From assembly GCF_019175385.1 (NCBI RefSeq), contig NC_083341.1, positions 88,810,321-88,874,320 on the forward strand: a DNA stretch of 64,000 nt, given 5' to 3'. A program made the position numbers and the translations under genes. This document shows, piece by piece, positions 1 to 64,000 of the stretch. The notes under the pieces are model-generated. The model searched no databases. It was not told the DNA's origin and worked only from the letters and a program-made list of their open reading frames with translations. Within the stretch, counting starts at the first letter, position 1; the number at the start of each line of letters is the position of its first letter. This DNA is from Lycium barbarum. Lineage: Eukaryota; Streptophyta; Magnoliopsida; Solanales; Solanaceae.

Positions 1-480
1 TTTCACTAACTCACTCCCAAAATCCGACAATCACCTGAGACCTCTCAGATACAAATCAGACATGCAATCATACATAGAAATTATGCTATGGACTCACTCA
101 TGGTATCAAAATTCCCAACGGAGGTTAATTGATCGGGTCAACACCCAATTACCAAAGGCAAACTTTCCAACCAATAACTCAAAAATCTTTCGAGTGCCTT
201 AAGAACCAAACTGAACATCCCACCAAGTCATAATCGACCATTTGGAACTCTTAGAATTAACGGATTTCTGAAAAGGTTCGTTTACCCAAAAGTCAACTAT
301 TCGTCAAACATTTTTCACGTTAAGGCTCTATGTCCCAAAAGTCAACATAAATCTCGCCCGATCACCTCGAAGACCGTACCACCCATCCCCGTGAGTCAAA
401 ATCTTACTAATAGGGCTCAAGGAAGGGTCAGCGGGGATATATGGGTCAAAAGCGCTATAACAACCAAATGGGTCACTACA
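1..480 (-). repeat. LTR fragment of the E6-like family
   Basis: This segment resembles about 44880-45342, with shared stretches such as CACCTGAGACC and a terminal GGGTC-x-x-TACA ending at 480. At the E6 locus the same sequence begins as TGTAACGACC on the minus strand and follows the end of a minus-strand pol, so it is the 5' part of an LTR in minus orientation. Here it lies directly before plus-strand gag, so it is inverted relative to its neighbour E1. The other LTR end is outside the window. No primer site is seen after 480. Confidence 0.55.
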
Positions 481-544
481 TTTCCCATACTAGGGTTGGA
501 GGACAGACTCCTGATCACGTGATTGCTCTTAGATTTCAACCACC

Positions 545-1640
545 ATGTCTAGTCCTGCACCAATTATGGGTCCTTAATTCATGGGGATGCCAGTGTCAGG
601 CCTTGCTTCACCTGCGACTGCACAGCCCACGATGTCAGTGGAGGAGCAAAAAATGTTTGAGTGTTTCAGGAAGATGGATCCTCCCAAGTAGGATGAAGTT
701 CTCGAGGATGACGCATATGAGTTTTTGATCAGTTGTCGTGATAGGTTGCATAACCTCGAGTTAGTAAAGTCTTGTGGTGTGGATTATACAACTTTCCAGA
801 TGGTTGGCCTCACCAAGCAGCGGTGGAGGTTGTTTGTTGAGACCAGATCAGAAGAGTTCCCTCTGTTCACTTGGGCGTCATTCACTCAGGCCTTCTTAGA
901 GAAGTTTGTTCCTTATAGTATTTGAAAGAAGAGGAGGGCATAATTTGCGGGGTTATGCTAGGGGTATATGTTTGTGATAGAGTATGAGACCTAGTTCACA
1001 CCTTATCTCGCCATGCTTTGATGATTCTTCCTGATAAGGACAAGAGAGTGAGGAGGTTGACCAATGGATTGACTTGTCCCTTTCATTTGATTACAGCACA
1101 GATGGCTGCCACAGGGTCTTCCTTTCAGCAGATTGTTGATGCAGTTCGAGAGGCTGAGTTCATTAGGCATGAGGATTACGAGGAGCGGGTGGTCAAGAGG
1201 CCCCGTTTTAGCACTCATGTGGGTACCTCATCTTGAGGTAGAAGACACTTAAGTGGAGGTCATCACCATCAAGTTGCTAGGCCAGTTGTAACAGCTATAC
1301 CAGTTTCTTATGGCATAGGGCAGTTGTCTTAGAGTTCTTATAAGCCATCTAGTAGTGGGAGACATTTGGATGCCAGTTTTTCCTCTCAGCGAGCTACAGT
1401 TCCCAGGGGTTGCCTTGAGTGTTGTGACCTTGGGATATTCAAGAGGGATTTCCCCAAACTTAGGTGCAGTGGTCGGCATCAGAGCTCCCAAACTTTCACG
1501 CCTAGGATAGCTGCACAAGCAGTCATAGGTGGAGCTCAGGACAGCAGGGGTGGTTCTTAGACAGCTAGGGGAGGTACTCAGCCAGGTTGAGGTAGTGGTC
1601 GTAGGGGTACTCAGACTTTGGGTGATGGTGCTGATTGATA
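545..1640 (+). pseudogene. E1 gag (degenerate Ty3/gypsy capsid-nucleocapsid)
   Basis: This is the remnant of a gag polyprotein, which would form the cytoplasmic virus-like particle. Recognisable pieces are the capsid-like stretch around 725-925 (AYEFLISCRDRLHNLE, TQAFLEKFVPYS) and its continuation around 1018-1236 (DKDKRVRRLTNGL, AEFIRHEDYEER). A nucleocapsid knuckle near 1393-1440 has kept the first cysteines, but its histidine and last cysteine positions read as phenylalanine. Stops and frame changes occur throughout (for example the TGA at 923 and stops near 940-960). The likely start is the ATG at 545, only 65 bp after the LTR-like segment, so a normal leader is missing. The product is certainly non-functional. 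Confidence 0.7.
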
Positions 1641-2740
1641 TACTTTTAAGGGTAGACCTGAGGTAGAGGATTCCGATATAGTCATCACAGGTATACTTTT
1701 AGTTTGCCATCATTTAGTTACAGTGTTATTTGATCCAGGATGTACCTATTCATGTTTGTCAGCCTATTTTTCCTTGAGTGTGGATTTGAAGAGTGATTCA
1801 CTATTCCCATTCATGTTTCTACTAATGTTAGGGATTCGGTAGTGGTAGACCGAGTGTACAGATGTTGCGTAATTACTTTGATGGGGCATGATACCTAGGT
1901 AGACTTGAAAGTCCTGGATATGGTTGATTTTAACGCTATTCTTGGGATGGATTGGTTATCTCCGTATCACACAATTTTGGATTGTCATACTAAGACGGTT
2001 ACTCTAGCCATTCCAGGTATACCTCACTTAGAGTAGAAGGGTACTCTTAGTCAGTATTTGAAGAATGGGGTTTCGTTTCTTAAGGCTCAAAGGATGGTGG
2101 AGAAGAGTTGTCTCTCTTATTTAGCTTATATTTGAGACATTAGCACGGAGACACCTCCATTAGAGTTAGTCCCAATAGTACGAGTCTTCCCTGAGGCATG
2201 ATATCGATTTCTATATTGATTTGGAGCTAGGTACTTAGCCCATTTCTATTACGCTATATCGGATGGCACTATACTAGTTGAAGGAACAGTTGCAGGAGTT
2301 GTTGAACAAAGGGTTCATTAAGCGTAGTGTTTCACCATGGGGTGCTCCTGTGTTATTTGTAAAGAAGATGATGGGTCTATGTGGATGTGTATCGATTACA
2401 GGCAACTGAACAAGATGACTATCAAGAACAACTATCCCATTCAAATGGATTGATGATTTGTTTAACCAGCTTCAGAGTGGTTCTGTCTTTTCCAAGATTG
2501 ATTTGAGATCCGGCTATCACCAGTTGAGGATTAGGGCTAAGGATATCCCTAAGACAGCCTTCCAGATGCGTTATGGGAATTATGAGTTCTTAGTGTTGTC
2601 ACATGGGTTGGCAACTACTCCAGTAACCTTTATGGAGTTGATAAATGAAGTATTCAGGCCCTATTTGGATTCTTTTGTGATTGTTTTCATTGATGGCTTC
2701 TTGATAAACTCGCAAAGTAAGAAGTAGCACGAGAAGCATT
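1641..2740 (+). pseudogene. E1 pol, 5' half (protease and reverse transcriptase N-half)
   Basis: A retropepsin-like stretch holds the active-site-type motif F-D-P-G near 1730 and the flap-side motif GMDWLS near 1950. Reverse transcriptase follows, with CIDYRQLNK near 2385 and a clean stretch from 2458 ([11 protein letters not shown]). The polymerase motif should read F-I-D-D but reads F-I-D-G (codons about 2692-2697), so a catalytic aspartate is lost. There are many stops and frameshifts between 2010 and 2460. The frame breaks off at the E2 insertion and resumes in phase at 23137, which shows that the two halves were one gene. Confidence 0.8.
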
Positions 2741-2745
2741 TAAGG
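2741..2745. repeat. Target site duplication of E2 (left copy)
   Basis: TAAGG stands directly before the E2 LTR start (TGTTACACC) and again directly after its end at 23132-23136. Removing E2 plus one copy restores the E1 reading frame between its two RT halves. Confidence 0.93.
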
Positions 2746-3084
2746 TGTTACACCTTGGAAAATTCCCCATCAACGAACAGTGAATAGAATAGCGCAGGGC
2801 ACGACGTATACGATGTTTTAATAAGTGAGAAATAGCCTTTGATGATCCTAATTGAGATTCAAATACATTTGACGCAAGGGGAGAAGGTTGTCAAGGGAAG
2901 CAAAGGATATGTTGCGTGTCAGGTAAGAATTATGAGCGACGAGTTAATGATGGCATAATAATGTCCTGGAGAAGAGTGATAATGTCCCTTAGATTGGTAT
3001 TGAGGTGTTAATCAAGTGTCAAGAAGGTTTCATAAGTATTGGAGATCAAACGAGTCGACGAGAATGAGTTTCGGAGAATTGGGC

Positions 3085-3235
3085 ATTGCACGGCCAGACA
3101 TACTGGCCGTATAAAACATACGGACCGTATGTCCCGCCGTATGTCTTGCCCAGAATAAGGGTCCTCACTGGACCTAACATACGGCCAGACATACGGCCCG
3201 TATAAAATGTACGGACCGTATGTTTCGGTCGGGAC
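3085..3235 (+). promoter_or_regulatory. Palindrome array upstream of TATA in E2 U3
   Basis: Several overlapping copies of the pattern CATACGG-N-CCGTATG occur within 150 bp, some of them perfect 15-bp palindromes around one central base. The array ends about 20 bp before ATATAAGG. The same array recurs in the 3' LTR (about 20985-21125) and, reversed, in E5 (43918-44065). Its position is that of a U3 enhancer; binding of any factor is inference. Confidence 0.6.
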
Positions 3236-3250
3236 AAATTTTTAATGTTG

Positions 3251-3258
3251 ATATAAGG
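3251..3258 (+). promoter_or_regulatory. TATA-like box of E2 5' LTR
   Basis: ATATAAGG is followed by a CT-rich initiator-like stretch. The same sequence occurs at 21146-21153 in the 3' LTR and, as AATATAAGGG, on the minus strand of E5 at 43876-43885. Confidence 0.6.
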
Positions 3259-4708
3259 ACCCCTCTCTCTCATTTATTCATTTCATTCCCACTCTCCACC
3301 CTTCAATAAACCTCTAGAATTCTCTCCACTCTCCATCCACAAGAAACCAAGGGAAAACCATGATCAACTGTACCAAATCCACAAAATCAAGTGTAGAAAA
3401 CCTATCAAAGTTCATCTAAGCCAGAAATTCCAAAGGAAGTGAGTTAGGGTTTTTGTGCAAGAAAGGAATTCCGACTCAAGGCTTAATCATCCATCATCTA
3501 AGGTTAGTTTTATGATCATTCCTTGTCGTTTAAGGTGTTGAAAGTTAAAAACACTTGGATTGTAGAAAGATATAGGAAATGGGTCATGAATGTGTGAATA
3601 GTGTCATTTTTAAGTAGTAGTTTGGGGTGAATGATGAATATTGGTATGTTGTGAACGACATTTAGAACATGGAATAAGTATTATATGTGAGAAAATGCAA
3701 TAATGAACTATAACAATGATTATGGAGAAATTGTAGTGAAATGGTGAAATGTGGGTAATGTAAACGAATGATGATTGTTGTTTGCGATATTGTGAATACT
3801 GTTATGAACGTTTGCGAGTTTATATAGAATTCGGGGAAAGTAGTATAAACAAAGGAAATGCTACCCAATTTTCTTAGCTTTAGTAAGCACGTTCTAGTAA
3901 TCGATTAGCTAACGTTAATGCGGATGCTCTTGAAGGTAAAAACGTGGGCATTGAAGGAGAACAAGCAAGCGATAGATTAGTTAAACGGAAAAGGTATGTG
4001 AGGCTAGTCCTTTCTTTCTATGGCATGAATCCGATGGTATGATTTTCCTTCTTCTTCATGATTCTCTTACATTCCGGAAAAAACTAAGAGTCTATGTTCA
4101 TGAATAGCCATATGAGATAAAAGATACATTACGAGCCCAATAATGATGATGATGAGTCAAGTATAAAGATTCTAGAGTTCATGATACGATGTTCCTATAA
4201 AGTTAATGATGTTATTTGTTGTATACACTCACCTTATATACTATTTCCTTCAAGGTGAGGCAGAATACTGATAAATGTCCATAATGGAATTGGGGGTTCA
4301 CAACCTTACGTCACCTCGATAAAGCATAGCTACCTTTGAGTTATTATGCATGCATTATGATGAGTACATGATGATGATGTTACACCGCGCCTATAAAGCC
4401 GGGAAGCACCGCTAAGGCGGGCGGCTTATAGATGATTACATCGTGTCTATATGGCACGGGCAGCACCACTAGTGGGCGGCTTGAGATGGTACCCCGGACG
4501 CGGGAGGCCTGGACGCAGGCTAATGATTATCACACCGTACCTATATGGACGGGCAACTTATACATTTATGCATACACGATATGATGATGATTATGAAGTA
4601 AGCCAACATGCATTATTTCTTTTATAATTGACAGTCAGTTACAATTGCTCCTCATTTGATGCTTCCTTTCTCTCATTGACGTATTATTATTATTTATGCC
4701 TCTCATAC

Positions 4709-4749
4709 TCAGTACAATGTTCATACTGACGTCCATTTTCTTTGGACGT
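4709..4749 (+). promoter_or_regulatory. Double hairpin of LTR (E2, ACGTCC type)
   Basis: Hairpin 1 pairs TCAGTA (4709-4714) with TACTGA (4724-4729). Hairpin 2 pairs ACGTCC (4729-4734) with GGACGT (4744-4749). Seventeen bases later comes the acceptor-like CACAG|GTAG. The same double hairpin is found in all LTRs here that reach this part, with the second stem changing in a compensated way. Confidence 0.65.
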
Positions 4750-5166
4750 TGTGTTCATGCCCACAGGTAGACAAGGAGGTAAGCTTGATCCAGACTCGTA
4801 GGAACTGTTAGCTGACTTGAGAGCACTCCATTGTTCCAGAGGTGCCTTTGATCATTCTTTTGTGTATATATGTATGTTTTGGGCACGACGGGGTCCTGTC
4901 CTGTCCCTATGTCTAGCACTCTAGTAGAGGCTCGTAGATACGCAGGTGTGGGTAGTATGGCCACACAATGTTTCTAATGTATATGTTTATATTATTTTGA
5001 TAGCCGAAGGACTTATGTATATATATATATTTATATGTAAGTGAATATGTTTCCAAATGAGAAAATGACTTTCTTATGATATGAATATGATGAGTAAGGG
5101 AATGAGTGGTGCTCGGTGGTTAGCCCCGGGTACCCGTCACGGCCCCTAGTCAGGTCGTGACAAAAG

Positions 5167-5178
5167 TGGTATCAGAGC
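5167..5178 (+). other. Primer binding site of E2 (initiator tRNA-Met)
   Basis: TGGTATCAGAGC lies four bases after the LTR end. It matches the standard plant LTR-element site complementary to the 3' end of initiator tRNA-Met, which primes minus-strand DNA synthesis. Confidence 0.92.
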
Positions 5179-5223
5179 AGTTCGGTCCGAGAAAGTGTCT
5201 ACGAGCCGGGTCTAGTAGAGTCT

Positions 5224-5258
5224 TGTTTATGGTATGTTGCGCGCCACACTAATAAACA
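5224..5258 (+). ncRNA. Leader stem-loop with GCGCGC loop (E2), dimer-site-like
   Basis: The outer stem TGTTTAT (5224-5230) pairs with ATAAACA (5252-5258). An inner stem GGTATG/CACACT has one mismatch and closes a loop containing the self-complementary hexamer GCGCGC (5239-5244). It lies 45 nt after the primer site. The structure is shared by E4, E5 and both E8 copies. A role in RNA dimerisation is inference by analogy with retroviral leaders. Confidence 0.6.
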
Positions 5259-5305
5259 GGAGGCTACGGAGCATTTAGGAAAAATGACCATCTTTCATCT
5301 TAAGA

Positions 5306-5321
5306 GATCGTGCGATAGAGC
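5306..5321 (+). promoter_or_regulatory. Conserved leader motif before gag (E2)
   Basis: GATCGTGCGATAGAGC lies 47 nt after the leader stem-loop and 47 nt before the gag ATG. It contains the inverted repeat ATCG-tg-CGAT. It occurs at the same spacing in E4 (twice), E5 and E8 (twice), and marks the deletion edge in E3. It could be a packaging or translation signal; the function is unproven. Confidence 0.55.
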
Positions 5322-5368
5322 TGTGTTATAAGATTTTCCCTTCTTAATAGTGTGTTATGATTTTAGAA

Positions 5369-7395
5369 ATGCCTTCAAAGGGAAAAGCTACAACCGCCTA
5401 AAAGGGCAAGACTACAATGAAAAGACGGGTAGAAAGGGAGCCGCCAACGAATGTAGAAGAGTGCGAGTTACATAATGGGGCCCCATCTAATACTTCCTCC
5501 ACCCCGACCAATGTAGAAGAACAAGGAGGAGCTTCAGCTCCAATTCCTCCACCGGTTGCTTCGGGTTAAAAAGTGACCGAGGCCATTCATCTATTGACAC
5601 AGTTAGTTACCTCCCAGGCACAGCGGCAGAATGTGAGTTCAAGTGATCGAGCAGCTAGTACCAGAGCCCGTGATTTTATGAGTTTGAATCCTCCGGAGTT
5701 TTTCGGGTCAAAGCCGGATGAACACCCGCAAGGCTTTATTGATGAGATACTGAGAATACTGAGGATTATCCATGCCTCCGAGACTGAATCTGTGGAGTTG
5801 GCATCTTTTAGACTCCGAGATGTGGCGGTATTGTGGTACAATAATTGGCTATCATCAAGAAAAGAAAATGTGCCTCCTCCCGTGTGGCAAGAATTTGTAG
5901 ATGCTTTCATCCGCCACTATTTGCCACCGGAGGTCCACCGAGCTAGAGCGGATAGGTTCTTAAATCTAAAGCAAGAAAATATGAGTGCTCGGGAATATAG
6001 CCTTCAGTTTAATTCAATGGCTAGATATGCCCCGACTATGGTGGCCGATATGGGAGATAGGGTACACAGGTTTGTGAGTGGCTTGGGGCCACATTTGTTC
6101 AAGGATTTTTTGACGGCTTCGTTGCAGGATGGGATGGACATTTCCCGAATACAAGCCCATGCCCAAAATTTAGAAGGACAACGACATCCGCAAAGGGGTG
6201 ATCGCGATATTGATAGAAGACAAATCAAGAGGGCCAAATCTATGGCGATAGGAAGTGATTATAGATGGGGATCAAGGCAAACACATTCTAGACACTCAGG
6301 CCAGTCGGTGACTAGAACACCTCCTCGATTTATGGGCAGGAGATTCGAGCGCTCCTTTTGTTCAGGACAGGGTCAGAGTTCGAGGGCCTCAGATTCTCAG
6401 TTTGGGGGAGATTATAGTCAGGGGAGACCACCAGTACCACGATGCAGCCAGTGCGGTAGATTGCATTCCGGACAGTGTCGCCAAGGTTCGGATGCTTGCT
6501 ATGCCTGCGGCCGGGTTGGGGACATGGTGCGAGATTGCCCGTCGATGAGTGGTAGAGTTGGGGTTCAGCCCACAGGATCAGTGGCTGGTTCATCTTCAGT
6601 GCGCCCGGTAGGGCAGACTCCCCAGATGTCAGCAGGTCGAGGTAGAGGCAGAGGGGGAGCATCTACTTCAGGTGCCACTCAGCCCCGTGTGGATGCTTTA
6701 GCCGGACGACAGAATCTTGAGTCCTCCCCGGATGTGGTTACAGGTACATTATCCATATTTTCCCATAATGTATATACATTGATAGATCCGAGTTCTACGT
6801 TATCTTATATTACTCCGTGTGTAGCTAGTCGTATTGGGGTGAAACCTGAGCCAATCAAACCTTTTGAGGTATCTACTCCGATTGGTGATCCTGTGATAGC
6901 TAAACAAGTGTATAGGAATTGTGTAATTGTGATATGCGACCGCCAGACTAACGCTGATTTGATTGAGCTGGAAATGTTAGATTTTGATGTGATTATGGGT
7001 ATGGATTGGTTGGCCTCATGCTATGCTAATGTTGATTGCCAAATGAAAGTGGTTATATTCCAATTTCCGGAAGAGCCCGTGCTTGAATGGAAGGGTAATA
7101 CAGCATCTCCAAAAGGTAGGTTTATTTCCTACCTTAAGGCAAGAATGATGATAGCTAAGGGCTATATTTATTACTTAGTTCGAGTATATGACACCGAAGC
7201 AAAGTCACCAACTTTTCAATCCGTTCCGGTAGTGAATGAATTTCCGGATGTATTTCCAGACAAACATCCAAGCCTTCCTCCAGAAAGAGAGATTGACTTC
7301 GCTACCGATGTGTTGCCGGACACTAAGCCTATCTCTATTCCTCTTTACCGAATGGATCCGGCAGAATTGAAAGAGCTGAAGGCACAGTTGAAAGA
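5369..7395 (+). pseudogene. E2 gag-protease and start of RT
   Basis: This is the gag-pol polyprotein start of a Tekay-like element. The ATG at 5369 is chosen because it sits 47 nt after the conserved leader motif and gives the family start MP-x-K-x-K-x-TA. In-frame stops interrupt it at 5399 and 5567; from 5573 it is open to the E3 insertion. Order: capsid (FMSLNPPEFFGSKPDE; LRDVAVLWYNNW), two Cys-rich knuckles near 6440-6540 with the histidine of CYACGRVG-D replaced by Asp, and protease with D-P-S (6785-6793) where relatives have [12 protein letters not shown] follows, then the RT entry region (PISIPLYRM). The frame continues after E3 at 17703. The combination of two stops and weakened motifs indicates a dead copy. 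Confidence 0.88.
7391..7395. repeat. Target site duplication of E3 (left copy)
   Basis: AAAGA precedes the E3 LTR and is repeated after it at 17703-17707. Taking out E3 and one copy restores the E2 RT frame. Confidence 0.92.
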
Positions 7396-7762
7396 TGTTA
7401 TATCCCGTATTTTTGAACGTCGGATTATTTGCTGGGGTGGGGCCCACACACCGAGATTTTTTTTTGGAACATCTGAAAAGTCATATGAATCACATATGTA
7501 AAGTTAAACATAACTCATGAAGTACCCTTGGGCCAAATCAAAGTGGAAGCCCTCCAGACGAATATTTTTAAGAAAACATTTTCGGGTGACCTGACTTTGA
7601 GGGGAAACAACGGTATTATAAGTTTTGAATTTGGAAAGATACCATGAAATAGAAGTTGTAGATAATTGAATTAGCTTTCTATCCATAGGTCGTGGGTTCC
7701 TAGGTGATGTCGGTACAAGGAGATATGAACGTTTTAAGGTCGAAAGGTCAGTGGGATAGGCC

Positions 7763-7838
7763 CAACTCGGGATCAACCGAGTTGACCCAAAAAAATAAAA
7801 TGAAAATTTAGGCCCAATGTTTAAGGGGTGGCCGGCCA
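7763..7838 (+). promoter_or_regulatory. U3 inverted repeats of E3 5' LTR
   Basis: CAACTCGG (7763-7770) and CCGAGTTG (7777-7784) form a perfect 8-bp inverted repeat with a 6-base spacer. The 10-bp palindrome TGGCCGGCCA lies at 7829-7838. Both are 50-125 bp upstream of the TATA box and recur in the 3' LTR (palindrome at 14945-14954). Confidence 0.5.
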
Positions 7839-7888
7839 AGTGAGGCCCAACCCATGGTTTTAATGAATATTTCCATGTGCTAATTAAT

Positions 7889-7895
7889 TATAAAT
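7889..7895 (+). promoter_or_regulatory. TATA-like box of E3 5' LTR
   Basis: TATAAAT in the U3 region is repeated in the 3' LTR at 15005-15011. Confidence 0.5.
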
Positions 7896-8245
7896 GGTCA
7901 CTATCTAATAGAAGTTTCAAGAAACAAAGAAAGAAGAGAAAGAAGAAAAACCAAGAGCAAACATAAGAGCCATTTCGGGTTGTCCATAGAAAAATCACCC
8001 TAAAACAAATCTTGACTCTAAAATTATTTTCTTGTTGAATTCCTACTAATTCAAGGTCCCTCTACAACTTGGTGTAGTTGTTTTGGAAGATTGAGCATTA
8101 GTTTCATCAATCTCACACTTTGGACAAGTGAAGAAGATTGGAGAAAAAGGTAGGAATTCATACCTTTTTATTATGTTATGAAGGTTTGTTTGTGTTGTAG
8201 TATATGGAAATGAGTAGAAACTATGGAAATATGGAAGTTTACAAA

Positions 8246-8280
<35 letters not shown>

Positions 8281-10135
8281 GCCGTGAGTGTATGTATGTT
8301 GTATACATATATGAGTTGAATTTGATGTTGTATTCTAGTTGTGGTTATGGTGAAAATTATATTGGGAATGAAAGTTGAATGAATTCTGGTTGAAGTTCGA
8401 ATGTAGAAGATTATGTCACTTTAGAATGATTTTGTGATATTATGGAAATGAAGTTGTTAAGATGTGAATTATGATTATGGTTAATGAAATTGGAAGATGG
8501 AAATATGTTATGGATATGTAGGTTGAATATTAGAAGTTTTGGATGAATTATGACTTTGGTGGAAAGTTTGTATATTTTGTATATCTTGTGAATATTTTGT
8601 GGAAATGATATGAAATGCTTCCAAATTATATTGTGATAATCTAGATTAATAATGAATATGAAAACATTGAGTTGGTTTGGAAATGGGAAGTCGGAATGAA
8701 AGTTCTTGCATTATGTCGGAAAGAAGACTAGTTGTGTTATATTGTGTCCTATATTGATTGTTGTCGTTGTTGGTGTTGTTGTTGGGTTGTTGTTGATTGT
8801 TTTGGCCGAGTTAAATTCTCGAGGATGCTATATGTATAGGGGAGATGCTGCCCAAATTTCTGTAGGCAATTATGAATAAAGATTGAATACTTAAAGATTG
8901 GAAATTGAGAATTGGTAAATGTGACCAATTGCAGATTTTGGGCGAAACGGGAATTGAATTTGGAAAGGTGTAAAGAGCATATAAGGTATGTAAAGCTATC
9001 CCGATTCTTCTTTTGGCATGTCCTAGGTGTACTAGGATCGGATTTGAGCCCCGGAATATATTCTGTCCATCGGAATCCGCGTTTGAAATTGTCACTTTTT
9101 CATTCAATAGAATTGAACCTTTTAGGTATGCTTTGTTGGAAGAATTAGGCAAACTTTCTCAAATTGTTTAGAAAGTTATGAAATGTCCCTAGTACCTCTA
9201 TAGGTGACCCCACAACCTTAAAATACGTAATTTGAGCCCACCACTTCGTTTGTCCCGAGGTGGGCCCACTATTTTCGATTTTACCCCTTTTGTATTTATG
9301 ACTTGTCTTCGAGCTGCTTTAAAGGAAATGTCTTAACTACTCCTCTAACTATTATCTAAAGAATTGTTTTAAATACTCCGTTAAGTCTTATAAACTGTTT
9401 TGGATCTTGGAAACGATCTCAGAAAGATTATGCCTCCGTAACCCATTATGACATCCGAAGTTTACTTACTATGATTCCGTCCGATTTCATTGTTTTGAAT
9501 TGTCACTCGATATGCCTCATTGAGTCTCTGGAAGTATACATGGTATTTTATTGCATTTAGTTTCTCACTACTCCATTCGTGGATGCCTCAATGTTTCCCA
9601 CACTGAGCCCGGGCCAGGATATGTTCTCAAGCGTCTTCCACTGCATTGTTCGTCGTGCCTCGATGTGAGGGGGCAGGTATATATGTACATGGGTTGTGGA
9701 GTATGCTGTGCCATGTACACTATTCTGACATGATATGATATGATCTGATATGGCCATTTGATATGTCATGCTATGTTACGGGGTTATTCCCCTTTTCTGA
9801 TCCTTATGTGTTGTGGCACCAGCGTCGGGGGGTGGCCACGTTCTGTCTGCCGAGTCCCTTGGCAGGGGCCGGATATGATATGGCATATGTTTCTGTACAC
9901 ACTCTTCATGTTTTGAAAATATGCATTTGATACTCTGGATATCACACTCACTTTTCTGTACGTTCTGTTTCGGTTATGATTTTGTCCCGTAGTGGGACCA
10001 GGTATGACATACGTTTTCTGCAAATACTATTTATGCTTTATGATCAGCATCTTTGCTAATCTGGATATTCCTTTCATTTTCTGTATCTTCTGCTTCGATT
10101 ATGACTTTGTTTACTACGCTCCATGCTTTACATAC

Positions 10136-10173
10136 TCAGTACATATTTCGTACTGACCCCCTTTCTTCGGGGG
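10136..10173 (+). promoter_or_regulatory. Double hairpin of LTR (E3 5' copy, CCCCC type)
   Basis: TCAGTAC pairs with GTACTGA across a 7-base loop. CCCCC (10157-10161) pairs with GGGGG (10169-10173). The acceptor-like GCGCAG|GTAC follows. Confidence 0.65.
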
Positions 10174-10491
10174 CTGCGTTTTCATGCCGCGCAGGTACAG
10201 ACTACAGATTTACTGATCCGCATGTTTAGGACTATATTCTGCCATCTTGGAGTGCTCTATTGTTCGGAGCCTATGTTTGGTACAGTCCTTGCTATGGTAC
10301 ATTTGTATGTTGTTCAGGGGTATGACGGGGCCCTGTCCCGTCTTATGATTCTGATGTGTTTTGTAGAGGTCTGTAGACATACATGTGGGTTCTGCATATG
10401 ATTTGGGTTGGTATGATCTGTGACAGCCTGATCGGATTCCTTGTGCTTTATCCGTTAATCTGTGATAATAAAAAATGCCAATTGACTTTTA

Positions 10492-10507
10492 GATCGTGCG
10501 ATAGAGC
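10492..10507 (+). promoter_or_regulatory. Conserved leader motif (E3), at a deletion edge
   Basis: GATCGTGCGATAGAGC is joined directly to truncated LTR sequence. Everything normally between them (LTR end, primer site, stem-loop) is gone, and no gag ATG follows at the usual distance. Confidence 0.6.
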
Positions 10508-12640
10508 CAGCTGTAGGAAATGAATTCCTTTTTACTAACCTCTGATTTCAGCTGGAGAACGGTATCGATGTAAGACAGTGACTAATGATATTGGAAGCTA
10601 CACAGTACACAGGTAAGCAATGGTATGAAAGACGTACGCTGGGTAAGGTATTTGAAGCACGATTGAAACATAAAGTTTAAAATCGTAATGAAAAGTAAAC
10701 AGGAAAGTGCAATAGGTGCAGTTCGAGTTGGACATGTGAAGTAAGCCTCGCCATATTTATACTTTTTATTTGAAATTATCAGCCCTGTGTGGCTATGATG
10801 CGATATGATATGATATGTATATACGTATATGTGTTGGCCCTGTGAGGCATGGTTGGTATTTCCTGTGGGCAGGTTTTGGGATAGTAAGAAATACAGAGGA
10901 ACCTCTGCCCAAATTTTCCTAGAAATACGAAGAGGAAGATGAGATATAAATTCTTAACATGTCTTGAAGGTCGATACCGATAGGGTAAATTCATTATGTT
11001 GGATTAAAGTTTGAGAGATACCCTCCGTGTCATTCGTAAGAAGTATTATCCGTATTTGGAAAATTTTATCTCGAGAAAGCATATATGAGTAGCAGATTTG
11101 CAATTTATTTAAACGAACCGGAATATGTTCCGACCCCATTTTGCTTTAGGACAGCATATGTGGAAGGGCAAAAAATGTCCAACGATTAAGTTTCCTCTAA
11201 TTGGAAGAATACAAAGTGTATGACAGGCAGTGGAAATTGAGTGGTCTGTTTACGACTCAAAAATATACATATACACAAATATGGAGGTAATTATGTGAGT
11301 TAAGTGCTAAGAGATTCCGCGAACTTCGTCGGATTCTAGTTTGTAAAATTTTATCAGTCCTCATCGACTGGTTGGAGATGGGATCTGTGGAATAAAAACC
11401 TAAACCCGTGAGCTGTCTAAAAGTATATATATACACACGCATGGAGGTAAATATTGAGGACTTACAGGGGCGACACGGTAACTATATAGTTAGAAAAGTA
11501 AAGGAATCCCCTCTAAATCGGGGTGGGACCCGCTACGAGAACGTTGTGAAAGTTGTTAAGACCCCGATTTGCCTTAAATTACGTGACCAAGGTCGCGCGG
11601 GGCAGTTGACGTGATTATACCGGCCATAACGCACCTAAATGTATTAAAGTTTTAAGGTTAAGCGTGCTAGGGCCAGAGAAATTTTGGGATGGGTGACCCC
11701 CTGGGAAATGTACCAAAATTTTTAGCAAACATAGATATAAGAGACGAATAGGAAATTCGGGGTAACCTAAAGGGAATTAGGATGTGTGGAATGGTTAGAA
11801 ACCTTATAGGGGTCACGTGAGCTGAGACGGATTAGATTGGTAAAAAGGAAGAAAAAGCAGCGCAGCTCTGGAATTAGAGTAAAAGTTTGAACAGGTGATT
11901 GAAGATGTATGGTGAAAGAAATGGTAGTGATATATGTACGTATGTGTAGGACCCCCCATTTACGACTATGTCGATCGATTGGTGAACCCTAATAGCCAGT
12001 GTTGTAATATATAGAAAGGATTGACTGGGCAGAATTTACGAGGAAAAGGGAAAGGTATGGTACAAATGTTACGAAATAGACCAATACTCATTTTGCTACT
12101 GGTTGAGTTTGGAAAATTCTAATACAACGATGTTTGGAAAGAAAAGAGAATAATTGAGTGGGGGGGGGGGGTAAGGAGATCAAATACCAGAAAAAGTGAA
12201 CCGTAAGAAACATAGTTAAGCAGAGTCTTTAAAAGAGTTGACGGGCAAAACACGAATGTTAATTGCGAAAACGAGCTAGAATGAAATAGTGCAGGGCAAA
12301 GGAAAACTTATGGCATGAAATGATGAATCATGTGAGTATCAAATAATTCGATTATTGAGGAAACAGAACGACAGATAAGGAATGGGTATGAAGGAAGAAT
12401 GTGATTACTAAGAGATAAACTTCTACATTAATTATATTACTTGAGTGCCAGCTATCGGATAAGATTTTGTACTATATAATCGTGATTCTGTTAAGGTTTC
12501 GTACGAAGATAATCAAGTTATAGGTTAGAAAGAAAAGATATGGATATGGTAGAAGTATAACCCCAAAGAAGGGGAGCAAATGAAAGTAAAGTAAGCATAA
12601 ATGAAAACAATTGACACATAGAAGATTGAAGCGATAAGGA
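10508..12640 (+). other. E3 internal noncoding region
   Basis: No gag is recognisable here and no long frame. About 10815-10950 resembles the 3' noncoding DNA between pol and the polypurine tract of E2 (20490-20603), with shared GGCCCT-x-TGAGGCA and ACAG-x-GGAA-x-CTCTG stretches. About 11500-11880 matches E4 (minus strand, about 32475-32100) and contains the 5S rRNA-like sequence. A G-run lies near 12161-12171. The remainder (11880-12640) is AT-rich and shows nothing I recognise. Confidence 0.6.
11607..11726 (+). repeat. 5S rRNA-derived sequence in E3
   Basis: The segment lines up without gaps with plant 5S rRNA. Its start GTGATTATACCGG corresponds to GCGATCATACCAG, then come ATAACGCACC, then TTAAGCGTGC (box A region) and GGATGGGTGACC followed by CCTGGGAA (box C region). 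The middle of the gene has diverged most, while the internal pol III promoter parts are nearly unchanged. It is not a working 5S gene. A second copy is in E4 on the other strand. Confidence 0.75.
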
Positions 12641-14390
12641 ATTGGCCTAGGCCTTCGACATCGACTGAAATACGCAGTTCTCTGGGATTGGTCGGATATT
12701 ACAGAATATTTGTAGAGAAATTTATTTCTGCTACGACACTATTAATGAATCTAATTCAGAAGGCAGTGAAATCTCAGTGGACCGGTACTTGTGAATGTAG
12801 TCCCAGTTGCTGAAGGGAAGCTAACGTTGTGGCAGACACACTTAACCGCAAATCTATGGGCGGTTTGACTGGCGTGTATCCAGAAAGAAGGAATTGGCTT
12901 GTAAAATTCATCAGTTAGCTAGCCTTGGAGTCCGTTTGGTCGATTCTGGAGATATTGGGATTTTGTCCGAGAAGTTGCTGAATCGTTGATTAGGGAAGAG
13001 GTAAAACAGCGTCAGTTCGAGGATTCTATTCTGGTATGGTACAAAGATACAACCCTTGATAAGAAAGGGACCCAGTTGAGATCTCACCTGATGGGGTATT
13101 ATTATACAGAGGCAGATTATGTGTGCCTGACGTTGCAGGGCTGCGACGGCCAATTATGGGCGAAACGCATAATGTTCGGTATTCTGTTATCCTGAATCCA
13201 CTAAAATGTACCATGAAATTATATGCTTATACTGTGGAATGGCATGAAACGGGACATCGCAGAGTTCGTTTCCCAGTGCCCGAATTGCCAGCAGGTTAAA
13301 ATTGAACATCAGAAGCCAAGTGGACTTCATTACAGGGTTGCCTCGCACTCCGCGGAAGTATGACTCTATTTGGATTATTGTGGATAGGCCGAAAAAAATC
13401 AGCCCACTTTCTTCCCGTCAGAACCACTTATTCAGCGGAGGATTATGCCAGACTATATATTAAAGAAATAGTGCAACTCCACGGAGTTCCTACATCTATT
13501 ACCACTGACGGAGGTGCCCATTTTATGGCAAATTTCTGGAGATATTTTCAGGAAAGATTAGGGACTAAGGTGAGTCTCAGCATAGCATTCCATCCCCAGA
13601 GCGACGGACAGGCCGAGTGCACTATATAAACGCTAGAAGATATGTTGCGAGCCTGTGTTATTGATTTCAGAGGCAGCTGGGATAGTCATCTATCGTTGAT
13701 TGAGTTTGCTTATAATAACAGCTACCAGTCTAGCATCCAGATGGCTCTGTACGAGGCTTTGTTTGGCAGAGAATGCAAGTCACCGATCGGCTGGTTTGAT
13801 ATTGGCGAAACAGAACTAATAGGCCCAGGTATGATCCAACAGGCGGTTGATAAGATGAAACTTATCCGAGAGGGACTATTAGCAACTTAGAGTCGACAGA
13901 AGTCATACGCTGATAAACGACGTCGACCCTTGGAGTTCCAGGTCGGTGATTGTGTATTTTTTAGAGTATCGTCTATAAAAGGCGTGGTGCGATGCGACAA
14001 AAAGGGTAAGCTCCGTCTGCAATATATCGGACCTTATCAGATTATTCGAAAGATTGGGAATTTCGCCTATGAGCCAGATCTGCCATCTGATTTGAAAGCG
14101 ATACATCCGGTATTTCATGTGTCCATGCTCCGCAAATGTGTTGGTGATCCCTCCAGAACATTTCCAGTGAATGATATTCAGGTGATGGAGAAATTGTCTT
14201 AAGAAGAGCAACCTGTAGCTATTCTGGATCGTCAGGTGAGGAGCCCGCGTACCGAAGATATACCCTCTGTTAAAGTCTTATGGCGAAACAATAATAAAGA
14301 AGGAACGACCTGGGGAGCAGAGGATGAAATGAAGAAAAAGTACCCTCACTTGTTCTCTACACCTACAGGTGATCTAAATCTCTAAACTTG
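12641..14390 (+). pseudogene. E3 pol remnant (RT end, integrase, chromodomain)
   Basis: Pieces of pol in order: the end of RT (about 12641-12800), a jump across almost all of RNase H to ANVVADTLNRKS (about 12822), spacer and integrase zinc-region remnants (12911-13310, CPNCQQVKIEH), and the integrase core. The core includes YSAEDYARLYIKEIV, T-T-D-G-G, and HPQSDGQAEC, where the residue after the catalytic Glu is Cys instead of Arg. The integrase C-terminus follows at 13642-14202, then a chromodomain-like tail (VKVLWRNNN, YPHLF) to about 14345. There are stops at 13627 and 13888 and an internal deletion between the zinc region and the first Asp. It is certainly inactive. Confidence 0.82.
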
Positions 14391-14475
14391 TTATATTAAT
14401 TGGTAAATAATTCATGTGTGCTACTCATAAGAAGAAACTCCCCCGGAGTGTTTGTAAGACCTATAAGGCTAATTT

Positions 14476-14510
14476 AACATTCGAGGACGAATGTTCTAAA
14501 GGGGGGAGGA
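14476..14510 (+). promoter_or_regulatory. Inverted repeat and polypurine tract of E3
   Basis: AACATTCG (14476-14483) and CGAATGTT (14488-14495) form a perfect 8-bp inverted repeat. A purine run (AAAGGGGGGAGGA) directly before the 3' LTR would prime plus-strand DNA synthesis. Confidence 0.8.
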
Positions 14511-17500
14511 TGTTATATCCCGTATTTTTGAACGTCGGATTATTTGCTGGGGTGGGGCCCACACACCGAGATTTTTTTTTTGGAACATCTGAAAAGTCAT
14601 ATGAATCACATATGTAAAGTTAAACACAACTCATGAAGTACCCTTGGGCCAAATCAAAGTGGAAGCCCTCCAAACGAATATTTTTAAGAAAACATTTTCG
14701 GGTGACCTGACTCTGAGGGGCAAAAACGGTATTATAAGTTTGGAATTTGGAAAGATATCATGAAATAGAAGTTGTAGATAATTGCATTAGCTTTCTATCC
14801 ATAGGTCGTGGGTTCCTAGGTGATGTCGGTACAAGGAGATATGAACGTTTTAAGGTCGAAAGGTCAGTGGGCTAGGCCCAACTCGGGATCAACCGAGTTG
14901 ACCCAAAAAAATAAAATGAAAATTTAGGCCCAATGTTTAAGGGGTGGCCGGCCAAGTGAGGCCCAACCCATGGTTTTAATGAATATTTCCATGTGCCAAT
15001 TAATTATAAATGGTCACTATCTAATAGAAGTTTCAAGAAACAAAGAAAGAAGAGAAAGAAGAAAAACCAAGAGCAAACATAAGAGCCATTTCGGGTTGGC
15101 CATAGAAAAATCACCCTCAAAAAAATCTTGACTCTAAAATTATTTTCTTGTTGAATTCCTACTAATTCAAGGTCCCTCTACAACTTGGTGTAGTTGTTTT
15201 GGAAGATTGAGCATTAGTTTCATCAATCTCACACTTTGGACAAGTGAAGAAGATTGGAGAAAAAGGTAGGAATTCATACCTTTTTATTATGTTATGAAGG
15301 TTTGTTTGTGTTGTAGTATATGGAAATGAGTAGAAACTATGGAAATATGGAAGTTTACAAAGTGTATATATATATATATATATATATATGTAACCGTGAG
15401 TGTATGTATGTTGTATACATATATGAGTTGAATTTTATGTTGTATTCTAGTTGTGGTTATGGTGAAAATTATATTGGGAATGAAAGTTGAATGAATTCTG
15501 GTTGAAGTTCGAATGTAGAAGATTATGTCACTTTAGAATGATTTTGTGATATTATGGAAATGAAGTTGTTAAGATGTGAATTATGATTATGGTTGATGAA
15601 ATTGGAAGATGGAAATATGTTATGGATATGTAGGTTGAATATTAGAAGTTTTGGATGCATTATGACTTTGGTGGAAAGTTTGTAAATTTTGTATATCTTG
15701 TGAATATTTTGTGGAAATGATATGAAATGCTTCCAAATTATATTGTGATAATCTAGAGTAATAATGAATATGAAAACATTGAGATTGGTTTGGAAATGGG
15801 AAGTCGGAATGGAAGTTCTTGCATTATGTCGGAAAGAAGACTAGTTGTGTTATATTGTGTCCTATATTGATTGTTGTCGTTGTTGGTGTTGTTGTTGGGT
15901 TGTTGTTGATTGTTTTGGCCGAGTTAAATTCTCGGGGATGCTATATGTATAGGGGAGATGCTGCCCAAATTTCTGTAGGCAATTATGAATAAAGATTGAA
16001 TACTTAAAGATTGGAAATTGAGAATTGGTAAATGTGACCAATTGCAGATTTTGGGCGAAACGGGAATTGAATTTGGAAAGGCGTAAAGAGCATATAAGGT
16101 ATGTAAAGCTATCCCGATTCTTCTTTTGGCATGTCCTAGGTGTACTAGGATCGGATTTGAGCCCCGGAATATATTCTGTCCATCGGAATCCGCGTTTGAA
16201 ATTGTCACTTTTTCATTCAATAGAATTGAACCTTTTAGGTATGCTTTGTTGGAAGAATTAGGCAAACTTTCACAAATTGTTTAGAAAGTTATGAAATGTC
16301 CCTAGTACCTCTATAGGTGACCCCACAAGCTTAAAATACGTAATTTGAGTCCACCACTTCGTTTGTCCCGAGGTGGGCCCACTATTTCCGATTTTACCCC
16401 TTTTGTATTTATGACTTGTCTTCGAGCTGCTTTAAAGGAAATGTCTTAACTACTCCTCTAACTATTATCTAAAGAATTGTTTTAAATACTCCGTTAAGTC
16501 TTATAAACTGTTTTGGATCTTGGAAACGATCTCAGAAAGATTATGCCTCCGTAACCCATTATGACATCTGAAGTTTACTTACTATGATTCCGTCCGATTT
16601 CATTGTTTTGACTTGTCACTCGATATGCCTCATTGAGTCTCTGGAAGTATACATGGTATTTTATTGCATTTAGTTTCTCACTACTCCATTCGTGGATGCC
16701 TCAATGTTTCCCACACTGAGCCCGGGCCAGGATATGTTCTCAAGCGTCTTCCACTGCATTGTTCGCCGTGCCTCGATGTGAGGGGGCAGGTATATATGTA
16801 CATGGGTTGTGGAGTATGCTGTGCCATGTACACTATTCTGACATGATATGATATGATCTGATATGGCCATTTGATATGTCATGCTATGTTACGGGGTTAT
16901 TCCCCTTTTCTGATCCTTATGTGTTGTGGCACCAGCGTCGGGGGGTGGCCACATTCTGTCTGCCGAGTCCCTTGGCAGGGGTCGGATATGATATGGCATA
17001 TGTTTCTGTACACACTCTTCATGTTTTGAAAATATGCATTTGATACTCTGGATATCACACTCACTTTTCTGTACGTTCTGTTTCGGTTATGATTTTGTCC
17101 CGTAGTGGGACCAGGTATGACATACGTTTTCTGCAAATACTATTTATGCTTTATGATCAGCATCTTTGCTAATCTGGATATTCCGTTCATTTTCTGTATC
17201 TTCTGCTTCGATTATGACTTTGTTTACTACGTTCCATGCTTTACATACTCAGTACATATTTCGTACTGACCCCCTTTCTTCGGGGGCTGCATTTTCATGC
17301 CGCGCAGGTACAAACTACAGATATACTGATCCGCATGTTTAGGACTATATTCTGCCATCTTGGAGTGCTGTATTGTTCGGAGCCTATGTTTGGTACAGTC
17401 CTTGCTATGGTACATTTGTATGTTGTTCAGGGGTATGACGGGGCCCTGTCCCGTCTTATGATTCTGATGTGTTTTGTAGAGGTCTGTAGACATACATGTG

Positions 17501-17702
17501 GGTTCTGCATATGATTTGGGTTGGTATGATCTGTGACAGCCTGATCGGCTTCCTTGTGCTTTATCCGTTAATCTGTGATAATTAAAAATGCCAATTGACT
17601 TTTACATTTAAATATTCTGCTTATATGCTGGTTTGGGTTATTGGGTACGTTCAGGTGTCCAGCACGGACACTAGTCGCGGCCTACGTGGTTGGGTCGTGA
17701 CA
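14511..17702 (+). repeat. E3 3' LTR (full length)
   Basis: This complete LTR (about 3.19 kb) runs from TGTTATATCCCG to GGTCGTGACA and supplies the end missing from the 5' copy. It has the same U3 palindromes (14945-14954), TATAAAT (15005-15011), a donor-like GTATGT at 16099, and a double hairpin at 17249-17286. Confidence 0.94.
17249..17286 (+). promoter_or_regulatory. Double hairpin of LTR (E3 3' copy)
   Basis: TCAGTAC/GTACTGA and CCCCC/GGGGG stems, identical in plan to the 5' copy. Confidence 0.65.
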
Positions 17703-17707
17703 AAAGA
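17703..17707. repeat. Target site duplication of E3 (right copy)
   Basis: AAAGA matches 7391-7395. Confidence 0.92.
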
Positions 17708-20436
17708 TTTGCTTGAGAACGGGTTTATTAGGCCCAGTTCATCACCATGGGGAGCACCAGTCCTATTCGTGAGGAAGAAAGATGGTTCCTTACGGATGTG
17801 CATCGATTATAGGCAGTTGAATAAGGTGACGATAAAGAACAAATATCCTCTTCCGAGAATTGATGATTTATTTGATCAACTACACTGTGCCAAGTGGTTT
17901 TCCAAAATAGACTTGAGGTCAGGTTATCACCAAGTGAGAGTTAAAGAAGAAGATATTTCCAAAACAGCTTTCAGAACGAGGTATGACCATTATGAATTCC
18001 GGGTGATGTCGTTTGGGTTAACTAATGATCCGGCAGTGTTCATGAATTTTATGAATAACGTATTCAGGCCACTCTTGGACTTATTTGTGATAGTATTCAT
18101 TGATGATATTCTGGTATACTCTCGCACAGAATCAGAACATGCAGATCATTTACGTATTGTTCTTGGAAATCTTCGAACCCGAGAACTATATGCCAAATTT
18201 TCAAAGTGCGAGTTTTGGTTGAATTCCATGACATTTCTGGGCCATGTTATTTCAGATGATGGTATTCGAGTCGACACTCAGAAAATCGATGCTGTGAAGA
18301 CTTGGCCAAGACCTACGATACCTACAGAAGTCCGTAGTTTTCTGTGATCGGCAGGTTACTATATAAGGTTCGTAGAGGGATTTTCCTCTATTTCAGCTCC
18401 ATTGACGAAGCTAACCCAGAAGTCAGTTAAATTTCAGTGGAATGATGCTTTTGAATGCAGCTTCCAAGAGTTGAAGGACAGATTAACCTCAGCTCCAGTC
18501 TTAACACTTCCAGAAGGGCCAGATGGTTATGTTGTGTACTGTGATGCTTCCGGTGTTGGACTAGGATGTGTGTTAATGCTGCACGGTAGTCATTGCTTAT
18601 GCTTCGAGACAGCTGCAGAAACATGAAAAGAACTACCAAACTCATGATCTCAAATTGGCTGCAGTCATTCATGCATTAAAAATGTGGAGACATTACTTGT
18701 ATGGTGTGCATGTCGATATCTATACAGATCACAAGAGTCTTCAGTACATTTTCAAACAAAAGCAGTTGAATCTACGGCAGAGGCGGTGGTTAGAACTTTT
18801 GAAAGATTATGATGTGAGCATTTTATACCACCCTGGAAAAGCAAATGTAGTAGCTGATGCGCTTAGCCACCAATCAATGGGTAGCCTATGCGGAGTTCCT
18901 CCGGAAAAGAAAGAATTGATTCATGAGCTCCACCAACTGGCTAATCTTGGAGTACGTGTAATTGATTTGGGTAGTGCAGGGATTGGTATTAATGATCTCA
19001 CAGTTTCGTCCCTGAATATGGAAGTGAAAGAGCGTCAGTATGAAGATCCTCTTTTGTGCCATTACAGAGACACATCTCATGAAAAAGAGAAGTCTCCATT
19101 TGAAATTTCCCCAGATGGAATTCTTAAATACCGAGACAGGCTATGTGTGTCGAATGTTGCAGAGTTGCGCCGTCGAATTCTAGAAGAAGCCCATTATTCT
19201 TGGTATTCCATTCACCTAGGTACAACCAAGATGTATCATGATCTCAAGTTGATATATTGGTGGGATGGCATGAAGAGAGACATAGCAGAATTTGTAGCTC
19301 AGTATCCAAATTGCCATCAAGTGAAAATCGAACATCAAAAGCCAGGAGGATTATTGCAAGCAATGGAAATCCCTACTTGGAAATGGGAAGTGATCAACAT
19401 GGATTTTATAGTGGGATTACCCCGTTCCTGAGGCAAATATGATTCCATATGGGTGATCGTGGACAGACTCACGAAAGCAGCTCATTTTCTTCCCGTTAGA
19501 ACAACATACTCAGCAGAAGACTATGCAAAGTTGTATCTCAAAGAAATTGTGCGACTCCATGGTATTCCAATATCCATTATCACAGATAGAGGAGCACAAT
19601 TTACAGCCAAGTTCTGGAAATCCTTCCAAGAAGGTCTAGGTACCTAAGTAAAGCTTAGCACAGCATTCAGACTTTGGAAGATATGCTACGGGCATGTGTA
19701 CTAGATTTTGGTGGTAATTGGGATGATCACTTACCTCTGATTGAGTTCGTATTTAACAATAGCTATCATTCCAGTATCCAAATGGCTCCATATGAAGCTT
19801 TATATGGGAGGAAGTGTAGATCCACAATTGGATGGTTTGAAATAAGAGAAGTACAGCTAATAGGCCATGAATTGATTCAGCAAGCGGTAGAAAAATTCAA
19901 GATGATCCGAGATCGATTGTTGACAGCCCAAAGTCACCATAAATCTTATGCGGACAACCGTTGGCGAGACTTGGAATTTCAGGTTAACGATTGGGTATTT
20001 TTGAAGGTGTTGCAAATGAAAGGGGTGATAAGTTTTGGCAAGAAAGGGAAATTAATTCCTCGATACATTGGACCTTATAAAATTATCCGCAAGGTGGGTC
20101 ATGTAGCCTATGAATTGGACTTACCTTCAGAGCTTGAATCAATCCATCAAGTTTTTCATGTCTCGATGCTTCACAAGTGTGTTGGAGATCCCACGAGGAT
20201 TGTTCCGATAGATATGTTCAAGTGACAGAAAAGCTAGCATATGAGGAAGTGCCCATTGCCATCTTAAATAGGCAAGTATCAAGACTTCGAAATAAGGAAG
20301 TAGCTTCAGTCAAAGTCTTGTGGAGAAACAACAACCGAGAAGAGATGACTTGGGAGGCGGAAGAGAAAATGAAATCCACATATCCGCACTTATTCCAACC
20401 CCCAGAAGAGATCCACGATGAAACGTCAGGATTATG
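17703..20436 (+). pseudogene. E2 pol, 3' part (RT, RNase H, integrase, chromodomain)
   Basis: This continues the E2 polyprotein after E3. RT is well preserved with [20 protein letters not shown] and the catalytic F-I-D-D (18096-18107). A TGA at about 18346 interrupts it. RNase H shows [10 protein letters not shown] and [10 protein letters not shown]. Integrase has the zinc region ([13 protein letters not shown]), the first Asp (NMDFIVGLP) and the second Asp (ITDRGAQF), with stops near 19429 and 19645. A short deletion near 19665 removes the HPQTDGQAER segment and with it the catalytic glutamate. The C-terminal region and chromodomain-like tail (VKVLWRNNN...TWEAEE) end at about 20436 after a frameshift near 20220. 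The integrase is dead; RT and RNase H are close to intact. Confidence 0.9.
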
Positions 20437-20603
20437 AGGTATGTGTACTTTCTTTTATGCATATTGGTCGTGTGTGGCCGAATTATATTGCTATTGTGTT
20501 GTGGCCCTATGAGGCAATATTATTATGGGTTGTTCTGACAGGATGGTAGTGTCATATTACAGGGGAAACTCTGGTGAAATTTATGTAGAATTCCCGAGTG
20601 TTT
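20437..20603 (+). other. E2 3' noncoding region
   Basis: This short stretch between pol and the polypurine tract contains GTGGCCCTATGAGGCA and an ACAGGGGAAACTCTGG block. Both resemble the early part of the E3 internal region, and the latter also the conserved GGAAATGCTGCC block of the LTRs. No gene. Confidence 0.6.
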
Positions 20604-20640
20604 AACATTCGAGGACGAATGTTCCAAAATGGGAGGAGAA
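20604..20640 (+). promoter_or_regulatory. Inverted repeat and polypurine tract of E2
   Basis: AACATTCG-agga-CGAATGTT (20604-20623), then GGGAGGAGAA (20631-20640) directly before the 3' LTR. Confidence 0.82.
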
Positions 20641-22622
20641 TGTTACACCTTGGAAAATTACCCATCAATGTACAGTGAATAGACTAGTGAAGGGCACGAC
20701 GTACACGATGTTTTGATAAGTGAGAAATAGCCTTTGATGATCCTAATTTAGATTCAAAGACATTTGACGCAAGGGAAGAAGGTTATCAAGGCAAGCAAAG
20801 GATATATTGCGTGTCGGGTAAGACTTATGAGCGATCAGTTAATGATGGCATAATGATGTCCTGGAGAAGAGTGATAATGTCCCTTATATTGGTATTAAGG
20901 TGTTAATCAAGTGTCGAGAAGGTTTCATAAGGATTGGAGATCAAACGAGTCGACGAGAATGAGTTTCGGAGAACTGGGCATTATACGGCCAGACATACTG
21001 GCCGTATAAAACATACGGACCGTATGTCTTGCCCAGAATAAGGGTCCTCACTGGACCAAACATACGGCCAGACATACGGCCCGTATAAAATGTACGGACC
21101 GTATGTTGGTCCGTATGTTTCGGTCGGGACAGATTTTTAATGTTGATATAAGGACCCCTCTCTCTCATTAATTCATTTCATTTCCACTCTCCACCCTTCA
21201 AGAAACCTCTAGAATTCTCTCCACTCTCCATCCACAAGAAACCAAGGGAAAACCATGATCAACTGTACCAAATCCACAAAATCAAGTGTAGAAAACCTAT
21301 CAAAGTTCATCTAAGCCAGAAATCCCAAAGGAAGTGAGTTAGGGTTTTTGTGCAAGAAAAGAATTCCCACTCAAGGCTTAATCATCCATCATCTAAGGTT
21401 AGTTTATGATAATTCCTTGTCGTTTAAGGTGTTGAAAGTTAAAAACACTTGGATTGTAGAAAGATATAGGAAATGGGTCATGAATGTGTGAATAATGTCA
21501 TTTTTAAGTAGTAGTTTGGGGTAAATGATGAATATTGGTATGTTGTGATTGTAAATATGTTGTGAACGACATTTAGAACATGGAATAAGTATTATATGTG
21601 AGAAAATGCAATAATGAACTATAACAATGATTATGGAGAAATTGTAGTGAAATGGTGAAATGTGGGTAATGTAGACGAATGATGATTGTTGTTTGCGATA
21701 TTGTGAATGCTGTTATGAACGTTTGCGAGTTTATATAGAATACGGGGAAAGTAGTATAAACAAAGGAAATGCTGCCCAATTTTCTTAGCTTTAGTAAGAA
21801 CGTTCTAGTAATCGATTAGCTAACGTTAATGCGGATGCTCTTGAAGGTAAAAACGTGGGCATTGAAGGAGAACAAATAAGCGATAGATTAGTTAAACGGA
21901 AAAGGTATGTGAGGCTAGTCCTTTCTTTCTATGGCATGAATCCGATGGTATGATTTTCCTTCTTCTTCATGATTCTCTTACATTCCGGAAAAAACTAAGA
22001 GTCTATGTTCATGAATAGCCATATGAGATAAGAGATACATTACGAGCCCAATAATGATGATGATGAGTCAAGTATAAAGATTCTAGAGTTCATGATACGA
22101 TGTTCCTATAAAGTTAATGATGTTATTTGTTGTATACACTCACCTTATATACTATTTCCTTCAAGGTGAGGCAGAATACTGATAAATGTCCATAATGGAA
22201 TTGGGGGTTCACAACCTTTCGTCACCTCGATAAAGCATAGCTACCTTTGAGTTATTATGCATGCATTATGATGAGTACATGATGATGATGTTACACCGAG
22301 CCTATAAAGCCGGGCAGCACCGCTAAGGCGGGCGGCTTATAGATGATTACATCGTGTCTATATGGCACGGGCAGCACCACTAGTGGGCGGCTTGAGATGG
22401 TACCCCGGACGCGGGAGGCCTGGACGCAGGCTAATGATTATCACACCGTACCTATATGGACGGGCAACTTATACATTTATGCATACATGATATGATGATG
22501 ATTATGGAGTAAGCCAGCATGCATTATTTCTTTTATAATTGACAGTCAGTTACAGTTGCTCCTCATTTGATGCTTCCTTTCTCTCATTGACGTATTATTA
22601 TTATTATTTATGCCTCTCATAC

Positions 22623-22663
22623 TCAGTACAATGTTCATACTGACGTCCGTTTTCTTTGGACGT
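22623..22663 (+). promoter_or_regulatory. Double hairpin of LTR (E2 3' copy)
   Basis: TCAGTA/TACTGA and ACGTCC (22643-22648)/GGACGT (22658-22663), followed by CACAG|GTAG. Confidence 0.65.
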
Positions 22664-22927
22664 TGTGTTCATGCCCACAGGTAGACACGGAGGTGAGCTT
22701 GATCCAGACTCGTAGGAGCTGTTAGCTGACTTGAGAGCACTCCATTGTTCCGGAGGTGCCTTTGATCATTATTTTGTGTATATATGTATGTTTTAGGCAC
22801 GACGGGGTCCTGTCCAGTCCCTATGTCTCGTACTCTAGTAGAGGCTCGTAGATACGCGGGTGTGGGTAGTATGGCCTCACAATGTTTCTAATGTATATGA
22901 TTACATTATTTTGATAGCCGAAGGGGT

Positions 22928-22931
<4 letters not shown>

Positions 22932-23006
<75 letters not shown>
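22932..23006. repeat. (AT)n microsatellite
   Basis: About 75 bp of uninterrupted AT dinucleotides near the LTR end. The 5' LTR has only a short interrupted version at about 5014-5036. Confidence 0.95.
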
Positions 23007-23009
<3 letters not shown>

Positions 23010-23131
23010 AGTAAATATGCTTCCAAATGAGAAAATGACTTTCTTATGATATGAATATGATGAGTAAGGGAATGAGTGGTGCTCGGTGGTAGCCTCGGGT
23101 ACCCGTCACGGCCCCTAGTCGGGTTGTGACA

Positions 23132-23136
23132 TAAGG
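23132..23136. repeat. Target site duplication of E2 (right copy)
   Basis: TAAGG matches 2741-2745. Confidence 0.93.
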
Positions 23137-25060
23137 ATTATGCTTGGGATTTTGAAGGAGAAGGAGCTTTACACTAAGTTCTTGAAGTGTGAATTCTGGC
23201 TTAGTTCGGTAGCATTCTTGGGGCATGTGGAGACTAAGGATGGTATCATGGTAGATCCCAAGAGGATTGAGGCAGTTCGAGGTTAGATAAGACAAGCTTC
23301 TATTACCGAGGTTTGGAGTTTTGTGGGCCTCGCAGGTTACTATCGTCATTTTGTAGAGGGATTTTCATCAATTGCGTCCCTCGCTGACCAAATTGACTCA
23401 GAAGGAGGTAGCTTTTTATTGGTCAGAGGAGTGTAAGGCAAGCTTCCAAAAGGTCAAAGACTTTGTTGACTACTACTCTAATTCTGACCGTCCTATCGAG
23501 CGAGAGAGATTTACGGTGTATTGTGATGATTTACGGGTACGTCTTGGTTGTGTTTTGATGTAGAAAGGGAAACTGATAGCTTATGTTTTGAGGCAGTTGA
23601 AGGTACATGAGAAGAACTACCCCACTCACGACTTGGAGTTGGTAGCAGTAGTGTTTGCTTTGAAGATTTGGAGGCATTATCTCTATGAAGTTCATTGGGA
23701 GGTGTTTAGGGATCATCGTAGCCTTCAGTATATCCTTAATCTGAAGGACCTCAACTTGAGACAGCGTAGGTGGATAGAGTTACTCAAGGATTATGACATG
23801 ACCATTATTTATCATCCGAGCAAGGCCAATATGGTGGCGGTTGTCTTGAGTAGGAAAGCAGTGAGCATGGGTAGTTTGGCATTGTTACGTGTGAGAGAGC
23901 GTCCCTTGGCTATGGATGTTCAGTATTTGGCTAATCTCTTTGTGAGACTTGATATTTCAAAACTCGGTAGGGTTCTAGCATGTGTGGAGGCGCGGTCTTC
24001 CTTATTAAAGCATATTCAGGCTTAGCAGTTTGAGGATGTGAAGCTATGCAAAATTCGGGACAACGTGTTACAAGGTGAGGCAAAGGATACTATTCTTGAT
24101 GGTGATAGAGCTTTGAGGATCAAGGGTCGGATTTGTGTTTCGAGAGTGGGAGACTTTACTAGGTTGATTATGGATGAGGCTCGTTGTTCGAAGTATTCCA
24201 TTCACCCAGGGGCGACGAAGATGTTTCGTGATCTGAAGCAATATTATTAGTGGTGTCATATGGAGAGAGACATAGTGGAGTTTGTGTGAAATACCAGCAA
24301 GTGAAGTATGAACATCAGAAGCCTAGTGGTATGACTCAGAGGATGCCCATTTCCAAGTGGAAAGGGAAGCGGATCGCGATGGACTTTGTGGTAGGATTAC
24401 CACGCACCTTGGGAAAGTTCGATGCAATTTGGGTCATTGTGGACAGATTGACCAAGTCTCATTTCATTCCAGTTTAGACTACTTATAATCCAGAGAAGTT
24501 GGCCAATTTCGATCATTTTTTACCGAGAGACTCAACTTACATCGCATTTCTGGAGGTCAATGCAGAAGGAGTTGGGTACCAGAGTAGAGTTTAGCACAGT
24601 GTTTCACCCTTAGTCTGACGGTCAGTCCAAGCGAACTAGTGAGGTTCTCGAGGACATGTTATGAGCTTGTGTGATTTACTTTGGAGGTCAATGAGATCAG
24701 TTTCTACCTTTGGCAAAGTTTGGTTATAATAATAGCTATCATTCAATATTGAGATGGCCCCGTTTGAGGCATTCCATGGTAGGAGATATCTTTCCTCGAT
24801 TGGTTAGTTTGATGCTTTCGAGTTTAAGCCTTGGGGTATTGATTTATTGAGGGATCCATTGGATAAGGTAAAGTTGATCCAGGAAAGACAGAGTAAATAG
24901 AAGATTTATGTGGGCCGAAAGGTTCGTAACTTAGAGTTCATGGTTGAGGAGCAAGTTTTGTTGAAGGTTTCACCCATGAAGTGTGTGATGAGGTTTGGGA
25001 AGAAAGGGAAGTTGAGTCCAAGGTTTATTGGTCCATTTGAGATAGTTTAGCGAGTTGGTG
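23137..25060 (+). pseudogene. E1 pol, 3' half (RT end, RNase H, integrase)
   Basis: This is the second half of the E1 pol split by E2. It holds the RT thumb (LYTKFLKCEFWL), GLAGYYRHFVEGFSS near 23325, and RNase H ([24 protein letters not shown]). Integrase follows with the zinc-region remnant, AMDFVVGLPRT near 24378 (first Asp) and VDRLTKSHFIPV. The rest of the core is badly frameshifted, and the C-terminal part (SPMKCVMRFGKKGKLSPRFIGPFEI) breaks off at about 25060. Stops and frame changes are frequent. Its sequence is closest to the E6 integrase, so E1 and E6 are probably one family. Confidence 0.85.
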
Positions 25061-25063
25061 AGA

Positions 25064-25915
25064 GTCACACCCCTTTTTTGGGCGCCCCGAGCGAATGAGC
25101 GCATGGGTCTTATTTATTAAAGGGTTTTTCCATTTGAAGTGACGGTTTTGAAAAGGGATTATTTTATTTACAAAGTCTCCACTTGGAATTGAGTTTTGGT
25201 GTTCTAAGTCACCTGATAAATCCCTAATCAAAAGGAAATGACTCTTTTATTATGGTCCGCGAAAACAGAAGACCGGGTAAGGAATTCTGTTGACCGGGGA
25301 GAATGTGTTAGGCATTCCCCGAGTCCCGTGGTTCTAGCACGGTTGCTTTATCGACTTATACTTAGCTTAAATTAATTTTGGATATATTATGTTCCCTAGC
25401 CTTGATTTGCTCATGCATTTTTATTATTGAACTTTTATTAGTCTTAGCCCGGATGCGTAACCTCATTCCGGATCTTTTAAGTGTCTCAAAATAAGATGTG
25501 TAACCGCATTCTCAATCGAAACAAAATTACTTATTAAAACGAGATTGGCCAAGGTGCGTAACCGCATCCTTGAGTTGTTTAAAGCGTCCCAAAATAAGAT
25601 GCGTAACCGCATTCTTAATCGAGAAAAACATTTTAAATCATCCCTAAAGCTCGTCGAGCGCTGAAAGCATTTATTTGTCTCTAAAATCCGAGACATAAAA
25701 TTATTCGTCTATTATTAATTATTTATTATTATTTCACTCGTTTGACAATAGGTTTTGAATAAATTCGCAACCCATCTTGGTCCCTTACAATTTTTTTCCG
25801 CTCTTTTCTTTTATACTTGACAATGAGGTTTGAACTAATTCGCACCCTATCTCACAATTAATTAATTCGGGCCTTAAATTCGATCATAAGCCCAAAAGTC
25901 TACTAGCAATTTTTT
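25064..25915 (+). repeat. LTR-like fragment of an unrelated retrotransposon
   Basis: The sequence begins GTCACACCCC and carries an AAGTCTCCACTTGGAATTG block of a type common in plant LTRs. It has no protein coding. A motif close to GATGCGTAACCGCATTC recurs four times at about 25451, 25494, 25552 and 25596. The fragment lacks recognisable ends; family and strand are uncertain. Confidence 0.45.
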
Positions 25916-26843
25916 ATGGAAAATTTACTTGCCATAGCTACCCCTAAGACTTAATTATAAATAATAACTACCTTATTTAATATTTAATTTTCACAGCTAT
26001 ATTATTCTAAAATTACATTTCATAGCTACTCAACTATATTTCAATTACTGTGTTTCCACATCTCCTAAATCAACGGTCCATTAGCGATTCTATCCCTAAA
26101 TACACGGTCCATAAGATCTCACCCCTCTCTTTATCTCTCTTACCCTTCTCTTTCTCTCTCTCCGTTACCTATCTCACTCCCAGATCTATTTTAACAGTGG
26201 CAGTATTATAAACAGCTTATTTGGCATTTGAAATGCAAAAATTAAAGTTCAGCTCCTTTTGAAGGGCAATCCGTGCAGTTTCTTCATTGTTGTTACATAT
26301 CGTTGAAAGGGTTTTTTTTTCTTTTCTCTTTTTAATGCTTCCGCCTGAGCATTGAATGCTGCCGGTGGAGTTAGTGGAAGTGATGCTGGTGCCTGGTGAG
26401 TATAATCGGTGGCTTGAAAGAGGCGATGATGATTTTGTAACATATTGCTAATTTCCTTCTCTCACTGATAACGACGCTATTATACCGCCTCTTCGGTATG
26501 AATCCAACGCATACTCTACCTCCGATGAGAGTTGTGGAGCTTCATGCCCACCAAGTGTTTGATAAAATGTTTCAGTATATTTCAATGTACTGTTTCAGTA
26601 CATTTTCGCTGTATTTCTAATTTATGAGACAATTTCTGATATATTTCATTGTATATACGCCTACTACAATTTTATATTTCTTAAACAATCAACCATATTT
26701 CATTGTATTCCAGTGTATATTTTTCTGTATTTGGAAGTATTTCTAAAAGTTTGGAATGAAGTAATTTGGAGAGAGAAACGTGGTTGTCGTGATTGTTGGT
26801 GGTGGTGGAGGAAGTGGCAACAAGGAATGATACCGGGCAATGT
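25916..26843. repeat. AT-rich dispersed repeat (left of E4)
   Basis: No gene is recognised. The left edge (ACTTGCCATAGCTACCCC) resembles terminal parts of DNA-transposon-like plant repeats, but no matching inverted end or target duplication was found. The part 26526-26600 is nearly the same as 37531-37605 on the other side of E4. Motifs of the type GTATTTCA-x-TGTATTT occur repeatedly. Confidence 0.35.
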
Positions 26844-27691
26844 CGGTTCTCCATCCCCTGGGCGTAGGCCTGTAGACGGGCAATGTCCATATCTGTCTGC
26901 AATGATACCGCCATGCACCCGTCAATCAAGTAACGATCCAGCCCCATAACATACCTATGCATCCGATCTGTCATATCTGCCACCACGGCAGGGGCATACC
27001 GGGCCAGGGAATCAAACTCCAAATTATATTCACGGACGCTCCGACCCCTCTGCTGCAGATGCAAAAACCGATCAGCTCGCTCCCGTCGTAACTCTGGGGG
27101 CAGAAAGTGGCGGGTGAAAGCAGTCACAAACTGATCCCACATAGCTGGAGGAGCACCCTCACCCCGGGATAGCTCCCAAGTCTCATACCAATGCGCGGCA
27201 ACATCCCGAAGTCTATGCGAAGCTAGCTCAACCGACTCGGTCTCTGACGCCCTGACCAAGTCTAATGCACGCCGCATCCCCCGAATGAAGTCATGGGGGT
27301 CCTCGTCGGGCTTAGACCCGAAAAACTCTGGAGGGCCGCATAACAAGAACTCCCGAACTCTCAGGCTTTCCCGCCTGTCCTCATCATCATCGTCCCTCCG
27401 CCCGCGTCTGCGAGCCTGTCCGGCTACAATCGTGGTCAACAACTGTACAGCCTCCCGCAGGGTCCTATCCTCCGCCCCTGGCTGAGGAATCTCAGGAGCG
27501 GGTACACGGACCTCTGGAGCTGCTGAAGGTCCCGCTCCAGGCTGTACTAATGGGGGTGTAGCAGACCCCTCAGAATGAGGTGTAACCTCAGGCAAATCAT
27601 AAACACGAGCCCGAGTAGCCCGTTGTGCCTGACTGGTCTCTCCCACCTTCGCCTTGCCCTTTTGGGCCGCCGTTGCCTTCTTCGGAGGCAT
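26844..27691 (-). pseudogene. E4 second gag, 3'-truncated
   Basis: From the ATG at 27691 the translated sequence is the same as the E4 full gag for about 280 residues, up to MENRH. At 26844 the homology stops (matching base 33255 in the full copy) and unrelated repeat DNA begins. The capsid region is complete (FLLCGPPEFFGSKPDEDP, LRDVAAHWYETWELS); the zinc knuckle is missing. The ATG is 48 nt after the leader motif. The near-identity with the other copy shows a recent duplication. Confidence 0.9.
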
Positions 27692-27739
27692 CACTGCAAA
27701 CACAACAACGGGTCAGATCAGAATGACCCTAATAACACA

Positions 27740-27755
27740 GCTCTATCGCACGATC
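27740..27755 (-). promoter_or_regulatory. Conserved leader motif (E4 second copy)
   Basis: Minus-strand GATCGTGCGATAGAGC, 48 nt before the gag ATG. Confidence 0.55.
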
Positions 27756-27806
27756 TAAGATTTCAAAGAAAAGGCAACACAACATCCTAGATGTCCTGTA
27801 GCTTCC

Positions 27807-27842
27807 TGTTTATAGATGTGGTGCACAACACATCGATAAACA
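27807..27842 (-). ncRNA. Leader stem-loop with GTGCAC loop (E4 second copy)
   Basis: TGTTTATCGATGTG pairs with CACATCTATAAACA at 13 of 14 positions around a loop with the self-complementary hexamer GTGCAC (27821-27826). Confidence 0.65.
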
Positions 27843-27885
27843 AGACTCTACTAGACACGGCCTGTAGACATTCCGAGGACAAACC

Positions 27886-27897
27886 GCTCTGATACCA
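27886..27897 (-). other. Primer binding site (E4 second copy)
   Basis: Minus-strand TGGTATCAGAGC, four bases after the LTR end. Confidence 0.92.
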
Positions 27898-28509
27898 CTT
27901 TTGTCACGACCCAGCCCCGTGGGCCGCGACTGGTGCCCTACTGGGACACCCCAAACGAACTCACACCCAGATCATCATAATCAGACTCGTCCAAACACAA
28001 TATACGATACTCAAACTCAACATCGTAATCAGACATCTACCGAACACTCATCCTAAGCAGTCGCCCGTACAAATCAAACAAATCACAAATCAGAAAAGAG
28101 GCGGAAAATACATCGCCAAATTTTCACACACACACATCCGAAGGGTGGCGGAATGCACATCGCCCCCAGAAGCATACACATACATACACAATCAGAGGCC
28201 GACTTGGCCATAGTAGTGTACGGGCCGCTTAAGAACACAAAACTGACTCACATGCGAACACACCGGACCCACGACCCACAAATCTGACTACAGGCCTCTA
28301 GACAAAACAGAACATAAGACATATGAACATAGGACGGGACAGGGCCCCGCCGTACCCACTCATCCAAGTATACAGAATACAGACACAACAAAAGATATGT
28401 ACCAAAAGTAGGCTCCGGATCAAGGGGAGCTCTTCAACACAGCAGACTGAGTAGCCTAAATCGGAGGACCACCCAGACGAGCTTCTGTACCTGCGGGCAT
28501 GAAACACAG

Positions 28510-28548
28510 CCCCCGAAGAAACGGGGGTCAGTACGGGAGAAGTACTGA
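28510..28548 (-). promoter_or_regulatory. Double hairpin of LTR (E4 middle copy)
   Basis: On the element strand TCAGTAC pairs with GTACTGA, and CCCCCG (from 28522-28527) pairs with CGGGGG (from 28510-28515). CCCGCAG|GTAC follows. Confidence 0.65.
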
Positions 28549-30653
28549 GTATGTAAAGCAGAGGGTACAGAAATCACAAACACAGCGGGAGTCAGAAAGA
28601 ACAAACACACCGTTATCGCAAACAAAGCAAACCTGTGCGGGAGGCGAACGTACAAATGCAAATCAAATCATGTATAGGGTTTAGGAACGTGGTCACCCCC
28701 CGACGCTGGTGCCACAACACATCATAGCTCCAGAAGTTTTCAAATCTCCGTACAATCTCCAGACACATCATATCACACACACATCATATCATCAGAACAT
28801 ATCAAATGCCATATCACATCATAACTCCATAAACGGTAACCGACCCTATGGCGAGGCCTCGGAAACCGTAACACATCATAACTCCCGAATATAACATAGT
28901 GCGCACGATCACAAAGTCGGCCCGGGTACCGACGAACGAAGTCATAGCAGACAGCACGAACAGAGTAGTGCAGAAACCATATGCATATCAAAAATAGTTT
29001 ACCGAACTCAACATATAATTTACATATAAGTATACACTGACACCAAGAGGCTCGAAGTAGGAATCGGATTGATAAAAGTAGGCATATAGAGGTTACGAAG
29101 TTCCGAGCTGTCAAATTCGTAAGAAAACTGTTCATGAGTCACTCTTTCGGAATTCTCACATCTTCCAAAGTACAGAACGTGCATTAATGGCACAGGAAGT
29201 TTCCAACGCATCCTTGGGTCATAAACAAACAGTCGCAGATTAAAACAGACACAAACGAATCAAACAAACCGAATAAGGGGAGCCTCGGGGCTCGCGGGCC
29301 CACCTCGGGGCAAATTGAGGCGGCGGACACAAATCGCAGATTTTTGGCTTCATATAGTCATTTACAAAAGTTTCGAAGAGTTTCGGACTCAACAGCACAA
29401 GTTATGGAGGTACGAGTGTTCTTTTACCCAAATGGGACCAAAAGGTTTCAATCGCGCTGAATGAATAGTGCTCGAACTTGAACCTCGATTTCCGAGAGCA
29501 GAGTTATTCCCGAGATTCCGAAATTTACCTAGTAGGTCTAGGGCATGCCAAAAGAATAAGAGGTAGGCTTTACATACCTGGTTGGCGCCTTACGCTCCTC
29601 AAATCGAAATTCCCGTTTCGTCCAGAAACTGCAAATGGTCACTTTTACCAGTTACTATTCATGAGAGTTGACATTTTCATTTTTGGGCTATACTCGGCTA
29701 CCGAAATTTCGGCAGCATTTCCCCTATATATCTAACGCCCCCGAGACTTAGCTCGGCTCAAAATACAACAACAACAACAACCCAAACATCATTATACATT
29801 ACAAACCACACTAGATTCGAAATTTCACCTTAATACATAAGTTGGTAATCCTATTTCCAAACTTCACAATTTCAACTCATACCCACATTATTGTATTCAT
29901 TCATTCAAGATTATTTCACTACATAACAAACAAGTTCCAAACCATATACAAACATCCCCAAAGTTCACTACTTTCAAATTTTCATTCAAAACACCAAAAG
30001 TTACGACGAGCGTTCTAACTTGCGTCGTTTCATTCCAAATTCGTTATTATCAACCATAAACCTTATTTAAGGTCTTTAGTGTCATAAATATACTATGATA
30101 TACACCAATATCCCAAAGGTATACATTTTTTCCGATAACGTCCGAAATCATTTTCTAACACCAATTCAATTCTCCAAACATTCATTTACGATACAAAGGT
30201 CATGACAACACAACTAACAACCTTAAACAAAATCAATTCACACTTGTTCTCCTATCTTAAGGCACACGGCCAAACACACTCTTTTTGCACACACACGCCA
30301 TGCACAACACAACACCATTCCAAAATCTTTACGCCAATTCAATTACTAACACATATACATCCATTTCATATCATTAAAACATCAAAACCTTACCTTAATC
30401 TTAAGATCCCGATTCGCCGCAAACGTCGTCCTCTCGTCAAACTAGTTGTACCACCACGAAGAGCACCTCGAACCCATCAATTTTTCCAAAAGAGGCTAGG
30501 CGATTGGATTAGAAACAAGCCACGAATTTTTTTTTTTTTTTTTTTTCTTTCTCTTTCTTTTTCGGCCGAAACCCCTTTCTCTTTGTTCTTGGATTTTTTT
30601 TTTGATTAAAGTCTTGATAATTACCAAGTGAGCATGATATATATCCATAATAG

Positions 30654-30678
30654 GAGTCATGTGCTTAGCACATGACTC
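30654..30678 (-). promoter_or_regulatory. 25-bp U3 palindrome of E4 (middle LTR)
   Basis: Two 12-bp arms, GAGTCATGTGCT and AGCACATGACTC, are perfect inverted copies around one base. On the element strand the palindrome ends about 11 bp before GATATATATC. The TGGCCGGCCA palindrome lies just upstream (30704-30713). Confidence 0.7.
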
Positions 30679-30960
30679 TTTAAAAGTGGGCTTGGGCCTC
30701 CCTTGGCCGGCCACTACACAAAATTTGGGCCTCAACTTTGTTCAAATTCTCTTGGCCCAATTCATAATATGTCCCGCTTTGTAATTCCCGAAACTAATTT
30801 CCGAAATTCCAAATTTACCCTCGGCCTTTCCCAATGTCTTAACATCAATGATTCCATAACCAACATCGTCATATTCACCACAATTAAAAATATTTCTTCA
30901 TAAGGCACAATCTTTATTATTTCTACGTTTTTCACTTACACGAAAATACGGGACATAACA

Positions 30961-30996
30961 TTCTCCCCCCCTTAAGAACATTCGTCCTCGAATGTT
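30961..30996 (-). promoter_or_regulatory. Polypurine tract and inverted repeat of E4
   Basis: On the minus strand AACATTCG-agga-CGAATGTT (30996-30977) is followed by a purine run ending GGGGGGAGAA directly before the LTR. Confidence 0.82.
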
Positions 30997-31295
30997 GAAT
31001 CGACCTCATGGGTGTCGCACTACTCCGGGAGGGTTCTCTTGATAGTTGTCCTTTATTGATTTCTCCGACATATCTTCTCTACCAATACCAGGGGTAGATT
31101 TCTCACGTCACCGATTCACATGCCTTCATAATACATTTTCTCATACTTTACGTAATCACCGAACTCTGCACTATATTCTTGTAAGGGACGGACGCTTTCC
31201 AGATATCCTCGTCAATATCATCTTCTTTTCACACTCCTGAGTTTCCTTACCACATTGTCGTAATCTCTCTTTACTCCATAGCAAACACTTCATGC
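30997..31295 (-). other. E4 noncoding segment next to polypurine tract
   Basis: No reading frame or repeat family is recognised between the polypurine tract and the 41-bp array. Confidence 0.5.
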
Positions 31296-31780
31296 CAAAC
31301 AGATTCAGAACTTAAGTCGGACGCGCATAAATATATCAGACGGATTCGTAGTCAACATCAAAAGTGCGGACGCATATCAGACACATCTGAGATCGGAGTC
31401 AGACGTACAAAGGCGTATCAAACGAATTCGTAAGTAGAATCAAACACACGAAGGTATACCAAACGGATTCACAATCGAAATCAGACGTATGGGATTATAT
31501 CGAACAGATCCGAATTCAGAAGCGAATATACAAAATTGTTTCATACAAAGTCGTGATCAGTCAAACCGAAGTGTATCAAACACACACGCGGTCAAAATCA
31601 AACGCACCGAAGCATATCAGACGGATTAATATCCAGAATCAGACCCACAGAGGTGTGCCAGACAGAAACGGATTCAGAATCAAACGCACAAAAGGTTCAT
31701 CGGATGGGTACATAGTCGAACTCCGAATCACAGAGGCGTACTAGGCAGAGCCTCATCGAAATCGGAAGTGCAGAAGCACC
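31296..31780 (-). repeat. 41-bp degenerate tandem array in E4
   Basis: There are twelve units. Nine are exactly 41 bp and one each is 35, 42 and 39 bp. Starts are at 31296, 31337, 31378, 31419, 31460, 31501, 31542, 31577, 31618, 31659, 31701 and 31742. On the plus strand the core is CA-x-ACGGATTC, then ATCA-x-ACGCAC, then GGCGTAT, with much variation between units. It lies between gag and the 3' end. Plant LTR elements of other lineages are known to carry such arrays near their 3' ends. Confidence 0.8.
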
Positions 31781-32587
31781 AGAGATAGATTGTCAATTTA
31801 GGATCAAATCATTCATATTAAGGCTCCAATAATTCATGAGAATTTCCCTTTATTCGCAAACTCACTCATCCAGTCGTCACACAATTTACTTTGCGTCTTA
31901 CGTATCGACTCCTTCAAACATTCCAACTACTCACACTGCTTATCCTTTATTTATCACAGCATTAGTTTCCGGGGCTCGGCTCTTAGCCCTCATGGCCCTG
32001 AATGGAAATCATACACACACACATACACATACACATACACACGTTTACTCATACCTTACTGGCGAGCATCTCTGACTGTTATTCAAATTCGTTCAATTTC
32101 CCAAGAGGTGTCGTACCCTTTCCTTTTTGCCCATTTAGTCCGCCTCGTTCCGCGCGACTCCCGAAAGGGCACCAATTACTCCACACACATTCTATTATCT
32201 TTTGGTTACCTCAAGTTCCCATTTACATTAATCATACTTACACTTATGAAAAACTTTGCATTACTTCCCAGGGGGTCACCCATCCAAGAATTGCTCTGGC
32301 TTGAGCACGCTTAACCCTGAAACTTTTACACATTTTGACGCGTTAGGGCTGATATAATTTCGCCAATTGCCCCGTACGACCTTTGTCACGTAATTTTAGG
32401 CCAAACGGGGTCTTAGCAAATTTTTCGGAAATTTTTCGTAGCGGGTCCCACTCTGACCCAAAGAGGTCGTTTGCTTTTCTGGCGGTGTGGTCTATCGTTC
32501 TAGCCTTCCAAATCCCATATATTTTCCTCCCACATGTACAGATAACTGCCTCGGATATTTTTATTAATTCGGATTCTTACCCTACCT
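31781..32587 (-). other. E4 noncoding segment with 5S-like block
   Basis: This region between gag and the 41-bp array has no coding. It includes a CA-rich microsatellite (about 32012-32042) and the block shared with E3 (about 32100-32475) around the 5S-like sequence. The GGGCCATGAGGGC stretch near 31985 resembles the 3' noncoding DNA of E2. Confidence 0.6.
32246..32365 (-). repeat. 5S rRNA-derived sequence in E4
   Basis: On the minus strand it aligns with plant 5S rRNA and without gaps to the E3 copy through box A. GTTAAGCGTGCT (box A region), GGATGGGTGACC and CCTGGGAAGT (box C region) are kept, while the central part has drifted. The flanks on both sides are also similar to E3 for about 100-150 bp, so the 5S sequence is part of a larger inherited block. 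Confidence 0.75.
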
Positions 32588-34102
32588 TTACTGACACACA
32601 CAAAAAGAATATCGCACAATACTGAGGTACAAACCTATCATTGCACATATTTTATTCAGAAAAAGGGTTAGTAATATACCTGGGTCTGTGTCTGGGGGTG
32701 CCTCTGGGTCCCGACGACCAGTCAAAGCGTAGATGCGGTTCGAGGGACCGCTAGAATCTGAAGCCCCACCACGGCCTCTACCGCGGCCCGCTGGTGCTGG
32801 CATACCTCGCCCCGTAGAGCGCATGGCCGAAGGGGTAGATGACGAACCAGCAACGGATCTCATCGGCGGTGCTGCGCTACCGGAACCACCTGCCCACGGG
32901 CAATCCCGCATGATATGGCCCTGGCGGCCGCAAGCAAAACAGGTCCCCGTGGCCCTGAAGCACTCACCTGGGTGCGATCTCCCACAATACGAACACTGGG
33001 GTATGGGTGGCCTAGACTGACTGGGACCCCTGCTCACCTGAGGACCTGGGGCTCTGGAACTCTGGTCTGCCCTGGACAGTCCTGCTCCATCAAACCTCTT
33101 ACCAACAGACTGTGTGTCCCGGCCTGACGGAGGAATGTACCCACTGGACTGATACTGAGGCTGCCCGCTCCGAGAATCTCCAGAATACCCCGCTGATCTG
33201 GCCCTCTTGGGCCGTCTCCCATCATACTCTCGGCTGGGCCGATCTGCTCGGTGCCGGTTCTCCATCCCCTGGGCGTAGGCCTGTAGACGGGCAATGTCCA
33301 TATCTGTCTGCAATGATACCGCCATGCACCCGTCAATCAAGTAACGATCCAGCCCCATAACATACCTATGCATCCGATCTGTCATATCTGCCACCACGGC
33401 AGGGGCATACCGGGCCAGGGAATCAAACTCCAAATTATATTCACGGACGCTCCGACCCCTCTGCTGCAGATGCAAAAACCGATCAGCTCGCTCCCGTCGT
33501 AACTCTGGGGGCAGAAAGTGGCGGGTGAAAGCAGTCACAAACTGATCCCACATAGCTGGAGGAGCACCCTCACCCCGGGATAGCTCCCAAGTCTCATACC
33601 AATGCGCGGCAACATCCCGAAGTCTATGCGAAGCTAGCTCAACCGACTCGGTCTCTGACGCCCTGACCAAGTCTAATGCACGCCGCATCCCCCGAATGAA
33701 GTCATGGGGGTCCTCGTCGGGCTTAGACCCGAAAAACTCTGGAGGGCCGCATAACAAGAACTCCCGAACTCTCAGGCTTTCCCGCCTGTCCTCATCATCA
33801 TCGTCCCTCCGCCCGCGTCTGCGAGCCTGTCCGGCTACAATCGTGGTCAACAACTGTACAGCCTCCCGCAGGGTCCTATCCTCCGCCCCTGGCTGAGGAA
33901 TCTCAGGAGCGGGTACACGGACCTCTGGAGCTGCTGAAGGTCCCGCTCCAGGCTGTACTAATGGGGGTGTAGCAGACCCCTCAGAATGAGGTGTAACCTC
34001 AGGCAAATCATAAACACGAGCCCGAGTAGCCCGTTGTGCCTGACTGGTCTCTCCCACCTTCGCCTTGCCCTTTTGGGCCGCCGTTGCCTTCTTCGGAGGC
34101 AT
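32588..34102 (-). CDS. E4 Gag polyprotein (intact, gag-only element)
   Basis: Gag forms the cytoplasmic particle that packages element RNA. The frame is uninterrupted. The ATG at 34102 (MPPKKATAAQKGK) is preferred over the upstream in-frame ATG at 34114 because it sits 48 nt after the leader motif, as in E2, E5 and E8. It gives about 504 residues: a Pro-rich N-terminus; capsid region at about 115-290 (PPEFFGSKPDEDP, LRDVAAHWYETWELS, SLARYAPAVVADM); an Arg/Ser/Gln-rich linker; two Cys-rich knuckles at about 370-405, the second an intact CCHC (CFACGRQGHIMRDC); and a Gly/Arg-rich tail. It ends about 45 residues after the usual gag-protease junction and lacks the protease D-P-G. It is the only full-length gag here and the best candidate for a working protein. 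Confidence 0.85.
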   Translation of the reverse strand: MPPKKATAAQKGKAKVGETSQAQRATRARVYDLPEVTPHSEGSATPPLVQPGAGPSAAPEVRVPAPEIPQPGAEDRTLREAVQLLTTIVAGQARRRGRRDDDDEDRRESLRVREFLLCGPPEFFGSKPDEDPHDFIRGMRRALDLVRASETESVELASHRLRDVAAHWYETWELSRGEGAPPAMWDQFVTAFTRHFLPPELRRERADRFLHLQQRGRSVREYNLEFDSLARYAPAVVADMTDRMHRYVMGLDRYLIDGCMAVSLQTDMDIARLQAYAQGMENRHRADRPSREYDGRRPKRARSAGYSGDSRSGQPQYQSSGYIPPSGRDTQSVGKRFDGAGLSRADQSSRAPGPQVSRGPSQSRPPIPQCSYCGRSHPGECFRATGTCFACGRQGHIMRDCPWAGGSGSAAPPMRSVAGSSSTPSAMRSTGRGMPAPAGRGRGRGGASDSSGPSNRIYALTGRRDPEAPPDTDPGILLTLFLNKICAMIGLYLSIVRYSFCVCQ

Positions 34103-34150
34103 CACTGCAAACACAACAACGGGTCAGATCAGAATGACCCTAATAACACA

Positions 34151-34166
34151 GCTCTATCGCACGATC
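34151..34166 (-). promoter_or_regulatory. Conserved leader motif (E4 first copy)
   Basis: Minus-strand GATCGTGCGATAGAGC, 51 nt after the stem-loop and 48 nt before the gag ATG. Confidence 0.55.
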
Positions 34167-34217
34167 TAAGATTTCAAAGAAAAGGCAACACAACATCCTA
34201 GATGTCCTGTAGCTTCC

Positions 34218-34253
34218 TGTTTATAGATGTGGTGCACAACACATCGATAAACA
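34218..34253 (-). ncRNA. Leader stem-loop with GTGCAC loop (E4 first copy)
   Basis: TGTTTATCGATGTG and CACATCTATAAACA pair at 13 of 14 positions. The loop contains GTGCAC (34232-34237). It lies 43 nt after the primer site. Confidence 0.68.
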
Positions 34254-34296
34254 AGACTCTACTAGACACGGCCTGTAGACATTCCGAGGACAAACC

Positions 34297-34308
34297 GCTC
34301 TGATACCA
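34297..34308 (-). other. Primer binding site (E4 first copy)
   Basis: Minus-strand TGGTATCAGAGC, four bases from the LTR end at 34313. Confidence 0.92.
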
Positions 34309-34920
34309 CTTTTGTCACGACCCAGCCCCGTGGGCCGCGACTGGTGCCCTACTGGGACACCCCAAACGAACTCACACCCAGATCATCATAATCAGACTCG
34401 TCCAAACACAATATACGATACTCAAACTCAACATCGTAATCAGACATCTACCGAACACTCATCCTAAGCAGTCGCCCGTACAAATCAAACAAATCACAAA
34501 TCAGAAAAGAGGCGGAAAATACATCGCCAAATTTTCACACACACACATCCGAAGGGTGGCGGAATGCACATCGCCCCCAGAAGCATACACATACATACAC
34601 AATCAGAGGCCGACTTGGCCATAGTAGTGTACGGGCCGCTTAAGAACACAAAACTGACTCACATGCGAACACACCGGACCCACGACCCACAAATCTGACT
34701 ACAGGCCTCTAGACAAAACAGAACATAAGACATATGAACATAGGACGGGACAGGGCCCCGCCGTACCCACTCATCCAAGTATACAGAATACAGACACAAC
34801 AAAAGATATGTACCAAAAGTAGGCTCCGGATCAAGGGGAGCTCTTCAACACAGCAGACTGAGTAGCCTAAATCGGAGGACCACCCAGACGAGCTTCTGTA
34901 CCTGCGGGCATGAAACACAG

Positions 34921-34959
34921 CCCCCGAAGAAACGGGGGTCAGTACGGGAGAAGTACTGA
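34921..34959 (-). promoter_or_regulatory. Double hairpin of LTR (E4 5' copy)
   Basis: Same two stems as the middle LTR: TCAGTAC/GTACTGA and CCCCCG/CGGGGG. Confidence 0.65.
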
Positions 34960-37066
34960 GTATGTAAAGCAGAGGGTACAGAAATTACAAACACAGCGGG
35001 AGTCAGAAAGAACAAACACACCGTTATCGCAAACAAAGCAAACCTGTGCGGGAGGCGAACGTACAAATGCAAATCAAATCATGTATAGGGTTTAGGAACG
35101 TGGTCACCCCCCGACGCTGGTGCCACAACACATCATAGCTCCAGAAGTTTTCAAATCTCCGTACAATCTCCAGACACATCATATCACACACACATCATAT
35201 CATCAGAACATATCAAATGCCATATCACATCATAACTCCATAAACGGTAACCGGCCCTATGGCGAGGCCTCGGAAACCGTAACACATCATAACTCCCGAA
35301 TATAACATAGTGCGCACGATCACAAAGTCGGCCCGGGTACCGACGAACGAAGTCATAGCAGACAGCACGAACAGAGTAGTGCAGAAACCATATGCATATC
35401 AAAAATAGTTTACCGAACTCAACATATAATTTACATATAAGTATACACTGACACCAAGAGGCTCGAAGTAGGAATCAGATTGATAAAAGTAGGCATATAG
35501 AGGTTACGAAGGTCCGAGCTGTCAAATTCGTAAGAAAACTGTTCATGAGTCACTCTTTCGGAATTCTCACATCATCCAAAGTACAGAACGTGCATTAATG
35601 GCACAGGAAGTTTCCAACGCATCCTTGGGTCATAAACAAACAGTCGCAGATTAAAACAGACACAAACGAATCAAACAAACCGAATAAGGGGAGCCTCGGG
35701 GCTCGCGGGCCCACCTCGGGGCAAATTGAGGCGGCGGACACAAATCGCAGATTTTTGGCTTCATATAGTCATTTACAAAAGTTTCGAAGAGTTTCGGACT
35801 CAACAGCACAAGTTATGGAGGTACGAGTGTTCTTTTACCCAAATGGGACCAAAAGGTTTCAATCGCGCTGAATGAATAGTGCTCGAACTTGAACCTCGAT
35901 TTCCGAGAGCAGAGTTATTCCCGAGATTCCGAAATTTACCTAGTAGGTCTAGGGCATGCCAAAAGAATAAGAGGTAGGCTTTACATACCTGGTTGGCGCC
36001 TTACGCTCCTCAAATCGAAATTCCCGTTTCGTCCAGAAACTGCAAATGGTCACTTTTACCAGTTACTATTCATGAGAGTTGACATTTTCATTTTTGGGCT
36101 ATACTCGGCTACCGAAATTTCGGCAGCATTTCCCCTATATATCTAACGCCCCCGAGACTTAGCTCGGCTCAAAATACAACAACAACAACAACCCAAACAT
36201 CATTATACATTACAAACCACACTAGATTCGAAATTTCACCTTAATACATAAGTTGGTAATCCTATTTCCAAACTTCACAATTTCAACTCATACCCACATT
36301 ATTGTATTCATTCATTCAAGATTATTTCACTACATAACAAACAAGTTCCAAACCATATACAAACATCCCCAAAGTTCACTACTTTCAAATTTTCATTCAA
36401 AACACCAAAAGTTACGACGAGCGTTCTAACTTGCGTCGTTTCATTCCAAATTCGTTATTATCAACCATAAACCTTATTTAAGGTCTTTAGTGTCATAAAT
36501 ATACTATGATATACACCAATATCCCAAAGGTATACATTTTTTCCGATAACGTCCGAAATCATTTTCTAACACCAATTCAATTCTCCAAACATTCATTTAC
36601 GATACAAAGGTCATGACAACACAACTAACAACCTTAAACAAAATCAATTCACACTTGTTCTCCTATCTTAAGGCACACGGCCAAACACACTCTTTTTGCA
36701 CACACACGCCATGCACAACACAACACCATTCCAAAATCTTTACGCCAATTCAATTACTAACACATATACATCCATTTCATATCATTAAAACATCAAAACC
36801 TTACCTTAATCTTAAGATCCCGATTCGCCGCAAACGTCGTCCTCTCGTCAAACTAGTTGTACCACCACGAAGAGCACCTCGAACCCATCAATTTTTCCAA
36901 AAGAGGCTAGGCGATTGGATTAGAAACAAGCCACGAATTTTTTTTTTTTTTTTTTTTTTCTTTCTCTTTCTTTTTCGGCCGAAACCCCTTTCTCTTTGTT
37001 CTTGGATTTTTTTTTTGATTAAAGTCTTGATAATTACCAAGTGAGCATGATATATATCCATAATAG

Positions 37067-37091
37067 GAGTCATGTGCTTAGCACATGACTC
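37067..37091 (-). promoter_or_regulatory. 25-bp U3 palindrome of E4 (5' LTR)
   Basis: Same perfect 12-bp arms as in the middle LTR, upstream of a TATATATC box on the element strand. TGGCCGGCCA is at 37117-37126. Confidence 0.7.
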
Positions 37092-37373
37092 TTTAAAAGT
37101 GGGCTTGGGCCTCCCTTGGCCGGCCACTACACAAAATTTGGGCCTCAACTTTGTTCAAATTCTCTTGGCCCAATTCATAATATGTCCCGCTTTGTAATTC
37201 CCGAAACTAATTTCCGAAATTTCAAATTTACCCTCGGCCTTTCCCAATGTCTTAACATCAATGATTCCATAACCAACATCGTCATATTCACCACAATTAA
37301 AAATATTTCTTCATAAGGCACAATCTTTATTATTTCTACGTTTTTCACTTACACGAAAATACGGGACATAACA

Positions 37374-38404
37374 GGATGGGCCAAAAGAAGAGGAAAATCC
37401 TTCTTATGTTTGCTGATCATGTGGTATTGTTTATCTTATGAGTGATGAAGAATAGTATTGATTATAGCAATATGATATTGTAGCATCATCTAGGAGCAAG
37501 AGAATAGGTTGTTGGTGTAGAAACACCATTGATGAGAGTTGTGGAGCTTCATGACCACCAAGTGTTTGATAAAATGTTTCAGTATATTTCAGTGTATTAA
37601 CAAAAAGTATATTTATTTTTCAGTATATTTCAGTGTATATTTTTGCCATTGATTATGTGTATTTCAATATATTTCAGTGTATTTATGTTTATATTTAATT
37701 GTTTTTGCCATTGATTATGTGTATTTCACTGTGTTCTATCTAATTTCAGTATATTTTTAGTGTATTATTTTTTCCATTGATTATGTGCATTTTAATATAT
37801 TTCAGCGTATTTCTATTTGGAATGGAGTAATAGGGGGAGAGAAAGACGTGAGATGTTATTGAAACATCAGTCGTTATGCGTGAAATATGGTTGATTTAAT
37901 TTGACTTACCATTTCAAAAGAAAAAGAAGAATTTTTTCCAAAAATATAGCCTATTTTTACTCAACCCGATTTTGTATGTTCGTGTATTTCACTGTATTTC
38001 AAAAAGAAAATATAATAAAATCAAAATTACATTGTTGATAATCGAATTTTGCAACTGTTTTTCACTACGACAATATAGAATCACTCGTTCGTGAATTACA
38101 GAGTGTATTAGCTCGAATCAGATTGTTGAAAAAATTTCAAAGATGAAAGAAAATTTTACTGTATTTTTGGAAAGAGAAGATGCTGAGTTTTTTGAATTCA
38201 AAAACTTTTGAATGCAGTGATTTTGATTGACAGATGTTAGCTGTAGTGGAACCTCACGAGGTTTGCGTGAATCATGGAACCATTAATACAAATTACCATA
38301 TAATTTGAAAAAGATTTTTATTGCCTTAAATATAACCGTTTTTTACTCAACAGCCACGCTATATTTCACTGTATTTCAAAAATGCGAGATTCACTATATT
38401 TCAC
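37374..38404. repeat. AT-rich dispersed repeat (right of E4)
   Basis: No coding is recognised. GTATTTCA-type motifs recur many times. A block around TTTTTACTCAAC...TATTTCACTGTATTTCAAAAA occurs twice (about 37957-38010 and 38340-38385). Part of it (37531-37605) repeats 26526-26600. It ends where E5 pol homology begins. Confidence 0.4.
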
Positions 38405-41400
38405 TGTTGGATTATTAATATCGATTCCTGTGCTTCCTGAATCAATTAGACCAATTCCAAGGCTAGCTAGCTGGTGGAACTCACGAATTAATTCTTTCTT
38501 CTCCGGAGGAACCTCACATAGGCTGCTCATTGATCTGCGGCTAAGTGCATCAGCACATTTGCCTTTCCGGAGTGGTATAAAATACTCACATCATAATCTT
38601 TCAGTAGCTCTAACCATCGTCTCTGCCGTAGATTCAATTCCTTCTGCTTGAAAATATATTGAAGACTCTTGTGATCTGTGTAAATATCAACGTGAACACC
38701 ATACAAGTAATGTCTCCACATCTTTAGTGCATGAATAACTGCAGCCAATTCAAGATCATGAGTTAGGTAGTTCTTTTCATGTTTTCGTAATTGTCTTGAA
38801 GCATAAGCAATAACTTTACCGTGCTGCATCAACACACATCCTAATCCAACACCAGAAGCATCACAATATACAACATAACCATCTGGCCCTTATGGGAGTG
38901 TCAAGACTGGAGCTGAGGTTAGCCTATCTTTCAATTCCTAAAAACTGCATTCACAAGCGTCATTCCACTGAAATTTAGCTGACTTCTGGGTTAGCTTCGT
39001 CAATGGGGCTGAAATAGATGAAAACCCTTCCACGAATCTCCTATAGTAACCTGCCAATCCCAGAAAACTACGGACTTCTGTAGGCGTTGTAGTCCTTGGC
39101 CAAGTCTTCACAGCTTCAATTTTCTGAGTATCCACTCGGATGCCATCATCTGAAATAACATGACCCAAAAATGTCACAGAATTCAGCCAAAACTTGCACT
39201 TTGAAAATTTTGCATAAAATTCTCGAGTTCGACGAATTCCAAGGACAATACGTAAATGGTCTGCATTTTCTGATTCTGTGCGAGAGTATTCCAGAATATC
39301 ATCAATGAACACAATTATGAATAGATCCAAGAGGGGCCTAAATACATTATTCATCAAATTCATGAACACTGCCGGGGCATTAGTTAGCCCAAATGACATC
39401 ACCCGAAATTCATAATGCCCATATCTCGTTCGGAAGGTTGTTTTGGGAATATCTTCTTCTTTAACTCTCACTTGATGATAACCTGACCTTAGACCTATTT
39501 TGGAAAACCACTTGGCACCCTTTATCGTCACCTTATTCAACTGCCTGTAATCAATACACATCCGTAAAGAACCATCTTTCTTTCGCACAAATTGGACTGG
39601 TGCTCCCCAAGGTGATGAACTAGGCCTAATGAATCCTTTTTCAAGCAAATCCTTTAATTGTGCCTTTATCTCTTTCAATTCTGTAGGAGCCATTCGGTAA
39701 GGAGGAATAGAAATAGGCTTGGTGTCCGGCAACACATCAATAGTGAAATCAATCTCTCTTTCTGGAGGAAGACCTGGAAGTTCATCTAGAAATACATTCG
39801 GAAACTCGTTCACTACCGGGACAGATTGGAAAGTTGGTGACTTTGCTTCGGTGTCATGAACTCGAACTAGGTGATAAATGTAAATTTTTGCTATCATCTT
39901 TCTTGCCTTAAGGTAGGAAATAAACCTACTTCTTGGAGATACTGTATTACCCTTCCATTCAAGCACGGGTTCTCCCGGAAATTGAAATCGAACTACTTTC
40001 ATTCGACAATCAACATTATCATAACATGAGGCCAACCAATCCATACCCATAATCACATCGAAATCTAACATTTCCAGCTCAACTAAATCAACTTTAGTCT
40101 GGTAGTCACATATCGCAAATACACAATTTTTATACACTTGTCTAGCTATCACGGGATCACCAACCGGAGTAGACACCTCAAAAGGTTTAATTGGCTCGGG
40201 TTTCACCCCAATACGACCAACAATATATGGAGTAATTTAAGATAGTGTAGGACCCGGATCTATCAATGCATATACATCATGAGAAAATATAGATAATATA
40301 CCTGTAACCACATCCAGGGAGGACTCGAGATCCTGTCGTCCGGCTAAAGCATAGATACGGGGCTGGAAATCACCTGAACTGGACGCTCCCCCTCTGCCTC
40401 TACCTTAGCCTGCTGGAATCTGGGGAGTCTGCCCTACCGGACGCACTGAAGAAGAACCGACCGCCGATCCTGTAGGCTGAACCCTACCTCTACCGTACCT
40501 CGAGGGGAAATCACGCATCACGTACCCAGTCTGTCCACAAACATAACAAGAATATGAACCTTGGCGACATGGCCCCGAATGTAATTCTCTGTACTGACTA
40601 CATCGTGGAACAGGTGGTCTCCTCTGGCTATAATCACCCCCAAACTGGGAACCTGAAGCTCTTGAGTTCTAACCCTGCCCTGGATGAATAGAGCGGTCAT
40701 ATCTCCTACCTACAAATCACGGAGGTGCACTAGTCACCGGCTGGCCTGAGTGTCTAGAATATGACTGCCTCAATCCCCCTCTATAGTCGCTACTGACACC
40801 CATAGATCTGGCCTTCTTACTTCGCCCTCTATCGATATCACGCTCACCCCTTTGCGGATGTTGTTGCTCTTCTGAATGCGGGAAATATCCATCCCATCTT
40901 GCAATGAAGCTGTTAGACAATCTTTAAACAAATGTGGCCCTAGGCGACTCACAAATCTGTGCACTCTATCTCCTATGTCGGCCACTATAGTCGGAGCATA
41001 CCTAGCCAATGAATTAAACTGAAGGCTATACTCCTGGGCACTCATATTTCCTTGTTTCAGATTTAAGAATCTATCCGCTCTAGCTCAACGAACCTCGGGT
41101 GGCAAGTAGTGGTGGATGAAGGCATCTACAAATTCTTGCCAAACTGGAGGAGGCGCATTCTCTTTCCTTGAGGATATCCAATTATTATACCATAAGACCA
41201 CCACATCCTGGAGTCTATAAGATGCTAACTCCATAGACTCAGTTTTGGAGGCATGAATAATTTTTAATGTTCTCAACATTTCATCAATAAAACCTTGCGG
41301 GTCTTTATCCGGCTTTGACCCGAAAAACTCCAGAGGATTCAAATTCATGAAATCACGGGCTCTAGTACTAACTGCCCGGTCACTTGGACCCGAACTCTGC

Positions 41401-41672
41401 CACTGTTCCTGGGCGGCAGCTAACTGCGTCAATAAATGGATAACTTTGGTCATTTGTTGACCCGAAGTAGCCGGTGGAGGAACTGTAGACATAGGAGCTG
41501 AAACCGAAGCCCCCTCTTGTTCTTCTAAATTAGGCGGAGTGGGAGAAGTATTAGATGGGGCCTCATTATGTGATTCACCCTCTTCCATATTCGTTGGCGG
41601 CTCCTTTTCTACCCGCCTTTCTATCGTAGTCTTGCCCTTCTGGGCGGCTGTAGCTTTTCTCTTTGGCGGCAT
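38405..41672 (-). pseudogene. E5 gag-pol, truncated after RNase H
   Basis: This is the minus-strand gag-pol of the E2 family. Gag starts at the ATG at 41672 (MPPKRKATAAQ), 47 nt after the leader motif. It reads through the capsid (NPLEFFGSKPDKDP, VVLWYNNWISS) to a stop at about 41085, with frame changes near 41045 and 40720. The knuckle has lost its His and last Cys. Protease D-P-G lies near 40258, followed by a stop. RT (40206 onward) is open through [20 protein letters not shown] and F-I-D-D (39299-39310). About 30 residues are missing after [13 protein letters not shown]. RNase H follows ([11 protein letters not shown]), then homology ends at about 38405 near the start of integrase. Integrase, chromodomain, polypurine tract and 3' LTR are absent. 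Confidence 0.88.
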
Positions 41673-41719
41673 CTCTCAATTCATAGCACACTATTAGGGA
41701 GGAGAAAATCGTATCACAC

Positions 41720-41735
41720 GGCTCTATCGCACAAT
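41720..41735 (-). promoter_or_regulatory. Conserved leader motif (E5, one mismatch)
   Basis: Minus-strand GATTGTGCGATAGAGC, 47 nt before the gag ATG. Confidence 0.5.
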
Positions 41736-41782
41736 CTCATAAGAAGAATAATGGTCATTTTCCTAAATGCCCAGTAGCCTCC

Positions 41783-41817
41783 TATTTATTAGTGTGGCGC
41801 GCAACACACCATAAACA
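41783..41817 (-). ncRNA. Leader stem-loop with GCGCGC loop (E5)
   Basis: Outer stem TGTTTAT/ATAAATA and inner stem GTGTG/CACAC surround a loop with the hexamer GCGCGC (41797-41802). Relative to E4 the inner stem has a compensated A-T to G-C change. It lies 45 nt after the primer site. Confidence 0.62.
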
Positions 41818-41862
41818 AGACTCTACTAGACACGGCTCGTAGACACTTCCTAGGACTGAAAT

Positions 41863-41874
41863 GCTCTAATACCA
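41863..41874 (-). other. Primer binding site of E5 (one mismatch)
   Basis: Minus-strand TGGTATTAGAGC, one base off the initiator tRNA-Met complement, four bases from the LTR end. Confidence 0.88.
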
Positions 41875-42296
41875 CTTTTGTCACGACACGACTAGGGGCC
41901 ATGACGGGTACCCGGAGCTGACCACCGAGCACCACTCATTCTATTACTCATCATATTCATCCTGCATTCATCCATTATTCTTATGCTTATAACCATAGGA
42001 AAACCATTTTCACTTTGAAACAAATTTACCTTTATATACATAAGTCCTTCGGCTATCCAAATAATATACATACAATAAGGACATCGTGAGACCATACTAC
42101 CCACACATACGTATCTATGAGCCTCTACTAGAGTACTAGACACATGGACGAGACGGGACCCAATCGTGCCTAAAACATATATATACACAAAATAATAAAT
42201 CAAGGGCACCTCCGGAACAATGGAATGCTCTCAAAGTCTGCTAATAGCTTCTACGAATCTGGATCACCTCTCTGTCTACCTGTGGGCATGAACACA

Positions 42297-42337
42297 ACGT
42301 CTAAAGTAAAAGGACGTCAGTACGAGCATTGTACTGA
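42297..42337 (-). promoter_or_regulatory. Double hairpin of LTR (E5)
   Basis: On the element strand TCAGTAC/GTACTGA, then ACGTC/GACGT (sixth pair lost). CCACAG|GTAG follows. Confidence 0.6.
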
Positions 42338-42540
42338 GTATATAAGGCATGAAAAAAATGAACATAATAGCGAAATCATAAGACATGAGATGAACATATA
42401 ACCTGCTTAACTTTTAAGAGGGTGTGGATTTTAATCATATCACGTATATCATCATATCACATGTATCGTCATATCACATATACCATCGTCGTTAACCCGC
42501 GTCCGGGTAACCATCATACGCCACCCACTAGTGGTGGTCA

Positions 42541-42680
42541 TGTCCGGCCTTCTAGGCACGGTATCATAAGCAGCCCGCCTTAGCGATGACATGTCCGGCC
42601 ATTTAGGCACGGTGGAATCACAAGCAGCCCGCCTTAGTGGTGATATGTCCGGCCATTTAGGCGCGGTGGAATCGTATCAT
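42541..42680 (-). repeat. 51-54 bp GC-rich tandem repeat in E5 LTR
   Basis: Units start with TGTCCGGCC at 42541, 42592 and 42646, the third incomplete. Each contains AAGCAGCCCGCCTTAG-type and AGGCACGGT stretches. E2 has a related but more degenerate series at 4380-4560. Confidence 0.7.
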
Positions 42681-43917
42681 CATATACTCATTATAAACTT
42701 ATCATTATCATACATCTCATAGGCATATCATGACCTTATCATAAGCTTATCGTAACCTTATCATAAACATAGCATGAAGCATACATTAGAATTCAAAGAT
42801 AATCTATAACTATATCGGGGTGACGTAATGTCGAGAACCCCCGATTAAATTATGGAGTAATCATATTCATCATATCTCACCTTGAAAGTACTAGCATTGT
42901 AAGGTGGGTGTAACATAATTGAACAACATCAATGGATCGTAGTTAGGGTCATTAGTTTCATGGAACATCATATCATATTCGTATCATGTCTCTTTTCTTT
43001 ATCTTATATAAAGTTCTTTACAATGATAGACTCATAATTTCTGATATATAGGAAAATCATGGAAAGATAGGAGGATTCATGCCATAGGAATCATGCCTTA
43101 GAAATAAAGGACCAGCCGTACCTACCCTTTCATTTAGCTACACTGTCGCTTGAACATTCTCCTCCAATGTTCTCGTTTCTACCTTCAACAGAGTTTGTAC
43201 TAACATTAGATAATCGATAGCTTAGCATACTTGACTAAAGCTAGAGAGAATTGGGCAGCATTTCCTTTGTTTATACAACTTTCTCCATATCATATATCAA
43301 CTCCCAAATGTCTATAATAACATTCACAACATCATAAGCAATAATCTTTATTCACCCACATTATCCATATTTCCCAATTTCACTTCAAATCATCCATAAC
43401 CATGGTCATAGTACACTATCACATTTATTCACATATAATGTTGATCCCATGTTCTTAATATCATTTGTAACATAATTATAATCACAACATGTCAAGAATC
43501 ATGACTCATTCCAAGCTACTACTAAAAAATGCTACTATTCTTACATTCATGACCCATTTTCTATCTCCTTCTACAATCCAAGTCTTCCAACCTCTCAATA
43601 CTTTAAACAACATGAAATGATCATAAAACTTACCTTTGATAGTGTGGGAATGATCTTTTAGTGGAAATATTTCTCTTGAGCGAAAACCCTAGTTCACTTC
43701 CAATGGGATTTCTTGCCTTGGATGAACCCTAATGAGTTTCTTACACTTGATTCTCTTGGTTTGATGAAGTTGATCATGAGTTTCTCTTGAGTTCTTGTGG
43801 AAGAAGTATGGATATTTTTCTAGAGAGTTCCTGAGGTGTAGAGTGAGAAATGAAATGAATTGAATGAGGTTGGGGTCCCTTATATTAATTTTAAACCTGT
43901 CCCGACTCAGTTCTACG

Positions 43918-44065
43918 GACCAACATACGGTCCGTATAATTTATATGGACCGTATGTGTGGCCGTAGATTAGGTCCAGTGAGGGTTGCCATTCTTGGCAG
44001 AATATACGGCCTAACATACGGCCAGTATATTTTACACGGCCAGTATGTTGGACCGTATAATGCCT
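43918..44065 (-). promoter_or_regulatory. Palindrome array in E5 U3
   Basis: Repeated CATACGG-N-CCGTAT-type inverted motifs, the counterpart of the E2 array, upstream of the E5 TATA-like box. Confidence 0.55.
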
Positions 44066-44403
44066 AGCTTTTCCGAAACTCATTTTCGTCGACTCGTTTC
44101 ATCTCCAATCCTTATGGAACCTTCTTAACACTTGTTTAACACCTCATTAACAATCTAAGGGATGTTATAACTCTTCTCCAAGACATCATTAAGTCATCAT
44201 TAGCTTGTTACTCGTAAATCATTTCCGATACATAACGTATACCTTGCCTTTCTTGGCAAACTTTCTTCTCTTACCTCGAATGTCTTTGAAATCTCAATTA
44301 GGATCCTCAAATGCTATTTCTTACTTATTGAAACATCGTATACTTCGTGCCTGTCGTTAGTCTATTTACTGTGCATCAACGGAAATATTTTCGAGGTGTA
44401 ACA

Positions 44404-45342
44404 AATCCCATGCATAAAGGAGCTAACCCGACCATTAATTCGAGATTTAATAGTCTAGAATGGAGAACCCACAAAATCTTCTTTTAATCCACCATTTCTT
44501 AAGGAAACTAGCATGTTTGATGGATTCCTAAGGTGATTAATGTTACATGGAAGGGAATGGAAGGTGAAAGAACTTACCACAGTGATTTTCTATGAAGAAC
44601 AACCTTGAATGCTCCCAAAAAGCTCTAAAGTCGGAATGGTATTGAATGAACAACATAGGGCTTTTAATTCACATTTAATGAATCTAACTGCTTGTTACCC
44701 GGTCCCGCGGTCCATTAGCAATCCCAGCGCTCCCGCTCCCGCGGCCTCTTGACCGCTTCTACGATCCTGTCCAAAATACAGAAGGACACTGTAGCGGCAG
44801 GGCCACTGCTACAGCGGTACCGCTGGCGCGGTCCTCGTGCCGCTGAAGCGGTGCACCAAACACCAGAAAATTACACAATTTTCACTAATTCAACCCGAAA
44901 TCCCGACTATCACCTGAGACCATCTGCTCACAAATCATATATATAGACATACATAAAAATACCCTACCAACGCTCTCGTGGCCTCGAAATTCCTAATGGA
45001 TGTTTCGTTGACCAAGTCAGCTCCAACACCTTAAAGCTAACTTTCCAACCCAAGTCCCAAAATGTACCTGAGTGCATTGGGAACTGAACAGAATGTACAC
45101 ATGAGTTCTAAAAAATGATCTGGATTTCTCAAAATCGCCGGATTCTTGAAAAATGTTCGTTTACCAAATAGTCAACTCTTTTTCTCTTTAAGCCCAAATT
45201 TTCCACAAAGTCACCTAAATCACATCCAAAGACCTTGAAAAGCGTGTGAACGGTCTCCACGGGTCAACTGCGAGCTAAACAAGCTCGAGAAAGGGTCAAA
45301 AGCACCGAAAAGGCAATAACGACAACCAAACGGGTCGTTACA
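44404..45342 (-). repeat. E6 3' LTR fragment
   Basis: On the minus strand TGTAACGACCCG starts the LTR at 45342, directly after the E6 pol end. It runs to 44404, where the E5 LTR begins. It contains a G/C-rich AGCGGT-rich segment (44700-44850). Similar sequence occurs at 1-480. Confidence 0.75.
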
Positions 45343-46280
45343 TCAGATACAAATTAAACCATCGCTCGTTCTCGAGCAACGAAGGGAAAAGAACGGAAAA
45401 GTAACTGAATCAGCAAACAACAAAGGATATCGGCCACATATGTCGGACTCAGTTTCTCAAGTGGCCTCCTCAATAGGACGATGCTTCCATTACACCTTCA
45501 CGGAAGCTATCTCCTTAGACCTCAATGATCTAACCTGCCTATCCAAATCACAATATGCTTCTCCTCGTAAGTCATATTCTCATCAAGAAATACCAAGTCC
45601 CAACGAATAGTATAAGTACCATCAACATGATACTTCTTCAGTATAGACACATGAAAAACTGGATGAACGCCTGCCAAGCCTGGTGGCAAGGCCAACTCAT
45701 AAGAAACATCGCCCACACGATCAAGGATCTCAAATGGCCCAATATACCTCGGACTCAACTTACCTCTCTTTCTGAATCTCATAACACCCTTCATGGGTGA
45801 AATCTTCAATAGAACCTGATCACCAAGGCAAACTCTAAATCTCAGACCTTACGATCCGCATACATCTTCTATCGACTTTGAGCTACCAAAAGCTTGGCCT
45901 GAATAACCCTCACCTTCTCAAGAGACTTTCTCAATAGATCCGTATTCCCAAGGTCGAACCTCAAATGAATCAAACCAACCTACCAGAGATCTACATCTCC
46001 TACCATACAAAGCTTTAAAAGGCGTCATGTCGATACTCGAGTGATAACTATTGTTATACGCAAACTCTGCAAACGACAAGTACTGATCCCAATGACCACC
46101 AAAATCTATAACGCAAGCGCTCAATATATCCCTGAGCACCTGAATGGTCCGCTCGGACTGCCCATCGGTCTGGGGGCGGAAAGCTATACTAAGATCCACT
46201 CGGGTACTCAACTCAGCCTAAAAAGCGAAAATGGAAAGTGAAAATAGTACCCCAATCAAATATGATATAAATGGGAACCC
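45343..46280 (-). pseudogene. E6 pol fragment (integrase core to chromodomain)
   Basis: On the minus strand the fragment starts inside the integrase core near the second catalytic Asp region (VPIYII-F-D) and passes RPQTDGQSERTIQ, which keeps the catalytic Glu. FAEFAYNNSYHSSI and ALYGRRCRS follow, then the C-terminal region 45809-45522 ([32 protein letters not shown]). A chromodomain-like tail with stops ends near 45370, with a motif CTCGAGAACGAGCG resembling the inverted repeat that precedes polypurine tracts. It is closest to E1. The upstream part is cut by the E6b LTR at 46281. Confidence 0.82.
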
Positions 46281-46700
46281 TGTCACGACCCAACTAGAGG
46301 GCCATGATGGGCACCCGGAGCTAACACACCGAGCAACTCTAAACATACGTCTCATAATCATCTCTGGTTGAACCATAAAGATAGCTCGTGGATATCATAA
46401 TCTCTAAGGACATATATCACAACTTGACAGCGCATCTCTATATAATCTTCAACAATTATGTCCATCGTCACTAGCCTACAAGGCTACTAACATATTACAC
46501 AACGATATGAACATGTTGGGTTATGAAATGTCTAACTGTACACACACATGTCTACGAGCCTCTACATAGAATACAAGTGACCATGAAGATCAGTACCAAT
46601 AGACTGCGGCTCTGAAGTAAGTGGAGTGCTCCTGAGAATCCGCTAATAAAGCACCTACAGATCTGATCCATCTCCCTGCCTACCTACGGGCATCAGCGCA

Positions 46701-46740
46701 ACGTCCACAAGAAAGGACGTTAGTACGAAGAATGTACTGA
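46701..46740 (-). promoter_or_regulatory. Double hairpin of LTR (E6b)
   Basis: CAGTAC/GTACT-type first stem and perfect ACGTCC/GGACGT second stem on the element strand, then GTAG|GTAG. Confidence 0.6.
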
Positions 46741-46935
46741 CTATGTAAGGCATGAATAATAACATGATAAAAGCACGAATTATAACGTAGGATAAAGGAA
46801 CCATTTATACCTCATGTTACCTTTTAATACATTCATCATGCTTACTTAACCTTTTTCTAGATGAAGCATTTAATATATCCACATATATACCTATACAATA
46901 TCGTTACCCGGGCATAGTAGGACTCGGTAATATCT

Positions 46936-47063
46936 GTACCCGGCCCCTTCGGGACTAAGTCATATTTGTACCCGGCCCTTTCGGGACTCGGTCATATTTG
47001 TACCCGGCCCTTTCGGGACTCAGTCATATCTGTACACAGCCCTTTCGGGACTCGGTGTCACAC
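46936..47063 (-). repeat. 32-bp tandem repeat in E6b LTR
   Basis: Four units start at 46936, 46968, 47000 and 47032. Each has GTACCCGGCCC, TTTCGGGACT and GTCATAT-type segments, and each forms a small CCCG/CGGG hairpin. Confidence 0.85.
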
Positions 47064-48381
47064 ATGACTATATATATACATATATAAGAGTACATAAATA
47101 AAAGCACATCATCATCATCGTTATCATTCTCACCATATCTTTCCTTAGAGGATCAACTATCGTAAGATGAGATCAATAGTGTCATGAGAGTATCAAGAAC
47201 AATGAACTTGGATAGCATTGGAAATGGAATTATCATCATCGCTATATCTCACCTCGAAGAAACAAGTATTATGAGGTGAGATCAACAACAATGGATAAAA
47301 TAAAGGAAATCATGAAATAATCTCAATAATCTCAGAATAGCATCAAATCCATAAGCTTTGGAGTCTCCAAAAGTGGAGTCATCATCATTATCATCATGGA
47401 ACATATTTATCTTTAGCATCATAAGAAGCTCTATGAATCATGAACTTCTAACTTTTGGGAATAGGAATGTTGTGGAAAACATATATATGTTCACAAGAAA
47501 GGAATCATGCCTCTGGAAAGAAAAGGACTAGCCTTAACATACCTTTTTGGTCTTCTAATACTTAGCGCTTATCCTTCCAAGCTCGTAAATCTACATTCAA
47601 GAGAACTCATACTACTATTAGGCTTATCGTCATATGCTTATCTTAAGTCTTCAAATTAAACCCCTTTAGAATCTGCCGAAATTCGGGTTGCATCTCCCCT
47701 TGTTTATATCCCTAGCCCGAAATCACAATACGGACAACCAACACAACAACAAAAATACTAACACTAACAACATCATCATCAATACCAAAATATTCCATAA
47801 AATATCCCACATGATGTTTATCAACATACAATTACAATATACATTTCCTTTCTTCCCAACCAAGGAGCATAATCTCATCAACACACCAATAAAATTAGAT
47901 ACCAGACAAATACACGGAAATTACCCCAACAACAGGGCTGCAACATGTTCAAAACAGTCCATAAACTCAACAACTACAACACAACACTTTATGACCTTTC
48001 CTCCATAACTATTTTCACTTTTAACACTTTATAAACCTTTAAATCAACTCAACCTAAGAGATAGGATGAAGAACATACCTTATACTTGAAGAACTTTAGC
48101 CATACCAACTTTCTTCAAGACCAAACTCACATATTTTCATACATTGGGACGTTTTAAACTAAACGCGACAAGTTAAAGACAAGACTATTTTAAGATACGA
48201 AGTGGAGACTTCAACTTCCGATTTAGTTTCAAGTCATAAGTTACCTATAAATTTCGTTTGGTATAGAAGCATTAATGGAAAATTGGGATTAAATTAACCA
48301 TGATTAGATTATTAAGTGGGATTAAAAAACCAAATCAGTCCATAAAATAAGCCATAGTGGCCGTGTAAGAGGATGGAAGTG

Positions 48382-48447
48382 GTCAATGATCATTGACGCA
48401 AAATTTGAGTGGGACACATGTCCAAATCATGTAATGCATATATATAA
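48382..48447 (+). promoter_or_regulatory. U3 palindrome and TATA box (E8 5' LTR)
   Basis: GTCAATGATCATTGAC is a perfect 16-bp palindrome. ATATATATAA at 48438-48447 follows about 40 bp later. Confidence 0.6.
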
Positions 48448-50199
48448 CACAAATTCTGATTCATTCATCACTAACTAGCTCATTTCCACATTTACAAAGC
48501 AAAAAAAAAAATTAGAGATAGAGAGAGAGGCTCTCGGCTACAAGCTGGCCGAGAATAACCTTCTCCAAATTGATCCAAAAATCAGTTTCTTAAGCAATTC
48601 AACTCCCTTGAAGGTGTGTATTAACGTGTAGCATTCATTGGAATAGCAAGAACAAGTGTTAAAATTTAAGAAGTGAAAGTGAAGGGCTAGCCGATTGAAG
48701 GGTTTAGTTACAAGGTAAGAATTGATCCCTTCTCATGTGTTTTATGGTGAATTGAATGTTTATGATTGTGCATGTTGGTATTGGACTATTTTTCTTTAAG
48801 TTGAAGTGGGCTATGTGCTATAGACCTAGGTGAAATGATGTTTAATCTTCTTGTACATGTATTGGGAATGAATTGAATGTTGATTGTTGTTATGAACGTA
48901 TAGTGAAAGTGAAGCTTAATGATTCAAGTTGAAATTGAAATGGTTTGTGGGCTGTTGTAAGAATAAATAAGATGCTAAAACAGTTCCAATAATCGTATAA
49001 GTAATGTTGTAAACATGTTGTTGTCGTTGTAGTTGAAGTTGGAAAACTGCGAATTGAAAATGGTAATGTTGTGCGTGCTGTTTGGCCGTGAATAGGGGAC
49101 TATTTTGAATGATGTACGGACTGTCCAAAGTTCCCTTAAGTCATGTTTAACCAAGTTCGGATTGATACTTGAAAGTATGATTAGCAATATTAGTTTGTAG
49201 TACTAGTTGGTTTGAATACGAACGAAACGTCGTCTAAATGTTAGAAAGGGATTGTTAACGTTAAAATACATATTGAATTCCCTCGTAGACTAATCGTAGC
49301 TCTTGATATCTTGATATAGGATAAGTACCATTGGGCAGCAAGTACAAGTTATATTACGACTAAACGCTAAAGGTATGTAAAGCCTATTCCTTCTTTTTCT
49401 TGGCATATCCTAGACGTAAGTAAGAAATGATATGAACCTTGGGGTAAATTCTACTCTCTAGTTCCAAGCATAACTTATGATTCTATTCATTCCTTAATGT
49501 TATTGTCACGAGCCTACTATATGATTGACTAATAAATGATGTATAGAAGTTCCTACTCTTAAAGAATTGCATAATTAGAGGCATACTTGGCTTTCAAAAG
49601 CTACACCACGTTAAATTGATACATGTACATGAAATCTGAAACGTTGCTTGCTATAGTTTGTAATGAGATTTAAAAAAAGAACTGAATATGATTATAATCC
49701 TGACACTTGAGAGCTGGTTAGTTACTTATCTATTGTGTCTCTAAAGATGATTTCAATGTATGTGGTTGCTTATTATTCTGCTCGTGCTTACCGCTATATC
49801 GTTCACTGAGTCCCGGGCCAGGACACGTTTTCGTGCGTATATTTATTACATTATTCACCGAGTCCCTCACTAGAGGGCCGGGACACGTTATATATATATG
49901 ATGATATGATGATATGATGATATGATGGTATGATGACATGATGATATGGGGATGGCGGCCAGGAGGGCATATGTTTATTATTCACCGAGTCCCTCACTAA
50001 AGGGCCGGGACGCATTATATATGTTATTTACAGAATGATTATTCATCTTTGATTACAAAACTCTATCTTGATATTGATATGAGAACGATATAGATGAATT
50101 ATGTTCAAAGGTATATTTTATGAATTTATGTTTGTTGCATTGGGTCCTACACACCTTGTCTCAGTATGAGTCTATTACTATATTTCATGCTTTACATGC

Positions 50200-50238
50200 T
50201 CAGTACATATTTCGTACTGACCCCCTTTCTTCGGGGGG
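50200..50238 (+). promoter_or_regulatory. Double hairpin of LTR (E8 5' copy)
   Basis: TCAGTAC/GTACTGA and CCCCC (50221-50225)/GGGGG, followed by CCCGCAG|GTAC. Confidence 0.65.
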
Positions 50239-50794
50239 CTGCGTTCATGCCCGCAGGTACAGACGCTCATTTCGGAGACCCGCCAGCCTAGGATATCTAT
50301 TCAGCTACTTTGGAGTGCTCCTTTGTTCTGGAGCCTAGCTTGTGGTATAACTCCCTTTTGTTCCATATGTGTGTGTTTATTCGGGGTACGGCGGGGCCCT
50401 GTCCCGTCATATGATACTGTCAGTACTCTTAGAGGTCTGTGGACATTTGTGTGGATCTGTATATAGTTGTTGTTGCGTTGTATGAATACGACTTATGTTT
50501 GGGGCGTACCCATTCGTAATGGCAGCCTTGTCAGCTTGCATATATATATATATATATATATGTTTGGGATGTTGCGTGTAGTGGCAGCCTTGTCGGCTTG
50601 CGTAGATATATATATGTTGTTGTTGAAGATCGTAACCCCTCAGGAGACAGGTGCCTACGACATACAGAATTGTGACAGCTTTAAAATAACGTCCTGCCTT
50701 TTTATACAAATAAGTTCATAATATGCTGGTTATAAAAGATTATAGTTAACAGGGGATATGAGTGTCCAACTCGGGCACTAGTCGAGTAGAGTCT

Positions 50795-50830
50795 TGTTTA
50801 TTGATGTGTTGTGCACCACATTTATAAACA
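50795..50830 (+). ncRNA. Leader stem-loop with GTGCAC loop (E8 unit 1)
   Basis: TGTTTATTGATGTG pairs with CACATTTATAAACA with one mismatch and one G-T pair. The loop hexamer GTGCAC is at 50811-50816. The primer site that should precede it has been deleted. Confidence 0.62.
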
Positions 50831-50875
50831 GGAAGCTATAGGACATTTAGGATGTCATCTTTGCTTCTCATTCTA

Positions 50876-50891
50876 GATCGTGCGATAGAGC
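50876..50891 (+). promoter_or_regulatory. Conserved leader motif (E8 unit 1)
   Basis: GATCGTGCGATAGAGC, 45 nt after the stem-loop and 48 nt before the gag ATG. Confidence 0.55.
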
Positions 50892-50939
50892 TGTATTATC
50901 AGGATAATCTTTCCCTAACAGGTTGTTATGTTTACAGCG

Positions 50940-52441
50940 ATGCCTCCAAAGAAGGCGACAGCCGCCCAGAAGGGCAAGGCGGTAGTTGGAGAGACCAGTG
51001 AGACCCGGAGGATTACTAGGGCTTATGCCCAATATGTGCCTGAGATTAGGCTTCAGTCAGCGAGCTCCGCTACCCCGCCATTATCAGCGGAGCCTAGGGC
51101 AGCAGCAGTTGCAGATCGGGGGACGGCTCCACCGCTAGCTTCTGAGGTTCCAGCACCCGAGCCTCCAGCTCCCCAGCCAGGGGCGGAGGACGGGGCTATG
51201 AGAGACGTAGTCCGGTTATTGACCAGGTTAGTGTCGGGGCAGGCCCGCACACACGGATTGGGAGGTGATTATGCGGACAGACATGATAGTTTGAGGGTCC
51301 GTGATTTCTTGACTTGTAACCCCCCAGAGTTCTATCTGTCAAAGGCCGCAGAGGATCCACAGGATTTTATTTGACAGATGCTGCGTACTTTGTAGGTGAC
51401 TAAATCCTCTGAGACTGAGTCGGTTGAATTGGCTTCATATCGGTTGCGTGACGTAGCGGTTAATTGGTATGAGTCCTGGGAGTTGTCCAGGGGTGAGGAT
51501 GCCCCACCAGAAGTATGGGACAAGTTCGTGGAGGCTTTTTTGGGTCACTTTCTGCCTCCGGAGATGAGGCGAGCCAGAGTTGATAGATTTCTACACCTGA
51601 GGCAGAATGGAAGAAGTCTTCGAGATTATAGCCTCGAGTTTGATTCACTGGCTAGGTACGCGCCCACTATTGTAGCTGACATGGCAGATAGGGTGCATCG
51701 TTACGTAATGGGGTTGGATAATTACTTGATTGATAGCTGTATGGCAATGGCTTCTCAGCCCGGTATGGATATCACTCGAGTACAGGCATACGCCCAGGGG
51801 GTTGAGGATCGACAGAGAGGGCGTCGATTTGATAGGGAGCAGGACAGGGGTCAGCATAAGAGAGTTCGATCAGCTGGGTACTTTTCTGGTGACTTTCGGG
51901 GCAGGCAGCCCCAACAGCAGTATAGTAGATATTCTTCCCAGCCGGCACGGAGTGCACCTCCACGATTTTCTGGTAGGAGGTTTGATAGCATGGGGTATTC
52001 GGGAGCTGGTCAAAGCTCCATGACTTCAGGTTCCCAGATGCACAGGAATACAGGCCAGATGAGACCACCTATACCTCCGTGTCCTCGATATGGCAGACGC
52101 CATCCAGGGGAATGTCATTTCATTACTGGTGCTTGTTTCTCTTGTGGCCGTCAGGGCCATACTATGAGGGAGTGTCGATTTAGGGGTGGTACAGGTGGCG
52201 CAACTCAGCCTACGGGATCAGTTGTTGGTTCTTCCTCTTCGGTGGCTGGGCGCCCTATGGGGCAAGGTATTCCGACACCAGCAGGCCATGGTAGAGGCCA
52301 TGGAGGGGCTTCCAGTTCTGGCGGTCCTTCAAACCGCATATATGCTTTAGCCAGCAGACAGGATCAGGAGACGTCACCAAATGTGGTTACAGGTATACTA
52401 TCGATTTTCTCCCGAGATGTATATGCATTGATAGAATAATC
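50940..52441 (+). pseudogene. E8 unit 1 gag
   Basis: The ATG at 50940 gives MPPKKATAAQKGK, the same start as E4. The frame is closed by a TGA at about 51373 (CGA in unit 2) and a TAG at about 51393 (CGG in unit 2), both single-base changes. It then runs open from 51396 through the capsid (LRDVAVNWYESWELS) and two knuckles, the second an intact CCHC (CFSCGRQGHTMREC), to a Gly/Arg-rich tail. It ends at a stop at about 52437 created by a deletion of about 330 bp that removes the protease active site present in unit 2 (63150-63158). Confidence 0.88.
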
Positions 52442-55400
52442 CTCGAGAGGTAAGTTTATTTCATACCTCAAGGCAAGGGAGATGGTCAGAAAGGGCTATA
52501 TTTATCATCTGGTTCGTGTGTATGACTTGAAAGCTGAGGCACCGACTCTTCAGACAGTCCCGGTAGTTAATGAATTTCCAGATGAACTTCCAGGCCCTCC
52601 TCCTGAGCGTGAGATAGAGTTCACTATAGATGTATTGCCAGATACTCAACCCATATCTATTCCTCCTTACAGAATGGCACCTGCAGAATTGAAAGAATTG
52701 AAGGAGCAACTGAGAGATCTATTAGAGAAGGGCTTCATTAGGCCCAGTACATCACCTTGGGGCGCACCGGTATTATTTGTAAGAAAGAAGGATGGGTCGC
52801 TGCGGATGTGTATTGATTATAGGCAGCTGAACAAAGTAACAATAAAGAATAGATATCCCCTCCCCAGGATTGATGATTTATTTGACCAGTTGCAGGGTGC
52901 TAAATGTTTTTCAAAGATAGACTTGCGGTAAAGTTATCACCAGGTGCGGGTAAAGGAAGTAGACATTCCGAAAACTGCATTCAAGACCCGATACGGGCAT
53001 TACGAGTTTAAAGTGATGTCTTTTGGGTTGACCAATGCTCCAGCCGTGTTTATGGACTTGATGAACAGGGTCTTTAAGCCATTCCTCGACTTGTTCGTGA
53101 TTGTATTTATTGATGATATTCTGGTCTATTCACGATCGGAAGACGAGCATGCAGATCACTTGAGGACTGTACTTAAGGTCCTCCAGCATCAGAAATTATA
53201 TGCTAAGTTCTCTAAATGTGAATTCTGGTTGACTTCAGTAGCATTTCTGGGGCATATTGTTGGAGCAGACGGTATTCGGGTAGACTCGCAGAAAATTGAG
53301 GCCGTCAAGACTTGGCCTAGACCTACGACGCCTACTAAGGTACGTAGCATTTTGGGGCTAGCAGGATATTACAGGAGATTTGTAGAAAAGTTTGCTTCGA
53401 TTTCAGCGCCTTTAACAAGGCTAACACAGAAAGCGGCTAAATTCCAGTGGACCGATGCTTGCGAATGAAGTTTCCAATTATTGAAAGATAAGTTGACCAC
53501 GGCTCCAGTTCTAACTCTTTCTGAGGGGCCAGATGGCTATGTTATTTATTGTGATGCTTCCGGTGTTGGGTTGGGTTGCGTGTTGATGCAGCACGGCAGA
53601 GTTATCACCTATGCCTCCCGACAGCTCAGGAAGCACGAGAGAAATTATCCTACCCATGACCTGGAGTTGGCGGCGGTGATACATGCCTTGAAGAAATGGA
53701 GATATTATCTATATGGCGTGCATGTTGATATTTATACAGATCATAAGAGTCTCCAGTATATCTCTAAGCAGAAGGAGCTGAATTTGTGGCAAAGGAGGTG
53801 GCTAGAGTTGCTGAAAGATTATGATGTCGATATCCTATATCACCCAGGAAAGGCTAACGTTGTAGCAGATGCACTCAGCCGTAAATCTATGGGTAGTTTG
53901 GCAGGTGTACAACCAGGAAGGAAAGAGATAGTCCATGAGATTCATCAGCTAGCTAGTCTTGGTGTTCGTTTGGCTGATTCTGATGATGGCAGAATTTTTA
54001 TGCGAGGTGTTGCTGAGTCCTCTATATTAGAAGAAGTGAAGAGATGTCAATATGAGGATCCCATTCTTGTACATTACAGAGACACAACACTTCAGAAGGA
54101 CGAGACCCCATTCAAGATGTCATCTGATGGAGTACTACGATACATAGACAGATTATGTGTACCTGAGGTTGCAGGATTACGACAGCAGGTAATGGGGGAG
54201 GCACACTATGCTCGTTATTTTGTTCACCTAGGATAAAAAAAAATGTATCATGAACTTAGGTGTTTGTATTGGTGGGATGGTATGAAAAAGGACATAGCAG
54301 AATTCGTGGCCCGGTGTCCGAATTGCCAACAGGTCAAGATAGAGCACCAGAAGGCTGGAGGACTACTACAGGAGATGGAGATTCCGAGCTGGAAATGGGA
54401 GGTAATTAATATGGATTTCGTCACAGGTCTACCTCGCACTCCACGGAAATATGACTCTGTCTGGGTTATTGTTGATAGATTGACAAAATCAACCCACTTT
54501 CTTCTAGTCAGGACTATGTATTCAGCTGAGGATTATGCCAGATTGTATCTTAAGGAGATAGTGAGACTTCATGGGGTTCCCACAGCTATTATCTCGGATA
54601 GAGGGGCCCAGTTTACATCTAAGTTCTGGAGATCCTTCCAGGAGGGATTGGGGACACAGGTGAGTCTCAGCACAACATTTCACCCTCAGACTGACGGACA
54701 GGCCGAGCGAACCATCCAGACATTACAAGACATGTTACAGGCCTGTGTTATTGATTTTAGAGGTAGCTGGGATGATCACTTGCCGCTTATTGAGTTTTCT
54801 TATAATAACAGTTACCATTCTAGTATCCAGATGGCACCTTATGAGGCTTTATATGGCAGAAAGTGCAGATCACCCATAGGCTGGTTTGACGTTGTTGATA
54901 CTAAGTTTATAGGCCCAGATATGGTTCAGCAGGCTGTTGATAAGGTGAAGCTTATTCAGGAAAGGTTACTGGTAGCCCAGAGTCGGCAGAAGTCATATGC
55001 AGATAATCGACGAACACTTGGAATTTCAGGTTGGCGATTGGGTGTTCTTGAAGGTGTCACCCATGAAGGGTGTTATGAGATTCGGCAAGAAAGGGAAGTT
55101 GAGCCCGAGATACATTGGACCTTATTAGGTTATCCGTAAGGTAGGCCAAGTTGCCTACGAGTTAGATCTACCAGCCGATTTACAAGCAGTACATCCAGTC
55201 TTTCATGTGTCAATGCTTCGGAAGTATATAGGCGATCCTTCCAGGGTGTTTCCTGCAGATGATATCCAGGTAACAGAGGAGCTATCATACGAAGAGCAGC
55301 CTGTAGCCTTACTTGATCGACAAATCAGAAGGTTGCGAACAAAAGATGCGGCGTCGGTTAAAGTGTTGTGGCAGAACAATAATAGGGAGGAGATGACTTG

Positions 55401-55478
55401 GGAGGCTGAAGAGGAGATGAAAAAGAAATATCCTCACTTGTTTTCCACGCTTACAGGTAATCTAAACCCCCTTACTTG
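52442..55478 (+). pseudogene. E8 unit 1 pol (RT, RNase H, integrase, chromodomain)
   Basis: The protease core is deleted. RT begins with [11 protein letters not shown] and [13 protein letters not shown] at about 52929 interrupts SKIDLR-SYHQ; after it comes the catalytic F-I-D-D (53106-53117). A stop at about 53466 precedes RNase H ([20 protein letters not shown]). A frameshift with an A run lies near 54235-54243. Integrase follows with CPNCQQVKIEH and a complete D,D-35-E triad: Asp at 54414, Asp at 54597, Glu at 54705. A frameshift near 55010 affects the C-terminal region; 55207-55478 carries VSMLRKY and the chromodomain-like tail (VKVLWQNNN, TWEAEEEMKKKYPHLF). Several single-base lesions make it inactive, but all catalytic residues visible from RT onward are kept. 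Confidence 0.88.
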
Positions 55479-55565
55479 ATTGTGTTAATTGTCTGCTCAA
55501 TCTATATGTTAGCGATAAGGAAAACCCTTCCCAAGACTCTTATAGAACCTGACGGGATAAAAATT

Positions 55566-55602
55566 GACATTCGAGGACGAATGTTCTAAAGGGGGGGGAG
55601 GA
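55566..55602 (+). promoter_or_regulatory. Inverted repeat and polypurine tract (E8 unit 1)
   Basis: ACATTCG-agga-CGAATGT, then a run of eight G followed by AGGA directly before the middle LTR. Confidence 0.8.
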
Positions 55603-55862
55603 TGTTATATCCCATATTTTCATACATTGGGACGTTTTAAACTAAACGCGACAATTAAAGACAAGACTATTTTAAGATACGAAGTAGAGACTTTAACTTC
55701 CGGTTTCGTTTCAAGTCACAAGTTACCTATAAATTTCGTTTGGTATAGAAGCATTAATGGAAAATTGGGATTAAATTAACCATGATTAGATTATTAAGTG
55801 GGATTAAAAAACCAAATCAGTCCATAAAATAAGCCATAGTGGCCGTGTAAGAGGATGGAAGT

Positions 55863-55880
55863 GGTCAATGATCATTGACC
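55863..55880 (+). promoter_or_regulatory. 18-bp U3 palindrome (E8 middle LTR)
   Basis: GGTCAATGATCATTGACC is its own reverse complement; the TATA box follows about 40 bp later. Confidence 0.65.
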
Positions 55881-57957
55881 CAAAATTTGAGTGGGACACA
55901 TGTCCAAATCATGTAATGCATATATATAACACAAATTCTGATTCATTCATCACTAACTAGCTCATTTCCACATTTACAAAGCAAAAAAAAAAATTTAGAG
56001 ATAGAGAGAGAGGCTCTCGGCTACAAGCTGGCCGAGAATAACCTTCTCCAAATTGATCCAAAAATCAGTTTCTTAAGCAATTCAACTCCCTTGAAGGTGT
56101 GTATTAACGTGTAGCATTCATTGGAATAGCAAGAACAAGTGTTAAAATTCAAGAAGTGAAAGTGAAGGGCTAGCCGATTGAAGGGTTTAGTTACAAGGTA
56201 AGAATTGATCCCTTCTCATGTATTTTATGGTGAATTGAATGTTTATTAATGTGCATGTTGGTATTGGACTGTTTTTCTTGAAGTTGAAGTGGGCCGTGTG
56301 CTATAGACCTAGGTGAAATGATGCTTAATCTTCTTGTACATGTATTGGGAATGACTTGAATGTGTTGTAGTATGGATAAATGGATGAAAATCATGAAGTT
56401 GTTGTAGTTGTGTTGAAGTCGTGTAGGGGACTGCTTTAGGAGAAGTTATGGACTGTTTTGTGTCATGTTTTAATTGTTGTTGTTATGGACATTGTGGTGT
56501 ATTGTATGCATTATGGAAAGATGAATTGGGGTGTAAAAGAAATGAATTATGTTGAAGTAGGAAAACAGTCCCAAACCGTGGACTGTTTTAATGATAGCAG
56601 TGGATTAGTGCGTTTTGAATGTTGATTGTTATTATGAACGTATAGTGAAAGTGAAGCTCAATGATTCAAGTTGAAATTGAAATGGTTTGTGGGCTGTTGT
56701 AAGAATAAATATGATGCTAAAACAGTTCCAATAATCGTATAAGTAATGTTGTAAACGTGTTGTTGTCGTTGTAGTTGAAGTTGGAAAACTGCGAATTGAA
56801 AATGGTAATGTTGTGCATGCTGTTTGGCCGTGAATAGGGGACTGTTTTGAATGATGTACGGACTGTCCAAAGTTCCCTTAAGTCATGTTTAACCAAGTTC
56901 AGATTGATACTTGAAAGTATGAGTAGCAATATTAGTTTGTAGTACTAGTTGGTTTGAATACGAACGAAACGTCGTCTAAATGTTAGAAAGGGATTGTTAA
57001 CGTTAAAATACATATTGAATTCCCTCATAGACTAATCGTAGCTCTTGATATCTTGATATAGGATAAGTACCATTGGGCAGCAAGTACAAGTTATAATACG
57101 ACTAAACGCTAAAGGTATGTAAAGCCTATTCCTTCTTTTTCTTGGCATATCCTAGACGTAAGTAAGAAATGATATGAACCTTGGGGTAAATTCTACTCTC
57201 TAGTTCCAAGCATAACTTATGATTCTATTCATTCCTTAATGTTATTGTCACGAGCCTACTATATGATTGACTAATAAATGATGTATATAAGTTCCTACTC
57301 TTAAAGAATTGCATAATTAGAGGCATACTTGGCTTTCAAAAGCTACACCACGTTAAATTGATACATGTACATGAAATCTGAAACGTTCCTTGCTATAGTT
57401 TGTAATGAGATTTAAAAAAAAAACTGAATATGATTATAATCCTGACACTTGAGAGCTGGTTAGTTACTTATCTATTGTGTCTCTAAAGATGATTTCAATG
57501 TATGCGGTTGCTTATTATTCTGCTCGTGCTTACCGCTATATCGTTCACTGAGTCCCGGGCCAGGACACGTTTTCGTGCGTATATTTATTACATTATTCAC
57601 CGAGTCCCTCACTAGAGGGCCGGGACACGTTATATATATATGATGATATGATTATAGGATGATACGATGATATGATGATATGATGGTATGATAACATGAT
57701 GATATGGGGATGGCGGCCAGGAGGGCATATGTTTATTATTCACCGAGTCCCTCACTAAAGGGCCGGGACACATTATATATGTTATATACAGAATGATTAT
57801 TCAGCTTTGATTACAAAACTCTATATTGATATTGATATGAGAACGATACAGATGAATTATGTTCAAAGGTAAGTTTTATGAATTTATGTTTGTTGCATTG
57901 GGTCCTACACACCTTGTCTCAGTATGAGTCTATTACTATATTTCATGCTTTACATGC

Positions 57958-57996
57958 TCAGTACATATTTCGTACTGACCCCCTTTCTTCGGGGGG
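57958..57996 (+). promoter_or_regulatory. Double hairpin of LTR (E8 middle copy)
   Basis: TCAGTAC/GTACTGA and CCCCC (57979-57983)/GGGGG stems are kept, although sequence just downstream is deleted. Confidence 0.65.
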
Positions 57997-58464
57997 CTGC
58001 GTTCATGCCCTTTTGTTACATATGTGTGAGTTTATTCGGGTAACGGCGGGCCCCTGTCCCGTCATATGATACTGTCAGTACTCTTAGAGGTCTGTGGAAA
58101 TTTGTGTGGGTCTGTATATAGTTGTTGTTGCGTTGTATGAATACGACTTATGTTTGGGGCGTACCCATTCGTAATGGCAGCCTTGTCAGCTTGCATATAT
58201 ATATATATATATGTTTGGGATGTTGCGTGTAGTGGCAGCCTTGGCGGCTTGTGTAGATATATATATGTTGTTGTTGAAGATCGTAACTCCTCAGGAGACA
58301 GGTGCCTACGACATACAGAATTGTGACAGCTTTAAAATAACGTCCTGCCTTTTTATACAAATAATTTCATAATATGCTGGTTATAAAAGATTATAGTTAA
58401 CAGGGGATATGAGTGTCCCACTTGGGCACTAGTCACGGCCTACGGGGTTGGGTCGTGACAAAAG

Positions 58465-58476
58465 TGGTATCAGAGC
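58465..58476 (+). other. Primer binding site (E8 unit 2)
   Basis: TGGTATCAGAGC, four bases after the LTR end. Confidence 0.92.
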
Positions 58477-58520
58477 GGTTCAATCCTCGGAGTGTCTACA
58501 GACCATGTCGAGTAGAGTCT

Positions 58521-58556
58521 TGTTTATCGATGTGTTGTGCACCACATTTATAAACA
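58521..58556 (+). ncRNA. Leader stem-loop with GTGCAC loop (E8 unit 2)
   Basis: TGTTTATCGATGTG and CACATTTATAAACA pair with one mismatch and one G-T pair. The loop hexamer is at 58537-58542. It lies 44 nt after the primer site. Confidence 0.65.
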
Positions 58557-58601
58557 GGAAACTACAGGACATTTAGATTGTCATCTTTCCTTCTCATTCT
58601 A

Positions 58602-58617
58602 GATCGTGCGATAGAGC
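58602..58617 (+). promoter_or_regulatory. Conserved leader motif (E8 unit 2)
   Basis: GATCGTGCGATAGAGC, 45 nt after the stem-loop and 48 nt before the gag ATG. Confidence 0.55.
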
Positions 58618-58665
58618 TGTATTATCAGGATAATCTTTCCCTAACAGATTGTTATGTTTACAGCG

Positions 58666-59930
58666 ATGCCTCCAAAGAAGGCGACTGCCGCCCAGAAGGG
58701 CAAGACGGTAGTTGGAGAGACCAGTGAGACCCGGAGGATTACTAGGGCTTATGCCCAATATGTGCCTGAGATTAGGCTTCAGTCAGCGAGCTCCGCTACC
58801 CCGCCATTATCAGCGGAGCCTAGGGCAGCAGCAGCTACAGATCGGGGGACGGCTCCACCGCTAGCTTCTGAGGTTCCAGCACCTGAGCCTCCAGCTTCCC
58901 AGCCAGGGGCGGAGGACAGGGCTATGAGAGACGCACTCCAGTTATTGACCAGGTTAGTGTTGGGGCAGGCCCGCAGACACAGATTTGGAGGTGATTATGC
59001 GGACAGACATGATAGTTTGAGGGTCCGTGATTTCTTGACTTGTAACCCCCCCCAGAGTTCTATGGGTCAAAGCCCGCAGAGGATCCACAGGATTTTATTC
59101 GACAGATGTTGCGTACGTTGCGGGTGACTAAAGCTTCCGAGACTGAATCAGTTGAATTGGCTTCATATCAGTTGCGTGATGTAGCGGTAAATTGGTATGA
59201 GTCCTGGGAGTTGTCCAGAGGTGAGGATGCTCCACCTGCAGTATGGGACGAATTCGTGGAGGTTTCCTGGGTCACTTTTTGCCTCCGGAGATGAGGCGAG
59301 CCAGAGTTGACAGATTTCTACACCTGAGGCAGAATGGCAGAAGTGTTCGAGATTATAGTCTCGAATTTGATTCACTGGCTAGGTACGCGCCCGCTATTGT
59401 AGCTGACATGGCTGATAGGGTGCATCGTTACGTGATGGGGCTGGATAATTACTTGATTGAAAGTTGTATGGCAATGGCTTCTCAGCCCGGTATAGACATC
59501 GCTCGAGTGCAGGCATATGCACAGGGGGTTGAGGATCGACATAGAGGGCGTCGATTTGATAGGGAGCAGGACAGGGGTCAGCATAAGAGAGTTAGATCAG
59601 CTGGGTATTCTTCGGGTGAGTTTCGGGGCGGGCAGCCCCAGCAGCAGCATAGCAGATATCCTTCCCAGCCGGTAAGGAGTGCACCTCCATGATTTACTGG
59701 TAGGAGGTTTGATAGCACGGGGTATTCGGGAGCTGGTCAAAGCTCCATGACTTCAGGGTTACAGATGCACAGGAATTCAGGCCAGATGAGGCCATCTATA
59801 CCTCAGTGTCCTCGATGTGGCAGACGCCATCCAAGGGAATGTCGTTTCATTACTGGTGCTTGTTTCTCTTGCGGCCGTCAGGGCTATACTATGAGGGAGT
59901 GTCGATTTGGGGGTGGTGCAGGTGGCGCAG
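58666..59930 (+). pseudogene. E8 unit 2 gag, part before E7
   Basis: ATG at 58666 (MPPKKATAAQKGK). A C-run at about 59046-59053 shifts the frame in the capsid region, a second shift lies near 59265, and a TGA follows at about 59690. The knuckle near 59855 has Tyr in place of His (CFSCGRQGYTMREC). The gene is cut by E7 and continues at 62925. Confidence 0.85.
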
Positions 59931-59935
59931 CTCAG
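59931..59935. repeat. Target site duplication of E7 (left copy)
   Basis: CTCAG, repeated at 62920-62924. Confidence 0.93.
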
Positions 59936-62919
59936 TGTTATATCCCGTATTTTTTAACGTCAGATTATTTGCTGAGGTGGGACCCACACATCGAGATTTT
60001 TTTTGGGACATCTAAAAAAATTCATATGAATCACATATGAGAAGTTAAACACGACTCAAGAAGGACCCTTGGGCCAAATCAAAGTGGAAGTCCTCCAAAC
60101 GAATATTTTTAAGAAAACATTTTCGGGTGATCTGACTTCAAGGGGCAAAAACGGTATTATAAGTTTGGAATTTGGAACAGTACCAAGATATAGAAGTTGT
60201 AGATAATTGAATTAGCTTTCCAACCATAGTTCGTGGGTCCCCAGGTGACGTCGGTACAAGGAGATATGGATGTTTTAAGGTCGAAAGGTCAGTGGGCTAG
60301 GCCCAACTCGGGACCAACCGGGTTGGCCCAAAAAAATCAAAAAATAATAATAAGGCCCAAATTTGTGAGGGATGGCCGGCCAACATGGCCCAAGCCCATG
60401 ATTTTATTAATTATCCATGTGATAATTAATATAAAGGATCAATTAATGAGTCATATCTCATTAGAAACTTCAAGAACACTTGAGAAAAAGGAAAGAAGGA
60501 GAAATCTCCAAGGCCATTTCGGCCAAGTGCAAATATTGACAAGAAAATTGACAAAAAATTCTTCAAAAATTATTTTCTACCAATTAAAGGATTCCTAGCA
60601 AGGTGGAGTGGTCTTTGGAGCAACAAAAATTCATATTCTAGCAAGTTGCAAGACTTAGCTAAGTGAAAGATCAAGGAAAAAGGTAAGAACTTATTCTTTA
60701 CATGTTATGGATATTTTTGCATGTTGTAGTGTGCAAAAGTGAGTGAAATTCATGAATAGCAAGAATATAGTTGTGTGGCGGTGAGTTGTATATCACATGT
60801 ATAGCCGTGTATATTTGGTGAATCATGAATGCATGGTGAGCAAGTTTTATTTAGTATGTTGGTTGTTGTGTTGTGGATTTTATATTGCAAACAAAAGCCT
60901 AATGAGCTTAGTGAAGTATTAGTAGTTGGAGGCTTGTCTTGGAAGACTATGTAAATTGAATATTATGTTCTTACATGTATGGAAGATAATGATATTAGTA
61001 TGGTGTTGTTGGAATATATATTATAAGGTTGTTATTGTTTTCATTGGAGTTGGAAGGTTCTGAAAGAAGTAGTAAGTTGATTAAGTTGTTATAATGTATC
61101 TTGGATTGAATATGGAAATTGTTAGTGTGGTTGAGTTATGTTAATAGTTTGGCCGGGTTTGAATTCCCGGGTTGTTGTTGATTGAAAACTTGCTAGGTAA
61201 ATGTTGAGGATGGTGTATTTACAGAGGAAATGCTGCCGAAATTTCGGTAGCCAAGTGTTTCCTTAAGATTCTAACTCTAAGTACCCTAATGAAAGTTTGG
61301 GTAAATGTGACCAAATCGCAGATTTTGGCGGATTTGCAGCTTGAATTCGGAATAGCAAAAGAAGCGGAAAGAGGTATGTAAGGCTTCACCTTTCTTTCTA
61401 TGGCATGTCTTAGTTGAAATAAGTTGGGTACGAGCCTCGGGGACAACTCGGTTCCCCGGAATCCGCACCTAAAGTTTTCCACTTTTTGTTCAATAGAATT
61501 GAACTAGAAAGTGTGCCAATTGTTGGAAAAACCTCCTACACCCTTAGAACTTGTATAAATGGGACCCGATTACCCTAAGACCCTCACAAGTAACGCTATG
61601 ACACGTAACATACGTAAATCGTATACGCTACCTCATCCGGCCCGAGGTGGGCCCGCTACTCTCGGATTTTTCCTTACAGTCTTGCTTGACTTACTTGAAG
61701 TGAATCCAAAGGGAACCTTTGATCCCGATTTCGTTACCAAATGATAAATAATATGACTCCTCTAACGAGGGCACTTCCATGACGATAATGATAACAATGA
61801 TGTTAGATAAGAGAATATGCCTATGATATGTACTACCGGAACGACTCTATGACTAAGATGACTAAGCTAAGTATCTTATGTAAACATGAAAATGATAAAC
61901 TAATTTTTGAATATTATTTATATTTCCTAGCTATGACTTTATTTTCTAAAAGATTTCAAAGTCTATGAACTGTCATCTATGATGCCCCGATTTCATTCTA
62001 CGTTTACTTTAATATTATTCCCCATTGATAGTCTCACCTTAAAATACTCGTTCCTTCAAGGTGAGACAAAGCGATCACGAGTGTTCTATAATATAATTGG
62101 AGGTCACCGACCTTACGTCATTCCGATGGAGGTAAGGGCAGAGCGTTATGAACGCATATCCACCTGATCAGTTGGCATTACATGATATGATATCGTCCCG
62201 GACGCGGGATGTGTATATTTATGGTTAAATGGATCGGCTGCCGACGCCTCGGCAATATGAGATGTCCTATTTTATATGTATATGTATATGAACAAGGAAA
62301 GATTCTTAAAGGAAAGCTAAGTACGCATAGCACCTGCCAAGGGTATATATATATACAGGTTATGTTTCTATCCCAGGACATGTGTTGTAACTCTCTTATG
62401 TCATTATACATGATTCATATTTTCTGTATATTACTATTCATGCCTTACATACTCGGTACAGTATTCGTACTGACGTCCCTTCTTGTGGACGCTGCGTTTC
62501 ATGCCGCGCAGGTCAGCAGACAGGCGGATTTGATCCTTAGGAGCCTTACCAGCAGTGTTGACAGCGCTCCAGTTGTTCCGGAGCCTCACTTCTGCGGTAC
62601 TATTTTGTGTATGTATATTCGGGCACGGCAGCACCCGGCCCTTTCTATGTATAAGTGTACTATGTCTAGAGGCTCGTAGACAGATATGTACAGTCAGTTA
62701 AGTATAGTAGGTATATGGTGTTTTGGCATGCTAATGTTGATGTATAAGTGATAACAAAGTTTATTAGTCTATGTTCAGAATGACGCCGCTAATGTTAATG
62801 TTCAAAAAAAAAATGGCTCTGTTTACATGGCTTGCTAAGAGGTAAAGGTAAAACGATAGACAAGGGGTGCTCGGTACAAGTATCGGGTACTCGTCACGGC
62901 CCCTAGACGGGTCGTGACA
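59936..62919 (+). mobile_element. E7: solo LTR, mosaic of E3-like and E2-like halves
   Basis: It runs from TGTTATATCCCG to GGTCGTGACA, 2984 bp, with a perfect CTCAG duplication and no internal sequence, the standard result of LTR-LTR recombination. The first part follows E3 (U3 inverted repeat at 60304-60325, TGGCCGGCCA at 60373-60382, TATAAAGG at 60430-60437, AATAGAATTGAAC near 61490). From about 62030 it follows E2 (TTCAAGGTGAGRCA, CCGGACGCGGGA, ACGTCC-type hairpin, CACGGCCCCTAG end). Donor-like GTATGT at 61374. Confidence 0.93.
62453..62491 (+). promoter_or_regulatory. Double hairpin of LTR (E7)
   Basis: TCGGTAC/GTACTGA (one G-T pair) and CGTCC (62474-62478)/GGACG (62487-62491), followed by GCGCAG|GTC. 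Confidence 0.62.
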
Positions 62920-62924
62920 CTCAG
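62920..62924. repeat. Target site duplication of E7 (right copy)
   Basis: CTCAG matches 59931-59935. Confidence 0.93.
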
Positions 62925-64000
62925 CCTACCGGATCAGTTGCTGGTTCTTCTTCTTCGGTGGCTATGCGCCCTATGGGGCAAGGTATGCCGACACCAGCAG
63001 GCCGTGGCAGAGGCCGTGGAGGGGCTTCCAGTTCTGGCGGTCCTTCAAACCACATATATGCTTTAGCCAGCAGACAGGATCAGGAGGCGTCGCCAAATGT
63101 GGTTACAGGTATACTATCAATTTTCTCCCGAGATGTATATGCATTGATAGACCCAGGCTCCACATTATCATATATTTCCCCTTTTGTTGCTAGTAAAATT
63201 GGGATAAAATCTGAATCTATAGAACCATTCGAGGTAGCTACACCAGTAGCGGATTTTATTTTAGCAAGACTAGTGTATAAAGATTGTTCGGTGGTTATAT
63301 GTAATCGCTGCACCAAGGCAGATTTGATAGAACTAGACATGACTGAGTTCGATGTTATTATGGGGATGGACTGGTTGGCTTCTTGTTATGCTAATGTTGA
63401 CTGCATAGGCAAAGTAGTTCGATATCAGTTCCCAGGGGAACCAATTATATAATGGAGGGGGAATACAGCATCGCTGAAAGGTAAGTTTATTTCATACCTC
63501 AAGGCAAGGAAGATGGTCAGAAAGGGCTATATTTATCATCTGGTTCGTGTGCATGACTTGAAAGCTGAGGCACCGACTCTTCAGACAGTCCCGGTAGTTA
63601 ATGAATTTCTAGATGTATTTCCAGATGAACTTCCAGGCCCTCCTCCTGAGCGTGAGATAGAGTTCACTATAGATGTATTGCCAGATACTCAGCCCATATC
63701 TATTCCTCCTTACATAATGGCACCTGCAGAATTGAAAGAATTGAAGGAGAAACTGAGAGATCTATTAGAGAAGGGCTTCATTAGGCCCAGTACATCACCT
63801 TGGGGCGCACCGGTACTATTTGTAAGAAAGAAGGATGGGTCGCTGCGGATGTGTATTGATTATAGGCAGCTGAACAAAGTAACAATAAAGAATAGATATC
63901 CCCTCCCCAGGATTGATGATTTATTTGACTAGTTGCAGGGTGCTAAATGTTTTTCAAAGATAGACTTGCGGTCAGGTTATCACCAGGTGCGAGTAAAGGA
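62925..64000 (+). pseudogene. E8 unit 2 gag end, protease and RT start (runs off window)
   Basis: After E7 the Gly/Arg-rich gag tail (GRGRGRGGASSSGGPSN) resumes. The protease follows with the active-site-type D-P-G at 63150-63158 and [18 protein letters not shown] at about 63450 and a TAG at about 63930 interrupt the frame; between them lies the RT start ([16 protein letters not shown]). This is the better-preserved protease of the E8 family and shows what unit 1 has lost. The rest of pol lies beyond the window. Confidence 0.88.

Follow-up and report, generated by a model that had tools for sequence, protein, structure and literature searches.

Does a hairpin in the leader of a plant LTR retrotransposon bring two genomic RNAs together through its loop? 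The question is raised by the window, a 64-kb stretch of Lycium barbarum DNA lying in a searchable genome of 1.67 Gb, for which a sequence-only reading had proposed six leader stem-loops resembling the HIV-1 dimer initiation site (DIS). All six are present where they had been placed, and every one (6/6) carries a self-complementary hexamer in its apical loop. Folding reveals a bigger hairpin than first noted, of ∼ 66 nt, in which the stem continues outward and a purine internal loop (AG facing AG or GG in the window copies) lies below the apical loop. The extended leader hairpins are as follows.

5209–5273, plus strand: loop GCGCGC at 5239–5244; inner-stem A-C mismatch; fold −19.6 kcal/mol, z −1.97
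27792–27857, minus strand: loop GTGCAC at 27821–27826; fold −29.3 kcal/mol, z −5.71
34203–34268, minus strand: loop GTGCAC at 34232–34237; 66 bases identical to the 27792 copy; z −5.71
41768–41832, minus strand: loop GCGCGC at 41797–41802; fold of 41769–41832 −29.6 kcal/mol, z −5.04
50780–50845, plus strand: loop GTGCAC at 50811–50816; z −5.88; primer binding site (PBS) lost (alignment)
58506–58571, plus strand: loop GTGCAC at 58537–58542; fold −26.5 kcal/mol, z −5.06

All six copies but the one at 5224 have minimum free energies (MFE) between −26.5 and −29.6 kcal/mol, with z from −5.0 to −5.9. RNAalifold on the five distinct rows gives z −7.2, a value equalled by 0/500 column shuffles. The outer stem TGTTTAT/ATAAACA, described earlier as kept, is exact in five of the six hairpins (shuffles: mean 0.02, five reached in 0/100), but the sixth (41783–41817, minus strand) has ATAAATA and hence a G-U pair. 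The claim of paired change in the inner stem comes down to one A-U to G-C replacement, the remaining differences being G-U pairs or a bulge. A spacing of 43–45 nt from PBS to stem, also proposed earlier, holds in the five leaders whose 12-base PBS match, which we take to be of the initiator-Met type, has 0–1 mismatch.

5167–5178, plus strand: PBS, 0 mismatches
27886–27897, minus strand: PBS, 0 mismatches
34297–34308, minus strand: PBS, 0 mismatches
41863–41874, minus strand: PBS, 1 mismatch
58465–58476, plus strand: PBS, 0 mismatches

The hairpin lies upstream of the gag ATG, and the coding frames point to the family.

5573–7501, plus strand: ORF, Ty3-type gag and retroviral aspartyl protease (Pfam PF03732, PF19259, PF08284)
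38938–40206, minus strand: ORF, protease and reverse transcriptase (Pfam PF08284, PF00078; homologues)
55129–55479, plus strand: frame, integrase SH3 and chromodomain-like match (PF24626; PF00385 at 24.5 bits, cut-off 25.1)

Taken over several elements, the Pfam matches of individual ORFs make up the Ty3/gypsy (Metaviridae) set of Ty3-type gag, protease, reverse transcriptase, RNase H and integrase. Matches to the chromodomain, which in chromoviruses is C-terminal, fall just under the cut-off (24.5 and 24.7 bits versus 25.1, E ∼ 2e-5); the clade label Tekay comes from the sequence-only reading. The hairpin-bearing family is best explained as Ty3/gypsy and chromovirus-like.

Within the window, the 27807 and 34218 leaders sit in 4.1-kb blocks that are 99.8% identical, and the 50795 and 58521 leaders are 93–97% copies. 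Because the GTGCAC leaders are near-duplicates, the window offers one GTGCAC/GCGCGC contrast between two independent loop classes. The computed probability that a palindrome survives two neutral changes is 0.07–0.16, and we rejected covariation from the window alone as proof, a single contrast being too weak by itself.

Leaders were retrieved genome-wide by the PBS and a downstream block; both lie outside the hairpin, so that the choice is independent of it. This pattern gave 18,677 leader matches in the 1.67 Gb; loop classes and trees refer to 100 leaders listed among these matches, and alignment tallies to 104 rows. The hexamer is palindromic in 87/100 listed leaders (GTGCAC 58, GCGCGC 23, GCCGGC 6); the remaining 13 comprise 12 ungapped loops, each a single step from a palindrome, and one indel. 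Over the 104 rows, loop pair 2/5 is TA in 63, CG in 37 and CA in 3, and loop pair 3/4 is GC in 90, CG in 9 and other in 5. Genome-wide tallies cover GTGCAC, GCGCGC and their two one-sided mixtures, GCCGGC being known from the 100 listed leaders. GTGCAC (13,503) and GCGCGC (6,462) together account for 19,965/26,974 hairpins, the mixtures (550 and 396) for 946/26,974. The two hexamers said to alternate do dominate, but a third exists. The UU flank noted earlier is the commonest 5′ flank (TT in 74/100 listed leaders), but AA occurs in 13/100, three of these with the loop AAGCGCGC. The closing pair is G-C in 104/104 rows, which leaves no unpaired base 3′ of the hexamer.

Both outer loop bases are changed in 47 loops genome-wide (found with a longer left anchor), which an ad hoc rule divides into 14 palindromic (ACGCGT 9, ATGCAT 3, ACCGGT 1, CCCGGG 1), 18 non-palindromic and 15 indel-shifted; best matches for the nine ACGCGT copies lie at ∼ 79–93%, and these copies do not form a single young subfamily. 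These loops support no conclusion, because two transitions alone yield complementary ends.

The sequence-only reading had named non-palindromic loops at neutral frequency as evidence against itself, and the 100 listed leaders tell otherwise. On their trees, which are short and have no outgroup root, loop-breaking changes occur on 0 internal and 11 terminal branches, compared with internal/terminal counts of 140/185 or 141/203 for unpaired leader columns (p 0.003–0.004). Paired loop changes exceed the tree-aware null, with 8 against 1.16 under branch shuffling (0/2000) and, in a second count, 4 against 0.40 (1/2000). The flank tree shows free variation of the unpaired flank bases, with 7 internal and 9 terminal changes; it also breaks the TA/CG switch into two one-sided internal steps, pairing being held through U-G. 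Same-branch double changes in stem pairs are not above the null (4 versus 4.54; 2 versus 3.21). The loop comparisons support selection on the self-complementarity of the loop, as judged from sequence. Hexamer switches at the level of subfamilies are few, and some single-leaf switches (e.g. L097) may be recombination products.

We consider it probable, at roughly 80%, that a large Ty3/gypsy, chromovirus-like family uses the hairpin as its kissing-loop dimer initiation site. The parts of this reading that sequence comparison supports are the hairpin, its conservation, three palindromic hexamers, each with many or a moderate number of copies, and the lack of loop breaking on internal branches. 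Two full-length transcripts would touch via their identical self-complementary loop hexamers, after which the stems below could exchange to give an extended duplex; following the HIV-1 model, the purine internal loop may be where the stem gives way or where Gag binds. Since one hexamer cannot form loop pairs within itself, the partner must be another molecule or a second copy of the site. We infer that the hairpin dimerises RNA and does so independently of the HIV-1 site. The selected property would be the pairing of two genomic RNAs, presumably in the service of packaging or template switching, and the hexamer classes would each prefer their own kind. The analysis of loop-dependent dimers consisted of computed duplex energies. 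Counting against a dimer site are the 13/100 listed leaders and the 946 counted genome copies that are not perfect palindromes, the non-palindromic hairpin loop of a distant relative (L003), the stem pairs with double changes no more frequent than under the null, the one-sided steps of the TA/CG switch and the small number of subfamily-level switches.

The hairpin might instead be kept because the leader needs it in Gag binding, translation or reverse transcription, with palindromes that arose by accident in founder copies and then spread through clonal expansion and recombination. The families are indeed clonal with few subfamily-level hexamer switches, and in L003 a stable hairpin follows the PBS but its loop is no palindrome. 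We nevertheless regard this as unlikely: there are three different palindromes, one of them apart by two transversions, paired loop changes surpass the null, and internal branches never break the loop while unpaired flank bases change freely. It is more doubtful still that the hexamer finds its complement at another place in the same RNA, with its symmetry incidental. Long-range pairings in retroviral leaders are known (excerpt of PMC5874298), yet such a partner leaves the palindrome in all three classes unexplained, and in 91/100 listed leaders the MFE structure, computed over the PBS-to-block leader, leaves the hexamer free. That the palindrome works in DNA, where it is equally two-fold symmetric, as a dimeric-protein site or cruciform is just as improbable, for a protein site should hold its sequence whereas here the hexamer changes and symmetry alone stays. 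The hexamer also sits in the loop of a hairpin that is both conserved and transcribed, and changes in its stem retain G-U, an RNA feature.

Relatives were sought elsewhere. Viral contigs gave none by PBS-hairpin pattern, protease-reverse transcriptase protein or alignment, and candidates L038–L048, drawn from them with two conserved-block patterns, were discarded as unrelated by eye; phages and plasmids gave no match. In the genome contigs collection the PBS-hairpin pattern found no match, and alignment found 37 loci. The PBS is exact in L003, whose long post-PBS hairpin has a non-palindromic UGUU loop, and in L006, where an ATG follows closely; L021 has one mismatch. A protein search with the leader-embedded frame returned six short ORFs, and all five that extend into the loop have L-C-T there, as a GTGCAC loop would allow; the GCGCGC-loop frame found none.

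If the kissing-loop reading is confirmed, self-kissing through a hexamer whose central pairs are G-C would be a recurrent solution (yeast, plants, HIV), and recombination among some retrotransposon families but not others would have a molecular reason. More speculatively, and with rather less than even confidence, we suggest that at least three mutually mismatched palindromic loops in one lineage and genome constitute a dimerisation code that matches each RNA to its own family and that converged on the HIV-1 hexamers. With such a code, co-packaging and recombination would be restricted across families; discordant GCGCGC/GUGCAC sites in HIV-1 lowered co-packaging 2.3–2.7-fold (excerpt of PMC3605237). 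Genomic RNA pairing in plant LTR retrotransposons seems little studied, our literature search yielding one passing plant mention, and the ∼ 27,000 naturally occurring hairpins that a single genome supplies, in three loop classes and with one-sided variants, are a ready-made mutational series.

As excerpted from PMC516451, PMC5874298 and PMC3605237, HIV-1 SL1/DIS has a palindromic apical-loop hexamer, mostly GCGCGC or GUGCAC, between PBS and gag, and an internal loop in its stem. The plant hairpin shares the position, the two main hexamers and the internal loop, and some copies have the AA that precedes the hexamer in HIV-1. It differs from the DIS, which has unpaired purines on both sides, in lacking an unpaired 3′ base and in its mostly UU 5′ flank; its third state is GCCGGC, whereas the third state reported for HIV-1, GUGCGC, is a minor scattered plant variant. 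The likeness proposed is one of working rather than of descent, the plant side being known from sequence alone. Ty1, also an LTR retrotransposon, has dimerisation modelled as hairpin loop-loop contacts (excerpt of PMC5454406), but belongs to Pseudoviridae and pairs two distinct loops through complementary 7-nt motifs. DS/PAL6 of yeast Ty3 (Metaviridae) is a palindromic CUGCAG (nt 391–396) at the top of a short 5′-terminal-region hairpin; it has been proposed as a kissing-loop site and is backed by in vitro dimer data (excerpt of PMC11381356). Ty3 and the plant family are both Ty3/gypsy elements, and in both a hairpin towards the 5′ end bears a self-complementary hexamer apically; the positions differ, the Ty3 hexamer apparently lying inside GAG and the plant hexamer in the leader upstream of gag. 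BARE of barley is copia-type, not Ty3/gypsy. As a plant LTR retrotransposon for which conserved dimerization and packaging signals are stated (excerpt of PMC3735527), it is comparable by description rather than by sequence or structure. Kissing-loop sites of the kind proposed for the plant hairpin are already known in HIV-1, Ty1 and Ty3.

All six leader stem-loops of the sequence-only reading are present in the window at the positions it gave:

5224-5258, leader stem-loop, loop hexamer GCGCGC
27807-27842, leader stem-loop, loop hexamer GTGCAC
34218-34253, leader stem-loop, loop hexamer GTGCAC
41783-41817, leader stem-loop, loop hexamer GCGCGC
50795-50830, leader stem-loop, loop hexamer GTGCAC
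58521-58556, leader stem-loop, loop hexamer GTGCAC

The outer stem TGTTTAT/ATAAACA, read earlier as kept throughout, is exact in five copies (5 occurrences of the paired arms in the window versus 0.02 in shuffles); the sixth reads ATAAATA. The spacing of 43-45 nt from the tRNA primer binding site (PBS), which we take to be of the initiator-Met type, was confirmed in the five leaders that retain this site (0-1 mismatch); in the 50795 copy it has been lost. These leaders do not count as six independent witnesses, because four of them lie pairwise in closely similar blocks (26841-30960 and 33252-37373, 99.8% identity; the blocks around leaders 50795 and 58521, 93-97% alike). The two 4.1-kb blocks of the first pair are on the same strand, ∼ 6.4 kb apart, and reflect either a recent duplication or an assembly repeat. 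The window holds a single contrast, GCGCGC with GGTGTG/CACACT stems versus GTGCAC with GATGTG/CACATY stems.

The window ORFs encode Ty3-type gag, protease, RT, RNase H and integrase domains; chromodomain matches (24.5 and 24.7 bits) fall just below the 25.1-bit cut-off. Among the 120 protein matches listed, the named plant proteins with the highest identity are from Solanaceae (Lycium 76%, Nicotiana 73%, Solanum ≤ 70%), and Tanacetum, Gossypium and others are also represented. The host probably stands close to the Solanaceae. Short predicted proteins in public data (P0121-P0126) appear to be translated retrotransposon LTR ends and leaders of this type, not genes. Contigs filed as bacterial genomes (L001-L037) code for Ty3/gypsy-like pol; a number of them resemble contaminating DNA from plants or other eukaryotes.

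The whole hairpin spans ∼ 66 nt and comprises the stem already noted and an additional lower stem below a 2x2 purine internal loop (AG facing AG or GG in the window copies). Its apical loop has 8 bases, two bases followed by the hexamer, with no unpaired base 3' of the hexamer. Fold z-scores are -5.0 to -5.9 in five of the six copies and -1.97 in the 5224 copy, which has an A-C mismatch. RNAalifold gave -26.4 kcal/mol for the five distinct rows (shuffled mean -8.4, z -7.2, 0/500 as good), and apart from the loop palindrome no self-complementary hexamer is common to all five at the same homologous position. Inner stems of the GATGTG class contain an ATG (58530-58532 and equivalents) that starts a 7-codon upstream frame running across the loop. 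A GGTTC-ATCC-like stretch directly 3' of the 12-base PBS (58477-58486 and equivalents), which resembles the T arm of the tRNA or the complement of that arm, is possibly an extended primer contact. A second, strongly conserved block, GATYGTGCGATAGAGC (58602-58617 and equivalents), lies between hairpin and gag ATG.

The 1.67 Gb assembly containing the window was searched with a hairpin-independent pattern, the PBS followed 112-142 bases on by GATYGTGCGATAGAGC; the leaders were therefore not selected by the hairpin itself. The pattern has 18,677 matches (reversed pattern, 0), of which the 100 listed (contig 1, 1.8-26.2 Mb) were examined. A self-complementary hexamer occurs in 87/100. GTGCAC (58) and GCGCGC (23) dominate, as the proposed alternation of these two would have it, but a third state, GCCGGC (6), differs from GCGCGC by two transversions with pairing retained; single-step variants (12) and one indel make up the rest. 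Over these 100 plus four leaders from the window, loop pair 1/6 is GC in 99 (other 4), pair 2/5 TA in 63, CG in 37 and CA in 3, and pair 3/4 GC in 90, CG in 9 and other in 5; all 25 stem pairs are standard in at least 94% of these 104 sequences. The two bases 5' of the hexamer (TT 74, AA 13, TA 7, TG 3, TC 2, AC 1 in the 100 listed leaders) vary without coupling of this kind. The loop AAGCGCGC is found in 3/100 (L096, L152 and L159) and again among the first 100 GCGCGC places listed genome-wide.

Genome-wide counts, made with an asymmetric left anchor, gave 26,974 hairpins with any hexamer: 13,503 GTGCAC, 6,462 GCGCGC, the one-sided loops GTGCGC (550) and GCGCAC (396), and 6,063 with GCCGGC and further loops taken together. 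The first 100 one-sided copies listed per kind are spread over many backgrounds, as decay would be.

Pairing was tested on a tree from flanks only and on one from all columns minus the hexamer, with each column's changes put on random branches (2000 replicates). On the flank tree, both members of a loop pair changed on the same branch 8 times over the three pairs versus 1.16 expected (0/2000 reach 8), mostly on single leaves; the large TA/CG switch appears there as two one-sided internal steps via U-G. The second tree has 4 versus 0.40 (1/2000). Stem pairs show no excess (4 versus 4.54; 2 versus 3.21), as expected if they change through G-U states. Loop-breaking changes number 0 on internal and 11 on terminal branches, stem-breaking changes 3/59 (flank tree) or 5/55, and changes in unpaired leader columns outside the hairpin 140/185 or 141/203 (Fisher p 0.003-0.004 for the loop, 3e-10 to 2e-7 for the stem); since the loop breaks are terminal only, broken loops look like decay following insertion. 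These tests use 104 short sequences, midpoint rooting and few subfamily-level switches, and are probably affected by recombination between families. One whole-genome leader (L097, C1:9036967-9037120) has the loop of one family inside flanks of the other and is perhaps a recombinant near the hairpin.

The self-complementary loop is real, and the case for it is stronger than that available from the window: it has three sequence states and is apparently under selection. The three loop pairs cannot form inside one hexamer, so selected self-complementarity suggests a partner of identical sequence. The natural partner would be another genomic RNA, as the loop sits in a transcribed leader between PBS and gag. 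Computed self-duplex energies are -7.9 (GUGCAC), -10.9 (GCGCGC) and -11.7 kcal/mol (GCCGGC), versus -6.6 for GUGCAC/GCGCGC, -2.2 for GUGCAC/GCCGGC and -2.8 for GCGCGC/GCCGGC; on this calculation each class should favour its own kind, least clearly for GUGCAC versus GCGCGC. We suggest, with a probability of about 0.8, that a dimer initiation site best explains the hairpin.

A full-text literature search, with most subscription papers outside its scope, found no paper describing such a site in plant Ty3/gypsy elements. One plant LTR-retrotransposon paper mentions retroviral SL1 only as background (PMC3902901). For BARE, conserved dimerization and packaging signals are reported (PMC3735527). A self-pairing loop is not universal, since L003, a distant relative (55% RT identity), has 3' of its PBS a long interrupted hairpin (1234-1460) with a non-self-complementary UGUU loop. 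A palindromic hairpin site is reported for Ty3 (PMC11381356), and two complementary loops for Ty1 (PMC5454406). The HIV-1 loop is mainly GCGCGC and GUGCAC, also GUGCGC (PMC516451, PMC5874298, PMC3605237), and GUGCAC/GCGCGC discordance reduces co-packaging 2.3-2.7-fold (PMC3605237). The central G-C pairs reported as critical in HIV-1 (PMC5874298) are also kept in all three plant loop classes.
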